From assembly GCF_030817835.1 (NCBI RefSeq), contig NZ_JAUSZR010000001.1, positions 2,914,001-2,978,000 of the forward strand: a stretch of DNA of 64,000 bases. The letters run 5' to 3'. Each line of letters begins with the position of its first letter. Position 1 is the first letter of the stretch. This stretch comes from Pseudarthrobacter sp. W1I19 (GTDB taxonomy: Bacteria > Actinomycetota > Actinomycetes > Actinomycetales > Micrococcaceae). Of this stretch, positions 1 through 64,000 are shown in pieces. The notes under the pieces were generated by a model, which did not search any database, was not told where the DNA came from, and worked only from the letters and a program-made list of their open reading frames with translations. A program made the translations under genes and the position numbers.

Positions 1-202
1 AGATATTGGTCCGCTTGGCCAGGCTCGTTGCCCGCCAGGCCGGCAGCGCTGCCTTGGCCGCGGCAATGGCTTCCTCCACCCGCGCCGCGGAAGCCAGCGC
101 CACCTGCTTCTCCTGCTCCCCGGTGGCGGGGTTGAAGACGGGGCCGAAGCGCGCGGCATCGGCAACGCGGCTGCCGTTGATGTAATGCGGAATGGTTTGC
201 AC
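1..202 (-). CDS. mmsA: Methylmalonate-semialdehyde dehydrogenase, N-terminal fragment
   Basis: About 67 N-terminal codons of a CoA-acylating aldehyde dehydrogenase; the rest lies beyond the left edge. The visible protein starts VQTIPHYINGSRV and continues with the conserved FNPATGEQ segment and an A-rich helix (VEEAIAAAKAALPAWR), typical of MmsA. The family converts methylmalonate semialdehyde to propionyl-CoA in valine catabolism. The start is a GTG at 200-202. It lies 13 nt behind the mmsB stop, so the two genes are almost certainly one operon with matching pathway roles. The catalytic Cys region is not in the window, so activity cannot be judged. Confidence 0.85.
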   Translation of the reverse strand, partial: MQTIPHYINGSRVADAARFGPVFNPATGEQEKQVALASAARVEEAIAAAKAALPAWRATSLAKRTNI

Positions 203-215
203 GGCTATCTCTTTT

Positions 216-1118
216 CTATTTGGCTGATTGGAGCGAACCATCGGCAAGTTTGATGATCATGGAGCAGTCCTTGCCGGATTCGCCCGCGTCAATAAGGCGT
301 TGGTACAGCTGCTGAACGTGCCTGCCGATTTCGAGTGGCGTGCCGGTGTCCTCCGCAGCGCTGATGGCCAGGCCGATGTCCTTGTTCGCCAGCTCGGCAG
401 TAAACGTGGGTGCGAAATCGTTGTTGGATGCGGCGGTGGGGACTACGCCGGGAACGGGGTACCAGGTGCGCAGGGCCCAGCTGTCCCCGGACGACACGGA
501 GGCGATGTCCCAGAACACCTTCTTATCCAGGCCCAGTCGGTCCGCCAGCACTGCACCCTCGGCCGTGGAGGCCAGGTTGATCAGGAGCATCAGGTTGTTG
601 CAGATCTTCGCCGCCTGGCCCGTGGTGGCTCCGCCGGTAGGAATGATGTTGGCGGCCATCGGCCCGATGTAGGTGGTGGCCTCGGCCACGGCGTCCGGTT
701 CACCGCCCACCATGAACGTCAGTGTCCCTGCCTTGGCGCCGCTCATCCCGCCTGAGACAGGGGCATCCACGAAGCGGAAGCCGGCGGCAGCGGCGGCGTC
801 GTGCAGTTCCTTTGCTGCGGCAATGTCAATGGTGGAGGAATCCACCAGGAGTGTGCGCGCATCGGCATGCGCCAGCACGCCATCCGCTCCCAGATAGACG
901 GCCTTTGCATGCTCGCCTTTCGGAAGCATGGTGAAGACGGCGTCCGCGCCGGTGACTGCCTCCGCGATGCTCCCGGCCGGCTTTACCCCTTCAGCCTCCG
1001 CAGCGGCGAGGGCGGCCGGGTTGAGGTCGAATCCGCGGACGTCGTGCCCCGCTTTTGCAAGGTTCGCCGACATGGATCCGCCCATGTTCCCCAAACCGAT
1101 CCAACCGATTACTGCCAT
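216..1118 (-). CDS. mmsB: 3-hydroxyisobutyrate dehydrogenase
   Basis: A 300-aa beta-hydroxyacid dehydrogenase that oxidises 3-hydroxyisobutyrate to methylmalonate semialdehyde with NAD in valine degradation. The N-terminus carries the Rossmann glycine motif GLGNMG (about residues 8-13). The substrate-binding motif DAPVSGGMSGAKAGTL lies near residues 115-130, and the catalytic-lysine segment GQAAKICNN near residue 165. The reading frame is open further upstream, but the ATG at 1116-1118 is chosen: it has GGAG about 8 nt ahead and starts directly on the Rossmann strand (MAVIGWIG). It precedes mmsA by 13 nt and is divergent from a LysR gene, its likely regulator. Confidence 0.93.
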   Translation of the reverse strand: MAVIGWIGLGNMGGSMSANLAKAGHDVRGFDLNPAALAAAEAEGVKPAGSIAEAVTGADAVFTMLPKGEHAKAVYLGADGVLAHADARTLLVDSSTIDIAAAKELHDAAAAAGFRFVDAPVSGGMSGAKAGTLTFMVGGEPDAVAEATTYIGPMAANIIPTGGATTGQAAKICNNLMLLINLASTAEGAVLADRLGLDKKVFWDIASVSSGDSWALRTWYPVPGVVPTAASNNDFAPTFTAELANKDIGLAISAAEDTGTPLEIGRHVQQLYQRLIDAGESGKDCSMIIKLADGSLQSAK

Positions 1119-1223
1119 CGCCCAAGCTCCTTTGCTGTGCCTCCGGCCGGGAGCAGCCGGAAGGTCTGTGTCCACCATCACACCCTGCTACAGTGCAATC
1201 AAGGCGAAAAATCACAGACGGCA

Positions 1224-1239
1224 TGTGCACTGATGCACA
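1224..1239. promoter_or_regulatory. Dyad TGTGCA-N4-TGCACA between mmsB and its LysR regulator
   Basis: A perfect 6+6 inverted repeat, TGTGCACTGATGCACA, lies 17 nt before the LysR start and about 105 nt before the mmsB start. The position suits an autoregulatory/activator operator of the divergent LysR protein. A 13/16 match occurs at 4918-4933 ahead of the transporter gene. Binding is inferred from position and symmetry only. Confidence 0.45.
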
Positions 1240-1256
1240 CGAATGAAGGGACACGG

Positions 1257-2156
1257 ATGGCGCGGCTTCCAAGTCCGGACGACTTGCTGATCTTGCTCAC
1301 TGTGGCCCGGCTGGGCCGCTTCAACGCCGTAGCCGAAACGATGGGCACCACGCACACCACCATCTCGCGGCGGATCCTTGCCCTCGACAAGCAACTGGGC
1401 GGCCGCACGCTGGAGCGCAGCCCGCACGGGTGGGAGCTGACGGAGCTTGGCGCGTCGGCCGTGGCCGCGGCGGAAACGATCGAGGACACGCTCGGTTCTT
1501 TGGCCGCCGTTGTGGGCCAGGACCGGGACGCCGTGTCCGGCATGGTGCGCATCAGCACCTCTGACGGTTTCGGCGCCGAGTTCGTGGCTCCTGCACTGGT
1601 CCGCCTCCAGCAGCGGCATCCGTTGCTGAATGTGGAGATGCTCAGCGCCACACGCAAGGTCAGCCAGAACCGCTCCGGCGTGGACCTGGAAGTGGTGGTG
1701 GGCCGCACGGACGTGAGCAACGCGCAGGCCATCTTCCTGACCAACTACTTCCTGCGGCTTTACGCAAGCCCCGCCTACGCCAAGGAACGGGGTTTGCCGG
1801 AAACGCCCGACGGCGTGGGGCAGCACGGCTTCGTCTCTTACGTGGAGTCAGCACTCCAGGTTGCCGAACTGGGCCACCGGTCCTCGCAGCTTCCGGTGCC
1901 GAAATCCAGCTTCCAGGCGACCAGCATCTTTGCCCAGGTGGAGGCGGTACGCCGCGGCGGCGGCATCGGACTGCTTCCGAACTTTATGGTGGCGCAGAGT
2001 CCGGAGTTCGTTCCGGTGCTCCCCGAAGCCTTCCAGCGCCAGATTCCCATCTGGGCCGTGGCACGGCCGGAATCGCTGCGGTCCGCCCGGGTTCAGGCCG
2101 TGATTGCTGCGCTGAAGGAAGAAGTGGCGGAGCGCCAGGATCTACTGGCAGCCTAG
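1257..2156 (+). CDS. LysR-family transcriptional regulator (mmsBA-linked)
   Basis: A 299-aa LysR-type regulator. The N-terminal winged HTH (LPSPDDLLILLTVARLGRF, then TTHTTISRRILALDKQLGG) spans about residues 3-62, followed by the periplasmic-binding-protein-like effector domain to the C-terminus. The frame is open for 150 codons upstream. The ATG at 1257 is chosen because GAAGGG sits 6 nt before it and the HTH begins at once; an in-frame ATG at 1233 lies inside the TGTGCA dyad and lacks a ribosome site. It is divergent from mmsBA and probably regulates it; the effector is unknown. Confidence 0.88.
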   Translation: MARLPSPDDLLILLTVARLGRFNAVAETMGTTHTTISRRILALDKQLGGRTLERSPHGWELTELGASAVAAAETIEDTLGSLAAVVGQDRDAVSGMVRISTSDGFGAEFVAPALVRLQQRHPLLNVEMLSATRKVSQNRSGVDLEVVVGRTDVSNAQAIFLTNYFLRLYASPAYAKERGLPETPDGVGQHGFVSYVESALQVAELGHRSSQLPVPKSSFQATSIFAQVEAVRRGGGIGLLPNFMVAQSPEFVPVLPEAFQRQIPIWAVARPESLRSARVQAVIAALKEEVAERQDLLAA

Positions 2157-2178
2157 GTCCTGGCACCCACAGCAATTG

Positions 2179-3297
2179 TCAGGCCTGGAAAAGGCGCCTC
2201 ACCACCCGCCCTGCGGCGAGTGCGTCGAGGCCTTCGTTGATCTCGGCAAGGGGCCTGGTGTCGGTGTGCAGCAGCTCAACGGGCAGCCGGCCTTCGCGCC
2301 AGTACCCCAGGTAGAGGGGGATGTCCCGGTTCGGTACGGCGTCACCCATGTACGAACCAAGCAGCCGCTTGCCCGCTCCGGCAAACTGGAGGGCGGGCAC
2401 CGTCAATTCCGCCGTGGGATGCGGCAGCCCTACCGAGACCACGGCGCCGCCACGCGTCACGTGCTCGAGGCATGAAGCAATGACCCGGGCTGAGCCCACA
2501 GCCTCTACGGCCGTATCCACACCATCACCTGCAGCCTCCGCGATCAGCCGGGCCGCGTCGTCGGGAGTCCCCACGGCCGTTGCCCCGCACTTCATGGCGA
2601 GCCCATGCTTGCTGGTGTTGGGGTCAATGGCGATCACCGCTGAGGCGCCGGCGAGCGCCGCCGCCATCACTGCCGAAAGCCCCACGGCCCCGAGGCCGAA
2701 AACGGCTACGGACTGGCCTGGTTGAACCGCCGCGGTGTTGAGCACGGCTCCCATCCCGGTGAGCACGGCGCAACCAAACATCGCCGCGATGGTGTCGGGG
2801 ACGTCGTCGTCGATCACCACTACCGATTCACGGGCCACCACCGCATAATCCGCGAACGCCGAAACCCCCAGATGGTGGTTGATCCGCTGCCCCTCGGGTG
2901 TGCGCAGCAGGGCCTCGCCATGCAAAAGGTCGCCGGAGCCGTTGACCTCGGCGGCCCGGTGGCACAGGGCGGGCCGCCCCGCAAGGCACGCACGGCAGGA
3001 ACCGCAACTGGGGACGAAAACGAGGACCACGTGGTCCCCCACGGACACGTCCGTGACACCTTCGCCTACCGAGGCAACCCGTCCTACGGCCTCGTGCCCC
3101 AGCGCCATGGGAAGCGGCCTGACGCGGGAACCGTCCACCACCGACAGGTCTGAGTGGCACAGGCTGGAGTAGGCGACGGTGACGCCCAGCTCGCCGGCCC
3201 GGGGTTCGGGACGGCTGAGCTCCTGAACCACCAGCGGCTGCGCTTGGCCATAGCTGGTGCCGGCGGGAACGGTGGAATAGAGGACGGCTGCTCGCAT
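2179..3297 (-). CDS. Zinc-dependent alcohol dehydrogenase (MDR family)
   Basis: A 372-aa medium-chain dehydrogenase. Catalytic zinc ligands are visible as C47-H48 (SSLCHSD) and GHE at about 67-69. The structural zinc lobe CGSCRACLAGRPALC is near residues 98-112, and the NAD-binding motif GLGAVGLSAV follows. The order and length match class III-like/aryl alcohol dehydrogenases, but the substrate cannot be read from sequence. The ATG at 3295-3297 (MRAAVLYST) is chosen over an upstream in-frame extension of 50 residues with no family resemblance. The gene is convergent with the LysR gene (22 nt) and lies behind the MHS transporter, with a strong hairpin between them. Confidence 0.9.
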   Translation of the reverse strand: MRAAVLYSTVPAGTSYGQAQPLVVQELSRPEPRAGELGVTVAYSSLCHSDLSVVDGSRVRPLPMALGHEAVGRVASVGEGVTDVSVGDHVVLVFVPSCGSCRACLAGRPALCHRAAEVNGSGDLLHGEALLRTPEGQRINHHLGVSAFADYAVVARESVVVIDDDVPDTIAAMFGCAVLTGMGAVLNTAAVQPGQSVAVFGLGAVGLSAVMAAALAGASAVIAIDPNTSKHGLAMKCGATAVGTPDDAARLIAEAAGDGVDTAVEAVGSARVIASCLEHVTRGGAVVSVGLPHPTAELTVPALQFAGAGKRLLGSYMGDAVPNRDIPLYLGYWREGRLPVELLHTDTRPLAEINEGLDALAAGRVVRRLFQA

Positions 3298-3324
3298 GAT
3301 GTTCCTAACCTTGAAATGGGGACA

Positions 3325-3368
3325 GGCAGCTGCCCGGACCGGCGGTACGTGCGGTCCGGGCAGCTGCC
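3325..3368 (-). terminator. Strong hairpin behind the transporter gene
   Basis: A perfect 16-bp inverted repeat (arms 3325-3340 and 3353-3368, 12-nt loop) lies between the transporter stop and the alcohol dehydrogenase start. On the minus strand it is followed by only a weak T-containing stretch, so it may attenuate or terminate transcription after the transporter. Confidence 0.6.
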
Positions 3369-3394
3369 ATTTCCGTCTTGCCGTTCTGGGAAGA

Positions 3395-4777
3395 CTACTT
3401 CTTGGTGGCTGCCAGAAGGTCAGCCGTGCCCTGGGCGTCCGCGGCATCGACGTCCCGCAGCGAAATTCCGCGGGTTTCCCTCAGGAAGAGGACAGAGACC
3501 GCTGTGACGATGCAGGCACCCAGCAGGTACAGGGCCACCGGAGTGGAGGACTTGAAACTGCCCAGCAGCGAGCTGGCGATGATCGGTGCCAGCGAACCGG
3601 CCACGATCGAGGTCACCTGATAGCCCAGCGAAACGCCCGAATACCGCATCCTGGTGGGGAACATTTCAGCCATGATGGACGGCTGCCCGGCGTACATGAG
3701 TGCGTGGAACAGCAGGCCGATGGTGATGGCGGCCAGGATGACGAGGTCGTTGGCGGTGTCCATCATGGGGAACGCGAAGAAGCCCCACGTTCCGCCCAGG
3801 ACGGCACCTGCCATGTAGACCGGGCGGCGGCCGAAGGCGTCAGACATTTTGCCAACAAGCGGGACAGCGCAGAAGTGAATGAAGTGGGCCACGAGCAGCA
3901 GCAGCAGGATGCGGGACGTGTCGGTCTGGACAACGACCTTCAGGTAGGTGATAGAGAAAGTCACCACGAGGTAATAGAGGATGTTCTCGGCAAAACGCAG
4001 GCCCATGGCGGTGAAGACACCCCTTGGGTAACGGCGGAAAACCTCGGCCACGCCGTAACCCTTTTTCTCTTCCGTGACCTCCCTCCGGGCCTCCAGGAAG
4101 ATGGGGGCATCCTGAACCTTGGTGCGGATGTAATAGCCGATGACGACGATCACTGCCGAGAGCCAGAAGGCCACGCGCCAGCCCCAGCCGAGGAACGCCT
4201 CCTGCGAAAGGGTGGAGGACAGGATGAACAGCACGCCGGTGGCGAGCAGGTTGCCCATGGGGACGGCGGATTGCGGCCAGCTGGACCAGAAGCCACGCGA
4301 CTTGTTGGGGCTGTGCTCGGCAACTAGCAGCACTGCGCCGCCCCATTCGCCACCCACGGCGAAGCCCTGGACGAAGCGAAGGAACACCAGCGCCGCCGGA
4401 GCCCAGTAACCGATCTGGGCAAAGCCTGGCAGGCAGCCCATCAGGAAGGTGGCCACTCCTACCAGGATGATGCTCAGCTGCAGGAGCTGCTTCCGGCCGA
4501 ACTTGTCCCCGAAGTGGCCGAAGACAATGCCGCCTACAGGCCGGGCAACGAAGCCCACGGCGTAAGTGACGAATGCGGCAATGATGCCGTCCAGCTCGGT
4601 TCCGGAGTTGGGGAAGAACATCTTCCCGAACACCAAAGTGGCTGCTGAGGCGTACAGGAAGAACTCATACCACTCCACGACGGTGCCGGCCATGGAGGCT
4701 GCAACAACTTTTCGCAGGCCTGACGCCTTGACATCGGTTTCCCCGGACCGTTGTGCGGCGGACTTTTCCGTACTCAT
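3395..4777 (-). CDS. MFS transporter, metabolite:H+ symporter type
   Basis: A 460-aa, 12-helix major-facilitator protein. It has the MHS-family signatures: VVEWYEFFLYASAATLVFG in helix 1, the loop motif GHFGDKFGRKQLL between helices 2 and 3, and RFVQGFAVGGEWGGAVLL in helix 4. Relatives (KgtP, ShiA, ProP, CitA types) import mono- and dicarboxylates, shikimate or betaines with protons; the substrate here is unknown. A purine-rich site (AAGGAG) precedes the ATG. The alcohol dehydrogenase lies downstream on the same strand, and an operator-like dyad similar to that of the mmsBA regulator lies about 140 nt upstream. Confidence 0.9.
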   Translation of the reverse strand: MSTEKSAAQRSGETDVKASGLRKVVAASMAGTVVEWYEFFLYASAATLVFGKMFFPNSGTELDGIIAAFVTYAVGFVARPVGGIVFGHFGDKFGRKQLLQLSIILVGVATFLMGCLPGFAQIGYWAPAALVFLRFVQGFAVGGEWGGAVLLVAEHSPNKSRGFWSSWPQSAVPMGNLLATGVLFILSSTLSQEAFLGWGWRVAFWLSAVIVVIGYYIRTKVQDAPIFLEARREVTEEKKGYGVAEVFRRYPRGVFTAMGLRFAENILYYLVVTFSITYLKVVVQTDTSRILLLLLVAHFIHFCAVPLVGKMSDAFGRRPVYMAGAVLGGTWGFFAFPMMDTANDLVILAAITIGLLFHALMYAGQPSIMAEMFPTRMRYSGVSLGYQVTSIVAGSLAPIIASSLLGSFKSSTPVALYLLGACIVTAVSVLFLRETRGISLRDVDAADAQGTADLLAATKK

Positions 4778-4917
4778 TGATGAACTCCTTCGGCGTCTTC
4801 TTCGACACCACTGGACAGGCTAAGGCGGGTACGTGTGATTTTGGCCACGCGCCGCCGGGTCCAAATGAGTATCGTCTGCCATTCCGTCGAGCTCAACGAC
4901 GAATCCTGCAGAGGCTA

Positions 4918-4933
4918 TCTGCATTTATGCACA
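4918..4933. promoter_or_regulatory. Second TGCA-N4-TGCACA dyad, upstream of the transporter gene
   Basis: TCTGCATTTATGCACA matches the dyad at 1224-1239 at 13 of 16 positions, including the half-site TGCACA. It lies about 140 nt upstream of the transporter start and just behind metX. It could place the transporter and alcohol dehydrogenase under the same LysR regulator as mmsBA. Confidence 0.3.
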
Positions 4934-4954
4934 ATCCCGCCGGTGGCGGTCCGG

Positions 4955-6070
4955 CTATGCCGCCAAGTGCACCCGGAGCTGGTTGCCCAGCTGGCCGATT
5001 TCGGTGAGGAAACCGTCGTGTCCGATGGGCGCCTCGATGAAGTGGACGTCCACGTCCCCCGGGAGTGCGCGGGCCAGTTCCAGGGACTGGGACGGGAAGT
5101 AGAGCCGGTCCGAATCCACGGCGGCCACGAAGAAGCGTGCACCGGCACGGGACAACGTTTGTTCGAGTGGCCCGCGGCCGCGGCAGACGTCGTGGCTCAT
5201 CAGCGCCTCGGTAATGGCGATATAGCTGTTGGCATCAAACCGCTGGACCAGCTTGGTGCCCTGATGGTCCAGGTAGCTCTCCACCTGGTAGCGTCCGCGC
5301 GCCGCGAGCTGCTCGCCCTGGAGCGGCGATTCCGGGGCCTGGGGTGTCCGGCCGAAGCGGCCGTCCAGCTCCCCGGGTGAACGGTATGTGATGTGGGCTA
5401 TGCGCCGGGCCAGGGCCAGGCCCTCTTCCGGCGACGGCCCGCCGTAGTAGTCGCCGCCGTTGAAGTTGGCATCCTGGCGGATGGCGAGCGTCTGTGCCTG
5501 GGCAAAGGCGATCTGTTCGGCGGTGCTCGCGGCCCCCACGGAAATCACGGCGCAGCGCTGCACGCGTTCCGGATACGTCACGGCCCATTCCAGGGCCCGC
5601 GCGCCGCCCATGGACCCGCCCAGCACTGCGAACCAGCTGCTGATGCCCAGCTGGTCCGCCAGCCGGGCCTCCGCCGCGGTGCTGTCCCGGAGGGTCACCA
5701 GCGGGAACCGGGAGCCCCACGGCGTGCCGTCGGGTGCGGGCGAGGACGGGCCGGTGGACCCGTAACAGCCGCCCACAATGTTGATTGAGACGACGAAAAA
5801 CCGGTCGGTGTCCACCGGAGCGCCGGGGCCTGCAAGCTGCTCCCACCAGCCTTCTTCGTTGGTGTCGCCGCGGGTCACGTGCGTGCTGCCGGTGAGCGCG
5901 TGCTCGATCAGGACAGCGTTGCTGCCGTCCGCGTTGAGCGTGCCCCAGGTTTCGTAGGCCAAGGTGACATCCGGCAGGTAGCCGCCGGCTTCCAGCTTTA
6001 GATCGCCAATGGAGGCATAGCGGACAATCCCGTGTTCGGGAACGGTGGTACGGGTGACGGTAACCGTCAT
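4955..6070 (-). CDS. metX: Homoserine O-acetyltransferase
   Basis: A 371-aa alpha/beta-hydrolase-fold acyltransferase that transfers acetyl from acetyl-CoA to L-homoserine, the first committed step of methionine synthesis. The nucleophile elbow is GGSMGGARALEW. The Asp and His of the triad sit in VDSDRLYFPS and APIGHDGFL near the C-terminus. The conserved NIVGGCYGSTGPSS segment is present. The ATG at 6068-6070 has AGAGG 7-8 nt upstream; an in-frame extension beyond it runs into the riboswitch and is not coding. A SAM-IV-type riboswitch lies in the leader, so expression should fall when SAM is plentiful. The next methionine gene, metY, lies upstream with its own riboswitch. Confidence 0.95.
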   Translation of the reverse strand: MTVTVTRTTVPEHGIVRYASIGDLKLEAGGYLPDVTLAYETWGTLNADGSNAVLIEHALTGSTHVTRGDTNEEGWWEQLAGPGAPVDTDRFFVVSINIVGGCYGSTGPSSPAPDGTPWGSRFPLVTLRDSTAAEARLADQLGISSWFAVLGGSMGGARALEWAVTYPERVQRCAVISVGAASTAEQIAFAQAQTLAIRQDANFNGGDYYGGPSPEEGLALARRIAHITYRSPGELDGRFGRTPQAPESPLQGEQLAARGRYQVESYLDHQGTKLVQRFDANSYIAITEALMSHDVCRGRGPLEQTLSRAGARFFVAAVDSDRLYFPSQSLELARALPGDVDVHFIEAPIGHDGFLTEIGQLGNQLRVHLAA

Positions 6071-6093
6071 GGCAAGACCTCTTCTACGCGCTT

Positions 6094-6118
6094 GCCTGCC
6101 GTCGTCTGACCGGCAGGC
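6094..6118 (-). promoter_or_regulatory. Expression-platform hairpin of the metX riboswitch
   Basis: A perfect 8-bp stem, GCCTGCCG with CGGCAGGC and a 9-nt loop, lies directly downstream of the aptamer. The mRNA segment AAGACCT at the aptamer's 3' end (6120-6126) is complementary to AGGTCTT at the ribosome site (6074-6080), so the two could pair across this hairpin and hide the start region. No U-run follows, so it is not an ordinary terminator. Confidence 0.45.
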
Positions 6119-6200
6119 CAGGTCTTCACCCGGGGCACCCCACCGCGGAAGGAGGGTTGCCGGCCAGCAAGCCGGGGCTGTCACTGGCACTCATGACCTG
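6119..6200 (-). ncRNA. SAM-IV-type riboswitch in the metX leader
   Basis: Read on the minus strand, the leader holds CAGGTCATGAGTGCCAG, then GCCGGCAACCCTCC, CGCGGTGGGGTGCCCCGGG and GACCTG, which match the SAM-IV (or closely related SAM-I/IV) aptamer known from Actinobacteria. P1 can form between 6195-6200 and 6119-6124. A near-identical copy precedes metY. A hairpin (6094-6118) lies between aptamer and start codon without a U tract, so control is more likely at translation. Assignment rests on remembered consensus; an Rfam covariance search would settle SAM-IV versus SAM-I/IV. Confidence 0.85.
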
Positions 6201-6305
6201 CATTGAGTGTACGAAACAGCCCCCGCCTGCCGCCAAGAGTGTGACTGGTTGTGACTTCCCGGCTTGCCGCTGGTGCCCCTCATCAGGCGACGCTGGTGCC
6301 CGTGG

Positions 6306-7631
6306 TCAGGCGCCGCTGGCCTCCTTGGCGGCACGGAAGCCGGCTTCGAGGTCAGCGAGGATGTCATCGATATGCTCGATTCCCACGGAAAGCCGAACCA
6401 GGCCGGGGGTGACGCCGGCTACTTCCTGCTGTTCCGGCGAGAGCTGGCTGTGGGTGGTCGACGCCGGATGGATCACCAGGGAGCGGACGTCGCCGATGTT
6501 GGCAACATGGGAGTGCAGTTCCAGGGCGTCCACGAAGCGCTTGCCCGCCTCGGCCCCGCCGGCCAGATTGAACGAGACGATGGCCCCGGTCCCCTTGGGT
6601 CCGTACTTGCGGCCCCGCTCGTACCAGGGGCTGGAGGGCAGGCCCGCGTAGGCGACGGATTTGACGTCGTCCCTTCCTTCCAGCCAGCGCGCCACTTCGG
6701 TGGCATTGGCCACGTGCCGTTCCACCCGCAGGCTCAGGGTCTCAAGTCCCTGGGCGATCAGGAACGCGTTGAAGGGCGACACCGCCGAGCCCAGGTCGCG
6801 CAGGAGCTGGACCCGGGCCTTGAGGATGTAGGACAGGTTGGCGCCCAGCGCTCCATCGGCGCCGAGGTCGCGGGCGTAGACCAGCCCGTTGTAGGTGGGG
6901 TCCGGGGTGTTGAAACCAGGGAACTTCTCCGGGTCATTACCAAAATCGAACTTCCCCGAGTCCACAATCACTCCGGCAATGGCGGACCCATGGCCGCCCA
7001 GGTACTTGGTGGCCGAGTGCACCACGATGTCCGCGCCCCATTCGAGCGGGCGGATCAGGTACGGGGTGGACAAGGTGTTGTCCACGATGAGGGGCACGCC
7101 GGCCTCGTGTGCAACCTGGGACACGCCTTCAATGTCCAGGACGTCCTGCCGCGGGTTGGAAACCACCTCACCGAAGAAGAGTTTGGTGTTGGGCTGCACC
7201 GCGTCGCGCCACTGGTCCAGGTTGTCCGGGTCCGCCACAAAGGTGACCGAGATGCCGAACTTCTTCAGCGTATGCGCGAAGAGGTTGTAGGTGCCGCCGT
7301 AGAGGCTGGGGCTGGCCACGATGTGGTCTCCGGCTTCGGCGATGTTCAGGATGGCGAATGTTTCTGCGGCCTGCCCGGAGCTGAGCAGCAGGGCTCCCAG
7401 GCCGCCCTCAAGGCTGGCGATCCGCTGTTCCACGGCCTCCTGTGTGGGATTGCCGATCCTGGTGTAGATGGGAGCCAGTTCGGCCAGGGCGAAGCGGTTG
7501 GCCGCACTTTCCGCGCTCGGGAACACAAAGGACGTGGTCTGGTAGATGGGGAGGGCGCGGGCGCCGGTGGCGCTGTCCGGTTCCTGGCCGATGTGGATCT
7601 GGCGGGTTTCGAAGGACCATCCGTTGGACAA
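6306..7631 (-). CDS. metY: O-acetylhomoserine aminocarboxypropyltransferase (sulfhydrylase)
   Basis: A 441-aa PLP enzyme of the Cys/Met-metabolism family that makes homocysteine from O-acetylhomoserine and sulfide. The PLP-lysine motif is [18 protein letters not shown]. The N-terminal [20 protein letters not shown] and [11 protein letters not shown] segments are diagnostic for MetY rather than MetB/MetC. The chosen start is TTG at 7629-7631, 7 nt behind AAAGGAG. The upstream in-frame ATG at 7661 falls in a hairpin and has no ribosome site. The gene has its own SAM riboswitch and works directly after MetX, although the two genes appear separately transcribed. Confidence 0.93.
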
Positions 7632-7632
7632 T

Positions 7633-7680
7633 TCAAGGCTCCTTTGACATGGGCCCGGCATGCTCGAAGCACTGCGGGCC
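7633..7680 (-). promoter_or_regulatory. Leader hairpin and tiny upstream ORF before metY
   Basis: A stem (outer arms GGCCCG/CGGGCC, inner loop-proximal stem around TTCGA) spans 7652-7680, immediately upstream of the ribosome site. A five-codon frame, MSKEP, runs from the ATG at 7650 to a TGA at 7633-7635, contains the ribosome site itself and ends one nucleotide before the TTG start of metY. This may couple or damp initiation; functional translation of the short frame is unproven. Confidence 0.3.
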
Positions 7681-7711
7681 GCGCTTGCTATCCGGCCTCT
7701 TGCCGGACAGC

Positions 7712-7794
7712 CAGGTCCTCACCCGGGGCACCCCACCGCGGTTGGAGGGTTGCCGGCCAGCGAGCCGGGGCTTGATGCTGGCACTCATGACCTG
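7712..7794 (-). ncRNA. SAM-IV-type riboswitch in the metY leader
   Basis: On the minus strand the leader contains CAGGTCATGAGTGCCAGC, CCCCGGCTCGCTGGCCGGC, AACCCTCC and GGTGGGGTGCCCCGGGTGA, then GACCTG closing P1 (7712-7717 with 7789-7794). It is nearly identical to the aptamer before metX, with changes only in loops. A small hairpin (TCCGGC/GCCGGA) follows at about 7690-7706, then the larger leader stem. Confidence 0.85.
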
Positions 7795-7908
7795 AGCCCA
7801 GTGTAGGAACACGCAGAGTGCGCCCGACAGCATTGTGACGAACATGGTCCTGAACATCTTTACGCGCGCTGGTACGAATTTATGAGGCTTGACCAGCGGA
7901 AATCCCAG

Positions 7909-7922
7909 TAAGGGTACCCTTA
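7909..7922. promoter_or_regulatory. 14-bp palindrome ahead of the VOC-fold gene
   Basis: TAAGGGTACCCTTA is a perfect palindrome 36 nt upstream of the next plus-strand start codon. It overlaps the expected promoter zone (a TTGACC lies at 7889-7894), so it could be a repressor site. No regulator is assigned. Confidence 0.35.
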
Positions 7923-7958
7923 GCTGAGAGCCCGATCACAAAGTGCCAAGATGATGGC

Positions 7959-8597
7959 ATGCGCATGGATCACGTCTCTTACGCCTGTGAACACGATGGC
8001 CTGGCGGCCACCACCGAACGTATTTCTTCTGCCCTCGGCGTCGAGGCAGTGAAGGGCGGGGTACACCCCCGGTTCGGCACCCGAAACATGATCATCCCCC
8101 TCGCCGGGCACAAATACCTCGAAGTCGTGGAGGTCCTGGACCACCCCGCTTCGGACAAGGCGCCGTTTGGACAGGCAGTGCGTGCCCGGTCTGCTGCGGG
8201 CGGCGGCTGGATGGGCTGGTGCGTCGAAGTGGACGACCTCGCCCGGTTCGAAGAGCGGCTGGGACGCTCTGCCGTCAACGGCAACCGCAAGTTCCCTGAC
8301 GGCCGCGAACTGGTCTGGAAGCAGATTGGCATCCTCGGTCTGATCGCCGACCCCCAGGTTCCCTACATGCTCAAGTGGGAGGGCGATCCATCCCTGCACC
8401 CGTCCAACGCGTACGAGAGCAACGTCAAGATGAGCTGCCTCACCATCGCCGGCTCGGCTGCACGGGTCACCGAGTGGCTGGGCGAGCCGGTGGAAAAGCC
8501 CCTCGAAGACGTGGCCGTTGAGTGGGTGGCACCGCACGGGACGCCCGGCATCCTGTCCGTCACTTTCGAAACCGCCACCGGAGCAGTCACCATCTGA
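7959..8597 (+). CDS. VOC-superfamily (glyoxalase-like) protein
   Basis: A 212-aa protein starting MRMDHVSYACEHDGLAATTE, the usual first strand of the vicinal-oxygen-chelate fold, with a second paired-motif region in the C-terminal half. It resembles the single-chain Glyoxalase_3-like proteins common in Actinobacteria (HPRFGTRNMIIPL, then KYLEVVEVLDHP). Metal ligands are plausible at H5 and the E of YLEVVEV, but the reaction is unknown. The gene stands alone, divergent from metY, preceded by a palindrome and followed by a strong terminator. Confidence 0.8.
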   Translation: MRMDHVSYACEHDGLAATTERISSALGVEAVKGGVHPRFGTRNMIIPLAGHKYLEVVEVLDHPASDKAPFGQAVRARSAAGGGWMGWCVEVDDLARFEERLGRSAVNGNRKFPDGRELVWKQIGILGLIADPQVPYMLKWEGDPSLHPSNAYESNVKMSCLTIAGSAARVTEWLGEPVEKPLEDVAVEWVAPHGTPGILSVTFETATGAVTI

Positions 8598-8682
8598 CGT
8601 TCCATCCGATGCCCGGGCCGCCGCGCGCGGTCATCGCAGTGGTGCGCCCGGGCTATTGCCTGGGTACCCTGTCCTCCCAAAC

Positions 8683-8742
8683 TTCGGCCGCCATCAGCCG
8701 GTGACAACGGCGTCACCAGTTGATGGCGGCCGAATTCATTTT
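8683..8742 (+). terminator. Large two-tier terminator hairpin
   Basis: Outer arms 8683-8696 and 8721-8734 form a perfect 14-bp stem. Inside it GGTGAC (8700-8705) pairs with GTCACC (8712-8717). The sequence TTCATTTT follows. Stem strength and T-rich tail support rho-independent termination of the VOC-fold gene. Confidence 0.75.
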
Positions 8743-9092
8743 CTGCCTCCCGTTGCTCACACCTTCTGCTGGAATGCTCCAGTGGCGAGTGGGGCTGCTG
8801 CCCTACGGCACCGGCGCCGGCGGGACTGGTGCGCTACGGCACCGGCGCCATTTGCCGCTTGCTGCTCCGTCGTCGCTCTGACTCAAGCTACACAAATGAC
8901 CCCAGCGCCTTCACATAGTTTCCGGTCATCTTAATTCGTACGGGGGTGCCGGGTGTGGGAGCTCCTACCCGCTGCGATGCGCGTTTTCGATCGGCTCCCT
9001 TTGGTCGGACGTGCAAGAAACTTTTCATAGTTCTCCCAGGAACCGAAACTTGGCGCTCCCAAAATGTCAGACCCCGTTGTCATGATGGGTTT
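8743..9092. other. Intergenic stretch with a 16-bp direct repeat, no gene seen
   Basis: Between the terminator and the DUF222/HNH start I see no convincing coding region. It holds two copies of CTACGGCACCGGCGCC at 8803-8818 and 8834-8849, 31 bp apart. A more A/T-rich stretch (about 8930-9070) probably carries the promoter of the next gene. The function of the repeat is unknown. Confidence 0.5.
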
Positions 9093-10715
9093 ATGGGGAA
9101 GGCGGCGGTGGTGAAGGCATTTGAGGACATCAAGGCCGCCCTTGTTGTGCTCAACGCGGAGGCGGAGGGGTGTGGTTCGGAGCCGTTCGCGGATGCTGAT
9201 CCGTTAGCCGGGCTGGCGGATGGGTGCCTGGACATTCTTGCCAGGGCACGGGTGGCGGACGCCGGGATCGCTGGTTTGAAGGCCCGGGCTGCCGTCACGT
9301 ATGCGGACACTGCCCACGCCATTGCGGGGCCGGCCGTGCCGGTGCAGGCGCAGGAGATGGCTGTCGCCGCGGAAATCGGCGCCCTCCTGGCTCTCGGTTC
9401 CCGGGCAGCCGGTGCATTCCCGGCCGCGTCCCACGCCATAACGAAGGAACGGCCGCTGACGTTGTCGGCCTTGCAGGCCGGGACGATCTCCTGGCAGCAT
9501 GCCATGGTCGTGGTGGAGGAAACCGCCGGCCTTGACCCCGCCGGCGCCGCCGCACTCGAGGCACACTTCCTGGACCCGGACGTGCCCCGGCCACCTACGG
9601 CCGCCCCCATCGGGGAGCTGCCCGCCTACCGGTTCCGCCATAAGGCCAAGAACTGGCGGGAACGCCACCACCCCGAATCCATGGAGAAGCGCCACGTCAA
9701 GGGTGTGGCGGACCGGCGGGTGGAATACCGGCCAGACCGCGACGGGATGGCCTGGCTGTCCGCCTGCCTGCCCGCGGACCAGGCGATGGCGGGCTGGAAC
9801 CGGCTCACCGCCCTCGCCCGCGGAATGCAAGGACCCGGCGAGACCCGCACCCTCACCCAGTTGAAGGCCGACACCTTTACCGATGCGATCCTTGGCAGCG
9901 GCAACCACACCGGGTTCGCCCATGCAGGCGGCAGCAACGGTAACAGCACCGAAAGAATGGATGGCCTGCACGGCAGCGGTACTCCCGGCGACAACGGGAA
10001 CGGCGTGGCTGGCAGCCCTGGCGGTGGACTGACGGGCGGCGGTGTTGGTGGCGGGGGTGGAACAGGTCCAGGACCAGCCTCCGGCCAGCGATCACCGATC
10101 CATGCGCAGGTTCTGGTCACCGTCCCCGTGCTCACCCTGATGGGCCTGACCGACGAACCGGCAATGCTGGACGGCTACGGCCCGATCCCGCCGTCAATGG
10201 CCCGGCGGCTCGTCGCTGAAGGTGCCGGTTCGTTCTATCGTGTGCTGGTAGATCCGCGGGACGGGGCACCGTTGGAGATTGGCCGGACCAGCTACCGGGT
10301 GAGCAAGGCGATGCGGAACTGGCTCAGGTTGCGGGACGGTAAATGCCCGTTCCCCGGCTGCAACAACCCATCCCTGGACAACGAGGCCGACCATATCCTC
10401 GCGTGGCATCAGGGCGGCAGCACCGGGGTATCGAACCTGGGACAACCCTGCCCGAAACACCACAAACTCCGCCACACCAGCGGCTGGAAACCCACCCCGG
10501 CTACCAAAACCGAACCACCCGGCTGGACCTCACCTACCGGCAGGCACTACAAAAGCGAACACCAGGACTGGGAACCACCCAACTGGCCACAACAACTGAA
10601 GCCAGGACAACCGCAACCCGCTCGCCTCAATCCGACCTGCCTGCCACCTGATTTTGTCTACGGTCCCTCCACAGGAGAAGGCAGCATCATACGGTTCCTC
10701 CACGGCCGCTCTTAG
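9093..10715 (+). CDS. DUF222 / HNH endonuclease domain protein
   Basis: A 540-aa protein of the DUF222 (13E12-like) family, multi-copy in many Arthrobacter genomes. The N-terminal helical DUF222 region covers about residues 1-270. It is followed by a glycine/asparagine-rich linker (around 275-330, with GGGVGGGGGTGPGP). The second DUF222 part precedes a C-terminal HNH motif: CPFPGCNNP, then EADHILAWHQGG and CPKHHKLRH, with the metal/zinc Cys pairs intact. Nuclease activity is predicted, but the biological role of the family is not established. The ATG at 9093 is chosen by homology of the start (MGKAAVVKAF); its ribosome site is weak. Confidence 0.85.
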   Translation: MGKAAVVKAFEDIKAALVVLNAEAEGCGSEPFADADPLAGLADGCLDILARARVADAGIAGLKARAAVTYADTAHAIAGPAVPVQAQEMAVAAEIGALLALGSRAAGAFPAASHAITKERPLTLSALQAGTISWQHAMVVVEETAGLDPAGAAALEAHFLDPDVPRPPTAAPIGELPAYRFRHKAKNWRERHHPESMEKRHVKGVADRRVEYRPDRDGMAWLSACLPADQAMAGWNRLTALARGMQGPGETRTLTQLKADTFTDAILGSGNHTGFAHAGGSNGNSTERMDGLHGSGTPGDNGNGVAGSPGGGLTGGGVGGGGGTGPGPASGQRSPIHAQVLVTVPVLTLMGLTDEPAMLDGYGPIPPSMARRLVAEGAGSFYRVLVDPRDGAPLEIGRTSYRVSKAMRNWLRLRDGKCPFPGCNNPSLDNEADHILAWHQGGSTGVSNLGQPCPKHHKLRHTSGWKPTPATKTEPPGWTSPTGRHYKSEHQDWEPPNWPQQLKPGQPQPARLNPTCLPPDFVYGPSTGEGSIIRFLHGRS

Positions 10716-10739
10716 CGAACCCGGAATCTAAGAGTGCCG
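10703..10739 (+). terminator. Hairpin overlapping the end of the DUF222/HNH gene
   Basis: CTCTTAG (10709-10715, containing the stop codon) pairs with CTAAGAG (10728-10734), extended by CGGC/GCCG. There is no clear T-run behind it, so efficiency is uncertain. Confidence 0.45.
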
Positions 10740-10845
10740 CCCGGTGACCCGCAGATGACGCATGCCAGGCGTTCGGTGCTGGACGGGTGAATCACTCCGA
10801 CACGGATGAACTGCCGTCGACCGAGCGCTTGCTGTGCCAGCTAGG

Positions 10846-10927
10846 GCGGGTCAGCTTGGGCGCGTCAGCTTGGCTGCAATTCGGCCGCATCAACCTGGCT
10901 GCGTCAGCTTGGGCTGGGTCAGCTTGC
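10846..10927. repeat. Short degenerate tandem repeat around GTCAGCTTGG
   Basis: GTCAGCTT occurs at 10850, 10864, 10903 and 10918, and a diverged copy (ATCAACCT) at about 10889, giving a spacing of roughly 14-15 bp or multiples. The unit reads approximately GCGTCAGCTTGGGCT. It lies between the HNH gene and the convergent CPBP protease gene. Confidence 0.55.
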
Positions 10928-10932
10928 CTGCC

Positions 10933-11712
10933 TTAGCCCAGCCCGACCGCCCTGCCAAAGAGGCTGAAGCCAACAAAGGCCACGATGTCCAGGAGTGCAT
11001 GGGCGATCACCAGCGGCATCACCCGCCGCGTCCGGGTATACAGCCACGCGAAGACCACCCCCATCACAAAATTGCCGATAAATGGTCCGAACCCCTGGTA
11101 CAGGTGGTAACTGCCGCGCAGAAGCGAGCTCACCAGAATGGCGAGCGGCACGCTCCAGCCGAACTTCCCAAACCGGTCCATCAGATACCCCACCACAATG
11201 ACTTCCTCCACCACGGCATGACGGATGGCGGACAGAATCAGCACCGGGACTGTCCACCAGTAGGCGTCCAGCGCACTGGGAATGATCGCGGTGGTGATTC
11301 CCAGCGCCCTTCCCGCCGCGTACAGGCCAAGGGACGGGATGCCGATCAGCGCCGCCAGTCCCAGCCCCTGGAGCAGGTCCCGGCCCGGGCGCGCGAAGTT
11401 GAAGCCCAGCTTGCGGAATGCGGAACCAGGGTTGCCGCCGTCGCCTGCCGCAGCGTGCCGCTGGTCGGTGAGGAAGTAGATCACCAGCAGCACCGGCACA
11501 AGCGCGAAAATGATGTCCAGCAGCTGGTAGGTGAGGTCGAAATACTCCCGGGTGCTCTGGGAGCGGTTCAGGGTGGAGGTGCCTTCCGCCAGCGGCGCCC
11601 GGGTCATCTTGTCCAGAAGCTGCACCACGGAGTACACGGCAGACTGCCCCAGGGACAGGCCTAAGACAATCCAGACTTCGATCCGCAGGCGACGGCGGGA
11701 GGGAACCAGCAT
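10933..11712 (-). CDS. CPBP-family intramembrane metalloprotease
   Basis: A 259-aa multi-pass membrane protein of the CPBP (Abi/Rce1-like) family. The first motif is EEVIVVGYLMDR (the usual EExxxR with one substitution in spacing). The second is the RGSYHLYQG segment with its His, and the third is HALLDI near the C-terminus. At least six hydrophobic segments are visible. Relatives act in prenyl-protein processing, bacteriocin self-immunity or unknown roles; no bacteriocin gene is nearby, so the role is open. It is transcribed away from the DeoR gene's promoter side and converges on the repeat region. Confidence 0.85.
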   Translation of the reverse strand: MLVPSRRRLRIEVWIVLGLSLGQSAVYSVVQLLDKMTRAPLAEGTSTLNRSQSTREYFDLTYQLLDIIFALVPVLLVIYFLTDQRHAAAGDGGNPGSAFRKLGFNFARPGRDLLQGLGLAALIGIPSLGLYAAGRALGITTAIIPSALDAYWWTVPVLILSAIRHAVVEEVIVVGYLMDRFGKFGWSVPLAILVSSLLRGSYHLYQGFGPFIGNFVMGVVFAWLYTRTRRVMPLVIAHALLDIVAFVGFSLFGRAVGLG

Positions 11713-11821
11713 GTACCTATCTTGCCTGCAGTTTCTGGATCAGCCCTGATTGCCCTCTGGCATCCGGCAGCGTGGTTACTGGGGCCGGACGCCTAACCTG
11801 GCGCCGGGGCCGGCCCCGCGG

Positions 11822-12610
11822 TCAGCTGCCGGCCACAATCACTTCCGTGCCCTTGGCCTCGAATGCCGCCTTGTCCCGCGCCGAGATGCCCGAGTCCGTG
11901 ATCAGGCGGGTGAAGTTGTACCCGTCCATGGTGGCGAAGGCACGCACGCCAACCTTGGAGGAGTCAGCCAGCACGTAGGAAACGCGCGCGCGGCTGGCCA
12001 GCAGGGCGTTGACCGATGCCTCGCCCTCCCCCGTGTTGGTTGGCCCTACCTCGGGATCGATGCCGTTGACACCGATGAAGGCGATGTCCAGCACCACCTT
12101 CTGCATAATGATGTCCGTGTAGGGGCCCACCAGTTCGTAGGACCTCGGGTTCAGGATCCCGCCGGTAACCATGACCTTGATATTGGGCCGCACGGCCAAC
12201 TGCCCTGCGATGTTGATGGCGTTTGTGACCACCGTCAGGGTGGGCTGGTTGGAGGGCGCGTTGAGATCTTCCCGGGTGGCCAGGATCTGTGCCAGCACAG
12301 TGCTGGTGGTGCCGCCGCACAGGCCAATAACGGCGCCGGGAGCTATGAGGTCGGACGCGGCCTGGGCGATCTGCTGCTTGGCCTCGGCGTGATCATCCCG
12401 GTTGTACCGGCCGGGGAGGTCGTAGGCAAGGGCACCCGTTGTGGCCCCGCCCCGGGTACGTGTGAGCAGCCGGCGCTTGGCCAGGCTGTCCAGGTCGCGC
12501 CGGGCAGTGGCAGGCGAGACGTGGAGGGTGCTGACGATCTCATCGACCTCAACTTGGCCGGTCTTGGCGAGGAGGTCGAGGATTGCCGTCAGACGGTCGG
12601 TGCGGGTCAT
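11822..12610 (-). CDS. DeoR-family transcriptional regulator
   Basis: A 262-aa DeoR/GlpR-type repressor. The N-terminal HTH covers about residues 4-56 (LTAILDLLAKTGQVEVDEI, then SPATARRDLDSL). The C-terminal sugar-phosphate sensor domain carries IGLCGGTTSTVLAQ and the DIAFIGVNGID signature. The ATG at 12608-12610 has GGAGG 6 nt upstream. No sugar operon adjoins it, so it may act elsewhere or only on itself; two TGATCAT boxes lie about 50-70 nt upstream of its start. Confidence 0.88.
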   Translation of the reverse strand: MTRTDRLTAILDLLAKTGQVEVDEIVSTLHVSPATARRDLDSLAKRRLLTRTRGGATTGALAYDLPGRYNRDDHAEAKQQIAQAASDLIAPGAVIGLCGGTTSTVLAQILATREDLNAPSNQPTLTVVTNAINIAGQLAVRPNIKVMVTGGILNPRSYELVGPYTDIIMQKVVLDIAFIGVNGIDPEVGPTNTGEGEASVNALLASRARVSYVLADSSKVGVRAFATMDGYNFTRLITDSGISARDKAAFEAKGTEVIVAGS

Positions 12611-12642
12611 GCAAGTGCCTCCAGATACTCCCGCCACCAGCT

Positions 12643-12699
12643 TCGATGACGTTTCCTGATCATAACAGAACCCAAATGATCATCTAACGTCACATCGGA
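12643..12699. promoter_or_regulatory. Nested dyad with two TGATCAT boxes upstream of the DeoR gene
   Basis: TGATCAT occurs at 12657-12663 and 12677-12683, exactly 20 bp apart (about two helical turns). They are nested inside a larger imperfect inverted repeat, GACGTT on the left and AACGTC on the right. The position upstream of the DeoR start suggests an operator for autoregulation. The same dyad could terminate the hutI operon that ends at 12708. Confidence 0.45.
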
Positions 12700-12707
12700 G
12701 GAAAAGG

Positions 12708-13919
12708 TCAGCGAGCCCGAGCTCCAGCCCGCCATACAGCGTACGTCAGCGGCATGCCCGGGCGGTACGCGAGGTGCGTCGCGGACGGCGCGTTCAGCAG
12801 GTGGAGGTCAGCCCGATGTCCGACGGCGATGGAACCCACCGCCCGTTCGCCGTCGACGTCGTTCCCCTTGTCCTTCCCTAGCGCGAGAGCCCCGCCGTAG
12901 GTTGCAGCCCGCACGGCTTCATGGACGCTCAGATGCATCTGCAGCACCGCCGTTGTCACGCAAAAGGCCATGGAGCTGGTGTAGGACGTGCCCGGGTTGC
13001 AGTTCGAGGCGAGCGCCACCTGGACACCGGCGTCGAGGAGTTCCCGCGCCGGGGCAAGTGGTTGGCGGGTCGAGAGGTCGCAGGCGGGCAGGCATGTTGC
13101 CACCGTGCCGCGAGTACCGGTTCCGGTGGCGGTATCCCACCCGGTCCAGGTCCCGACCAGGGCATCCACGTCCTTGTCCGCCAGGTAATTCACGTGGTCC
13201 ACACTGGCGGCTTCGAACTCAACCGCGAGCTGGACACCGGGCCCCTCGCCGAGCTGGTTGCCGTGGACGCGCAGTCCCAGGCCGGCGTCGCGGCAGGCCA
13301 GCAGGACCCGGCGGGACTGCTCGGCGTCGAAGGCCCCCTCCTCACAGAACACGTCGGCCCACTGCGCGTAAGGGCGGACAGCGGCGAGCATCGGGCCGCA
13401 CACGAGGTCCAGGTAGTCGTCCGGATCCTGCCCGGCGGGGACAAGGTGCGCACCAAGGTATGTCACCTGGTCCGCAATGGTGGAGGCGATGCGCGCGCTC
13501 CGGGCTTCATGCTCAACGTCCAGGCCGTATCCGGTTTTGGTCTCCAGGTAGGTGGTTCCCTGCGAAACGGCTTCGGCCACCCGGCCCAGCGCCAGCCGAG
13601 TGAGGTCGTAGTCGGACGTTGCCCTGGTGGCGTTCATCGTCACCCCGATGCCGCCTGCGGAGTAGGACTCGCCCGCCATCCGCGCCTCGAATTCGGCCGT
13701 CCGGTCGCCCGCAAACAGCAGGTGGGTGTGCGAGTCCACCCACCCCGGGAGCATGGCACGCCCACCCGCGTCGACCGCGTCATCCGCAGCGGGAGCGTCG
13801 GCTGCAGCACCGATCCACGAAATCCGCTCGCCGTCAATCACCACGGCGGCATCTTTCAAGACCCGGTGGTCCAGGTCCTGGGTCATCAGCTCGGCGATAT
13901 TGGTGATCAGGGTGCTCAT
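12708..13919 (-). CDS. hutI: Imidazolonepropionase
   Basis: A 403-aa amidohydrolase that opens imidazolone-5-propionate to N-formimino-L-glutamate in histidine degradation. Family features: WVDSHTHLLFAGDR with the metal HxH and the substrate Arg, TTYLETKTGYGLD, LGAHLVPAG, RVHGNQL with a metal His, SVDHVNYL, and ALASNCNPGTSYTSS carrying the late active-site segment. The length is normal. No hutU, hutH or hutG is in the window; instead it is the last gene of a tdh-kbl-oxidoreductase operon, 11 nt behind the oxidoreductase. It may join histidine to threonine/glycine catabolism, or act on a related imidazolone-like ring. Confidence 0.88.
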   Translation of the reverse strand: MSTLITNIAELMTQDLDHRVLKDAAVVIDGERISWIGAAADAPAADDAVDAGGRAMLPGWVDSHTHLLFAGDRTAEFEARMAGESYSAGGIGVTMNATRATSDYDLTRLALGRVAEAVSQGTTYLETKTGYGLDVEHEARSARIASTIADQVTYLGAHLVPAGQDPDDYLDLVCGPMLAAVRPYAQWADVFCEEGAFDAEQSRRVLLACRDAGLGLRVHGNQLGEGPGVQLAVEFEAASVDHVNYLADKDVDALVGTWTGWDTATGTGTRGTVATCLPACDLSTRQPLAPARELLDAGVQVALASNCNPGTSYTSSMAFCVTTAVLQMHLSVHEAVRAATYGGALALGKDKGNDVDGERAVGSIAVGHRADLHLLNAPSATHLAYRPGMPLTYAVWRAGARAR

Positions 13920-13930
13920 AGGACCATTCT

Positions 13931-15043
13931 TCAGCGCCGGACGGACCAGCGGGTGGCTGCCAGCGCCTGCGCTGTCCGGGATGCCGGACCCGTCCCCGCT
14001 GCCTCAGCCGTACCACGGCCGGCAAGGATGTGGGCGGCGGCCAGTTCCGCCATCGCCGCTGAAGTCTGGAAGCCGTAACCCCCTTGGCCGGCAAGCCAGT
14101 AGAAGCCCGGCGCTTCGGCGTCGAAACCGGCCACCGGCACGCCGTCGGCCGCTTCCGTCCGCAGCCCGGTCCACGCCCTGCGGACCTCCGTGATGCCCAG
14201 CGTAGTCACCTGGTTCAGCCGGGCCACCAGGCGCTCCACGTCCCCGGGCCGGGGCTTGGCGTCTTCGGGCCCGCTGGGCACTGATTCAGACGGGGAGATC
14301 AGGATGTCCTCCCCGTCCCGACGGAAGTAGAACGAGTTATCCGCGGCAGCCACCATGGGGCTGTGTTCAGGCAGGGGGCGTTCGACGGCGGCAATCGCCG
14401 CAGTGCGCCGGTACGGCTGCAGTCCGAGCTTCTCCACCCCGCTGATGACAGCCAGTTCATCCGCCCAGGCGCCGGCAGCATTCACCAGCACACCGGCTTC
14501 GAAGGCTTCCATGCCGGCACCCACCTGCCAACCCGAGCCCACGCGCTGCGCGGAGTGGACCCTGGCGCCGGTGATGATGTCCACGCCGGCGGCGAGCGCG
14601 CGCTGGCGGTGATCCTCCAGCAGCAGGGGGGCGTTGCAGCCGAAGGAGCCGGTATCCAGGCCGGCAGCGGTGAAGGTTCCGGGAACGAGGGCCGGGCAAA
14701 GTTCCAGCGCTTCGGCCGGGGTAATGGCACGCATGTGGCCGCTGGCTTCGGCTGCCACTGCCTGCTCCGAACCGACCAGCATAAAGCTGCGCGGCGCGAG
14801 CACCGGCTCAGGCAACTCAGCGTCTCGGGCGGCGATTAACTCCAACGTGCGGACAGTCAGTTCCTGGACCACTGCCGGGCCGTAGCTGGGGATGAGCTGG
14901 CGGGCGGAGCGGGAGGACGTGTGGTACGCCAATTCCTGCTCCGCCTCCACCAGCGCCACGGTGCAATTCCCTGCCAAGGCAGAGGCCAGGGACAAGCCGG
15001 CGATGCCGCCGCCGACTATCAGGACGTCGTAATGAGCTGCCAT
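13931..15043 (-). CDS. FAD-dependent amino acid oxidoreductase (DAO family)
   Basis: A 370-aa glycine/D-amino-acid-oxidase-type flavoprotein. The dinucleotide-binding motif VLIVGGGIAGLSLASALAG lies at about residues 7-25, and the C-terminal FAD motif GFYWLAGQGGYGFQTS is near 330-345. The RRAWTGLRTEAADGVPVAG segment is typical of this fold. The ATG at 15041-15043 is chosen because the Rossmann strand starts right after it; an upstream extension is not conserved-looking. It sits 40 nt behind kbl and 11 nt ahead of hutI. Glycine, sarcosine or a D-amino acid are reasonable substrates given the glycine-producing operon, but none is proven. Confidence 0.85.
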   Translation of the reverse strand: MAAHYDVLIVGGGIAGLSLASALAGNCTVALVEAEQELAYHTSSRSARQLIPSYGPAVVQELTVRTLELIAARDAELPEPVLAPRSFMLVGSEQAVAAEASGHMRAITPAEALELCPALVPGTFTAAGLDTGSFGCNAPLLLEDHRQRALAAGVDIITGARVHSAQRVGSGWQVGAGMEAFEAGVLVNAAGAWADELAVISGVEKLGLQPYRRTAAIAAVERPLPEHSPMVAAADNSFYFRRDGEDILISPSESVPSGPEDAKPRPGDVERLVARLNQVTTLGITEVRRAWTGLRTEAADGVPVAGFDAEAPGFYWLAGQGGYGFQTSAAMAELAAAHILAGRGTAEAAGTGPASRTAQALAATRWSVRR

Positions 15044-15083
15044 GCCTTCATCCTCGCAGAGTTGAGGCAGGTCGTGGCTGTTG

Positions 15084-16280
15084 TCAGCCTGCCACCTCGG
15101 CACGGCTGGCCACGAAGGCACCCACGCACGCCTCGACGTCGTCCGCTGAATGCGCGGCCGAAAGCTGCACACGGATCCTCGCTGCCCCGCGCGGAACCAC
15201 CGGGAAGCTGAAGGCGGTGACGAAGACGCCGTGCTGCAGCATCCGGTCGGCCACCTTGGCGGCCAGGACGGCGTCGCCAAACATCACCGGGACAATGGCG
15301 TGCTCTCCCGGCAGCAGGTCAAAGCCTTCCTCCATCATGCGGCGGCGGAACAGCGCGGCATTCTCGAAAAGCTGACGCCGGAGATCCGCCGAGTTCTCCA
15401 CCAGGTCAAGGGCTTTGATGGTGGCGGCCACGATGGCCGGAGCCAGCGAGTTGGAGAACAGGTAGGGCCGGGCCTTCTGCCGGAGCATGGCCACCACTTC
15501 ACTGCGGCCGGAGACGTATCCGCCCGAGGCGCCGCCCAGTGCCTTACCGAACGTGCCGGTGTAGATGTCCACCCGGTGGGACACGCCTGCGTGTTCCGGA
15601 GTGCCGGCTCCGGTTGCTCCCATAAAACCAACGGCGTGCGAATCGTCCACCATCACCAGGGCGTCGTGTTTCTCGGCGAGGTCGCAGATCGCTTCGAGCG
15701 GCGCGAGGTACCCGTCCATGGAGAAGACGCCGTCGGTGACGATGATCTTGCGGCGGGCGTCTTTCGCCTCCATCAGCTTGGCCTCAAGGTCTGCCATGTC
15801 CTGGTTGGCATACCGGTACCGCTGGGCCTTGCACAGGCGGATGCCGTCGATGATGGAGGCGTGGTTCAGGGCGTCGGAGATGATGGCATCCTCCGGGCCG
15901 AAGAGGGATTCGAAGACCCCGCCGTTGGCGTCGAAGCAGCTGGAGAACAGGATGGTGTCCTCGGTTCCCAGGAAACGGGAGACGCGGGCTTCGAGTTCCA
16001 GGTGCAGGTCCTGGGTGCCGCAGATGAAGCGCACGCTTGCCATGCCGAAGCCGCGTTCGTCCATGGCCTCCTTGGCTGCAGTGATGATGTCCGGGTGGTC
16101 CGCCAGCCCCAGGTAGTTGTTCGCGCAGAAGTTCAGCACGTCCGCGCCTGGCTGGCCGAGCACTCCGGCGGTGATGTGGCTTGACTGGGGCGAGTTGATG
16201 CTGCGTTCGGTCTTGAAGAGACCCGCGGTGCGGATCTCCTCCAGCTCGGCGTCCAGCTGGTCCTTGATCGAGGTGTACAT
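15084..16280 (-). CDS. kbl: Glycine C-acetyltransferase (2-amino-3-ketobutyrate CoA ligase)
   Basis: A 398-aa PLP enzyme of the alpha-oxoamine synthase family that splits 2-amino-3-ketobutyrate with CoA into glycine and acetyl-CoA. Characteristic segments are [12 protein letters not shown] near residue 53, [23 protein letters not shown] and the PLP-lysine motif [15 protein letters not shown]. The length is typical. It lies 8 nt behind tdh, the enzyme that makes its substrate, and ahead of the FAD oxidoreductase. Confidence 0.95.
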
Positions 16281-16288
16281 GGTGTTCC

Positions 16289-17335
16289 TTAGAGTCGGGT
16301 CCAGTCGAGGACAACTTTTCCACCGGCGCCGCTGCGGGCAAGCTCGAAACCCTTTTGCCAGGCGGTGGCAGGGAGCGTATCAGTAACGACGGCGGAGATG
16401 CCCGCGTGCAGTACGGGGTTGGAGGACAGCATGGCGCTCATGGCGTACCAGGTCTCGTACATTTCGCGGCCGTAAATGCCCTTGAGCGTCAGCATGTGGG
16501 TCACCACCTTGCCCCAGTCGATCGTGATGTCCTGGCTGGGCAGCCCCAGCATCGCGATCCGGCCGCCGTGGTTCATGTTGTCGATCATCTCCGGCAAGGC
16601 GGTGGGGTGGCCGGACATCTCCATGCCGATGTCGAATCCCTCCCGCATGCCCAGCTCACGCTGGGCGTCGTGGACCCTGGTGGTGGCGACGTTGATGGCG
16701 AGGTCTGCGCCCAGTTGGCGGGCCAAATCAAGCCGGTGTGGCGACACATCCGTGATGGCGATCTTGCGGGCACCGGCGTGGCGGGCGACGGCGATGGCCA
16801 TCAGCCCGATGGGCCCGGCTCCGGTGATCAGCACATCCTCGCCCACCAGCGGAAAGCTCAGGGCGGTATGCACGGCATTGCCGAAGGGGTCGAAGATGGC
16901 GCCGAGTTCAGGAGTCACGGAGGGATCGTGGTGGACCCAGACGTTGGTTTCAGGAATCACCACGTATTCGGCGAAGGCACCGTCGCGCTGGACGCCCACA
17001 CTCACGGTGTGGATGCACATCTGCCGCCGGCCCGCCCGGCAGTTCCGGCAGATACCGCAGACTACGTGGCCTTCGCCGGACACCCGGTCCCCGACCTTCA
17101 CATCGCGGACGTCCTCGCCCACTTCCACCACTTCACCGTAGAACTCGTGGCCCGGGATGAGGGGCGCTGCGATGATCCCCTGTGCCCAGGAGTCCCAGGA
17201 CTGGATGTGGAGGTCGGTACCGCAGATGCCGGTGGTCATCACGCGGATCTTCACGTCGGCGGGACCGGCTTCCGGTTCGGGGCGGTCCACGAACTCGAAG
17301 CCGGCCTGTGGGCCGGCCTTGTACAAAGCCTTCAT
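16289..17335 (-). CDS. tdh: L-threonine 3-dehydrogenase
   Basis: A 348-aa zinc-containing medium-chain dehydrogenase that oxidises L-threonine to 2-amino-3-ketobutyrate with NAD. The catalytic zinc site [13 protein letters not shown] and GHEFYGEV, the structural zinc lobe [15 protein letters not shown] and the coenzyme motif [18 protein letters not shown] are all present. It is first in the operon; kbl follows at 8 nt. A LysR gene is divergent across a 144-nt region containing two GCTA-type dyads, and is its likely activator. Confidence 0.95.
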
Positions 17336-17417
17336 CGGCTTCCTTACTCTTTGTCTGCGTCACGTTGTCTGCGTCGTCGGCGGGTGCTGACCTCCTCATT
17401 ACAGCGAGGAAGAAGCT

Positions 17418-17462
17418 TTAGCACAACCGCTAATTTCTCAATCAACGATGTAGCAAAAGCTA
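17418..17462. promoter_or_regulatory. Two TAGC/GCTA dyads between tdh and its LysR gene
   Basis: TTAGC-N6-GCTAA (17418-17433) and TAGC-AAAA-GCTA (17451-17462) lie in the A/T-richest part of the divergent promoter, 18-62 nt ahead of the LysR start. Paired short dyads in this position fit recognition and activation sites of a LysR protein. The assignment is positional. Confidence 0.5.
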
Positions 17463-17479
17463 ACGCATAGACTGAACGC

Positions 17480-18391
17480 ATGGAGATACACCAGCTGGAA
17501 ATCCTGCGGGAACTAGGCGCCCTGGGCAGCGTCAAGGCTGTAGCGGACACGCTGATGGTCACGCCTTCGGCAGTGTCCCAGCAGCTGGCCCTGCTGCAGC
17601 GGACTGTGGACGTGCCGCTGACCCGCAAAGAGGGCCGGAACCTGGTGCTCACCGAGGCAGGCCAGGTGCTGGCTGACGCTGGTGCCGCCGTCGTCAGCGC
17701 CATGGCCGACGCCCGCGGAGCCATCGGGAGTTATCACGGCGATGCGGCAGGGCGGGTAACGCTGTCCGGTTTCCACAGTGTGGGGCAGGCGGTGTTTGCG
17801 CCCCTGGCGAGGATCCTCGATGCCCCGGGCCAGCCACGGATCGAACTGTCGGATGAGGATGTGGCGCAGCAGGATTTCCCCGCCCTGACGGCGCGCTACG
17901 ACCTGGTCCTGGCCCACCGGATGGACCACAGCCCCCGCTGGCCCGCCGAACGGGTCACGGTGATACCACTCGCGCACGAGCCGCTGGATGTTGCCTTGCC
18001 CGCCGCTCACCCCTTAGCGGGGAAGCCTGCCGTCACGGCGGACGACGTCGGCGGCGAGGCCTGGGTGACCAGCCACACCGGCTACTCCCCCGCCGATGTG
18101 CTGTCCGCCGTCGCGGCCGTCTCCAGCCGCGAACTGAACATCGTCCACCGGATCAACGACTATTCCACCGTGGCCGCGCTGGTGGCTGCCGGCGGGGTGG
18201 TGGGGCTGCTGCCGCGGTACACCGCAGGTCCCGTGCTCAATCCCGATATCGTGCTGCGGCCGCTTGAGGGCATCAGCACCCGGCGCCGGATCGACCTGCT
18301 GGCCCGGCCGGAAAACCTGAAGCGGCGGTCGGTCATGATCGTCTCCGAAGCGCTGCAGGGCATCATGGCCGGGCTGGTGGAGCAGGGCTGA
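17480..18391 (+). CDS. LysR-family regulator of the threonine operon (putative)
   Basis: A 303-aa LysR-type protein. The N-terminal winged HTH covers roughly residues 2-62 (LEILRELGALGSVKAVADTL, then TPSAVSQQLALLQRTVDVPL). The effector-binding domain follows from about 85. It is divergent from tdh-kbl-oxidoreductase-hutI, which it probably controls, perhaps in response to threonine or glycine. A palindromic intergenic element directly follows its stop. Confidence 0.88.
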   Translation: MEIHQLEILRELGALGSVKAVADTLMVTPSAVSQQLALLQRTVDVPLTRKEGRNLVLTEAGQVLADAGAAVVSAMADARGAIGSYHGDAAGRVTLSGFHSVGQAVFAPLARILDAPGQPRIELSDEDVAQQDFPALTARYDLVLAHRMDHSPRWPAERVTVIPLAHEPLDVALPAAHPLAGKPAVTADDVGGEAWVTSHTGYSPADVLSAVAAVSSRELNIVHRINDYSTVAALVAAGGVVGLLPRYTAGPVLNPDIVLRPLEGISTRRRIDLLARPENLKRRSVMIVSEALQGIMAGLVEQG

Positions 18392-18394
18392 CCC

Positions 18395-18451
18395 AACTGG
18401 GTAGCACCAAGTGCCGTTTTGAGCGTCCAAAACGGCACTTGCCGCTACCTA
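18395..18451. repeat. Palindromic intergenic element, copy 1
   Basis: It begins AACTGGGTAGC. Stem arms 18409-18420 (AAGTGCCGTTTT) and 18429-18440 form a perfect 12-bp stem with an 8-nt loop, and GTAGC (18401-18405) pairs with GCTAC (18444-18448) outside a 3-nt internal loop. It sits between the convergent LysR gene and the exported-protein gene, whose stop codon it overlaps, so it probably works as a two-way terminator. Copy 2 is at 19180-19239. Confidence 0.75.
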
Positions 18452-19042
18452 CTTTGAGTGGCCCTTGCCGTGGCCGTGCCCGCGGCCCATCCCGAACCCG
18501 GGTCCGTCACCGGCACCCTCCGAGATCCGCTCCGCCGTGGCCTGGTCGCCGTCCTTTACTCCGGCAATCCGGACGGTGTCCCCAGTGGCGATGTCCGCAA
18601 TGGTTCCCTCGGCTGGCTTAAGCCGCTTGCCGCCGTCGTCCGTTCCCTGGGCGTTGTCCGGCTCAGCGGCCGGAGCCTTGGTGACCTTCGTGTCCGCGTT
18701 AACCGCATACGCCTGGGAGTAGCCGTCCTCGCTCTTGACGGTAATCGAGGTGTCGCTGACGGCCTCCACCGTGCCGCGCTGCTCAAGGATAGTCTGGAAA
18801 GTGCCGTCCGCCTTCTTGACCACGCCTTCGCTGTGGAGGTGCTGGGGGCGCTGGGATTTGTCCGGCTTTTTTTGCCCCGGAGCCTCGTCCGACTTGCCCC
18901 GCTCGGACTGCGACTGCGAGGGCGGCGGCGAGGCGGGGTCGTTCGCTGCCCATGCAAAGGCCACCCCTGTCCCGGTCAGAGCCAGGGCTACCGCCCCTGC
19001 GAGCACGGCTTTACGGTATTTAAGTGGTTCCCGACCGGACAT
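18449..19042 (-). CDS. Exported DUF5666-like protein
   Basis: A 197-aa protein with an N-terminal basic stretch and hydrophobic helix (AVLAGAVALALTGTGVAFAWA, about residues 12-32) acting as signal peptide or anchor. A low-complexity charged segment rich in S, Q, P and K follows. A globular part has repeated ITVKSEDG / DTVRIAGVKDG-like strands as in DUF5666 beta-barrel proteins. The tail is rich in Gly and His (GFGMGRGHGHGKGHSK) and might bind metal. The start at 19040-19042 has GGGAGG upstream. No partner gene is evident; function unknown. Confidence 0.75.
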   Translation of the reverse strand: MSGREPLKYRKAVLAGAVALALTGTGVAFAWAANDPASPPPSQSQSERGKSDEAPGQKKPDKSQRPQHLHSEGVVKKADGTFQTILEQRGTVEAVSDTSITVKSEDGYSQAYAVNADTKVTKAPAAEPDNAQGTDDGGKRLKPAEGTIADIATGDTVRIAGVKDGDQATAERISEGAGDGPGFGMGRGHGHGKGHSK

Positions 19043-19179
19043 AAAACATACCTCCCACAAAAGCGGCAGGGCCGGCCTCCCTTGGAACCGGCGCCCTGGA
19101 GCTACAGTGTAGGACCGCCGCATGCCGCTGCACACGAGTAGTCAGCGGCCGACGGTGACCTGAGTACTACTTAAAGCAA

Positions 19180-19239
19180 AACTGGGTAGCGCAAAGTGTC
19201 GTTATGAACGCTCAAAACGACACTTTGCGCTACCCAGTT
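19180..19239. repeat. Palindromic intergenic element, copy 2
   Basis: A 24-bp perfect inverted repeat (19180-19203 with 19216-19239) around a 12-nt loop. Arms begin AACTGGGTAGCGCAAAGTG. Sequence and loop are clearly related to the element at 18395-18451. It lies 12 bp behind the gatB stop and likely terminates the gatCAB operon. Confidence 0.8.
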
Positions 19240-19251
19240 GGGGTGGGCGGG

Positions 19252-20760
19252 CTAGACAGTGACGCCCAGCTTCTCCAGGATCAGCTCGCGGACCCGGGCG
19301 GCGTCAGCCTGGCCGCGGGTGGCCTTCATAACCCCGCCCACGATGGCGCCGATGGCCTGGACCTTACCGCCGCGGATCTTGTCCGCGACGTCGGGCTGCG
19401 CCGCCAGGGCAGCGTCGATGGCTTCGAGCAGGGGCCCGTCGTCGGAAACCACGGCCAGGCCGCGCTTCTCCACGATTTCCGCCGGGGTGCCTTCGCCGGC
19501 GAGCACGCCGTCCAGCACCTCGGAGGCCATCTTGTTGTTGATCTTGCCTTCCTCCACCATGCGGGCGAGCTCCACAATGGTGGCGGGCTGGACACCAAGT
19601 TGGCCCGGGTCCACGTCGGCGTTCTTGGCCCGGCCCACGATCTCGCCCATCCACCACTTGCGGGCGACGGAAGCCGAAGCACCGGCGGCGATGGTTTCCT
19701 CGATCTCGTCCATCACTCCGGCGTTCACTACATCGCGGAATTCCAGGTCAGAGTAGCCCCAGTCCGCCTGCAGGCGCTTGCGGCGGGCGGCCGGCGGCTC
19801 GGGCAGCGTGGCCCGCAGCTCCTCCACCCATTCGCGGGACGGAACCACGGGAACCAGGTCAGGTTCCGGGAAGTAGCGGTAGTCGTCGGCGTCGGACTTG
19901 GCGCGGCCGGACGTGGTGGTGCGGGTGTCCTCGTGCCAGTGGCGGGTCTCCTGGATGACCGGCTCGCCGGAGTCCAGCACGGCGGCATGCCGCTGGATCT
20001 CGTAGCGGACGGCGTGTTCGACGGCGCGCAGCGAGTTCACGTTCTTGGTCTCGGACCGGATGCCGAACCGTTCACGGCCGTGCGGGCGTAGCGAGACGTT
20101 GGCGTCGCAGCGGACGTTCCCGCGCTCCATCTTCGCGTCGGACACACCGAGGTTCTTCACGATTTCGCGCACGGCAGCCACGTACGCCTTGGCCAGCTCC
20201 GGCGCGCGGGAACCGGCACCCTCGATGGGCTTGGTGACGATTTCCACCAAGGGCACGCCTGCACGGTTGTAGTCCACCAGCGAGAAGTCTGCTCCCTGGA
20301 TCCGTCCGGTGGCACCGCCCATGTGGGTCAGCTTGCCGGCGTCCTCCTCCATGTGGGCGCGCTCAATCTCCACCCGGAACACCGTGCCGTCAGAGAGTTC
20401 GATGTCCAGGTATCCGTCGTACGCGATGGGTTCGTCGTACTGGGAGGTCTGGAAGTTCTTGGGGGTGTCCGGGTAGAAGTAGTTCTTCCGGGCGAAGCGG
20501 CAGGATTCGGCGATCTTGCAGTTCAGCGCCAGTCCGATCTTGATCGAGGACTCGATCGCGGCCTTGTTCACAACCGGCAGGACGCCGGGCATGCCGAGGT
20601 CCACCTCGTTGACGTTGGTGTTGGGCTCGTCACCGAAGACGTTCGGGGCGGAGGAGAACATCTTGGTCTTGGTGTTGAGCTCCACGTGGACCTCGAACCC
20701 CAGGACGGGATCGTACTTCTCCATGGCCTCTTCGAAGCTCAGGATTGCGTCGGTGTTCAT
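19252..20760 (-). CDS. gatB: Asp-tRNA(Asn)/Glu-tRNA(Gln) amidotransferase subunit B
   Basis: A 502-aa GatB subunit, which phosphorylates and amidates misacylated Glu-tRNA(Gln) or Asp-tRNA(Asn) with ammonia from GatA. The start region [20 protein letters not shown], the [16 protein letters not shown] segment and [14 protein letters not shown] are diagnostic. The C-terminal YqeY-like tail domain ([20 protein letters not shown]) binds tRNA. Its ATG overlaps the gatA stop by one base (TAATG), so translation is coupled. Confidence 0.97.
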
Positions 20761-22355
20761 TATTTTGCCTCCTGGCTTCCAACAAGGGTTTCGACAGGCT
20801 CAACCACCGGCGAGGCGGCGACGGCACCGGCCAGGTCCGGGGCCTGGGCCAGCAGCGGGCCGCCCCACTTCGCCTCGAGCAGCGACTCCAGCACGGCGCC
20901 CACGCGGTACAGGCGGGCATCCTCGCGGGCCGGGGCCAGCAACTGGATGCCCACGGGGAGTCCGTCCTCGTCCGCAAGGCCGCCCGGCAGGGACAGGCCC
21001 GGAACGCCGGCCAGGTTGGCGGGGATGGTGGCGACGTCGTTCAGGTACATGGCCAGCGGATCGTCCAGCTTCTCGCCGAGGCGGAAAGCGGTGGTGGGGG
21101 CCGTGGGCGAAATCAGGACGTCCGCCACCGTGAAGGCAGCATCGAAGTCGCGCTGCACCAGGGTGCGGACCTTCTGCGCCGAGCCGTAGTAGGCGTCGTA
21201 GTAGCCCGCGGACAGGGCGTACGTGCCCAGGATGATGCGTCGCTTGACCTCGTCGCCGAAGCCGGCGGCGCGCGTGGCACCCATGACGCGTTCAATGGTC
21301 ATGGGGCCCTCTTCGGGCAGGACGCGCAAGCCGTAGCGGACGCCGTCGAACTTTGCGAGGTTGGAGGACGCCTCGGAGGGCATGATGAGGTAGTAGGCGC
21401 CCAGGGCGTACTGGAAGTTGGGGCAGGAAACCTCAACGATTTGCGCCCCTGCCTCCTTGAGCAGGTCCAGGGCATCGTTGAAGCGGTTTTCGACGCCGGC
21501 CTGGTAGCCCTCGCCGTGGAGCTCCTTGATGATGCCGATCCGCAGGCCCTCAACGCTGCCGGTTTTCGCTGCGGCGACGAGGTCCGCCAGCGGGTCCGGC
21601 AGCGAGGTGGAGTCGCGGGGATCGTGCCCGCCGATGACCTGGTGCAGGAGTGCCGAGTCCAGGACGGTCCGCGAAACGGGGCCGATCTGGTCCAGCGAGG
21701 ACGCCATGGCGATGGCTCCGTAGCGGGACACGCTGCCGTAGGTGGGTTTCACGCCCACGGTGCCGGTGACAGCGCCGGGCTGGCGGATGGACCCGCCGGT
21801 ATCGGTACCGAGGGCCAGCGGAGCCTCAAAGGCGGCGACGGCGGCCGCGGAACCGCCGCCGGAGCCGCCCGGAATCCGGTCCAGGTCCCACGGGTTGCGG
21901 GTGGGCCCGTAGGCGGAGTGTTCGGTGGAGGAGCCCATGGCGAACTCATCCAGGTTGGTCTTGCCCAGGATGGGCATCTTGGCAGCGCGCAGGCGCTCCA
22001 CAACGGTGGCGTCGTAGGGGCTGTGCCAGCCCTCGAGGATCTTCGACCCTGCCGTGGTGGGCTGGCCCACCGTGACGATGAGGTCCTTGACGGCGATGGG
22101 CACACCGGCCAGCACATGCAGGGCTTCGGCTTCGGCGCCGCCGGCGGCGCGGATGGCGTCCACCTCGGCGGCGACGGCGAGCGCTTCCTCGGCGTTGACG
22201 TGCAGGAAGGCGTTGACGCCACGTTCGCCGCCGTCCACTGCGGCGATCCGGTCCAGGTAGGCCTGGGTGGCCTCGACGGAGGTTACCTCGCCGGCGGCCA
22301 GCTTTTCGGCCAGTGCAGCGGCGGAGAGGCGGATGAGTTCGTTGCTGTCAGTCAT
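20760..22355 (-). CDS. gatA: Asp-tRNA(Asn)/Glu-tRNA(Gln) amidotransferase subunit A
   Basis: A 531-aa amidase-signature enzyme that releases ammonia from glutamine and channels it to GatB. The Ser-cisSer-Lys triad is visible in [14 protein letters not shown] (Lys), [13 protein letters not shown] and [15 protein letters not shown] (the two Ser). The length is slightly above 500 because of a short C-terminal extension ([14 protein letters not shown]). It follows gatC by 2 nt and overlaps gatB. Confidence 0.97.
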
Positions 22356-22357
22356 GG

Positions 22358-22654
22358 TTAAGCCTCATCCAGGATTGCCGGAACCTTGAAGCGGTTCTCG
22401 TCTGAGTCCGGTGCACCGGAAAGTGCCTGTTCCGCTGTGAAGGTGTGCCCCACCACGTCCTCGCGGAAGACATTGCTGAGCGGAATGGGGTGGGACGTGG
22501 CCGGCACGTCGTCACCGGCGGCTTCGCTGACGGATTTAACCGAATCAACGATGACGGCGAGTTCTCCGGCCATCCTGTCCAGCTCTTGAGCACTCATCTC
22601 AATGTGAGCGAGCCGCGCGAGATGCGCGACATCGTCACGGTTGATCGCAGCCAT
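22358..22654 (-). CDS. gatC: Asp-tRNA(Asn)/Glu-tRNA(Gln) amidotransferase subunit C
   Basis: A 98-aa GatC, the small subunit that wraps around and stabilises GatA/GatB. It begins [20 protein letters not shown], the typical GatC start, and ends near NRFKVPAIL. The ATG at 22652-22654, preceded by GGGGAG, is preferred over a 13-residue upstream extension. First gene of gatCAB. Confidence 0.95.
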
Positions 22655-22712
22655 GGATCTCCCCTGCAAAGTTTGAATTGATTTCCGATCCATTCTAGTG
22701 GGGAAACGGAGA

Positions 22713-22750
22713 TGCCCGTCTGACGACCCCCAGCGGGCGTCAGACGGGCA
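22713..22750 (-). terminator. Hairpin between the citrate transporter and gatC
   Basis: Perfect 13-bp arms 22713-22725 and 22738-22750 (TGCCCGTCTGACG) flank a 12-nt loop, 51 nt behind the transporter stop on the minus strand. The tail is only moderately T-rich. Most likely it terminates the transporter transcript and insulates gatC. Confidence 0.6.
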
Positions 22751-22800
22751 CCTTCATGCCGGGGTGCCGCCCACAAGGGGCAACACGCGGCAGGTACAGA

Positions 22801-24285
22801 CTAACCGATACCGATGGCTCCAGTCAGCACTCCAATTCCCAGCATGACCAGCGAAACCACTGCCGCGCGCCACAGGACTTTCTTGTGGTGGTCGCCCAGG
22901 TCAACCTTGGCCAGTGATACCAGGAGCAGGATGGCGGGAACCAGCGGGCTCTGCATGTGGAACGGCTGTCCGGTGATGGAGGCGCGGGCCATCTCGGCTC
23001 CGCTGATGCCGTAGTGCGCAGCCGTTTCACTCAAGACGGGAAGCACACCGAAGTAGAAGGCGTCATTGCTCATGAAGAACGTCATGGGGATGCTCAGGAG
23101 GCCGGTGATGACAGCCATCAGCGGGCCCATGCTGGACGGGATGATCTGGACCAGCCAGGCGGACATCGCTTCCACCATGCCGGTGCCAGTGAGCACTCCG
23201 GTGAGCACTGCTGCAGCCATGACCATGCTCACCACGGCAACGATCGACGGCGCGTGGGCCACGATCTGCGCGGCCTGATCCTTGACGTCAGGGAAGTTCA
23301 CCAGCAGGGCGATGGCCGAACCGACCATAAAGACATACGGCAGGGGCACGAGGTCTGCGATGAGCATGCCCATCACGGCCACTGTGAGGGCCAGGTTGAA
23401 CCACTGCAGCTTGGGGCGCAGGGTGGTGCGGTTCGGATCCAGGGCAGTGCCTGCCATGGCGGTGTGGTCTTCGTCCACGAGTGTTTCGGTGCGTTCCAGG
23501 ACTGCAACGGAGGAGCCGGCGGAACCGTCGACGGCGGGAGCTGCTCCGCCGGGGTTGTTCCCCTTGCGTCCTGCGCCGCTGCGGAAGGTACCGGAACCGG
23601 TGCCGGCGGCCGGGGTGCCGCCGTCGAACGCTTCAGCGGTATCGGGCACTCCCCAGATTTCGGGCTGGGTGGCGCGGAGGCGGTTGCGTTCCTGGAGGCC
23701 CAGGACCCAGGCGAAGACCAGGACAACGGCCAGGCCGGCGGCCAGGGACGGGATCATGGGGACGAAGACCTCGTTGACGTCAATCTTCAGGGCGCTGGCG
23801 GCGCGGGCGGTGGGGCCGCCCCAAGGCACGATGTTCATGGTGCCATTGGCCAGGCCCGCCACGCAGGTAAGGACCACGGGGCTCATCTTCAGCCGCAGGT
23901 AGATCGGCAGCATGGCAGCGGTGGTGAGGATAAAGGTGGTGGATCCGTCGCCGTCCAGGGATACCGCAGCTGCCAGCAGGGCGGTGCCCAGGACCACCTT
24001 GGCGGGGTCGTTGCCCAGCTTGCGCAGAATAAAACGGACCAGCGGATCAAAGAGCCCGACGTCGATCATCAGGCCGAAGTAGATGATGGCGAACATCAGC
24101 AGGGCTGCTGTGGAGGTCATGGACTTCATCGAGTCCATCACCATGTCGCCAATGCCCAGGCCGGCGCCGGCGAACAGGCCAAAAACTGTGGGGACGATGA
24201 TCAACGCCAGCACTGGCGTCAACTTCTTCGTCATGATCAGCACCATGAATACCGCGATCATGGCGAATCCAAGTAATACCAGCAC
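22801..24285 (-). CDS. CitMHS-family citrate/metal-citrate transporter
   Basis: A 494-aa membrane protein with about 12 hydrophobic segments. CitMHS signatures include VSLDGDGSTTFILTTAAM and NGTMNIVPWGGPTARAAS. This family imports citrate complexed with Mg2+ or Ca2+ in symport with protons. A hydrophilic central loop (about residues 225-300) is low-complexity, rich in G, A and T. The GTG at 24283-24285 is chosen because AAGGAG lies 7 nt upstream. It is divergent from a CitA/CitB-type two-component pair that probably induces it. Confidence 0.9.
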   Translation of the reverse strand: MLVLLGFAMIAVFMVLIMTKKLTPVLALIIVPTVFGLFAGAGLGIGDMVMDSMKSMTSTAALLMFAIIYFGLMIDVGLFDPLVRFILRKLGNDPAKVVLGTALLAAAVSLDGDGSTTFILTTAAMLPIYLRLKMSPVVLTCVAGLANGTMNIVPWGGPTARAASALKIDVNEVFVPMIPSLAAGLAVVLVFAWVLGLQERNRLRATQPEIWGVPDTAEAFDGGTPAAGTGSGTFRSGAGRKGNNPGGAAPAVDGSAGSSVAVLERTETLVDEDHTAMAGTALDPNRTTLRPKLQWFNLALTVAVMGMLIADLVPLPYVFMVGSAIALLVNFPDVKDQAAQIVAHAPSIVAVVSMVMAAAVLTGVLTGTGMVEAMSAWLVQIIPSSMGPLMAVITGLLSIPMTFFMSNDAFYFGVLPVLSETAAHYGISGAEMARASITGQPFHMQSPLVPAILLLVSLAKVDLGDHHKKVLWRAAVVSLVMLGIGVLTGAIGIG

Positions 24286-24469
24286 GGCTGGGCTCCTTCT
24301 TTGTGAACAGCGGCACAGCGGTGTGACGCGTGCTACAGACTGTAGGGTGGCCGGCGTCACGGCAGTGCTTTTGGCTCAATTGATTGGCATACTGCTTATT
24401 GCGAGCATTTAGCTCATTGTGCTCACGGGCTTTTGCAGACCCCTACACCCACCCGGATCGAGGAGGATC

Positions 24470-26218
24470 ATGCCGCGTTCCAGTCCCCGCGCGCCGCTGC
24501 GGTTCTCCACCCAGACGCTGTTGTTGCAGCTGGCGGTGGTGCTTTTGGTGGTTCTGCTCAGCGCCGCGGTGCATGCCTGGCTGACCTATGACCGGGTGGG
24601 CCGCGAGGCGGAGAACCAGGCACTGACGCTGGCCCGGACTGTGGCATCGGATCCCTCCGTACGGGCCGATGTGCTGGCCATCAGCGAACAACCCGGCACT
24701 CCCCCGGCCTCCGAACTCGCCGCTGGCCCGCTGATGGCATCCGCCGAAGCGGTACGCGCCCGGACCGGTGCACTGTTTGTGGTGATCACCGACGAAACCG
24801 GGATACGCCTGGCCCACCCGGACCCGCAGCGGCTCGGCGAAAGGGTGAGCACCGATCCGTCCGCGGCGCTGTCCGGCCAGGAAATAACTACCCGCAACAC
24901 CGGAACACTGGGGCCGTCCGCCGGCGCCAAAGTACCCGTCTACGGCCCCGGCAGCAGCACTGTGGTGGGCGAGGTCAGCGTAGGGTACTCGATGGAAACC
25001 GTGGGCCAGAGCGTGGAACGGGACATCGGCCCGGTTGCGTTGACGGCCACCGGGGCACTGCTCGCCGGCGTCCTGGGATCCTTCCTGCTGCGCCGCCGCC
25101 TGCAGCGCCTCACCCTGGGCCTTGAACCGGAAGAGATCAGCACGCTGGTCCATGACCAGGTGGCGGTCCTCCAGGGTGTTGACGACGGCGTGATCGGCGT
25201 TTCCGCCGACGGCAGGATCACCGTGTTCAATGCCGCGGCGCAGCGCCTGCTGGGCCTGGGCGACCTCGCCGGAACCCCTTGGGCGGACGCCCCCGTACCC
25301 GACCTGCTGAAGTCCCTGACCCGGTCCGGCCCCGGCGACGCCTCCGCCGTTGAACTGGTGGCGGCCGGCCGGGTGCTGGTGGCAAACGCCCGCAAAGCCC
25401 TGCACCGGCGGGAGGACCTGGGCTGGGTGGTGATGCTCCGTGACCGCACGGAGCTGCAGCAGCTCACCCGGCAACTGGACGCCGTGGGCACCATGTCCAC
25501 GGCATTGCGGGCGCAGCGGCACGAGTTCGCCAACCAACTGCACACCATCGCGGGGTTCATGAGCATTGGCCAGCACCAGCAGGCCCGCGAGTACCTTGCC
25601 CGGTTGGCCGCCACCGGGCCGCTGAAATTCCCGGTGGACCAGGCCGAGCTGCTCCAGGACCCCTACCTGCAGGCCTTCGTCGGAGCCAAAGGCGTGGAAG
25701 CCGACGAGCGCGGAGTGGCCCTGCGGATAGGGCCCGAGACCCTGGTCCGCGGGCAGGTCACCGATGCCCAGGACGTGACCACAGTGCTGGGCAACCTGAT
25801 CGACAATGCCGTTAATGCCGCCGTGGCCGGCTCGGCGGAGGACCGTTGGGTTGAGCTGGAGGTGCTGGATGAGCCGGGCGACGACGGCGGCACCCTCCAT
25901 GTGGTGGTCGCCGACTCGGGCGACGGGCTGGCGGAGGGAACGGACGCCGAAGCGGTCTTCGCCGAAGGTTTCACCACCGCTTCCGGCCCTGTACGTGCCG
26001 GCGGGGGCCAGGGGTTCGGGCTTGCCCTGGCCCGCCAGCTGGCCCGGCGCCGCGGCGGGGACGTCAGGGTGCTTGACCGCGGAACCCCGGGCGGACCGGG
26101 AGCAGTCTTTATGGCAACCCTCCCTGGCACCACTGCGGGGACTACGGCGGGGACCAAGGATTCCCGGCTCAATGATGCGGCGTCCCGGGATGCCGCAGGA
26201 AAGGACACCCATGGCTGA
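24470..26218 (+). CDS. CitA/DcuS-type sensor histidine kinase
   Basis: A 582-aa sensor kinase. TM1 is near residues 14-37 and the extracytoplasmic Cache-type ligand domain follows to about 175 (FVVITDETGIRLAHPDPQRL, then VGEVSVGYSMETV). TM2 is near 180-200, a PAS domain at about 215-300, and the DHp helix carries the phospho-His in ALRAQRHEFANQLHTIAG. The HATPase motifs are NLIDNAVNAA, ADSGDG and GGGQGFGLALARQLA. Members sense citrate or C4-dicarboxylates. The ATG at 24470 has GAGGAGG closely upstream. It overlaps the response-regulator gene by 8 nt. Confidence 0.93.
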   Translation: MPRSSPRAPLRFSTQTLLLQLAVVLLVVLLSAAVHAWLTYDRVGREAENQALTLARTVASDPSVRADVLAISEQPGTPPASELAAGPLMASAEAVRARTGALFVVITDETGIRLAHPDPQRLGERVSTDPSAALSGQEITTRNTGTLGPSAGAKVPVYGPGSSTVVGEVSVGYSMETVGQSVERDIGPVALTATGALLAGVLGSFLLRRRLQRLTLGLEPEEISTLVHDQVAVLQGVDDGVIGVSADGRITVFNAAAQRLLGLGDLAGTPWADAPVPDLLKSLTRSGPGDASAVELVAAGRVLVANARKALHRREDLGWVVMLRDRTELQQLTRQLDAVGTMSTALRAQRHEFANQLHTIAGFMSIGQHQQAREYLARLAATGPLKFPVDQAELLQDPYLQAFVGAKGVEADERGVALRIGPETLVRGQVTDAQDVTTVLGNLIDNAVNAAVAGSAEDRWVELEVLDEPGDDGGTLHVVVADSGDGLAEGTDAEAVFAEGFTTASGPVRAGGGQGFGLALARQLARRRGGDVRVLDRGTPGGPGAVFMATLPGTTAGTTAGTKDSRLNDAASRDAAGKDTHG

Positions 26219-26873
26219 TGATTTTCGGGTGCTGATCGTGGACGACGACTTCCACGTGGCCAAGCTGCACGCCGCGTATGTGGATTCGGTGGCGGGGTTC
26301 CTGGCCCTGGCGCCGGTGGGAACGGCGTCGCTGGCGCTGCAGGCCATCCACAGCCTACGTCCGGACCTGATACTGCTGGACGTCTACCTCCCCGACGCCT
26401 CCGGGCTGGACCTGCTGCAGCAACTGGATGTGGACACCGTGATCCTCAGTGCCGCCTCGGACGCAGCTTCCATCCGCGTGGCCTTCCGCCGGGGTGCGCT
26501 GGGCTACCTGCTGAAGCCGTTTACCTCGGAGTCCCTGTCCCAGCAGCTCCGGTCCTACGCGCGGTACCGGCGCCTGCTGTCCCAGCCGGGAGCGCTGGAC
26601 CAGGACGCGGTGGAGCGGGCCAAGCGCTCGCTCATCCCCGGTGACGTCACGCCGTCGTCAAGGCCCAGGTCCGCCACGGAAGCTGCGGTGCTCGAATCCC
26701 TGGTCGCCGGTGAGCAATACTCGGCGGCGGAAGTGGCAAGCAGGGTGGGTGTTTCCCGGGCGACGGCGCAGCGGTACCTGTCCTCGCTGGCCGACGACGG
26801 CGCCGTGGACATCCAGTTGCGCTACGGGACCACCGGCAGGCCGGAGCACCGCTACGGCCTGCCGGCTGGGTAA
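26211..26873 (+). CDS. CitB/DcuR-type response regulator
   Basis: A 220-aa response regulator. The receiver domain spans about residues 4-120, with the acidic pair in IVDDDFHVAKLH, the phospho-acceptor Asp in LILLDVYLPD and the Lys in GYLLKPFTSE. A C-terminal HTH (about 165-210, EVASRVGVSRATAQRYLSSL) matches the CitB/DctR type. The start overlaps the kinase stop by 8 nt. The likely target is the divergent CitMHS transporter. Confidence 0.93.
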   Translation: MADDFRVLIVDDDFHVAKLHAAYVDSVAGFLALAPVGTASLALQAIHSLRPDLILLDVYLPDASGLDLLQQLDVDTVILSAASDAASIRVAFRRGALGYLLKPFTSESLSQQLRSYARYRRLLSQPGALDQDAVERAKRSLIPGDVTPSSRPRSATEAAVLESLVAGEQYSAAEVASRVGVSRATAQRYLSSLADDGAVDIQLRYGTTGRPEHRYGLPAG

Positions 26874-26895
26874 CGGGCAGCCCCGCGGCGGCGGG

Positions 26896-27279
26896 TTAGT
26901 TCGCGCTCTTCTGGGCCACGAGTTCGATTTCGACGAGCATTTCCGGGTCCAGGAACGGCAGGACGTGCACCAGTGACAGGGTGGGCCGGATGTCGCCGAA
27001 GACTTCACCGTGCGCGCGGCCGGCTTCTTCCCACTTGCTGATGTCCGTCAGGTACAGCTTGGACTGGACCACATCCTCGAAGCTGAAGCCGGCGTCCGCG
27101 AGGACCTTGCCGAGCTTCTGCAGGATGAACTGCGTCTGGGTGTAGAAGTCGTTCCCCACGATGCCGTCCTCGCCGCTGGCGGCCGTGGCGGAAATGTACA
27201 GGGTGTTGTCCACCTGGACGGCGCGGGAGTAGCCGAGGGTCTGTTCCCAGACGGAGCCGGTGCCGAAGGTTTTGCGCAT
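26896..27279 (-). CDS. RidA-family (YjgF) protein
   Basis: A 127-aa RidA-like protein. RidA proteins hydrolyse reactive enamine/imine intermediates made by PLP enzymes. Visible family features are GYSRAVQVDNTLYISATAA and PTLSLVHVLPFLDPEMLVEIELVA. The usual catalytic Arg of true RidA (in an RP-containing segment) is replaced in this region by a T/S-rich stretch, so it may belong to a RidA subfamily with another role. The ATG at 27277-27279, with AAAGG upstream, is preferred over a 12-residue extension. It is convergent with the response regulator. Confidence 0.85.
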   Translation of the reverse strand: MRKTFGTGSVWEQTLGYSRAVQVDNTLYISATAASGEDGIVGNDFYTQTQFILQKLGKVLADAGFSFEDVVQSKLYLTDISKWEEAGRAHGEVFGDIRPTLSLVHVLPFLDPEMLVEIELVAQKSAN

Positions 27280-27325
27280 GGTGGGCCTTTCAAAGCTGGA
27301 ATGAGTCGGCACCACTTTAGGGCGG

Positions 27326-27829
27326 CTACAGGTCCAGCCGGTAAACCAGCAGTTTTATGTCAGTTCCGGGGACAAACCAGTCCCTGTCCGGCACCCGGGC
27401 GAAGCCGGTTTTGTTGTACAGGCTGCGGGCGCTTTCCCAGGTGCTTCCGGTGGTCAGCGAGACGGCGTTGATGCCGTTCAGCGCCGTGGCATGGTCCACA
27501 ATGGCAGCCATCATGGCCTTTCCGGCGCCGCTGCGTTGCACGGCCGGGTCCACCACCAGCATGCGGAATTCCAGCTCGTCATGCAGGGCGATGTCCGCGT
27601 ACGGCTCGCCTGCCAACGCCAGGGTCACCGATCCCACCACGTCTCCGGCCCGCTCCGCCACCCAGACGGTGGCCTGGCCAGCGCGCTCTGCGACGTCCTG
27701 CACCTTGCGCATATACGGGTGCCCGGCGTCGTCAAAGTACCCGGCGGCCAGGTAGGAATCCCTGGTGATGCGGGCAACGGCGTCGAAATCGGATTCGACG
27801 GCGGGACGGACGGTTATCTGCGAAGGCAC
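27326..27829 (-). CDS. GNAT-family N-acetyltransferase
   Basis: A 167-aa acetyltransferase of the GNAT fold. Motif A is visible as MLVVDPAVQRSGAGKAMMAA (acetyl-CoA pyrophosphate loop, RSGAGKA), followed by SLTTGSTWESARSLYNKTGF, the usual C-terminal strand-helix. The substrate is unknown. It starts with GTG; the upstream region contains a small perfect hairpin TGGTACT/AGTACCA at 27843-27860. Confidence 0.85.
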   Translation of the reverse strand: MPSQITVRPAVESDFDAVARITRDSYLAAGYFDDAGHPYMRKVQDVAERAGQATVWVAERAGDVVGSVTLALAGEPYADIALHDELEFRMLVVDPAVQRSGAGKAMMAAIVDHATALNGINAVSLTTGSTWESARSLYNKTGFARVPDRDWFVPGTDIKLLVYRLDL

Positions 27830-27842
27830 CCATCAATGGTAG

Positions 27843-27900
27843 TGGTACTGACGAGTACCATCCTGCTAAACCCGGCTTTCCGTGACTGAACTATCAGTCA
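27843..27900. promoter_or_regulatory. Two small dyads between the GNAT and inositol-phosphatase genes
   Basis: TGGTACT-GACG-AGTACCA (27843-27860) lies just ahead of the GNAT start and could be an operator. TGACTGA-ACTA-TCAGTCA (27883-27900) lies behind the phosphatase stop and could be a weak terminator. Two related 20-bp segments around CGAA-ACCGGCAG follow at 27902-27940. Confidence 0.3.
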
Positions 27901-27935
27901 AGGCGAAAACCGGCAGGCAGGGCGAACACCGGCAG

Positions 27936-31051
<3,116 letters not shown>

Positions 31052-31091
31052 TCAAGGCACGTCAGCAGGGTCTGAACCCGTGACCCTTCAC

Positions 31092-31706
31092 CTAGTGAGC
31101 CCTGAGGCGGGAGCGGTTCCTGCCCCACCACATGAAGGAGGCACCGGCGGCGCCCAGCAACAGGACGCCGGCGATGATCGGCAGGACGGCAGGATCACCG
31201 GAATCTGGATCACGGCCAGGGGTGACAGCAGCCACCCGGCTGGCCCGGGCAGACCGGGTGACGGGCGTATTCCAGTCCTGACCGCTGGACGCACCGGTGG
31301 GTGGCGGAGAAATAGAAGATCCCGTGGCGGTGACGGCGGACGGGCTGGTGGATTCTTCCGGTTCCGCCGCCGGGGCAACCGGCGCTGGAACAGTGTGGTC
31401 CGGAGCAGCCACCGAGGGAGCCGGCTGCTCGGGAGCCGCCGTTACGGGATCGGCGGGCGGAGCCGGCGGGCTCTGCGGTTCCCTCGGTTTCCGGGTCCGG
31501 GTGGGCTCCGCGGGCTTGGGATCGCCGGCGGGCTCTGCCGCGCAGAACACCAGGAAACACTCGTCCGGAGATGTTGTGGATGCGGGCGTGGGTTCTGTAG
31601 TTTGGGCGGAAGCCGGGCCGGCCGGAAAGAGGCCAAGGGTGATGGCCAGGACTGCTGCTGATGCCGTCGTCGAAGCAACGCGGAGAACCGGTGGAGACGG
31701 GGTCAT
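31092..31706 (-). CDS. Exported proline-rich membrane-anchored protein
   Basis: A 204-aa protein with a clear signal peptide (ASTTASAAVLAITLGLFPAG, cleavage plausible after GPASA near residue 34). A Pro/Ala/Glu-rich extracytoplasmic stretch follows, and then a C-terminal membrane helix (VLPIIAGVLLLGAAGASFMWW) with a basic tail. No LPxTG motif is seen. Two Cys (ECFLVFC) lie right after the signal. It is immediately downstream of the FtsK/EssC-like gene on the same strand (120 nt away), so it may belong to that system; function unknown. Confidence 0.7.
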   Translation of the reverse strand: MTPSPPVLRVASTTASAAVLAITLGLFPAGPASAQTTEPTPASTTSPDECFLVFCAAEPAGDPKPAEPTRTRKPREPQSPPAPPADPVTAAPEQPAPSVAAPDHTVPAPVAPAAEPEESTSPSAVTATGSSISPPPTGASSGQDWNTPVTRSARASRVAAVTPGRDPDSGDPAVLPIIAGVLLLGAAGASFMWWGRNRSRLRAH

Positions 31707-31826
31707 TTGCTACCTTTCGATGCGCGCAGTCCCCCACCGCGGCTTTCTGGTGTCCCCGGTAGTCTTCTACACCGCACAACAGGGCCGCAAATCCACCGGA
31801 TCCGCGGCGCTGTTGCCGCAGACCGG

Positions 31827-34800
31827 TCAGTCCCTGTTTTCGGGCGGCAGCGCAACCTGGATTTTGCGCGCCTTTCCGCGCCCCACCACGTACCCGCGGC
31901 CCGGGATGAAGTCCGGGCCGGTCCGGCCCAGCGATGTGTTCAGCAGGCTGTCACCTTCGATGTCGCCCGGGTTCAGCAGCAGGCCCCGCCGGCCGGATTT
32001 GAAGGGCTGGGCCAGTGACCAGGCCGAGGACCAGGTGGAGGTTTCGGATTCACCGATGACCCATTGGTCCGCCTTAATGGACGCTGTCACCAGCCGGCCC
32101 ACGCCGGACTCCGCCATGGTGTCGGTGAATTCCGTCAGCCCCTCGATGAAAATGGCCAGAGCCCCCGGGTTTCCCGAGGAGTGCTCCACCAGGTCTTCCA
32201 CTACCTCGGCTACGTCGTCCGGGCCCACCACTGAGCGGTTCCAGATGGGCAGGGAGGCGACGGCGGACCGGCGGGCCCCGATGTAGATGAGCTCCGTGGC
32301 GGGGTTGGACCGTCGGAGGGCGTAGGCCAGGGTCACGAGCGCGACGGTCCGGCCGGCGCCTGGCGGGCCGGCGAGGAGGAGCGGTCCCCGTGCCATGACC
32401 TCAGCCGGGCGGAGCGTTTCGTTGTCGACGCCGATCACGGGCAGGTCCGGGCCGCCGGCGGGAAGGACGTCCAGATCCACCTGCTCCGGCAGCTTCTCGA
32501 TGCCGGGGGCGGACTCCAGGCCCTGGCGCAGCATGGCTTCGCTGAGCTTGTGCACTTCACGGGCCTGCAGGGCAAGGTTGGAGTTCCCGCCCAGCACGGC
32601 GAGCTGCACTTCGAGCCCGTCCAGCAGCCCCCGGCCGGGCGGGGAGCCGGCGCCCAGCACGTCCCGCGGAACATCCATGGACATGTAGTCCTCCTCGGAG
32701 GAGAGCCGGAGGACCAGGCGCCGCTGGATGGAGGCGAGCAATGAGGCGGGGACCGAGTTGGGCCTGTCCCCGGTGACCACCAGGTGGATGCCGAGGGTAC
32801 GGCCGTCGGTGGCCAACTGCAGGAAAATGTCCCACAGCCCGGACAGCCTGCTGTGTTCGTACGCCTCGCGGAACGCCGACATACCGTCCACCAGGACAAA
32901 GATCCGCTTCTCATGGGGCCGGTTGGCGAGCTTGCGGTACTCCACGATGGTGGAGGCACGCACCTCGGCGAATGCGGCGGACCGCTGCTCAGCGATGTCC
33001 CGCAGCAGGCGCAGCAGGCGGCCCACGCGTTCCACGTCGTCGCCATTGATGATCTCGCCCACGTGCGGAAGCTCCTCCAGCATCCGCAGCCCGGAGGATC
33101 CGCAGTCGATCCCGTAGACGTGCACAGGCCCGCCGCGGGGAGTGACTGCAGCGGCGATCGCGATGCCCCGCAAAGCCGCCGATTTTCCTGATCCGCCTGT
33201 GCCGTAGATGGCCATGTTGCCGTCTTTGTCCGGCTGGTAGAACACGGTGGGCTGGGCCTGCCTGGCAGGATCATCAGCCACCCCGAGGAGCAACTGTTCG
33301 TCGGTGCGGGGGTTGGGCAGCCTGGAGAAATCGTAGGTCTTGGCCAGTTCATCCAGCCATGGTTTGCGCGGTGGCCCGATCGCGAGCGAGCCGGCCGCGC
33401 GGACAATGGTGGCCGTCATCCGCGCGATGTCGTTGGGGCCAGCCGGCGCCTCGAGCACGGGCTTTTCCGGGGCGGGAGCCTCCCAGTTGGGGCCGGAGCC
33501 GAACGCCATCTCCACGATGTCGATCTGCGGCCGTTGGGGTTTGTCCGTAGTCCAGCCGCCGGCGTAACCGGTCTGGAAGCCCTGGATCCGGCCGGGACCG
33601 GTCTTGGCCGCGCCCCGCCCCGGGATGGCGGGGTCGAAGTAGGCGGCATCCGGGACGCCCAGGATGTCCGTGGCGTCCTCCTCGTCGGCCATACGCAGCG
33701 CCACCCGAAGGTTGGTATTGGCCCGCAGGCTGTCCTTGATCACGCCGGCCGGGCGCTGGGTTGCCAGGATGAGGTGCAGGCCCAGGGACCGTCCGCGCGC
33801 GGCAACGTCCACCACGCCGTCCACGAACTCGGGGACCTCGCTGGCGAGCGCCGCAAATTCGTCCACGATGATGATCAGGTAGGGCGGCGCTTCCGGATCG
33901 GCCTCGCGCTGCAGCGCCAGCAGGTCCTTGGCCTTCTTCCGGTTCAGCAGGTGCTCCCGGTAGTGCAGTTCGGCGCGCAGCGAAGTCAGCGCACGCCGGA
34001 CCAGGTGCGGCGAAAGGTCCGTCACCAGTCCTACCGTGTGCGGCAGGTTGATGCAGTCAGCGAAAGCGGCCCCGCCCTTGTAATCAACAAACAGGAAGCT
34101 GACCCGGTCCGGGCTGTACGCCGCCGCCATGCCCATCACCCAGGACTGCAGGAATTCGGATTTGCCGGCACCGGTGGTTCCGCCCACCAGGGCGTGCGGG
34201 CCCTCGTTCTTCAGGTCCAGGTACAGCGGTTCGATGCCTTTGGAACCCACCAGGGCGCGGAGGGTGCCGTTGTCCTTGCGGTTGGCCACGGCGCTGCTGT
34301 GCACGGAGTTGTTTTCCGTCCAGCGTTCGGCGACGGCCTGCGGGTTGTCCAGGAAATCCTTGCCGATCAGGGTGGCATAGGAGACGGCGCGTGGAAGGTC
34401 GGAATCATCGGTGACCGGTTTGCCAACGTCCACCACCGGCGTGAGCATCCTGGCCAGCTGCCCGGCGAGTTCGGCGTCCACGCTCTCGCAGCTGACGGGG
34501 TAGGTGTGGCGGCCCAGCCGGACCTGTCCGGTGGTGGTGCCGTGTTCGGCGTCCACCACCATAAAGTCGCGGCAGGCAGCGGGTATGGCCTGCACATCGG
34601 TGGCCACCCACAACACGTGCACGCCGGCATCCGGGCCACGTTCGGCGAGCCGGGTAAGACGCCCCCGGTCCACGGGGGCGTCGTCCTCCACAACCACCAG
34701 CACGGCCGGCACCACCGGTGCCTCCACCTCGTCCTTGGCTGGATCCAGGGCGGGGCGAAGGGCGGGGCCGGAGCGTTTGGCGGCGGTTTCCCTGGCTTCC

Positions 34801-36272
34801 ACCAGGTCTTCGAGGCGGGCCACCAGGGATGCGCCGCCTGCCGAACCGGCGGCCAGGTGGTCGCCGGACAGGGGGCTGTGGCCGGAGCCGACGTGCGGCA
34901 GCCACTGGAGCCAGTTCCATCTGTCCCTGGACTGGGCGGAGGTGATGGCTGTGAGGACCACTTCGGCCGGTGAGTGCAGCCCTGCGAGCTGGAGCACCAT
35001 GCCGCGGGCAATATCGTCCACCAGCCCGCGGGCGCCCGCGATGCCCAGCGAGCCGGCTGTCCGGAACTGCGATACCACCGGCACGCCTTCGATGTCCCGG
35101 AACTGCTTGATGCAGTCCTGGATTTCGCGGGCGTACTCCACCTCGGTGTCGTTGTTCGACGGTTCCTCCAGGAGGACCCGCGAGGGCACGGTGCCCAGGC
35201 CGAACCGCAGGCCCAGGAAGCCGCTGTGTTCCGGGCGGTGGGTCCACAGCAGCGGACCCAGTTTGTAGATGGCGTCAACGGTGTCGCTGACGGAGGGTGC
35301 CTCCTGCAAGCGGACGGCACGCTCCACGTGCTGCAGTTCGGTGATGTCCTCCCGGAAGGCGGCCATGGACGCGCGGAAATGCTTGAGCTGGTCCTTCTGC
35401 TGGCGCTTGGTCCGCATTTTCTGGTCCACGTAATGGCCCACCACGAACAGCGGCATCATCAGCATAAACACCGCCGAGAGCGGATTGTTGCTGACCGAAA
35501 AAATCACCGCACCCATCAACAGCGGGATGAGCAGCATGATGAAGGGGAAAGGATGGTCCTCGGGGCGTTTGGGTCCGGCGGGCAGGACGCGCTTCGGTTC
35601 CTCAAACCGGGGAACCACCCGAGGTGAACGGTTGAAGTCCACCAAAGGCGAGGTGGGCGCGGCGGCCTGGTTGTGTCCCAGAGGGACCACCGTGATGGTG
35701 GTGTCGCCCAGGGTGATGGTGTCCGAGGAATTCAACGTGGCGCGGGTAACCGGCAGGCCGTCCATCAGCAGCCCGTTGGCGGAATTGGTGTCCACGATTT
35801 CCACGGACTCCCCCACCGTGATGCGGGCATGCCGTTTGGAGGTCAGCGGATCGGAGAGCCGGATGTCCACGTCCCGGTCCCGGCCGATGTAGCTGGTGCC
35901 GGATGGCAGCGAAAATTCGCGGCCGACGTCGGGCCCTGACAGCACGCGCAGGGTGGCGGCCGCGGGGCCGCGGGTGGCACTGGGGTCACCGAACTGTGCG
36001 CTGACCTGGGCCAGGGACACTACGGAGCCGGGCCGGAGGCCTGATTCGAGGAGGTTGTCCTCGCGGGCGAGGACGTTGCCGCGCATGCCGCCGCCCACAA
36101 AGGCCTCATCGATCTTCAGCGAAAGGTTGTCCGGGGCGGGCGTGCCCTTGCGGGCAGGGTCGGCGGCCCAGAGCGTTGCAGCAACGTCAGCCACGGTGGC
36201 GAGACCGTCCACGGTGACGGCGAGGTCCTTGGCGTCGGCAGGGTCCCGGCGGAGAGTCAGCCGGATCCTCAT
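31827..36272 (-). CDS. EssC-like FHA-FtsK/SpoIIIE ATPase (type VII secretion-like)
   Basis: A 1481-aa membrane ATPase. Order: a ubiquitin-like N-terminal strand region (about 1-90), an FHA domain (about 105-200, TSYIGRDRDVDIRLSD and SKRHARI), two TM helices (about 240-285), then three P-loop domains. D1 has GGTTGAGKS (about 696) and Walker B YLIIIVDEFAAL, so it looks active. D2 has YGTGGSGKS (about 1022), but its Walker B is VLVDGMS. D3 has GPPGAGRT (about 1300), with Arg for the Walker Lys. This matches EssC/EccC-type motors that push folded substrates through type VII systems. Its start overlaps the preceding gene by 4 nt. No other core T7SS gene is visible. Confidence 0.88.
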   Translation of the reverse strand: MRIRLTLRRDPADAKDLAVTVDGLATVADVAATLWAADPARKGTPAPDNLSLKIDEAFVGGGMRGNVLAREDNLLESGLRPGSVVSLAQVSAQFGDPSATRGPAAATLRVLSGPDVGREFSLPSGTSYIGRDRDVDIRLSDPLTSKRHARITVGESVEIVDTNSANGLLMDGLPVTRATLNSSDTITLGDTTITVVPLGHNQAAAPTSPLVDFNRSPRVVPRFEEPKRVLPAGPKRPEDHPFPFIMLLIPLLMGAVIFSVSNNPLSAVFMLMMPLFVVGHYVDQKMRTKRQQKDQLKHFRASMAAFREDITELQHVERAVRLQEAPSVSDTVDAIYKLGPLLWTHRPEHSGFLGLRFGLGTVPSRVLLEEPSNNDTEVEYAREIQDCIKQFRDIEGVPVVSQFRTAGSLGIAGARGLVDDIARGMVLQLAGLHSPAEVVLTAITSAQSRDRWNWLQWLPHVGSGHSPLSGDHLAAGSAGGASLVARLEDLVEARETAAKRSGPALRPALDPAKDEVEAPVVPAVLVVVEDDAPVDRGRLTRLAERGPDAGVHVLWVATDVQAIPAACRDFMVVDAEHGTTTGQVRLGRHTYPVSCESVDAELAGQLARMLTPVVDVGKPVTDDSDLPRAVSYATLIGKDFLDNPQAVAERWTENNSVHSSAVANRKDNGTLRALVGSKGIEPLYLDLKNEGPHALVGGTTGAGKSEFLQSWVMGMAAAYSPDRVSFLFVDYKGGAAFADCINLPHTVGLVTDLSPHLVRRALTSLRAELHYREHLLNRKKAKDLLALQREADPEAPPYLIIIVDEFAALASEVPEFVDGVVDVAARGRSLGLHLILATQRPAGVIKDSLRANTNLRVALRMADEEDATDILGVPDAAYFDPAIPGRGAAKTGPGRIQGFQTGYAGGWTTDKPQRPQIDIVEMAFGSGPNWEAPAPEKPVLEAPAGPNDIARMTATIVRAAGSLAIGPPRKPWLDELAKTYDFSRLPNPRTDEQLLLGVADDPARQAQPTVFYQPDKDGNMAIYGTGGSGKSAALRGIAIAAAVTPRGGPVHVYGIDCGSSGLRMLEELPHVGEIINGDDVERVGRLLRLLRDIAEQRSAAFAEVRASTIVEYRKLANRPHEKRIFVLVDGMSAFREAYEHSRLSGLWDIFLQLATDGRTLGIHLVVTGDRPNSVPASLLASIQRRLVLRLSSEEDYMSMDVPRDVLGAGSPPGRGLLDGLEVQLAVLGGNSNLALQAREVHKLSEAMLRQGLESAPGIEKLPEQVDLDVLPAGGPDLPVIGVDNETLRPAEVMARGPLLLAGPPGAGRTVALVTLAYALRRSNPATELIYIGARRSAVASLPIWNRSVVGPDDVAEVVEDLVEHSSGNPGALAIFIEGLTEFTDTMAESGVGRLVTASIKADQWVIGESETSTWSSAWSLAQPFKSGRRGLLLNPGDIEGDSLLNTSLGRTGPDFIPGRGYVVGRGKARKIQVALPPENRD

Positions 36273-36973
36273 CCTTCGTCCACGCCCCTCATCTTTTCCA
36301 GCAGGTACAGGTCATCGGCTGTGACCAGGTGCGAGGTGACTGCGTGCTCCACCAGCCGGGCACGGCGGTTGGTGGCGAGTTTGCCGCCGCCGCCACGAAG
36401 GCCGACAACGCCCACTCGATCCAGTTTGTCGCACACGTTGTCCAGTTTCCGATTGAAGCGGGTCAGGGCCCAGCCCAGCGTTTTGGCGGCGGCAGCGGAG
36501 GACGGGATGGCACTGAAGCCGGTCCCTTCGCGCCGCAGCATCGGCTCGGCGAGCGCCACGATCAGTGCCTTCTGGGAATCCGTGAACACCACGGGGCCGA
36601 TGGTGGTGTCCCCGTTACTGTCCTCCTCCCGCGCCTGCTGCCGGAAGGACGGCGTCTTCAGGTGCACCGCGAATTCATAGGTGGTGGGTCCGGCAGTGAA
36701 AATGATGTTGGTGTGGCTGAACACCAGCGGGATCCGGGCGCCGGGCGAAAGCCAGGCCTGCATGCCGCCGGACGCGTCCGCCACCGTGGCGGAGAGCATG
36801 CTGCCCACGTTGCTGAGCCACCAGATCCCGTCATAGCGGGCCACCTGCAGGAACTGCCGGTGCAGGTAGGGGTTGTCATCCACTTCGAGGTCGCCTTCGC
36901 GGCCGATGTTGAAGACGTCCTCGTCTGAGGGTTCGTACCATTCACCACAGAAATCTATTGCTAGATCCCCCAT
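36269..36973 (-). CDS. FHA-like protein with C-terminal winged-helix-like region
   Basis: A 234-aa protein. Residues about 15-110 look like a diverged FHA domain (FNIGREGDLEVDDNPYLHRQF, then WWLSNVG), the phosphothreonine-binding fold. The C-terminal part (about 135-230, VFTDSQKALIVALAEPML and AKTLGWALTRFNRKLD) resembles a winged-helix of transcription activators. It could link the adjacent Ser/Thr kinase to gene expression or to the ATPase. The ATG at 36971-36973 is preferred, since GAGGAGG lies inside a possible TTG-started extension. It overlaps the FtsK-like gene by 4 nt. Confidence 0.65.
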   Translation of the reverse strand: MGDLAIDFCGEWYEPSDEDVFNIGREGDLEVDDNPYLHRQFLQVARYDGIWWLSNVGSMLSATVADASGGMQAWLSPGARIPLVFSHTNIIFTAGPTTYEFAVHLKTPSFRQQAREEDSNGDTTIGPVVFTDSQKALIVALAEPMLRREGTGFSAIPSSAAAAKTLGWALTRFNRKLDNVCDKLDRVGVVGLRGGGGKLATNRRARLVEHAVTSHLVTADDLYLLEKMRGVDEG

Positions 36974-37043
36974 TTTCCGTGCCTCCTCGTCGGGCAAAAC
37001 TCTGAATGTCGTCGTTGCGTAAGGGCTTGGAATATGGGGCCGC

Positions 37044-38750
37044 TCATGGGCCGGTGCAGGCGATGGACGCTTCCTCCAGCGGGGAGAACGCTCCGTCGGA
37101 GCGGACGATCATCACCTGCACGCAGGTCTGTCCGGAGGGGTTCGGCTTCACTCGAACGGGAGGCTGGTCGATGGACTGGTATTCGCCGCCTCCGCCGATC
37201 GTATAGACCCGCCACTTGTAGGTGTCGCCGGGCTTGGGTTGCGGGTTGGTCCAGGTAAAGGAGGCATCGCCGCCGGGCGCCAAGGTCCCGGTGAGGCCTT
37301 CGACATCCGGCACTGTGCCGTTGTCGAGGGCGTCGGCCGGCGGCTTGCTGGCTTCCTGGCTCTGCGGAGCCTTGGGTGTCTGCGGTGCGGCGTTGGCGAT
37401 CACGATGCCCACCACTGCCGCAAGGACCAGCAGGGTACCGCCGGAGATGGCAAGCCAGAGGTTGCGTTTCCCGTGATCCCGGCCGGAAGCGGCAACTTCG
37501 GCCGGTTCCTCCACCCGCGCGGGCCGGTGGACAGTTGTATCAGCAGCGTCTACACCGTCGGGAAGCCTACCGTCCTGCGGCCTGCCGGCCGGGGAAAGTC
37601 CGGGGGTAACCGGCGCGCTGCCGGCGCTGCCGCGGAGCACCGTGGCCGGGGTCCAGTCCTGGGGCTGGGGTGCATGCGCTGGCGGGGTCAGGGCTGCCAG
37701 GGTCAGGGCTGCCGGCGGCGTAACGCGCGACGGCGGGGCCTCCTGTGCGGGGACCTGCGGCCGGGTGCGGGCCGGGAACGTGGGCGCGCTCCCGGTCCGC
37801 TCCGGGTCGATGGCCGCGATGCTCCGCACCCGCGTTTCCTCGGCGCCGTCATCGGGGTGGTTGTCCTCCTGCTGCGGCTCTTCGAGGACTTCGAAGGGCG
37901 TGACCGAGAGGTTCAGTTCAGCCTGGATGCGCTGCAGGGCAAGGGCGAAGGCATGGGCAGAGGAGTACCGGGACTGCGGGGACTTGGCCATGGCCGTGGA
38001 CAATGCCAGTTCCAGGGATTCCGGGACATCGGCGCGGCCCAGCCGGGGCACGGGCATGTTGCTGATTCTGTTGATCAGTTCGCGCTGGGAGTTGTCGGCG
38101 CCGGGCATCACGAAGGGCGACCGCCCGGCCAGGAGCGTGTACAGCGTTGCGCCAAGGGCCCACACATCCACCATCACGCCGTCCACGTTGCCGTCGGTGA
38201 ACTGTTCCGGCGGGGACCACGGGATGGACATGCCGGAGTCCTCGTCGGCGTCGCCGGCCAGGGTTCCGGAAATGCCGAAGTCCGTCAGGGCAGGGCGGTT
38301 GTAGTCGGTCACCAGGATGTTGGCAGGTTTGATGTCGCGGTGCGCGATGCCTGCGCGGTGGGCGGTCTCGACGGCGGACGCCACCTGGATGCCGACGGCC
38401 AGCACCTCATCAACGCTGAACCGCTGCCGGCGGTACCGTACGTCCAGGCTGGGCCGGGAGCAGTACTCCATGGCCAGGTAGGAATGCCCGTCGTCGGTGA
38501 CCTCCGCCTCGAAGATGGTGACGATGTACGGGTGGGAGGACAGCTGGGCCATCAGGTTGGCCTCGGACTCAAACCTGCGGCGCGCACCTTCGGTTTTCAG
38601 GTCCGAGAGCAGCACCTTGACGGCAACTCTTCGCCGCGGCCGGTCCTGTTCGTAAAGGTAGACGTCGGAGAACCCGCCGGATCCCAGCAGGCTGATGTAG
38701 GTGAACCCCGCGATGCGGGGCGGCGGCGCAGACGGCCGTTTGGAACTCAA
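37044..38750 (-). CDS. Transmembrane Ser/Thr protein kinase with extracellular domain
   Basis: A 568-aa Hanks-type kinase. Gly loop GSGGFSDVY (23-31), catalytic Lys K45, HRDIKPANIL (137-146), DFG (157-159) and PPEQF (180-184) are intact, so activity is expected. A low-complexity Pro/Ala-rich linker (about 285-430) precedes a TM helix (LWLAISGGTLLVLAAVVGIV). The roughly 100-residue outer domain looks FnIII/Ig-like (FTWTNPQPKPGDTYKWRVYT), unlike the PASTA repeats of PknB. It may sense the envelope and phosphorylate the FHA proteins nearby. The start is TTG at 38748-38750, 5 nt behind GAGGAG and overlapping the previous stop. Confidence 0.92.
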   Translation of the reverse strand: MSSKRPSAPPPRIAGFTYISLLGSGGFSDVYLYEQDRPRRRVAVKVLLSDLKTEGARRRFESEANLMAQLSSHPYIVTIFEAEVTDDGHSYLAMEYCSRPSLDVRYRRQRFSVDEVLAVGIQVASAVETAHRAGIAHRDIKPANILVTDYNRPALTDFGISGTLAGDADEDSGMSIPWSPPEQFTDGNVDGVMVDVWALGATLYTLLAGRSPFVMPGADNSQRELINRISNMPVPRLGRADVPESLELALSTAMAKSPQSRYSSAHAFALALQRIQAELNLSVTPFEVLEEPQQEDNHPDDGAEETRVRSIAAIDPERTGSAPTFPARTRPQVPAQEAPPSRVTPPAALTLAALTPPAHAPQPQDWTPATVLRGSAGSAPVTPGLSPAGRPQDGRLPDGVDAADTTVHRPARVEEPAEVAASGRDHGKRNLWLAISGGTLLVLAAVVGIVIANAAPQTPKAPQSQEASKPPADALDNGTVPDVEGLTGTLAPGGDASFTWTNPQPKPGDTYKWRVYTIGGGGEYQSIDQPPVRVKPNPSGQTCVQVMIVRSDGAFSPLEEASIACTGP

Positions 38751-40732
38751 AGAATCTCCTCAAAACGCAGAGAGATGTTGTCGCCCAATTCAGCAATGTC
38801 CCCGTCCAGCAGGATGGCCATCTCGTTCTGGGCCAGGCGGCGCGGAGGCTGGCCTTCACGCACCAGGACGGTGCCGTTGGTGGCTTTGAGGTCGCAGAGC
38901 ATCACATGCCAGCCCTCCAGCCGGACTTCGACGTGCGAGCGGGAGATGTCCCCGCCGGGGCTCGCAACCTGGACCAGCCGGGGCATCACACCGCCCTGAA
39001 CCCGGGACACCGAGGGTTGCCGGCCGATCACCAGCGACTGGTCGAGGTCCACGAGTTCTCCAGTGGAGATGCGCATCCGTCCCAGGCGCGGACGGGCCAC
39101 CTGCACTGCGTCGGGCAGCAGGCCGGCGCCGCACGCGGCACAGGTGGCGCTGGTGGGCGGGTTGGCGTGGTCCTGGGGGCAGAGCCGTGCAAGCACCAGC
39201 GGCCCGGCCACCGCGGAGGCGTCCGCCGCCGTACGGACGGGCCGGGCAACCATCCCTTTCAGGCTGCCCTTCATCACCGTCTGGCCGTCGTGGTCGGCGT
39301 CATACTCCGCATGGCTGGCTTCCGGCGCGGGCGCAACCGTTTCCGCTGAAGCGGCGGCGGGAATGGCGGACAGTATGGGTGAGGGCACGGCCGGCGGCGG
39401 GGCCGGCTCGCTGCCTCCGGCCGGTGTGCGCCAAGGCACGGAGTCGATGAGGCCACCGGCTGCGGGCACGGGTGCGGAGTTGGGTGCGGGCTTGGGTGAA
39501 CCGGCGGAAGGTGCCTCCGGAACGACGGCGGGCGGAGCGCCTGCCGTTGCCGGGAATACTTCCGGGCGGGCAGAGGTATCGGGCGGGCCAGGTTCTGATG
39601 GCTCCCCCACCGCCTGCTGTTCAACGGCCTTCTGTTCGACGGCCTTCTGTTCAACGGCCCGCAGTTCGGCGGCTTCGTGGTCCTGGGCCTGAGGTTCCGG
39701 CTGGCCTGCTGGCTCCGGATCTTCGCGGACGGCGGCATCTTCGATACTGCGGACCACGGTCCGTTCCCACAGGTGGTCGTAGGAGCTGGTCATCTCGCTG
39801 GCCACTGCCTGTTCGGAAGCACTGGACGAGGTGCCCTCCCGGGCTGCACTGAGCCCCGAGTCAGTGGCAGGGCCGGCGCCAGTCCCCGCGATACTGTCAG
39901 CCCCCGGGGCAGCGTCTGCCTCCGGGCCGGCATCAGTTTCGGCCACTCCCTCGTCCTCGAAGTCCTCGTCGATGACGGCATAAACAGTCTCTGACGAGGC
40001 CCCATGCTCGGGCGCAACAGTGACCTCCGGAAGGTCTGTCTCTTCGGACGCTTCGATCGCGGGCACCAGGACGGCGGAGGTGGGCGTTGCAGGCGGAGAC
40101 GTTACAAAAACCGGCGCGGCTGCGCCGGCTGCCGGGGGCGCCGCAGCGGCGGGTCCGGCAGCAACGGCGGTTCCAGCAGCATCGGCGGGCTCAACTGCTG
40201 CGGGAGCAGGCCTTGCGGTGGCGGTGGTCCCTGCCCCGAGGGTGAGGACCAGGGACTGCAGCAGCACCACGCCTTCCCCGAGCGGGAGGTCCGGAAGCCC
40301 CGACGGGCCGGCGTGCGCGGCCTCAGGCACCTGCGCGGAGGTTGGCTCGTGGTGCAGGCTCCGGCCCGCCCCGGGAATAACCAGCCGGCACAGCCCGGAC
40401 TGGTCGAGCCGCCGTTCCGTCCATGTGGTCACGTCCCGGCCGTTCAGCTCCACCGGGCCATCGGCCGACTGGACAGTGACGTCCAGGTCCCCGCGCAGGA
40501 AGACGCGCAGTGGTCCCTGGAAGTCGAGGATGCCGAAGGACGGGATGTTGGCCAGCGATCCCCCGGAACTGCTGGTCACTGCATGAAGGACTTCGTGCAC
40601 TTCCGGCCGGCTTTCGAGCAGGCCCCAGAGTGCGGCAATGAGCGCCGGCTTGGTGTCCGGCTCCAGGAGGACAGCGGTGTGGGAGCGGACGATACCCAGC
40701 CAGGTCCCGGGGATGTAACTAACGGCGGTCAT
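38747..40732 (-). CDS. Zinc-ribbon and FHA domain protein
   Basis: A 661-aa cytoplasmic protein. The N-terminal about 180 residues form a compact unrecognised domain (YIPGTWLGIVRSHTAVLLEP). A very long Ala/Pro/Glu-rich linker spans about 190-540. Then comes a four-Cys-like ribbon (LCPQDHANPP, ATCAACGAG) and a C-terminal FHA domain (VIGRQPSVSR, ISRSHVEVRLEG, KATNGTVLV). It is a likely substrate and reader of the kinase encoded next. Start ATG at 40730-40732 overlaps the phosphatase gene by 14 nt; 67 upstream in-frame codons are not conserved-looking. Confidence 0.82.
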   Translation of the reverse strand: MTAVSYIPGTWLGIVRSHTAVLLEPDTKPALIAALWGLLESRPEVHEVLHAVTSSSGGSLANIPSFGILDFQGPLRVFLRGDLDVTVQSADGPVELNGRDVTTWTERRLDQSGLCRLVIPGAGRSLHHEPTSAQVPEAAHAGPSGLPDLPLGEGVVLLQSLVLTLGAGTTATARPAPAAVEPADAAGTAVAAGPAAAAPPAAGAAAPVFVTSPPATPTSAVLVPAIEASEETDLPEVTVAPEHGASSETVYAVIDEDFEDEGVAETDAGPEADAAPGADSIAGTGAGPATDSGLSAAREGTSSSASEQAVASEMTSSYDHLWERTVVRSIEDAAVREDPEPAGQPEPQAQDHEAAELRAVEQKAVEQKAVEQQAVGEPSEPGPPDTSARPEVFPATAGAPPAVVPEAPSAGSPKPAPNSAPVPAAGGLIDSVPWRTPAGGSEPAPPPAVPSPILSAIPAAASAETVAPAPEASHAEYDADHDGQTVMKGSLKGMVARPVRTAADASAVAGPLVLARLCPQDHANPPTSATCAACGAGLLPDAVQVARPRLGRMRISTGELVDLDQSLVIGRQPSVSRVQGGVMPRLVQVASPGGDISRSHVEVRLEGWHVMLCDLKATNGTVLVREGQPPRRLAQNEMAILLDGDIAELGDNISLRFEEIL

Positions 40733-41714
40733 CGCCCGGTTCCCCACTCTCGCCGGCGGTGCCCGATTCCGCGGCTTCCGGTTCCCCACTGCCCGAGTCA
40801 ACAGTGCCCGGTTCCGCAGCCTCTGGTTCCAGAGTGCCTGAATCCACGGTGCCCGTGCGATCTGCGGTGCCCGTGCGGGGCAGTGTTGTTTCGTCTTCGG
40901 CCGTCTCCGGGCGCGGTGCAGTGGTTGCTGCACCGGCGTCGTTCAGGACGTTCCGGGCGTCCACCACAACGACCGTGACGTTGTCCCTGCCGCCGCTGCG
41001 GAGCGCGGCCTGGATCAGGGCGTCCGCTGCGTCCTGCGGGTGGCCCACGGTGCTGAGTATCCGGTAGATGTGTTCATCCGTCAGCTCGCCGGTGAGCCCA
41101 TCGGAGCAGATGAGGACGCGGTCACCTTCCTCCACGGGGAGCAGCCAGTAGTCAGCCTCGGTTTCGTCTCCGGTGCCCAGAGCCCGCGTGACTACGTGCC
41201 GGCGCGGGTGGACGGTGGCCTGCTCTGCCGTGATCTCCCCGGCGTCAACGAGTTCCTGGACTTCGGAGTGGTCCACGCTGATCTGCTCGAACCTGCCCTG
41301 GCTCAGGCGATAGGTCCGGGAGTCGCCAATGTTCATCACCAGCCAGTACGGCATGCCCATCTGTTCCACGATGACGGCGCCAGTGAGGGTGGTGCCGGCG
41401 CGTGCGCCGGTGGCCTCGCGGATAGAGTCGTCCGCCTTCACCAGGTACTGCTGGAGGACCCCAGCCGTGACACTCCGCTCCCCCGTAGTGAGCTGGGGTA
41501 TCGACGCCAGGGCCCGGACACACATACCGCTGGCAACCTCACCGGCTTCATGGCCGCCCATCCCGTCCGCCACGGCGAAGACAGGATCGGAGGCTATGTA
41601 CGAATCCTCATTCAACTCCCGGCGGAGTCCCCGGTCCGTCCCGTGGCCGACGCTCAGGCTGAGCCCTGCCCCCGGTTTAGTGCTGGAGGGAACGCTTGCG
41701 GGCTGTTGGTTCAT
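40719..41714 (-). CDS. PP2C-type Ser/Thr protein phosphatase
   Basis: A 331-aa PPM-family phosphatase that would reverse the nearby kinase. Motifs: GLRRELNEDSY (metal Asp), FAVADGMGGHEAGE, GTTLTGAVIV, MNIGDSRTYRL, CSDGLTGELTD and GGRDNVTVVVVD. The C-terminal 70 residues are low-complexity and contain two copies of GTVDSG-x-EPEAAE. Start overlaps the preceding gene by 4 nt (ATGA). Confidence 0.94.
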   Translation of the reverse strand: MNQQPASVPSSTKPGAGLSLSVGHGTDRGLRRELNEDSYIASDPVFAVADGMGGHEAGEVASGMCVRALASIPQLTTGERSVTAGVLQQYLVKADDSIREATGARAGTTLTGAVIVEQMGMPYWLVMNIGDSRTYRLSQGRFEQISVDHSEVQELVDAGEITAEQATVHPRRHVVTRALGTGDETEADYWLLPVEEGDRVLICSDGLTGELTDEHIYRILSTVGHPQDAADALIQAALRSGGRDNVTVVVVDARNVLNDAGAATTAPRPETAEDETTLPRTGTADRTGTVDSGTLEPEAAEPGTVDSGSGEPEAAESGTAGESGEPGDDRR

Positions 41715-43240
41715 GCCTGTCCTAGGTAAAAGGTGCGGTCTCCAAAATGGACACTGGATCCCGGAGTAACAAATGAGGGCACTCCCGGCTGAAGGGGCGT
41801 GCGGTGGCCGTCCGGGGTGGTTACGGCGCTGCCGTTGGTGGAGTTCCGGTCCGTCACCCAGATGCCCGCCCCGTCAGTCAGCAAGTGGAGGTGGGTTTTG
41901 GAAATGGACCGGCCGGGGTCGTCGACGGCGAGCAGCTGGGCCTGCTGTTCGCCCGCCTGGCCCACGGGGTTCCTGCCCACCAGCACGCTGCGGTCCAACT
42001 GGAAGTCGCGGCCGTCATCCAGCCTGATCCGCAACACGGCGACCGGTGCCGGGGCGGCGGAGCCGGGGCGCACCTGGGTACGGTCCACGTCGTCGTCCGG
42101 GTGCCAAGGCTGGACGTGTGGTTCCGGAACTGTCTGGACAGGCGCCGCAGCGGGGACCGTCCGGACCGGAGCCGCGGCGGCAGGAGCGGATTCAGACGCC
42201 GCGGCAGGAGCAGCGGGGCCGGGGACCTGCGGGAGGGGGTTTGGGGTTGGCTGCGGGACGTCAACGACCTTTGGCCTGTTGGCGCCCGCCACCGGGGACA
42301 GCACCGGCTGCACCGGCGGCAGGTCCAGCGGGGCGAAGCTGTACGGCCCCTGGATTCCGCCAGTGGCGATGGGGTTCCGGCCCGCCTTAACGTCGAAGGC
42401 GAGGGTCTTTGCGGCAGTATCATGCCAGCCCCGGAGCCGGCCGTTTTTGTCCCAGCTGTTCGAGACCACCACCAGCACGGCCCACACCGTTCCCGCCAGC
42501 ACCAGCGGGCCAAGCACAAAAAATGCGGCCGCGAACCACTGGAACACCACCACAAGGATGGCCGCGAGCAGCGCCAGCAGGATGCCCGCCCCGGTGACCA
42601 GGCCGCGCAGGAAAACAGGACCGGCGCCCGGCGCGTAGCCGTCATTGTCCGCACTCCGGATCCCCATCAACAGGTTGCCCAGGGTCTTGCCAGTCCGGGA
42701 TTCCCACCCCAGCACCACAAAGAGGTACACGAGGGTCAGTCCCAGCCCGATCCCGCCGAACAGCACCAACGACGCGGTGTCGTAGATGATGAAGCCGCCG
42801 CTGCGGGTCCGGGTGATGCCGGCGAAACCGAGGGCGAACGTCACCACGAGGACAGCCAGGGGCGGGAGCCAGTCAATCACGGCAGCACCAAGGCGCTTGC
42901 CCGCCGTGGCTGGAACAAGCTGAAGATTCACTGCCATTCCCGTTCCTCCCCCTGGACCGGCCCCCACCTGTACGGTGGACCCGCCGGCGCTCCCCCGGCC
43001 TGTGCCCGCGTTGATGCCCGCCGCCGGAAATGCCTGCGGCCTTTCTACTACCGGGATAGTACCGGGAATCCGGGGCGGGTGCGCGGCGGGGGTACCCGCG
43101 TGCGGCCCCGCCGCCGGGTGCGGCTGGCGCATGCTGCGCGCCGACCGGTTGGGCAAGGGCGCGCCGCAGGCGGTGCAAAAAGCAGCCCCGGCGCGGATGG
43201 GTTGCCGGCAGTGCGGGCAACGCCCGGCGTCGTCTGTCAC
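41711..43240 (-). CDS. Zinc-ribbon / RDD / FHA membrane protein
   Basis: A 509-aa protein. The N-terminal ribbon (CPHCRQPI, CTACGAPL) covers about residues 8-30. An RDD-type membrane domain has four hydrophobic segments (about 110-285, KRLGAAVIDWLPPL as the first RDD motif and GKTLGNLLMGIRS). A Pro/Ala linker follows, and the C-terminus is an FHA domain (VLVGRNPVGQ, SISKTHLHLL, NSTNGSAV). It could recruit phosphorylated partners to the membrane. Start codon is GTG at 43238-43240, overlapping the preceding stop. Confidence 0.85.
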   Translation of the reverse strand: MTDDAGRCPHCRQPIRAGAAFCTACGAPLPNRSARSMRQPHPAAGPHAGTPAAHPPRIPGTIPVVERPQAFPAAGINAGTGRGSAGGSTVQVGAGPGGGTGMAVNLQLVPATAGKRLGAAVIDWLPPLAVLVVTFALGFAGITRTRSGGFIIYDTASLVLFGGIGLGLTLVYLFVVLGWESRTGKTLGNLLMGIRSADNDGYAPGAGPVFLRGLVTGAGILLALLAAILVVVFQWFAAAFFVLGPLVLAGTVWAVLVVVSNSWDKNGRLRGWHDTAAKTLAFDVKAGRNPIATGGIQGPYSFAPLDLPPVQPVLSPVAGANRPKVVDVPQPTPNPLPQVPGPAAPAAASESAPAAAAPVRTVPAAAPVQTVPEPHVQPWHPDDDVDRTQVRPGSAAPAPVAVLRIRLDDGRDFQLDRSVLVGRNPVGQAGEQQAQLLAVDDPGRSISKTHLHLLTDGAGIWVTDRNSTNGSAVTTPDGHRTPLQPGVPSFVTPGSSVHFGDRTFYLGQA

Positions 43241-45795
43241 TGGGTTCCTTGCCTTGGGGTCTCGGGAGTTGTTGCGTCAGGAGCCGCTGCGTCGGGTCCG
43301 GCCGGCCCCGCAGGCGCTTCCGGCCCGGCAGGACGACGGCGGCCGCTCCCCTTGAGGGACGGCAGCACGGGCAGTGCCAGCCCGGCGCCGCGGCGGCCCA
43401 GGAGGGTGCGCGCGTCCGCGAGCAGGGAACGTGGCGAGAACCGTGCCTGCTGCCGGCGCCAGAACCCCACCGTGGAGGTCATCTCCTTCAATGACCCGTC
43501 AACAATGGTCCAGTACTCCCGGACCTCGTCCTCGCTGGGCTGGCCCGCACCGAAGATCGATGCGTCTGCCCGCCTGGCCAGCATGGTGGTGGTGCCGCCG
43601 CTGGCGGGGAACGCCTCGGCGAGCACTGCGGCGCTTTCGCGGCGCGTGGACCGGGTGTCGACGGCGGCACCCATGTCGGTGGCAAGGCTCACCACCTCGC
43701 TCCATCCTCCGCCGACCCGCTGGGCAGGGTCACCGTCCCGGAAACGGGACTTCCGGCGTCGTGATTTCAGCAACGCAACCAGCAGCAGCGGCAACGCGAG
43801 GATGGACAGCGGGATCAGCGCGACGCCCAGGGCGCCCAGCAGCGCCCCCCAGAACAGCCAGGGGTTGTTTTTCTTCTGGTCCGCGTCCAGGGCGTCCGGC
43901 GAGGAGTCCGGCGGCAGGTCCGCGGGTTCCTGCGGCGGGGGCGGCGGCTGCAGGACCTGGGGCTTGGGCTTGGACTTGTTTTCGGGATCCGGCGGAATAG
44001 GCACGTTGTCCTTGGGCGGGGTGGGGTCGAAGCTGACCCAGCCCACCCGCTCGAATGCCACCTCCACCCAGGCGTGCACGTCCTTGCCGGTGATCTTCAC
44101 TTCCCCTGCCCCGTTTTCCGGGCTCGTCGGCTCGGGGTAGAAGCCCATCACCACGCGGGACGGAATACCGAGGTGGCGCAGCATCAGTGACATCGCCACC
44201 GCGTACTGCTCGTCGTCACCCAGCATCTGCTTTGCCGTCAGCAGGTTCCTGATCCGGGCGGAGCCGTGGCCTGAGACGCTGGGCAGCTGCCCTTCGCTGA
44301 CCAGGCCGTTGCTGAAGGCGCCGGTCTTCTGGAAGTGCGCTTCAATCTGGCGCACGCGGTCAATGGCCGTGGGCGCATCAGCGGAGAGGTCGTTCGCCTG
44401 CGATCCCACCACCGGCGGCACCTCGGCCGGGTCCGGCAGGGACACCTGGGCGAAGTCGTACTGCGTCAGCTGCCCGTGTTCCAGCTTGACCGGATCGGAC
44501 ACCTGGACGCTGTAGGAGTCGCCTTTGGACAGCCCGTTGGTGGTGACAGCGGTATCAGTGCCTGAGTTGAAGTACAGGCCCGAAGCTGCGGCAGAGGCGC
44601 CCTGGTCGAAGCTGATGCCGGTAGTCTTGCGGCCGCCAGGAACAAAGAATCCCTGGTAGTCCTCGATGGTGATGCCGATGGAGTAGTCGTTGGTGGGGAC
44701 CACTCCCGAAGTGTCGGCCAGGGTGTTGATGGACTCGGTGTCGCCGACCTTGCTGAAGTTGCCCGAGCCGTTGGGGTCCATGTTGTAGTTGGTGCCGTTG
44801 AAGGCGTCCAGGGCTCCCAGCCGGACGCGGCCGTCCCGCGGGAGGCCCTTGACCACAAAGAGGGTGTCGTCCTTCTTGTCCTTAACGAATGTGCGGAAAC
44901 TTGCCAGCGGGGTGATGTAGTCCTTGGGGTCGAACGGCGGGACCACAACGTTGCGGAGGACCTTCCGGTCTCCCCCGGCAGTCACCAGCGGGGCGGACAC
45001 AGCTGTAACAGCCACGCTGGCGGCGATCACGCCGGCTGCCATGCCCAGCCTGCGCAGTTTGGCCCGCTGGGCGGTGGCGGAGTCGGTCTGCGGGTTGTTG
45101 ACGGCCACTTTCCGGCTGCTGCTTCGCCGCAGGGCGTCCCGGCGGAATGTTGCCCACGCGATGCCAAGCACCGTGAGGCCGATGCCGCGTTCGAGGGTGA
45201 GGAAGGCGGCGTTGGTGCTGAAGGCGATGCCCGTGACGAACAGGACCAGGACGGGGATCAACGGCAGGTACGGGGTCCTGGCCCGCCAGGTGAGGACCCC
45301 TGCCACCAGCGCAGTGATCATGGAGCTCAGGAACGGGACGATCAGCACGCCGCCGGCAGTTCCCACCGGTACCCCGACGGTGAGCATGTCCTTCCAGGCG
45401 AACACAATGCCCAGGAGGAGGATCCGGAGCGAATCCAGGGTGGGCACGAAACCGGCGATGGCCGAGTCCGGCACCGCCAGCAGGGTCCCGAAGACGAGGT
45501 AGGCCCCCAGCGCCAGGGCCGAGGTGATGAGCAGCCCCAGGCGCAGGTGGGCGTTGACCACGCCGATGGCCAGCCCCAGGATGATCCCGCCGAAGCCGGA
45601 CACCAGGTAGTAGGGATCGCCGCCGAAACTGAGGCCGAAGCCGAGCAGGCCCAGCCCCAGGAGTATGGTCAGGGCGCCGGCGTCGAGCAGGAAATGCCAG
45701 AGCGGCTGGCCGTCGGCGAAGCCGGACTGCAGGCTGCTGCGGGTCTGCTGCCGGGCGGATGTGGTGCGCGGACGCAGCCCTGGTGCGGAGGTCAT
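43237..45795 (-). CDS. Membrane transglutaminase-like protein lacking catalytic Cys
   Basis: An 852-aa protein of the TgpA/DUF3488-plus-transglutaminase type. About eight TM helices cover residues 30-240. A large extracytoplasmic part contains the transglutaminase-like fold (about 490-590), then a proline-rich stretch, a further TM (about 640-665) and a cytoplasmic DUF4129-like tail. The His (KDVHAWVEV) and Asp (WVSFDPTPP) of the triad are kept, but the Cys position reads GDDEQYAV, with Asp instead of Cys. The protein may bind rather than cleave or cross-link. It overlaps the DUF58 gene by 4 nt. Confidence 0.88.
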   Translation of the reverse strand: MTSAPGLRPRTTSARQQTRSSLQSGFADGQPLWHFLLDAGALTILLGLGLLGFGLSFGGDPYYLVSGFGGIILGLAIGVVNAHLRLGLLITSALALGAYLVFGTLLAVPDSAIAGFVPTLDSLRILLLGIVFAWKDMLTVGVPVGTAGGVLIVPFLSSMITALVAGVLTWRARTPYLPLIPVLVLFVTGIAFSTNAAFLTLERGIGLTVLGIAWATFRRDALRRSSSRKVAVNNPQTDSATAQRAKLRRLGMAAGVIAASVAVTAVSAPLVTAGGDRKVLRNVVVPPFDPKDYITPLASFRTFVKDKKDDTLFVVKGLPRDGRVRLGALDAFNGTNYNMDPNGSGNFSKVGDTESINTLADTSGVVPTNDYSIGITIEDYQGFFVPGGRKTTGISFDQGASAAASGLYFNSGTDTAVTTNGLSKGDSYSVQVSDPVKLEHGQLTQYDFAQVSLPDPAEVPPVVGSQANDLSADAPTAIDRVRQIEAHFQKTGAFSNGLVSEGQLPSVSGHGSARIRNLLTAKQMLGDDEQYAVAMSLMLRHLGIPSRVVMGFYPEPTSPENGAGEVKITGKDVHAWVEVAFERVGWVSFDPTPPKDNVPIPPDPENKSKPKPQVLQPPPPPQEPADLPPDSSPDALDADQKKNNPWLFWGALLGALGVALIPLSILALPLLLVALLKSRRRKSRFRDGDPAQRVGGGWSEVVSLATDMGAAVDTRSTRRESAAVLAEAFPASGGTTTMLARRADASIFGAGQPSEDEVREYWTIVDGSLKEMTSTVGFWRRQQARFSPRSLLADARTLLGRRGAGLALPVLPSLKGSGRRRPAGPEAPAGPAGPDAAAPDATTPETPRQGTQ

Positions 45796-47123
45796 GCTGC
45801 CGCCTTCCGGAGAACGATGCCGAGGTCGGCGAGGTCGCCAAGGGTGAGTACTGTCAGGTCGGCGATGTTCGCCCTGCTGGATGCGGCGCCGGCCTCCACG
45901 CGGACAGCGAGGCTGCGCACCCCGGGCGGCACGGAGGCGGCGGCGGACCTGAGCTGGGTGGCGGTGACGTTGCTGCCCACCACAAAGAACACCACGGAGG
46001 CGTTGGGCACGGTATCGGCCAGCGTCCTGGCGAGGTCGACGGCGGTCCGGCGCATGGGTGCGCCCACGATCCGGGTCATGTCATCGAGCATGTTGCGGCC
46101 GGTTTCGCACCTGAGCGGCCCCTTTTGGGTGAGGACGTCCAGCTCGCGCTGCTCGCGGATGGCCTGCCGGCCGATGGAGGCGGCGGCGGAAATCGCCATC
46201 TCGAATTCCTCTTCCGAGGCGTATTCGTCCGTGTTGATGGACAGCGAAACGGCGAGGTGGGCGCGGCGGGTCTCTTCAAACTGGCGGACCATCAGCTTGT
46301 TGGTCCGCGCCGTGGTTTTCCAGTGGATGTGCCGCCGGTCATCGCCCGGGACATAGTCACGCAGGGCGTGGAAGGAAACGTCGGCGCTGGACAGGTCGGT
46401 GGTGGGCATGCCTTCGAGGTCGCGGATGAAACCGGCAGCCGATCCGGCCAGGGCCACCGTGCGGGGATGGACAAAAAGGTCCTCGGGCTCGGTCCACAGG
46501 ACCTGCCGGCGCAAAAGGTGCAGGGGGTCGGCGCGGACCGAGCGCACCGGACCTACCACGATCACGGCACGCCGGGCCGTGGGGATGGTAAAGAGGTCCT
46601 CATGGACCTGCTGCGGTTTCATCCGGGGCAGGTGGAAGACCGCCGTGACACCGCCGACGGGCAGTTCGACGACGGCGGGCAGCAGGGGCCGGTTGGAGGT
46701 GTTGGTGACGGCAATGCTGCCCACGGCGCTGTCCCCCACGGCAACGCGGGTCCGGGCAAGGTCCAGGACCACGCCGTAGGTGGAGCGTCCCAGGATGAAG
46801 CCCACGGCAATCACGAACATCACAAAGGCTGCCACCGCGGCGGCCTTTGCCTCCTGCCAGCCGTAGGCCTGCCCCGCGGTCCAAAGGAGGATGGCTGCGG
46901 CCAGTACGGACCAGCCGAGCACGCTGATCACCGAGAGGACAGGCCAGGCGTGTTTGAGCCACACCTCTTTGGCTGTCCGCCAGGCGGGTGCCAGGGCAAG
47001 TCCGGCAGTGCTGCTGGCCTCGGCCCAGACGGCGGACGGGTGCAGGCGCGTTGGCTGGCCGTTCCGGTGGAAGGGTTGCCTGAGGCGCTCGGCGATCCGG
47101 GTCAACGGGGTGCCGGTGGACAT
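45792..47123 (-). CDS. DUF58 family membrane protein
   Basis: A 443-aa DUF58 protein. Two TM helices lie near residues 60-115 (SVLGWSVLAAAILLW, then VAAFVMFVIAVGFILGR), followed by a beta-rich region and the DUF58 core with its hallmark IHWKTTARTNKLMVRQFEE (about 270-290), which precedes a vWA-like fold. DUF58 proteins occur with MoxR ATPases and transglutaminase-like proteins, as here. The exact function is unsettled. Gap to MoxR is 52 nt; it overlaps the next gene by 4 nt. Confidence 0.9.
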   Translation of the reverse strand: MSTGTPLTRIAERLRQPFHRNGQPTRLHPSAVWAEASSTAGLALAPAWRTAKEVWLKHAWPVLSVISVLGWSVLAAAILLWTAGQAYGWQEAKAAAVAAFVMFVIAVGFILGRSTYGVVLDLARTRVAVGDSAVGSIAVTNTSNRPLLPAVVELPVGGVTAVFHLPRMKPQQVHEDLFTIPTARRAVIVVGPVRSVRADPLHLLRRQVLWTEPEDLFVHPRTVALAGSAAGFIRDLEGMPTTDLSSADVSFHALRDYVPGDDRRHIHWKTTARTNKLMVRQFEETRRAHLAVSLSINTDEYASEEEFEMAISAAASIGRQAIREQRELDVLTQKGPLRCETGRNMLDDMTRIVGAPMRRTAVDLARTLADTVPNASVVFFVVGSNVTATQLRSAAASVPPGVRSLAVRVEAGAASSRANIADLTVLTLGDLADLGIVLRKAAA

Positions 47124-47175
47124 ATGTGAACCTTCGTTGTGCTGCTGGGATGGACTGTTGAGCCGGGTGCGGCGG

Positions 47176-48147
47176 TCAGGCGTTGGTGCGCTGCTGGGGC
47201 GCGGCCACGTCTGCCAGGATTCGGGTCAGGACGGCTTCGGGTGTAGCGCCGGAGAACTCGGCTTCCGGGTCCATGACAAATCGGTGGGTCCACACCACGG
47301 GGGCGAGTTCTTTGATGTCGTCCGGGAGGACGAAGTTCCGTCCCTGGGCGGCTGCCCAGACCTTCGCGGCACGCACCATGGCCAGGGCGCCGCGCACGGA
47401 GACTCCCAGCCGGGTTTCCGGTGCACTGCGGGTCTCCTCGCAGAGCCGGGAGATGTATTCCAGGACCGCGGTGTCCACGTGGGTGGTGGCGGCGAGGTCG
47501 GCCATGTCCGCCACAGCCTGAGTGGTGATGACGGCCGTGAGTTCCTGGGAGCGGTCCTTCAGGTTCGAGCCGCCCAGGAGCCGGACCGTGGAGGCGTGGT
47601 CCGGGTACCCGATGGACGTCTTGATCAGGAAGCGGTCAAGCTGTGCCTCGGGCAGCCGGTAGGTGCCGGCCTGTTCTATGGGGTTCTGCGTGGCCATCAC
47701 CATAAAGGGGCGTCCGGCCGCGTAGGTGACGCCGTCCACCGTGACGCGGGATTCCTCCATGACTTCCAGCAGGGCCGACTGGGTCTTGGGCGAGGCGCGG
47801 TTGATTTCGTCCGCCAGGACGATGTTGTTGAAGATCGGACCCTTGTGGAACTCAAACTTCTGCGTCTTCTGGTCATAGATGGTGACGCCGGTGACGTCCG
47901 AGGGCAGGAGGTCCGGGGTGAACTGGATGCGGTTGTTGGATCCCTGCACCGTGGCCGCCAATGCCCGGGCCAAGGACGTTTTGCCGGTGCCGGGCGCGTC
48001 TTCGAACAGGACATGCCCCTCCGCCAGCATGGCGGTGAAGGTCAGCCTGATGACGTGCTCCTTGCCAAGGACGGCCTGCCCCACGTTGGCGACGAGCTTT
48101 TCGAAGGTTTCAGCAAACCAGGCGGCCTGCTCGGTGGTCATGGTCAT
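47176..48147 (-). CDS. MoxR-family AAA+ ATPase
   Basis: A 323-aa MoxR ATPase. Walker A is EDAPGTGKTSLARA (about 48-61), Walker B is NIVLADEINRASPKTQ, sensor I is MVMATQNPIEQAGTYRLPEA, and the C-terminal lid carries GVSVRGALAMVRAAK. MoxR proteins act as chaperones that insert cofactors or remodel vWA/DUF58 partners. The neighbour DUF58 gene directly downstream supports such a pair. The gene follows the first giant protein gene by 83 nt. Confidence 0.95.
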   Translation of the reverse strand: MTMTTEQAAWFAETFEKLVANVGQAVLGKEHVIRLTFTAMLAEGHVLFEDAPGTGKTSLARALAATVQGSNNRIQFTPDLLPSDVTGVTIYDQKTQKFEFHKGPIFNNIVLADEINRASPKTQSALLEVMEESRVTVDGVTYAAGRPFMVMATQNPIEQAGTYRLPEAQLDRFLIKTSIGYPDHASTVRLLGGSNLKDRSQELTAVITTQAVADMADLAATTHVDTAVLEYISRLCEETRSAPETRLGVSVRGALAMVRAAKVWAAAQGRNFVLPDDIKELAPVVWTHRFVMDPEAEFSGATPEAVLTRILADVAAPQQRTNA

Positions 48148-48230
48148 GGGGTTGCTCTTCCTTCTGTGATGGTCAGGTTGTGGTGCGGGACGGGGCTTGC
48201 CGGTCCCGCTGGTGCACCGGCGGTGCCGGC

Positions 48231-51200
48231 TTAGCGGTTGGGCATGTATTGCGGCGGGTTGCAGCCGAGGCTGCTGGTATCGCAGCGGATCCAGTTGCCG
48301 GCGGCCATGCCGGAGGTCAGGTGGTACCAGATGCCGCTGGGGTTGTTCGACGTCTTGTACCAGACCTGGTACCGGTCAGTCTGTGCGCCGGCGCCGGCAT
48401 CCAGCCACTTGCCTTCGCCGTTGCACTGCGACGGGTTCCCGGCAACATAGCTGTCCGTTCCCTTCCGGGGTTCGGTGCAGCTGCGGACCGGGCTCGCCGT
48501 GATGCTCCACGAGGTGGGCGGCGGAGGCGTCGGGTCCTTGCCACTGGTTGCGTTGGCAGAATCTTGCGCGCCGCACACCACCGAACACGCCCGTACCTTG
48601 AGATTCTTTGTGGAACTCCAGGCGTTTGCGTCCCGGTCATACCGCGTGTCCATCCCCACGCTCGTCCACGGGCCCCCCTCATAGCTGACTTCAAAACGTT
48701 GAATAGCACGTCCGTTGTTGGCCGGTGTGGTCCAAGTCCAGTGGACTTGCTGCGTGTTGGAACTTTGTCCCGTCAGCACTGGTGCGTTGGGCGGCCCGTA
48801 GGGGTTGCCGGTGCCGATGGCACTGGCATCGCCGGACACGTTGTTCTTGGTCGATGTAGCAATGATGGTGACGGTGATGTCCCGGCCGTTGGTCATGCCG
48901 CCGATCACCCCCCCGCCTGCAGTGATGGCGCCGCTCTTGCCGTCGGCGTTGTAGCTGTAGGCGATCTCACTTGCCGTGGAGCCGTTCCGCTGGGCCTCGG
49001 TCAGCGGCGTGAAGGTCACCTTCAGCTGGCCGCTGGTGCCGGTGGCCTCCACCGTCCCGCTGCTGACCTGGCCGGGCTTGCCTGCTGCCCGGATGGCAGC
49101 CGACTGGGGGCTGGTCCCGCTGGTTCCGGCCTTGTTGGTGGCGGAAACCGTGAACGTGTAGTTGGTTTCGGAGTTGTCCACCGTCACGTTCTGGGTGGTG
49201 CCGGCAACCTGCTGGCTGGACACCACTGCCCCGCCCCGGAGGGTGGTCAGGGTGTAGGCCGAGACGGCGTCACCATTGTTGTTGGGGGCAGCCCAGCTGA
49301 CCTTCAGCTGGCTTTGCGAACCCAGCGAACCCGCCTGTGCAGCGGTGGGCGCGGTCGGCGTCGCCGAGACGCCGGCCGGAACCTCGGCGGCGGAGTAAGG
49401 GCTCCACTCCGACGGTCCCTTGGCATCATTGCGCGCCAGGACGCGGACCTTGTAGGACACTCCGTTCTGCAGGCCTTTCCAGACGTAGCTGACGGCGGTC
49501 AGGTTCTGGATCTGGGCGTTCTGCCCGGGCGGCGGCGGTGAGATCTCCAGGTCGTAGGACTTCACCGGCGAACCCTTGCTGGCTGGGGCGGTCCAGTTGA
49601 CGGACAGCTCCTTGTCGCCAAACTTCAGCGACGGCGCCAGCGGGGTATCTGGTTTGACGTCCGGACGCACCTCCGCGGAGGCGGGCGACCGGTCAGACTC
49701 GCCGAACTCGTTGCTGGCCGTCACCTGGAAGTGGTACTTGGTGTTGTTGACCAGCCCGTTGAGGGTGCAGGTGTTGGCGGGGCAGTCCTGCTGGAACCCG
49801 CCCTCGCCGTACACCGTGTACTTGGTGATGGGTGAGCCGCGGTCCGCGGGCGCCGTCCAGTTCAGCAGCGCCGTCCGGTCCCCCACGCTCTGGGCCTGCG
49901 GAGTGGTGGGCGCCTGGGGCTTGTCCTTGACGGTGAGCCGGATGCGGGCCGTCGCCTGCCGGCTGGAATCCCCTGTCTTGTCGGCCACCGTGTAGGACAC
50001 CACCATGGTTCCGGTGAAGCCCGGTGCGGGAGTAACCGTCACCGAATCTCCGCTGACCTCCACGTTGCCGCTGCCGGTTTCCGTTGCGGCCGCGATGATC
50101 TTCAGGGCCGTCTCCGGGAAGGGGTTGGCGTCGTTGGCCAGGACGTTGACCGTCACGGCCTTTCCCGCGGCGGCGTTGGGTTCCAGGTCGTCGTTCGCTA
50201 CCGGTTTGGGCCGGTTCGAGGCGGTGACGGCCAGCTGGTATGTGGCCGTGGCTTCGAGCCCGCGGGGATCGCGGGCCTTGACCTGGACAGCGCCAGTGGT
50301 TCCGGTGCCGCTGGAATCCGCCGCGGAGACCTTCAGGGCCTTGCCGTCGATGCTGGCGTTGAAGCCGGCCGGTGATCCGCCCACCAGCTCGTACTTCATC
50401 TTTTCGACGTCGTCCCGGTCCGGATCCGAGGTCAGCTTGCCCAGGTCGGTGCTGGCGGAGTCCCCCTTCGGGACCTCCACCGTGGCGCCCAGGAGCTCGG
50501 GCGGGTTGTTTTTGTTGGGATCAGGCAGCACTTTGGTGCGGATGCTGAGCGTGGACTTCAGGCCGGCCGGATCGTCGGGGCCGGTGCCGTCTGTCACTTC
50601 GAAGGTCAGCGAACCCGGACCCACGTAGTCGGCGCCGGCCCTGTACTTGAGTCCGGTACCGTCCCCGGTCACGGGGTCGCCGCCGTCGGCGCCGATCAGT
50701 TTGATCCGGTCCGCCTGGGTCAGCCGCGGGGAACGGCCCTCGCGGACTTTCACCCACTCGTCCAGGGCTACGTCCACGGACTGGCCCGCGATGACCTCGA
50801 TGACTTCGTCCTTGGCCAGGGTGGGCACCTGCTGTCCCAGGCCCGGGACCCAGATGACCGCCGTCGATTGCTGGCCGTCCACGTCCTCCACGGTGTACGG
50901 GATCAGCTGCGGCTGCTCGGTAAGGTCCACCACCATGTTGCCCTCGGGGCCGGGCCGGGCGGTGGTGGCCTCGGTGCTGATTTTGAGGTTTTCGCCCACG
51001 CCGTCGGGGTCCTCGTCGTTTTTCAGGACGGGGACATCAACAGCGGTCTTTCCCAGGGTCTGGGCGGACGTCACCCTGTCGTCCCGGGCGATGGGCGCCT
51101 TGAGGGGTACCTCGTTGTCCACCACCACGCGGATGGCAGCCTGCGCCGAGGCATCCCGGTCATCGGCAATGGTGTAGCGGACGTTGACAGTACCGGCTTC

Positions 51201-54200
51201 GGCCGGCGCCAGCAGGATGATCCTGCCGCTGGCCTTGCTCACCGTGGCCTGAAGTGCCGGATCAGCTCCGATGCCGTCGGTCAGGATGCGGATGAGGTCG
51301 CCGTCCGGGTCGGTGTCATTTCCGGTGGCGTCGACGGCGATCTGGCGGCCCGGGCGTACCCTGACCTCGTCGTCCACGGGAGTGGGTTTCTGGTTGACCT
51401 CGCCGCGAGGTGCGACCCCAACCGTCACCGTGCCGCTGTTGACCGCACCCTGCCGGTCCACCACCTTGTAGCGGAACGTGTCGGTACCGGCACCGTCCCC
51501 GGCCGCCGTGAAGTCGATGAAGTTGCTGCCCACCGTGGCGGTACCCATGGCGGGGGTGCTGTCGATGCCGGTCAACTGGACCGAGTCGCCGTCGGGATCG
51601 ATGCCGTCCAGCGGGACGGGAATCCTGACAGTACCCGCAGCGACCACCCGTGCGGTCAGGTTCCGCGGCTGCGGACGCGAGTTCTCAGCGCCTTCCAGCG
51701 GCAGGATATGGATGGTCACGGCGGCGGCACTTTTTTGGCCCTGCGGGTCCACGGCATTGTAGATGGCCCGGACTGTCTTGGGCTGGCTGCCGGCGATAAA
51801 GCGGAGGGTGTTCTCCGAGACAAAGCTTTTCCCGTCCGCCGGGTCCACACCCTGCGGCAGGACCGGGTCCACCGTCAGTTCCTGGCCCTGCGGGTGGGTG
51901 TCGTTGTCGAGCACGGGGATAGTGACGACGTCGTTCACCCGGACATTCACTTCGTCCGGCTTGGGCTGGGGTGCTTCCACGACGGCGGGTGCCGGGACCG
52001 GGACCACCGAGACGCTGCCGGTGGCCGACTTCTTCCCGTTGGACATGGTGTATTCGAAGAGGATCGGGTCCTTCGTCCCCAGGACGTCCGTGATGCGCAG
52101 GACGCTGTGGTTGATCACGCTGACCGACGCAGTGGAATTCTCCGGGAGCTTCACGGACTGCAGCACCAGGACGCTGCCGGACGGATCGGAGTCGTTGGCC
52201 AGCGGGTCCAACAGCACGCTTCCGCCCGTCGGCATCAGCGCGACGTCGTGGACGGCCACGGGATTGCCGGTGTCGTCGCCGGATTCCACGTCCACCCGGA
52301 TGAGGCCCTGGCTGCTTTGCGGCCCGTTGCTGGCGATGTAGGTGAGGTAGACGGGCCCGGGGGTGGTGCTGCGGAAGGTAAACGTGCCGCCGTCGGTGAC
52401 CGGGCCGAGCTCTGCGGGGCCGTTGGCTTCCACCTGGGCCAGGCGCAGGGCACCCCCGTTGGGGTCGACGTCGTTCTTCAGCGGGGAGATGACCAGGTCC
52501 TGGCCTGTCACGGCCGTGACGTGGTCGGCGTTGACCACCGGTGCCAGGGCTCCCGGGGGCTGGACGTTGACCACCACTTTCCCGGTGACCGTGGCGCGGC
52601 CGTCCAAGATGGTCACCTCCACGTTCTTTTTCCCGGCGGTGGCGCCGGAGTCCTGGAACGTGAGCAGGCCGTCGCGGCGGACCTTGACCTGGTCCTGCTC
52701 GTTGTCTGCCTTGGCGTCAAGGAGTACCAGGTCGTCGCCGTCGGGGTCGATCCAGTCGGTGAGGATGTTCTGGCTGACGGTTTTGCCTTGTTCCACCAGC
52801 ATGGTGGTGTTGTCGCCGCGCTTGAACTGCGGCGGCTTGTTCTCGTCCGGAGCCACCACGCTGAGGGTCACCTGCCCGGCGGCGGAGAGGCCGCGGCCGT
52901 CAGAGGCGTTGTAGCTGAACGTCTCCGTCCCGGGTTTCGCGTCGGCCGGGACGGAGACCTGGAACGCGGTTCCGCCGTAAATGTCTTCGAGGGTGCCGGC
53001 CTTGGGGCCGGAGTCAGTCACAGCTGCGGTGAGAACATCGCCGTCGGGGTCCGAGTCATTGTCCAGGACGCTGAGGATGGTGGTTCGGCCCGGGCGGACG
53101 CCGACGGCGTCGGGCTTGGTTTCGGGCGGACGGTTGGGTTTGGTGCGGTCCGGCAGGACGTTGATGGTGTTGTTGTCCGCCGATTCCTGGTCCTGTTCGT
53201 CGGATTCGTTTTTGGGTGGAACAACGTCGTCCCAGTTGTTGACCAGCTGCATGTTCTGGTTGACCAGCCACACATTCCCGGAGTTCACATCGTTCAGGAC
53301 CACCAGGTCCCGGTTCACCCGGAAAACATACGACGGCGACGCACTCGCCTTGGGAACATCCACGTTCTTGTCATCCGCGTCGTTCGTGCAGTCACGGACG
53401 TACTTGTTCGCCCCCGACCACGCCGCATGCACACACCCGCCCAACTGCACCGGCGCCGCCGGCACACCCTCACCACCGAACGACACCGTCCTCGCCGTGC
53501 CACCGTCCAGCGGCTGCTTCAACAACGCCTTCGGCGTGGAGATTGCAACAAAGTCGCTGCCCGGACCGGTCTGCTGCAGTTTCGCATCCCGGGCATTGTC
53601 CAACTGCAGCCGCTTACCACCGGGAAGGAACAACTTCCCCGCCGCCGCATCCAGCACCACCGGCTTGTCCCCCACCACCGTGACCTGCAGATCCCCGGCG
53701 CCCTTCAACTCAGACCACGTCTCAGCATCCGAGGACACCACCGCACCGTTGACATCAACACCAGTCACCGTCACCACACCGGATTTCGGATCCGCCGAAT
53801 AAACCCGGTCATCGGCCCCCACCGCCGACACCGTACCCTCCGAACCCACCAGCACCGGCTCGGTGGCCTCCTCATCAAAACCATTCACCGTCGACGGCGA
53901 CACCGCCCACACCTTGCCCGACACAGCATCCGTCACCGAGATCACCTCGGAGCCGAAACTCACATCAGCAGCACCAGGCAACCGCTTATCCCCACCCAGG
54001 CGCATGTTCGCCGGCGACACCTGGTTCAACGTCGAACCAGACTCATCATCAACAAACACCTCCCCCGCATCCTGCAAAATATCGAACGTCGTCGACGCCG
54101 GCGTCACCGCCCCATCCAAAACACGCGACGGATAATTCAACCGCCCCACCGCATTCTTAGACTTCGACACCACCCACACGCCACCATCATTCAAATCCAC

Positions 54201-54332
54201 CTCAGTGGTCTTAAACCCCGGATACAACACAGCACCGGTCACCACCACAGCAACAGCAGCACCAAACGCCGTACCACCCACAAGCTTCTTATGGCGCGTT
54301 TTGAGCCCAAGCTTCCCCAGCAGACTTGTCAC
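48231..54332 (-). CDS. Giant Ig-like/FnIII surface protein 1
   Basis: A 2033-aa protein. A 16-residue cytoplasmic tail precedes a single TM helix (17-39), then a beta-propeller-like region (about 45-375). About ten cadherin/Ig-like repeats (about 395-1470) carry the recurring LDNDSDPDG-type motif every 90-100 residues. About five FnIII modules (1475-1925) and a C-terminal Cys-containing domain (about 1930-2033, ending CNPPQYMPNR) follow. It is probably anchored by the N-terminus and extends through the cell wall as a fibre. Residues about 17-369 are identical to giant protein 2. Start is GTG at 54330-54332; GAGGG lies about 12 nt ahead. Confidence 0.88.
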   Translation of the reverse strand: MTSLLGKLGLKTRHKKLVGGTAFGAAVAVVVTGAVLYPGFKTTEVDLNDGGVWVVSKSKNAVGRLNYPSRVLDGAVTPASTTFDILQDAGEVFVDDESGSTLNQVSPANMRLGGDKRLPGAADVSFGSEVISVTDAVSGKVWAVSPSTVNGFDEEATEPVLVGSEGTVSAVGADDRVYSADPKSGVVTVTGVDVNGAVVSSDAETWSELKGAGDLQVTVVGDKPVVLDAAAGKLFLPGGKRLQLDNARDAKLQQTGPGSDFVAISTPKALLKQPLDGGTARTVSFGGEGVPAAPVQLGGCVHAAWSGANKYVRDCTNDADDKNVDVPKASASPSYVFRVNRDLVVLNDVNSGNVWLVNQNMQLVNNWDDVVPPKNESDEQDQESADNNTINVLPDRTKPNRPPETKPDAVGVRPGRTTILSVLDNDSDPDGDVLTAAVTDSGPKAGTLEDIYGGTAFQVSVPADAKPGTETFSYNASDGRGLSAAGQVTLSVVAPDENKPPQFKRGDNTTMLVEQGKTVSQNILTDWIDPDGDDLVLLDAKADNEQDQVKVRRDGLLTFQDSGATAGKKNVEVTILDGRATVTGKVVVNVQPPGALAPVVNADHVTAVTGQDLVISPLKNDVDPNGGALRLAQVEANGPAELGPVTDGGTFTFRSTTPGPVYLTYIASNGPQSSQGLIRVDVESGDDTGNPVAVHDVALMPTGGSVLLDPLANDSDPSGSVLVLQSVKLPENSTASVSVINHSVLRITDVLGTKDPILFEYTMSNGKKSATGSVSVVPVPAPAVVEAPQPKPDEVNVRVNDVVTIPVLDNDTHPQGQELTVDPVLPQGVDPADGKSFVSENTLRFIAGSQPKTVRAIYNAVDPQGQKSAAAVTIHILPLEGAENSRPQPRNLTARVVAAGTVRIPVPLDGIDPDGDSVQLTGIDSTPAMGTATVGSNFIDFTAAGDGAGTDTFRYKVVDRQGAVNSGTVTVGVAPRGEVNQKPTPVDDEVRVRPGRQIAVDATGNDTDPDGDLIRILTDGIGADPALQATVSKASGRIILLAPAEAGTVNVRYTIADDRDASAQAAIRVVVDNEVPLKAPIARDDRVTSAQTLGKTAVDVPVLKNDEDPDGVGENLKISTEATTARPGPEGNMVVDLTEQPQLIPYTVEDVDGQQSTAVIWVPGLGQQVPTLAKDEVIEVIAGQSVDVALDEWVKVREGRSPRLTQADRIKLIGADGGDPVTGDGTGLKYRAGADYVGPGSLTFEVTDGTGPDDPAGLKSTLSIRTKVLPDPNKNNPPELLGATVEVPKGDSASTDLGKLTSDPDRDDVEKMKYELVGGSPAGFNASIDGKALKVSAADSSGTGTTGAVQVKARDPRGLEATATYQLAVTASNRPKPVANDDLEPNAAAGKAVTVNVLANDANPFPETALKIIAAATETGSGNVEVSGDSVTVTPAPGFTGTMVVSYTVADKTGDSSRQATARIRLTVKDKPQAPTTPQAQSVGDRTALLNWTAPADRGSPITKYTVYGEGGFQQDCPANTCTLNGLVNNTKYHFQVTASNEFGESDRSPASAEVRPDVKPDTPLAPSLKFGDKELSVNWTAPASKGSPVKSYDLEISPPPPGQNAQIQNLTAVSYVWKGLQNGVSYKVRVLARNDAKGPSEWSPYSAAEVPAGVSATPTAPTAAQAGSLGSQSQLKVSWAAPNNNGDAVSAYTLTTLRGGAVVSSQQVAGTTQNVTVDNSETNYTFTVSATNKAGTSGTSPQSAAIRAAGKPGQVSSGTVEATGTSGQLKVTFTPLTEAQRNGSTASEIAYSYNADGKSGAITAGGGVIGGMTNGRDITVTIIATSTKNNVSGDASAIGTGNPYGPPNAPVLTGQSSNTQQVHWTWTTPANNGRAIQRFEVSYEGGPWTSVGMDTRYDRDANAWSSTKNLKVRACSVVCGAQDSANATSGKDPTPPPPTSWSITASPVRSCTEPRKGTDSYVAGNPSQCNGEGKWLDAGAGAQTDRYQVWYKTSNNPSGIWYHLTSGMAAGNWIRCDTSSLGCNPPQYMPNR
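53225..54285 (-). repeat. Near-identical 1061-bp block, copy A
   Basis: This block and 59524-60584 (offset 6299) match over 1061 bp with four differences found by eye (at 53522, 53547, 53556 and 54140), all silent. It encodes the TM helix plus propeller-like region of the giant proteins. Sequences on both sides differ sharply, so the identity ends abruptly. Confidence 0.95.
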
Positions 54333-54443
54333 AGCGTTACGTTTCCCTCAGTTTGTGTGGCCGTACGGCAGCGCGTTCGCGTACTGGCATGAGACTCTCT
54401 TTTCCCCGGCGCAAGCCTACCCAACCCTTACAGGCCCCGCGAT

Positions 54444-54457
54444 GGGGAGCCCTCCCC
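54444..54457 (-). terminator. Short hairpin between the two giant genes
   Basis: GGGGAG-CC-CTCCCC, a 6-bp stem, lies 31 nt upstream of the second giant gene's stop on the plus-strand map, inside the 155-nt gap between the two genes. The stem is short and has no T-tail in the right place, so termination is doubtful; it could also be an RNA-processing site. Confidence 0.2.
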
Positions 54458-54487
54458 AGTTCCGGGCCCGCGCCCGGGCCATACCGG

Positions 54488-57400
54488 CTATGGCGTTGCT
54501 CCCGTCGGGAAGGTGCACAGCGGCACACCGCTTTGGGCCGGAGCACCGATCGAGGTGTGCGTGGAATTGATCCAGCGGGTCGCGTTCGGTGAGCCGCGCA
54601 TGATGTAGTACCACTGGCCGTCACCGCCGTAGGTGGTGCCGTGCGGCTTCCAGCACATAACTGTGAACGAGTCCATGTAGGACATCCACGGCCGGTCGTA
54701 GCCGCCCTTGCCGTCGCAGGTATGGGCCACCGGATCATAGGACGTAGGCCCGGGAAGATCGGTACAGCTGCGGTCCATTCCGGTATTCAGGCGTGTAGCC
54801 CAGCTGGTCTTCTGCGGGCCGGACTGTGCGGACGCCGAGGCCAGCGGCCCGCCGGTGCCACGCGAGTTGACGCCCTGGACCTCGATGGAGTGCCGCTCGC
54901 TGAAGCCGCCGGTGTTGATCGTGCGGCTTCCGGAGGCCGCCACCCGTTCCCAGCCGCCGCCGTCGATCCTGATCTGGGTGTAGGCGATGTCCCAACTGCT
55001 GGCGGGAGGTGAGGCCCAGCTCAATGTCAGGTTCTTCTGGTTTTCAGCGCCATCCGTCCCGGAAGCCGACGGCGTACCGGGCCAGCCATAGGGGTTCACG
55101 GTGGCCGGCGCACTGGCGTCAGAGCTGGGGGCAACGGCGGAATTGGCGACCACTGTGATGGCGGTGCTGGTGCCGTTCGTGAAGCCGCCCACGGTTTGGC
55201 CGGGCCTGATAGGCCCGGTCTGGCCCGTACTGGCGCGGTACGTGTAACTGACCTCGGCGTACGATGAACCGTTTCGTTCCGCTGCCGTCAATTCCCGGAA
55301 GTTGATGGTGACGGAACGGCCGGCGCCTCCGGTGTCTGCTTCGGTTGCCGACACGCCGGAGACCTGGGCGAGCTTGCCGGTGGCCCGGCGCGGAGCCGAC
55401 GCGGCGCTGACTGCGCCCTTGCCGGCTTTGTTCTCGGCCTGGACGGTAAAGGTGTACGAGGCTTCGGAGTTGTTGGCGGTGAAGTTGGCGGTCCGGACAG
55501 TGCCTGCCACCACCTGCGTCTGCGCCGCACCTCCGCCGCCGCTCATGGTGACGTAATAATTCCTGATGGCGTCGCCGTTGGTGTTCGGCTCGCTCCAATC
55601 AACCTTGAGCTGGTTGGACGTACCCACCGAAGATGCCACGGACGAGGTGGGCGCCGCCGGAGCAGCGGGGACGCCCGCCGGATTGTCCTCAGCGGAGTAC
55701 TGGCCCCAGTCGGACGGGCCGAGCTCGTTGACGGCCTGGGCGCGCACCTTGTAGCGCACACCGTTGGTCAGGCCCGGCCAGTTGTAACTGAGTCCCGTCA
55801 CGCCGTTCTTGACGGCGATCCCGGTGGCCGGCGGAGGGGAGATTTCCAGGTTGTAGGTCTTTACTGCGGAGCCCTCGGTTTTGGCCGGGGCCCAGTTGAT
55901 CTCCATGTTCTTGTCGCCGGCCTTGACCGTGGGGGCGTCCGGCGGTGACGGTTTTTCATCCGGCCGGATTTCGTTGGACACCGGCGAAGGATCGGATTCC
56001 CGGACTTCGTTGGTGGCCGTGACGGTGAAGACGTACTTCACGTCGTTGGTCAGCCCGGTCAGTGTGCAGGTGGTGGTGGGGCAGTCCTGGGTGAAGCCGT
56101 TGCCGGAGCGCACCGTGTACTTGGTGATGGCCGCGCCGTTGTCCGACGGCGGTGTCCACTTGAGCACGGCGGTCCGGCTCCGGACGTCCGTTGCCGTAGG
56201 CGCGGAAGGGGCGTCGGGCCGGTCGCGGACGGTGATGCGGATCCGGCCGTCGGTCTGCCGGGAAACGTCCTCCGTCTTGTCCATCACCGTGTAGCGCACC
56301 ACCATCACGCCTTTGGAACCATTGGCCGGGGTGACGGTGATGGAGTCCCCCGAGACGGCGGGCTGCCCGGCGGCGGAGCCGGTTTCCACGGTTGCGGACG
56401 TGATCCGCAATGGGGTCTCGGGGAACGGGTTGAAGTCATTCCCGAGCACATTGATGGTCTCGGAGCTGCCGGCGTTGGCTTTGTCCACCACGTCCTCGTT
56501 AGCCACCGGCAACGGCCGGTTCGATGCGACAACCGTTGCCGTCACCGTGGCACGGACCGGCTCGGACCGGCCGTCGGTGACCTTGAGCGGGATGCTTCCC
56601 TTCCAGCCGGCGTCCCTGGCCGATTCCGGGGTCACTTTGAGGGTTGTTTTGTCCACGCTGGCGGTGAAGCCCTCGGGCAAGGAACCATCGAGTTCGTACC
56701 TGAGCTTTTCCTGGTCGCCTGAGTCCACGTCCTTCGCAAGGTTTGCCAGCTCCAGGGTGGCGGATTCGCCCTTTGGCACGTCGAGGGTGGCACCGCTGAA
56801 GGTAGGCGCGTGGTTGGCGTTCGGATCCGGAATCACCTTGGTGATGATGCTGAGTGTGGACTTGAGGCCGGCGGGATCATCCGGTCCGGTACCGTCAGTC
56901 ACTTCGAAAGTGAGGGACCCCGGACCTACATAGTCCTTGAGGGCGGCGTAACGGAGGGCGCCGCCGTTCCCGGCCACCACGTCATCCGGCTCCGCACCCT
57001 GGACACGGACCTTGTCCACCTGGGTGATGAGGGGTGTGCGGCCGTCGCGGACCCGGACGTAGTCAGCCAGGTCAAGGGTGACCTCCTTGCCGGACATCAC
57101 CTCCACGACGTCGGTCCTGGCCAGGGTGGGGTGCTGTTCCCCCTGCCCGGGAACCCAGATGACCGCCGTCGCGGTTTGGCCGTCAACATCGGTGACCGTG
57201 TAGGGCACCAGCTGGTCCTCCGGCGCGAGCGTGACCTGCACCGTGCCGTCACCCGTTGCACGCGCATTGGGGTTGCCATCAGGGAGGCTGATCTTCAGCT
57301 CGGAGGCAACGCCGTCGGGATCGGAGTCGTTCTTCAGCACCGGAACATCCACCGCGGACTTGCCCAGCGTCTCCGCCTGGGTGACAACGTCATCCTTGGC

Positions 57401-60400
57401 GAGCGGAATCTTCAGTGCGGCTTCGGGGCTGACCCGGACCCGGATCACGGCGCCTGCCTGGGCTTTCTTGTCGTCCTGGATTTTGTAGCTGACGCTTTCG
57501 TTGCCTGCGGCGGCGGGCGCCGTGAGCAGTACTTTGCCGCCGTCGGCTGCTTCGACGGCAAGCTCGGGGCGGGCTTCGAAGCCGTTGGATACCAGGCTGA
57601 CCGGGTCACCGTCCGGGTCCGAATCGTTGGTGAGTGCGTCAACCGCGATTTTCCGGCCGGGACGGACATCCACGGCGTCGTCAATGGCGATGGGTTTCTG
57701 GTTGTTGGTCTCCTGCGGCGCGATGCCAACGATCACCGTGCCGGTGTTCTCTGCACCGATGCGGTCCCGGACGCGGTAGGTGAACGTGTCTGTCCCGGCG
57801 GCGTTGCCTGCAGCGGTGAATTCGAGGTATCCGTCCTTGACCACGGCCGTTCCCATCGCCGGCGCCTTATCCACGCCGGTCAGCTGGACGGAGTCGCCGT
57901 CGGTGTCCACGCCGTCCAACGGCACTGGGATGCGGACGGTCATGCCTGCCACAACGCGGGCTGTCAGGTTCCGGGGTTCGGGCCGGGTATTGAGTTGATC
58001 GTCCCGGGCCCGGATCCGGATGGTCACCTGCTGGGAGTCGGACTGCCCGGACTCGTTGGTGACCTTATAGATGGCGTACACCGTTTTGGGCAGGTCGCCG
58101 GCGATGAAACGCACTGATTGGCCGGAGGTGAAGATGCGGCCGTCCGCGGTGTCCGGTGTTTGCGCCAGCACCGGTTCCAGGGTGAGCTTGCCGCCGTTGG
58201 GGTCCGTGTCGTTGTCCAGCACCGGAATGGTGACCACGTCCCCGGCGCGGACGGTGGCTTCGTCCGGTTTGGCCTGCGGCGCCTGCAGCTTGGCGGGGGC
58301 GGGGACCACCAGTACGGAGATTTCGCCGGTGGCAGAGGACTTGCCGTTGGAGATTGTGTACTTCACGCTGAGCTGGCCATGGGCGCGGAGGTCGGTAATC
58401 CGCACCACCGAGTGGTCCAGGACCGCGACGCTCAGCGGCAGCCCGTCCGCGGCCGTCACCGACTGGACCACCAGTACACCGCCGGAGGGGTCGGAGTCGT
58501 TGCCCAAAACGTCCACCAGCACGCTGCCGCCGCTGGGCAGCAGGGCGGTGTCACGGACGGCCACCGGGGCGGCGTCGCCGCCGCCAGGCACGACGTCGAC
58601 GCGCACCAGCTGCTGGGCGCTGGCGGGTCCGTTGGTGACGAGGTAGGTGATGTAGTGGGCGCCCGGTGCGGTGGCGTTGAACGTGAACGTTTGCTGGTCG
58701 GCGCCCATAACGGCGGTGGAGTTGCCATCTGGTGTGATCTGGGCCAGCCGCAGGGCGCCGCCCTGTGGGTCCGAATCGTTCTTCAGCGGGGCGATCACCG
58801 TGTCCACCCCGGCAACAGCCACCACATGGTCCGCGTTGGCGATCGGCGGCAGTGCGCCGGCCGGTCGCACGTCCACGGTGACGTTGCCCTCCGCGGTGGA
58901 CCGTCCGTCCGAGACAGTGACGGTGACGGTTTTGCGCCCGGGGTCGGACCCGGAGTCCTGGAAGCTGAGCAAACCGTCGGGCCGGATCTTGACCTGGTCG
59001 CGCGGATCGCTGCTGGACGCGCCAACAACGAAAAGGTCGTCGCCGTCGGGATCGATCCAGTCGGGGAGGATGTTCTGGCTGACCACTTTGCCCGACTGCA
59101 CCACCAGTGTGCTGTTCCGGTTTGGTTTCTGCCGCGGCGCGGAGTTTTCCCCCGGCGGGATGATGTTCAGCGTGACGTCGGCGGAGCCGGAGAGGCCGCG
59201 GCCGTCGTCCACCGTGTACTTGAAAGCCTCGGTGCCGGTCTTGTCAGCGCCGATGCTGACCTGGAAACCGGTGGCGCCATAGATGGGTGAGAGCAGGCCG
59301 GACTGGAGCGGCTCAGGGGTCCGCACGGTGAGGATGTCGCCGTCGGGGTCCGAATCATTGTCCAGCACGGGGAGGATGGTGGTCTTCCCGGCGCGCACCC
59401 CGAAGGTGTCCGGCTTGGCCACGGGTGCGCTGTTGGGTTTGGTGCGGTCCGGCAGGACGGTCTGCTGCACTTCATCGGCGGAGTCCTTGTCGGCGTCGTC
59501 CGAGGTCTGCTGCGGCGGGATGACGTCGTCCCAGTTGTTGACCAGCTGCATGTTCTGGTTGACCAGCCACACATTCCCGGAGTTCACATCGTTCAGGACC
59601 ACCAGGTCCCGGTTCACCCGGAAAACATACGACGGCGACGCACTCGCCTTGGGAACATCCACGTTCTTGTCATCCGCGTCGTTCGTGCAGTCACGGACGT
59701 ACTTGTTCGCCCCCGACCACGCCGCATGCACACACCCGCCCAACTGCACCGGCGCCGCCGGCACACCCTCACCACCGAACGACACCGTCCTCGCCGTGCC
59801 ACCGTCCAGCGGCTGCTTCAGCAACGCCTTCGGCGTGGAGATTGCGACAAAGTCACTGCCCGGACCGGTCTGCTGCAGTTTCGCATCCCGGGCATTGTCC
59901 AACTGCAGCCGCTTACCACCGGGAAGGAACAACTTCCCCGCCGCCGCATCCAGCACCACCGGCTTGTCCCCCACCACCGTGACCTGCAGATCCCCGGCGC
60001 CCTTCAACTCAGACCACGTCTCAGCATCCGAGGACACCACCGCACCGTTGACATCAACACCAGTCACCGTCACCACACCGGATTTCGGATCCGCCGAATA
60101 AACCCGGTCATCGGCCCCCACCGCCGACACCGTACCCTCCGAACCCACCAGCACCGGCTCGGTGGCCTCCTCATCAAAACCATTCACCGTCGACGGCGAC
60201 ACCGCCCACACCTTGCCCGACACAGCATCCGTCACCGAGATCACCTCGGAGCCGAAACTCACATCAGCAGCACCAGGCAACCGCTTATCCCCACCCAGGC
60301 GCATGTTCGCCGGCGACACCTGGTTCAACGTCGAACCAGACTCATCATCAACAAACACCTCCCCCGCATCCTGCAAAATATCGAACGTCGTCGACGCCGG

Positions 60401-60652
60401 CGTCACCGCCCCATCCAAAACACGCGACGGATAATTCAGCCGCCCCACCGCATTCTTAGACTTCGACACCACCCACACGCCACCATCATTCAAATCCACC
60501 TCAGTGGTCTTAAACCCCGGATACAACACAGCACCGGTCACCACCACAGCAACAGCAGCACCAAACGCCGTACCACCCACAAGCCGCCGCGAACGGAAGC
60601 GCCCTTCAGCGGTTCCCGGCCCTTTTGAGCGCGCAGGTCTGCGAAGTTTCAC
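54488..60652 (-). CDS. Giant Ig-like/FnIII surface protein 2
   Basis: A 2054-aa paralog of the neighbouring giant protein. A distinct basic cytoplasmic tail (about 23 residues, RRPARSKGPGTAEGRFRS) precedes the TM helix and the identical propeller-like region. A diverged set of about ten cadherin/Ig-like repeats follows (VLDNDSDPDGDILTV is the first), then FnIII modules from about 1479 and a C-terminal Cys domain (about 1950-2054, with RSCTDLPGPTS and MCWKPHG). The tail differs from protein 1, suggesting different ligands. It is the first gene of the 29-kb run and starts with GTG at 60650-60652, about 10 nt behind GGGGG. Confidence 0.88.
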   Translation of the reverse strand: MKLRRPARSKGPGTAEGRFRSRRLVGGTAFGAAVAVVVTGAVLYPGFKTTEVDLNDGGVWVVSKSKNAVGRLNYPSRVLDGAVTPASTTFDILQDAGEVFVDDESGSTLNQVSPANMRLGGDKRLPGAADVSFGSEVISVTDAVSGKVWAVSPSTVNGFDEEATEPVLVGSEGTVSAVGADDRVYSADPKSGVVTVTGVDVNGAVVSSDAETWSELKGAGDLQVTVVGDKPVVLDAAAGKLFLPGGKRLQLDNARDAKLQQTGPGSDFVAISTPKALLKQPLDGGTARTVSFGGEGVPAAPVQLGGCVHAAWSGANKYVRDCTNDADDKNVDVPKASASPSYVFRVNRDLVVLNDVNSGNVWLVNQNMQLVNNWDDVIPPQQTSDDADKDSADEVQQTVLPDRTKPNSAPVAKPDTFGVRAGKTTILPVLDNDSDPDGDILTVRTPEPLQSGLLSPIYGATGFQVSIGADKTGTEAFKYTVDDGRGLSGSADVTLNIIPPGENSAPRQKPNRNSTLVVQSGKVVSQNILPDWIDPDGDDLFVVGASSSDPRDQVKIRPDGLLSFQDSGSDPGRKTVTVTVSDGRSTAEGNVTVDVRPAGALPPIANADHVVAVAGVDTVIAPLKNDSDPQGGALRLAQITPDGNSTAVMGADQQTFTFNATAPGAHYITYLVTNGPASAQQLVRVDVVPGGGDAAPVAVRDTALLPSGGSVLVDVLGNDSDPSGGVLVVQSVTAADGLPLSVAVLDHSVVRITDLRAHGQLSVKYTISNGKSSATGEISVLVVPAPAKLQAPQAKPDEATVRAGDVVTIPVLDNDTDPNGGKLTLEPVLAQTPDTADGRIFTSGQSVRFIAGDLPKTVYAIYKVTNESGQSDSQQVTIRIRARDDQLNTRPEPRNLTARVVAGMTVRIPVPLDGVDTDGDSVQLTGVDKAPAMGTAVVKDGYLEFTAAGNAAGTDTFTYRVRDRIGAENTGTVIVGIAPQETNNQKPIAIDDAVDVRPGRKIAVDALTNDSDPDGDPVSLVSNGFEARPELAVEAADGGKVLLTAPAAAGNESVSYKIQDDKKAQAGAVIRVRVSPEAALKIPLAKDDVVTQAETLGKSAVDVPVLKNDSDPDGVASELKISLPDGNPNARATGDGTVQVTLAPEDQLVPYTVTDVDGQTATAVIWVPGQGEQHPTLARTDVVEVMSGKEVTLDLADYVRVRDGRTPLITQVDKVRVQGAEPDDVVAGNGGALRYAALKDYVGPGSLTFEVTDGTGPDDPAGLKSTLSIITKVIPDPNANHAPTFSGATLDVPKGESATLELANLAKDVDSGDQEKLRYELDGSLPEGFTASVDKTTLKVTPESARDAGWKGSIPLKVTDGRSEPVRATVTATVVASNRPLPVANEDVVDKANAGSSETINVLGNDFNPFPETPLRITSATVETGSAAGQPAVSGDSITVTPANGSKGVMVVRYTVMDKTEDVSRQTDGRIRITVRDRPDAPSAPTATDVRSRTAVLKWTPPSDNGAAITKYTVRSGNGFTQDCPTTTCTLTGLTNDVKYVFTVTATNEVRESDPSPVSNEIRPDEKPSPPDAPTVKAGDKNMEINWAPAKTEGSAVKTYNLEISPPPATGIAVKNGVTGLSYNWPGLTNGVRYKVRAQAVNELGPSDWGQYSAEDNPAGVPAAPAAPTSSVASSVGTSNQLKVDWSEPNTNGDAIRNYYVTMSGGGGAAQTQVVAGTVRTANFTANNSEASYTFTVQAENKAGKGAVSAASAPRRATGKLAQVSGVSATEADTGGAGRSVTINFRELTAAERNGSSYAEVSYTYRASTGQTGPIRPGQTVGGFTNGTSTAITVVANSAVAPSSDASAPATVNPYGWPGTPSASGTDGAENQKNLTLSWASPPASSWDIAYTQIRIDGGGWERVAASGSRTINTGGFSERHSIEVQGVNSRGTGGPLASASAQSGPQKTSWATRLNTGMDRSCTDLPGPTSYDPVAHTCDGKGGYDRPWMSYMDSFTVMCWKPHGTTYGGDGQWYYIMRGSPNATRWINSTHTSIGAPAQSGVPLCTFPTGATP
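59524..60584 (-). repeat. Near-identical 1061-bp block, copy B
   Basis: Partner of the block at 53225-54285. Its coding strand uses many NNG and NNT codons (TTG, GGG, GCG, GAT, GTT), unlike the NNC-rich codon choice of the rest of both giant genes and the cluster. Confidence 0.95.
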
Positions 60653-60715
60653 GATGTTGTTTCCCCCAGTAAGGCTGCGGCAGAGCCGGTTTCCGGCATG
60701 CGGTGGCCGGGTGTC

Positions 60716-60732
60716 TTCCGACTATATCGGAA
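60716..60732. promoter_or_regulatory. Dyad TTCCGA-N5-TCGGAA upstream of the giant gene cluster
   Basis: TTCCGA (60716-60721) and TCGGAA (60727-60732) lie 64-80 nt upstream of the first giant gene. On the minus strand the centre reads TATAGT, a possible -10 box, so a regulator bound here could control the 29-kb run. No convincing -35 is seen. Confidence 0.35.
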
Positions 60733-60761
60733 TTCACCATCAAATGGATAAAGTCATGATG

Positions 60762-60780
60762 GGCGGTTTCACAGGCCGCC
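60762..60780 (-). terminator. Short hairpin behind the cyclase gene
   Basis: GGCGG/CCGCC around a 9-nt loop directly follows the cyclase stop; a weak T-containing stretch comes after on the minus strand. It would separate the birA operon from the giant gene cluster if it terminates. Confidence 0.35.
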
Positions 60781-60782
60781 AG

Positions 60783-61907
60783 TCAGTCCAGGACCAGCCC
60801 CTTGCCCAGGCCGCGGGTAAGCCGGACGGGCCGGATCTCGCCGAAGCCGCGGACGTTTTCCGGCGGCTGGGGCATCAAAACAAAGCGTTCATCCTGCTCC
60901 AGTGCGGAGGCCGTCATGGAGTCCACCAGCACGGTTCCCGGGTCCGCGAGGGACGTCAGGCGCGCGGCAAGGTTGACGGTGGGCCCGTAGATGTCCCCCA
61001 GCCGGGACAGAATCCTGCCCCACACCATGGCCACCCGGGCCTCGGGCAGGATTTCGTCCTCGGTGAAGGCGTGGGCGAGCGCCAACGAAATTTCTGCTCC
61101 CGCAGCGGGTGTTTCGGCAATGTAGAGGACTTCGTCGCCCACTGTCTTGACCAGTCGGCCGCCGCCAACGGAAATGATCTCCGCGCACTTGTTCTCGAAG
61201 CGCTGCACCAGGCGGGCGAGCGTTTTTTCGTTCATGCGCCGGGACAGGCTGGTGTAGGAGACCAGGTCAGCGAAGCCGACGGCGCGTGCCAACGGCAGCG
61301 GGGCGTCGTCCTCATCGCCCTCCCGGCCTTCTTCGCTTGCCTGCAGGCCGGCCTCTGCGCGGACCGCCAGCCGCTGCACCCCTGCGTTGAGCTGGCGCCG
61401 CCAGGAGTAGACCAGCATTTCCTCCAGGGCGTCCACCAGGGCGGGAAGTTCGTTGACCAGGCGCTTGCGGGCCACGGCATCGCTGACGCCCTGCTCGTGC
61501 ACCATGTCCTCCACCAGGGCCTCAATTTGCCAGACCACCATCCGGTCCGTCATTTGCCCGATGGAGCGGGTAACGGAAATGGCTGCTTCCTCGGTCAGCT
61601 TTCCGGAACGGACCAGGTCCACCACGGTGGAAAGGGCTGCCTGGTCGCGTTCGGTGAAGGCAACGTCCTCGTCCCCGAAGTTGGGAAAGCCCAGGGCGCG
61701 CCACAGTTTGCGTGCAGAGAGCAAGGACAGCCCTGCGCCGGCAGCGACTTCACGACGGCGGAGCTTGCGTTCCCCGCCCAGAAGCCGGGCCTCGAGGGCT
61801 TTCATGGCCAGCCGCTCGGCGGACATGGTGCCGGTGGGAGGATGGGCGTCGGCCTCCGGAGCGGGCGCGACGGACCCGACGCGTTCCTGCTGGTCCTCAT
61901 CGTTCAT
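60783..61907 (-). CDS. Class III adenylate/guanylate cyclase domain protein
   Basis: A 374-aa soluble protein. The N-terminal half is helical, with an apparent HTH-like stretch (REVAAGAGLSLLSARKLWRALG, about residues 50-71), as in actinobacterial cyclases of the Rv1120/Rv2435 style. The C-terminal cyclase domain (about 205-365) has VGFADLVSYTSLSRRM with the first metal Asp and GRLVKTVGDEVLYIAE with the second. The substrate-specifying residues are not clear enough to choose cAMP over cGMP. The ATG at 61905-61907 is preferred (AGAAGG upstream) over a GTG three codons earlier; it overlaps the PH gene by 11 nt. Confidence 0.87.
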   Translation of the reverse strand: MNDEDQQERVGSVAPAPEADAHPPTGTMSAERLAMKALEARLLGGERKLRRREVAAGAGLSLLSARKLWRALGFPNFGDEDVAFTERDQAALSTVVDLVRSGKLTEEAAISVTRSIGQMTDRMVVWQIEALVEDMVHEQGVSDAVARKRLVNELPALVDALEEMLVYSWRRQLNAGVQRLAVRAEAGLQASEEGREGDEDDAPLPLARAVGFADLVSYTSLSRRMNEKTLARLVQRFENKCAEIISVGGGRLVKTVGDEVLYIAETPAAGAEISLALAHAFTEDEILPEARVAMVWGRILSRLGDIYGPTVNLAARLTSLADPGTVLVDSMTASALEQDERFVLMPQPPENVRGFGEIRPVRLTRGLGKGLVLD

Positions 61908-62496
61908 CCTGTCCACCTTCTCTCATTTCCCAGGGCAAAGTTTCGGCGGGGCCATCCGTTGACCCGCCAGGCTGGACATCCTGCTCGTCCGGCAGGTCCT
62001 CAATGGCGTCCAGGATGAAGTCCCGAAACCTGGCCACCTCCGGCACGTCCGGGAACGTCACCACTGACTGATATCCGGTTTCCAAGGATATATTCCCGGA
62101 GCGGAAGAGGCGTTGCAGGACCGATTCATGGACAGTGAGGTTGCGGACCGACACCAGGTTCACCTGCTGGTCACGCCGCTTCCACATCCCGGACCTGGCC
62201 ACGAGCCTCCTGCTGGTCAGGGTGTACCGGGTATTTTGCCAGCGCAAAAGACGGGGCAGGCAGAAACCCAGCCATACGGCGGCAGCAGCAAGGACACAAC
62301 CGCCCACCAGCCACGGGGTCCAGCGGCCGGAGAGCGCGGGCACAGCCCGCGTGGCTCCGCCGCGGATGAGCCAGGCTGAACAATAGGCTGCAACCGCCGG
62401 CGCGAGAATAAAGGCAACCGCGGCGCCGGCAAGCTGCCGCGGCTGCGGGCGGGTGGTCACAATGACCTGCTCGCCCGGCAGGAGGTCTTTACGCAT
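61897..62496 (-). CDS. PH-domain membrane protein
   Basis: A 199-aa protein with two TM helices (about residues 25-45 and 65-85) followed by a bacterial PH (YdbS-like) domain: RYTLTSRRLVARSGMWKRRD, then VSVRNLTVHESVLQRLF and GNISLETG. These proteins are membrane-associated with unknown function. The ATG at 62494-62496 has AAGGCGG upstream and overlaps the birA stop by 8 nt; its end overlaps the cyclase start by 11 nt. Confidence 0.85.
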   Translation of the reverse strand: MRKDLLPGEQVIVTTRPQPRQLAGAAVAFILAPAVAAYCSAWLIRGGATRAVPALSGRWTPWLVGGCVLAAAAVWLGFCLPRLLRWQNTRYTLTSRRLVARSGMWKRRDQQVNLVSVRNLTVHESVLQRLFRSGNISLETGYQSVVTFPDVPEVARFRDFILDAIEDLPDEQDVQPGGSTDGPAETLPWEMREGGQDER

Positions 62497-63397
62497 AACC
62501 GCCTTGGCCGGAAGCATTGGGGGATGTCCACGGCCGAAGATGCACCACGTCCCCGGCGGTGACCACATGTTCGCGGGAGTCCCGGTCTACCACCAGCAGG
62601 GAACCGTATTCGTCAAGCCTGGACGCGTGGCCGATGATCTCGTGGTCCCCCGGAAGCTGCGCCCGGACCTGCTTGCCCAGGGTGACCATGACCGCCTCTA
62701 CCCGCTTGTGCAGGGAGGGCCCGCCCGCCATGCCTGCCGCCGGGTCGCCGTCGGCATTGCAGAAGCTGCGGTAGAGCACGGAAAAGTTTGACAGGTAGCT
62801 TTTCAGGAGCGCTGTCCGGTCCGCCGTTTTGGCGCCCTCCAGTACCACCGAGGTGGCGGTGGGAACAGGCAGTTCACTGGCGGTGAGCGTGACGTTGAGG
62901 CCGGCGCCCAGGACGACCGGCGGCACCGAGCCGTCCACCATCGGGCCCAGCTGGGCCAGGATGCCGGCGATCTTCTTACCCCGGACCAGGACGTCGTTGG
63001 GCCATTTGAGCTCGGCGGGGATACCGGCGGTTTCGAGGAGGGTTTCGCGCAGCGCCAGCGCCGCGATCAGGGACAACCACGAGTAGCTTTGCGTGGGCAG
63101 CGGCCGGCCTTCGGCATTGGCCGGGCGCAGGACAACGGAGACCGAGATGGAACTCAGCGGCGGGGCTTCCCAGTGCCTGTCCAGCCGTCCCCGCGCAGCT
63201 GTCTGATACTCCGCGGTCAGCACGGACAGGTCCGGCCAGGCGGCGGGCTCCACGGTGACTGACCGGAGGAGGTCGGCGTTGGTGGAGCCGGTGGAGTCCA
63301 CCACGTCAAGCCGCGGGATGCCGGTGGCGGACAGGAAACGCTCGTCCGCCAGGTCCCTCCGGTTCAGGGGCGTACCGGGGGTGTGTGCGTCATCCAT
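62489..63397 (-). CDS. birA: Biotin--[acetyl-CoA-carboxylase] ligase
   Basis: A 302-aa single-function BirA without the N-terminal HTH of the E. coli protein, which is usual in Actinobacteria. The active-site loop is the DSTGSTNADLLR segment plus QTAARGRLDRHWEA. LKWPNDVLVRGKKIAGIL is the diagnostic Lys/Trp motif, and the C-terminal SH3-like part follows. It attaches biotin to acyl-CoA carboxylases. First of the birA-PH-cyclase overlapping operon. Confidence 0.93.
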   Translation of the reverse strand: MDDAHTPGTPLNRRDLADERFLSATGIPRLDVVDSTGSTNADLLRSVTVEPAAWPDLSVLTAEYQTAARGRLDRHWEAPPLSSISVSVVLRPANAEGRPLPTQSYSWLSLIAALALRETLLETAGIPAELKWPNDVLVRGKKIAGILAQLGPMVDGSVPPVVLGAGLNVTLTASELPVPTATSVVLEGAKTADRTALLKSYLSNFSVLYRSFCNADGDPAAGMAGGPSLHKRVEAVMVTLGKQVRAQLPGDHEIIGHASRLDEYGSLLVVDRDSREHVVTAGDVVHLRPWTSPNASGQGGYA

Positions 63398-63447
63398 AGC
63401 TAAATCCTACAGAGCCAACCCGTGCTGGTCCGCGCCGGCTCCCGCCC

Positions 63448-64000
63448 TTACAGGAAGATGTCCGCTACCAGCCGGTCCTCTGAGGCCCCCAGGCTGTAAG
63501 GACGGAAGTCCGCTACCCCCGCCGCTGCCAGGACTTGTTCGTCCGTGTAGAAATTGCCGCTGGCCGCGCCGCCGGCCCCAAGGTTGGCGCCGGTGAGGAC
63601 GGCGTGGGCGGCATCAGCCATGATCTGTGGCCCGCGCGCCGCCTGGACCATCTGGTCGCCGTGGGGCATGTTCCGGATTGCTGCGGTGTCGATCAAGGTG
63701 CAGGGCCACAGTGAGTTGACCCGGATTCCGTCCGCCTTCAGCTCTTCCGCAAGCCCCAGCGTGGTCAGGCTCATCCCATACTTGGCCATGGTGTACGCCA
63801 GGTGCTTGCCCGCCCACTGGGGGTCAAGGTTCAGCGGCGGCGAGAGGGTCAGGATCTGCCCGGCGCCGGAGGCGCGCAGGGCGGGAAGGGCCAGCTTGGA
63901 CAGCAGGAACGTCCCCCGGACATTGATGTCCTGCATGAGGTCGTACTTTTTCATGTCCACCATGTCGGTGCGGGACAGGTCGATGGCGGAGGCGTTGTTG
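63448..64000 (-). CDS. SDR-family oxidoreductase, C-terminal part (partial)
   Basis: About 184 C-terminal residues of a short-chain dehydrogenase cut by the right edge. The frame enters at the NNAS motif and contains the active-site YTMAKYG with the preceding Ser (TLSPPLN region) and IRVNSLWPCTLIDT. The pattern resembles HSDL2-like SDRs, but the cofactor-binding N-terminus is outside the window. Confidence 0.85.
   Translation of the reverse strand, partial: NNASAIDLSRTDMVDMKKYDLMQDINVRGTFLLSKLALPALRASGAGQILTLSPPLNLDPQWAGKHLAYTMAKYGMSLTTLGLAEELKADGIRVNSLWPCTLIDTAAIRNMPHGDQMVQAARGPQIMADAAHAVLTGANLGAGGAASGNFYTDEQVLAAAGVADFRPYSLGASEDRLVADIFL

Follow-up and report, generated by a model that had tools for sequence, protein, structure and literature searches.

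A 29-kb block of eleven genes in Pseudarthrobacter sp. W1I19 joins a PFNA-type envelope gene set, of the kind described for Bifidobacterium, to an EssC-like motor belonging to a clade of its own, EssC-A. From its genes, we judge the cluster to encode a putative new variant of the type VII system (T7SS), widespread in Actinomycetota. The overall proposal toward which we lean is that of a T7SS variant beyond T7SSa-j that is housed in a PFNA-type operon, would export WXG100 proteins of a divergent subclass (type A), would be gated by phosphorylation, and would operate beside giant fibres carried out by Sec.

Results

The window, that is, the whole stretch of 64,000 nucleotides analyzed, holds the eleven genes at positions 31827..60652 on a single strand (-), the strand of all window features given below. 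Their content is that originally described, and the PFNA gene set (kinase, fn3 protein, MoxR AAA, DUF58, and a transglutaminase-like protein, TG) is complete in this one cluster. EssC-A, a type VII-like motor of 1,481 aa (31827..36272), is composed of a tentative beta-grasp-like region (residues 1 to 90), an FHA domain (about 101 to 200), two transmembrane (TM) segments, and three ATPase domains, of which D1 has intact Walker A and B motifs, D2 lacks the Walker B Glu, and D3 has GxGRT. An EssC/EccC profile spans more than 1,000 residues of the protein. The best curated profile is EssC (TIGR03928, 539 bits), followed by TIGR03924 (340 bits) and TIGR03925 (288 bits), all three scores missing the respective equivalog cutoffs of 778, 509, and 347 bits. 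Since the EssC profile scored 539 bits versus 50 bits for FtsK, and since the genome has a separate FtsK-like gene, a DNA-translocase reading was rejected, in agreement with the original assignment as an EssC-like motor. In the tree, EssC-A forms a single clade (support 100; 32 of 36 rows), and identity to the second EssC-like motor of the same genome, EssC-B (G000:C1:1433503-1437627), and to a T7SSd-like motor is 25 to 27%.

In an AF2 model, residues 1 to 90 of EssC-A show a bb-a-bb-b secondary structure. Of 20 N-terminal rows, three gave a weak match to YukD, the lowest E value being 0.025, and the best PDB sequence match of the N terminus, also weak, was a redesigned ubiquitin (E, 0.0045). 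The matches listed in the Foldseek/VIA fold search were to the FHA domain only, so a ubiquitin-like reading rests on the secondary structure and the weak sequence matches. This region may be a fused beta-grasp/ubiquitin-like (EsaB/YukD) domain.

Type VII components were sought across the whole genome. EccB gave no match in it, while 6 of 100 genomes of the phylum, serving as a positive control, exceeded the cutoff; by this search, the absence of EccB noted for the cluster extends to the genome. YukC/EssB and stand-alone YukD/EsaB likewise gave no match in the genome (the Bacillus subtilis positive controls were matched), and no EccB/EssB-like channel part for EssC-A was found there. WXG100 proteins had also been reported missing, which proved correct inside the cluster and incorrect genome-wide: one strong ordinary WXG100 gene (G000:C1:3587119) and four type-A copies, all outside the cluster, are present. 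Three of these four copies head effector-like proteins of 316 to 504 residues. Type-A heads occur on diverse longer proteins, and 8 of the 120 database relatives listed showed head-only similarity (67 to 74% over 27 to 29% of the query).

The motor and type A are associated in relatives. Among named loci (the best 79 of 587 matches, with 9/79 having less than 9 kb upstream and 10/79 having less than 1.5 kb downstream dropped), 32 of 69 had a type-A gene behind EssC-A at a distance of no more than 1.5 kb, a further departure from the lack of WXG100 genes noted at first. Type A was present in 24 of 40 EssC-A genomes versus 11 of 109 others, counts that ignore relatedness, as do the Fisher tests, whose input of genome lists and TG positions was transcribed manually. 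In family f11, EssC-A was the sole EssC match at the thresholds used and type A was present in all ten genomes, the best ordinary WXG100 match being 1.5e-6, with no strong one. The strong ordinary WXG100 of the window's genome was rejected as the partner of EssC-A, as the f11 genomes have EssC-A only and type A only. Sixteen of the 40 EssC-A genomes have no type A, several of them carrying different small genes behind the motor, and in unlinked EssC-A loci, Pfam assigned no clear function to the genes in this position. Of the 11 genomes with type A and no EssC-A, six have another EssC-like gene within about 6 kb of the type-A gene. In the window, the gene between EssC-A and ligA, x204 (31092..31706), was checked as a possible WXG100 gene and found to encode a predicted exported, Pro-rich protein with a C-terminal TM segment; Arthrobacter oryzae has a type-A WXG100 gene in its place. 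We consider x204 a candidate accessory of the EssC-A system.

The linkage of motor and PFNA genes is widespread. Of 70 named loci (from the best 79 of 587 matches), 63 have PFNA genes ahead of EssC-A; they come from many families and differ in gene order. The cluster is kept across Micrococcales and further, a point in favor of the original interpretation. Many EssC-A carriers are soil species amenable to laboratory work. Each half also exists alone. No TG match was found within 30 kb of the motor in 17 of the 40 EssC-A genomes, a count that includes contig breaks and missed TG matches and that speaks against a single machine as first claimed. EssC-A and type A occur together at Rhodococcus, Mycobacterium, and Mycolicibacter loci without nearby PFNA genes, and in five loci (L094-L097 and L101), an RDD-FHA-like gene lies directly upstream of EssC-A, the remaining PFNA set not being nearby. 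Conversely, 19 of the 52 genomes that have x242 have no EssC-A, and sets of fibre, MoxR, DUF58, and TG genes occur in genomes without EssC-A (L108 and L199).

Several products of the block point to control by phosphorylation. The Ser/Thr kinase (37044..38750) has one TM segment, C-terminal of which it is predicted to lie outside, and contains the catalytic Lys, HRD, and DFG; the motifs of the PP2C-type Ser/Thr phosphatase (40719..41714) are intact, both sets being judged by the standard definitions. Besides EssC-A, FHA domains are carried by a zinc-ribbon-like protein at its C terminus (38747..40732, for which Met68 of the listed ORF was taken as the start), by RDD-FHA, an RDD membrane protein with an N-terminal zinc ribbon and a C-terminal FHA motif (41711..43240), and by x242 (36269..36997). 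The phosphothreonine (pThr) pocket, with the consensus R, S, H, N, reads RSHN in the EssC-A of the window. It was scored in 107 rows (103 distinct), leaving out 6 of 112 motor matches of at least 700 bits whose N terminus was uncovered. Of 86 distinct loci linked to PFNA genes, 83 have RSHN and three deviate, and among the 17 distinct loci that have no PFNA genes, 13 retain the pocket. It is lost in all three loci of a Nocardiaceae/Mycobacteriaceae branch (Mycobacterium/Rhodococcus), from which the PFNA genes and the kinase set are absent; this loss counts as one event, and kinase absence was judged at the loci. The EssC-A system is probably phospho-regulated, a reading already contained in the original prediction that fits the kinase and PP2C motifs as well as the conserved pocket. 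x242 itself is highly conserved and had no Pfam match. Its FHA fold (about residues 9 to 115) is followed by a conserved C-terminal helical domain that by eye resembles a winged helix; the listed fold matches cover the FHA part, some weak ones being to SMAD MH2. x242 is possibly a regulator.

The giant surface fibres 2 (2,033 aa; 48231..54332) and 1 (2,054 aa; 54488..60652) have a common architecture, with an N-terminal TM segment, Big_9 and fn3 repeats, and a Cys-containing C-terminal domain, and hydropathy indicated no C-terminal TM segment in either. Their heads (53224..54285 in fibre 2 and 59523..60584 in fibre 1) are partners of each other, with 99.6% DNA identity. Next to them are encoded a MoxR-type AAA+ ATPase (47176..48147), a DUF58 membrane protein (45792..47123), and the multi-TM TG protein (43237..45795), which lacks the catalytic Cys and reads GDDEQYA where paralogues show GYCIHYA and similar. 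The catalytic column is never Cys in the 86 copies having it (88 found; 75 distinct), while all seven paralogues encoded elsewhere than in the cluster have Cys there. The "transglutaminase" of PFNA sets is predicted to be a non-enzyme, in contrast to the activity that its name implies.

Discussion

T7SSa/ESX systems comprise EccB, EccC, EccD, EccE, and MycP, and T7SSb comprises EssC, EssA, EssB, EsaA, and EsaB. The genome studied here has the general T7SS traits, an EssC/EccC-type FtsK-like membrane ATPase and WXG100-family proteins, and these it shares with T7SSa but without an EccB match. The architecture of EssC-A (FHA, two TM segments, ATPase chain) is that of T7SSb, but the protein falls under the curated EssC cutoff and the genome has no YukC/EssB or YukD/EsaB match. 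T7SSe and T7SSf of Bacillota resemble the present system in having a phosphatase and an FHA protein beside the motor, WXG100 proteins, and a ubiquitin-like protein, together with a kinase in T7SSe and the AAA+ protein TsfV in T7SSf; their ubiquitin-like proteins, TseB and TsfB, stand alone (PMC11217815), whereas the beta-grasp-like domain of EssC-A is, tentatively, fused. T7SSd, reported for Olsenella and Bifidobacterium, consists of TsdA, TsdC, the kinase TsdD, the small single-TM protein TsdH, and the giant TsdI, which has a Sec signal, Ig-like domains, and a C-terminal TM segment (PMC11217815). The likeness here extends to an FHA-bearing EssC-type ATPase, a membrane kinase (with one TM segment, as for TsdD), a giant Ig-type envelope protein, and a WXG100 protein. 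However, the fibres lack the C-terminal TM segment of TsdI, x204 is another kind of TM protein than TsdH, and L200, a locus classed as T7SSd-like from its genes, has a motor that falls outside the EssC-A clade and shows 27% identity to EssC-A over 1,419 columns. The giant protein of L200 gave no BLAST match to the fibres at 1e-4. In the genome of L200 (G078), a separate PFNA set (L199) lies about 13 kb away, with about 34 kb from TG to the motor, and the cluster kinase scored higher against its kinase (183 bits) than against that of L200 (83 bits).

The main text of the T7SS variant paper has no mention of MoxR, DUF58, or transglutaminase (PMC11217815). The PFNA operon of Bifidobacterium contains pkb2, fn3, aaa-atp, duf58, and tgm, with prpC, a hypothetical gene, and fha in some species (PMC8430577); Bifidobacterium is a genus for which both T7SSd and PFNA are reported. 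The two clusters, that of Bifidobacterium and that of the window, share the membrane kinase, giant fn3 protein, MoxR ATPase, DUF58 protein, transglutaminase-like protein, PP2C, and FHA, and the window adds a second fibre, RDD-FHA, x242, and, above all, EssC-A. The order pkb2-fn3-aaa-duf58-tgm given there is resembled by three relatives (L051, L053, and L057; kinase-x242-fibre-MoxR-DUF58-TG), the kinase gene of the window being located downstream instead.

The original prediction had the motor export or assemble the giant fibres, an idea drawn from their neighborhood. Each fibre has an N-terminal membrane segment of its own, which makes export by EssC-A unlikely; moreover, fibres accompany MoxR, DUF58, and TG in the genomes without EssC-A, and EssC-A accompanies WXG100-type genes at loci without any fibre match. 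We consider that version very improbable. Equally improbable to us is the assignment of the type-A proteins to EssC-B, leaving EssC-A with another substrate. As the window's genome encodes both motors, substrates are not assignable there by presence alone, but the f11 genomes combine EssC-A as their sole EssC match with type A and weak or absent ordinary WXG100 matches, and type A adjoins EssC-A in relatives, while the 20 kb around EssC-B gave no type-A match in three genomes (L048-L050).

More weight belongs to the view that two modules share an address, and perhaps a kinase, a PFNA envelope/adhesin operon and an independent EssC-A motor, the products of which never form one machine. It draws on the separate occurrence of x242, on the EssC-A genomes with no TG within 30 kb, on the fibre-MoxR-DUF58-TG sets without an adjoining motor, and on the absence of "ftsk," "WXG100," and "type VII" from the main text of the Bifidobacterium PFNA paper (PMC8430577). 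Against it stand the co-location in most named loci, across many families and in varied gene orders, the 4-nt overlap of the x242 and EssC-A genes in the window, the presence of another EssC a few kilobases from the PFNA clusters without EssC-A in two genomes (G036 and G095), and the loss of the FHA pocket in the one branch whose loci are without the kinase set. We regard two independent modules as possible, though rather unlikely.

In the type VII reading that we favor, EssC-A would be the motor of a system built into a PFNA-type envelope operon and would export the small, helical type-A WXG100 proteins and larger type-A-headed proteins, both encoded elsewhere in this genome. The membrane kinase would phosphorylate partners on Thr, PP2C would reverse this, and the FHA pockets of EssC-A, RDD-FHA, and the other readers would dock the phosphorylated parts, thereby gating assembly or activity. 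The giant Ig/Fn3 proteins would exit by Sec and, anchored by their N-terminal segment, may form an envelope-spanning scaffold or adhesin; MoxR, DUF58, and the TG protein, taken to be catalytically dead, may assist in their folding or placement. A bolder generalization, which we offer as speculation, is that PFNA operons at large encode the envelope half, controlled by phosphorylation, of a type VII machine, and that the cytokine-binding FN3 operon known from gut bifidobacteria is one of them. Both halves would mostly still form one locus in Micrococcales, with EssC-A as their own motor clade and perhaps a fused ubiquitin-like subunit, and two neighboring loci in other lines (PFNA and T7SSd-like, as in G078); the giant FN3/Ig proteins would serve as a conduit through the cell wall or as an arm that recognizes targets, and the "transglutaminase" would be a structural pseudoenzyme.

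With EssC-A, the T7SS variants described in 2024 would gain a widespread member in Actinomycetota, outside the a-j list by its gene set. It is predicted to have as substrates the type-A WXG100 proteins together with the effector-like proteins that carry them as heads, and as its regulatory switch pThr on proteins that partner with the FHA domain of EssC-A. The PFNA operon, hitherto discussed as a host-sensing cluster of bifidobacteria, would gain a concrete partner system, and two poorly understood systems, PFNA and a type VII-like motor, become testable together.

Organization of the gene cluster

The original prediction described eleven same-strand genes, and all are present on the minus strand at 31827-60652 of the window, overlapping by 4 to 14 nt at six of the ten junctions. 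They encode two giant surface proteins with Big_9 and fn3 repeats (2054 and 2033 aa; here, fibres), a MoxR protein, a DUF58 protein, a transglutaminase-like (TG) membrane protein, a PP2C protein, a zinc-ribbon/FHA protein, a membrane Ser/Thr kinase, the FHA-fold protein x242 (36269-36997), an RDD membrane protein bearing an FHA motif at its C terminus (RDD-FHA) and, as the eleventh, an EssC-like motor (EssC-A, 31827-36272). Just upstream, on the same strand, lies an adenylate/guanylate cyclase gene (60783-61916). Kinase, fn3 giant, MoxR, DUF58 and TG constitute a PFNA set, known from Bifidobacterium (PMC8430577); a 2025 review likens the mycobacterial moxR operon to it (PMC12067865). Among the matches listed in the open-licence literature, we found no paper joining PFNA with a type VII motor.

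The assignment of the motor as EssC-like was upheld, since EssC-A matched the curated EssC (TIGR03928, 539 bits) and EccC profiles, with scores under their cut-offs, and its FHA domain was clear by both sequence and fold. It is 98% identical to the motor of Arthrobacter sp. OV608, which places the source organism in Arthrobacter/Pseudarthrobacter. In a tree of 36 motors, all 32 EssC-A rows, including that of the window, formed a single clade (support 100), outside which fell EssC-B, the second EssC-like protein of this genome (25% identity), and a motor (27%) resembling that of T7SSd, a system known from Olsenella and Bifidobacterium (PMC11217815); the outer order is unsure owing to long branches. 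The AF2 model (mean pLDDT 82.5 over residues 1 to 210) suggests a beta-grasp domain at residues 1 to 90 of EssC-A. Weak matches, to YukD in three of 20 rows (best E 0.025) and, at E 0.0045, to a redesigned ubiquitin, agree with this without proving it. An Arthrobacter-like cluster with a 64% identical motor occurs in an assembly titled Sporosarcina beigongshangi (NZ_JADHDY010000023.1), which is probably mislabelled or contaminated.

Linkage of EssC-A to PFNA genes

Co-occurrence in relatives, proposed as a check, was examined in 79 named loci, the best of 587 matches. In the 70 of these with at least 9 kb upstream, the genes preceding EssC-A included TG (63), DUF58 (59), x242 (56), PP2C (54) and kinase (53), while TG and DUF58 were both missing in seven. 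Across 149 genomes of the order, x242 was found in 52, comprising 33 of the 40 with EssC-A and 19 without it, and 17 of the 40 EssC-A genomes had no TG best match within 30 kb of the motor, a figure inflated by draft contig ends. Each half can thus exist alone. In G078, a T7SSd-like locus lies about 13 kb from a motor-less PFNA set (TG to motor, about 34 kb). Genomes G036 (L109) and G095 (L105) have PFNA clusters without EssC-A and another EssC (27 to 28% identical) a few kilobases off, in G036 beside a strong WXG100.

Hydropathy shows a membrane segment at the N terminus of both fibres and none at the C terminus, so that they are probably exported by Sec and anchored N-terminally; fibre-MoxR-DUF58-TG sets without EssC-A were found in two loci (L108 and L199). 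The fibre proteins are about 60% identical overall, and their heads (59523-60584 and 53224-54285) are 99.6% identical (4 of 1,062 bp differ), against 69 and 49% protein identity in two two-fibre relatives, which points to a recent event in this lineage, either gene conversion or duplication.

The TG protein (43237-45795), whose PFNA counterpart is named transglutaminase in PMC8430577, is, like its cluster relatives, predicted to be a dead enzyme. The catalytic-cysteine column of 86 cluster copies (75 distinct) held Asp in 72, Glu in 7, Ser in 4 (among them G019, G078 and G148), Gln in 2, Ala in 1 and Cys in none; two further copies had no residue aligned there. Cysteine was present in all seven TG paralogues examined from outside the cluster, one of them from this genome.

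Type-A WXG100 proteins and their probable pairing with EssC-A

The claimed absence of WXG100 proteins held only within the cluster, as the genome encodes elsewhere one strong ordinary WXG100 (C1:3587119) and four matches to a divergent subclass, type A. In several relatives, EssC-A is directly followed by a small gene whose product has a WxGPDA..F...W core; against the Pfam WXG100 model, the kin of this gene in the present genome reach no more than about 22 bits. A profile (A1) built from 15 such sequences matched 35 of the 149 genomes and, in this one, positions 4639043, 4747626, 1109398 and 1251695. These are an 88-aa protein, whose start was picked inside a longer frame and which is 53% identical to the gene adjoining EssC-A in Arthrobacter oryzae, and three proteins with a type-A head (504, 316 and 455 aa; L195:5379-6893, L196:5718-6668 and L194:6672-8039). 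In a protein search, the 316-aa protein matched 235 relatives, some with the source name "WXG100 family type VII secretion target"; among the 120 listed, eight share only its first 27 to 29% (67 to 74% identity), by sequence the pattern expected of modular effectors. One headed protein carries a lipase-like GHSWG motif. Behind another headed gene, an overlapping gene encodes a predicted lipoprotein and may confer immunity; behind the third, the next gene encodes 216 aa and has no Pfam match.

Type A occurred in 24 of the 40 genomes with EssC-A (called at a bit score above 800) versus 11 of the 109 without. In six of these 11 (G012, G059, G087, G129, G143 and G146), type A had another EssC-like gene, 34 to 41% identical over the matched part, no more than about 6 kb away. 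In one family of 10 genomes (f11), the EssC-B query recovered only the EssC-A gene and type A was present in all 10, while the best ordinary WXG100 match reached 1.5e-6 and three genomes had none. No type-A match occurred around EssC-B in L048, L049 or L050. Loci of Rhodococcus, Mycobacterium and Mycolicibacter kept EssC-A and type A, with PFNA core genes absent from the 22 to 24 kb examined. EssC-B itself (C1:1433503-1437627; L048:9501-13628; 1,375 aa, with FHA) has galactofuran genes on one side and a gene for a PdtaS-type kinase on the other, and its scanned neighbours included no known T7SS part.

Sixteen of the 40 EssC-A genomes lacked a type-A match, and in several of them the motor is followed by different genes, about 100 aa in size. 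In L095, L096, L097 and L101, EssC-A is followed by a pair of small genes (about 110 and 99 aa), a gene of 390 to 460 aa and, further on, genes of roughly 170 to 240 aa, with a longer frame in L101. This run looks like a secretion-substrate module; the scanned genes of L095 gave no clear Pfam family.

Possible phospho-control and missing components

The window proteins carry kinase and PP2C motifs, and the EssC-A FHA domain has the residues RSHN in its phosphothreonine pocket. Of the 86 distinct PFNA-linked loci, 83 share this pocket, the exceptions being two RSHH and one QAHY; of the 17 distinct loci without PFNA genes, 13 do (with four duplicates still included, 86 of 89 and 14 of 18). The loci of Rhodococcus, Mycobacterium and Mycolicibacter have lost it; in the motor tree they are nested beside Dietzia, whose locus has PFNA genes and RSHN, and they count as one event. 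L100 is an additional case of loss. This pattern fits phospho-gating, without proving it.

The noted absence of EccB was confirmed genome-wide, with no match here and 6 of 100 phylum genomes positive as a control; YukD and YukC likewise had no match in the genome. RDD-FHA is a candidate channel component, as five loci without the other PFNA genes nearby (L094 to L097 and L101) likewise have an RDD-FHA-like gene upstream of EssC-A.

Overall, we somewhat favour the view that the cluster is a type VII-like system of a new variant within a PFNA-type operon, with its substrates encoded at a distance; we place more confidence in the pairing of the motor with type A than in this mechanism as a whole.
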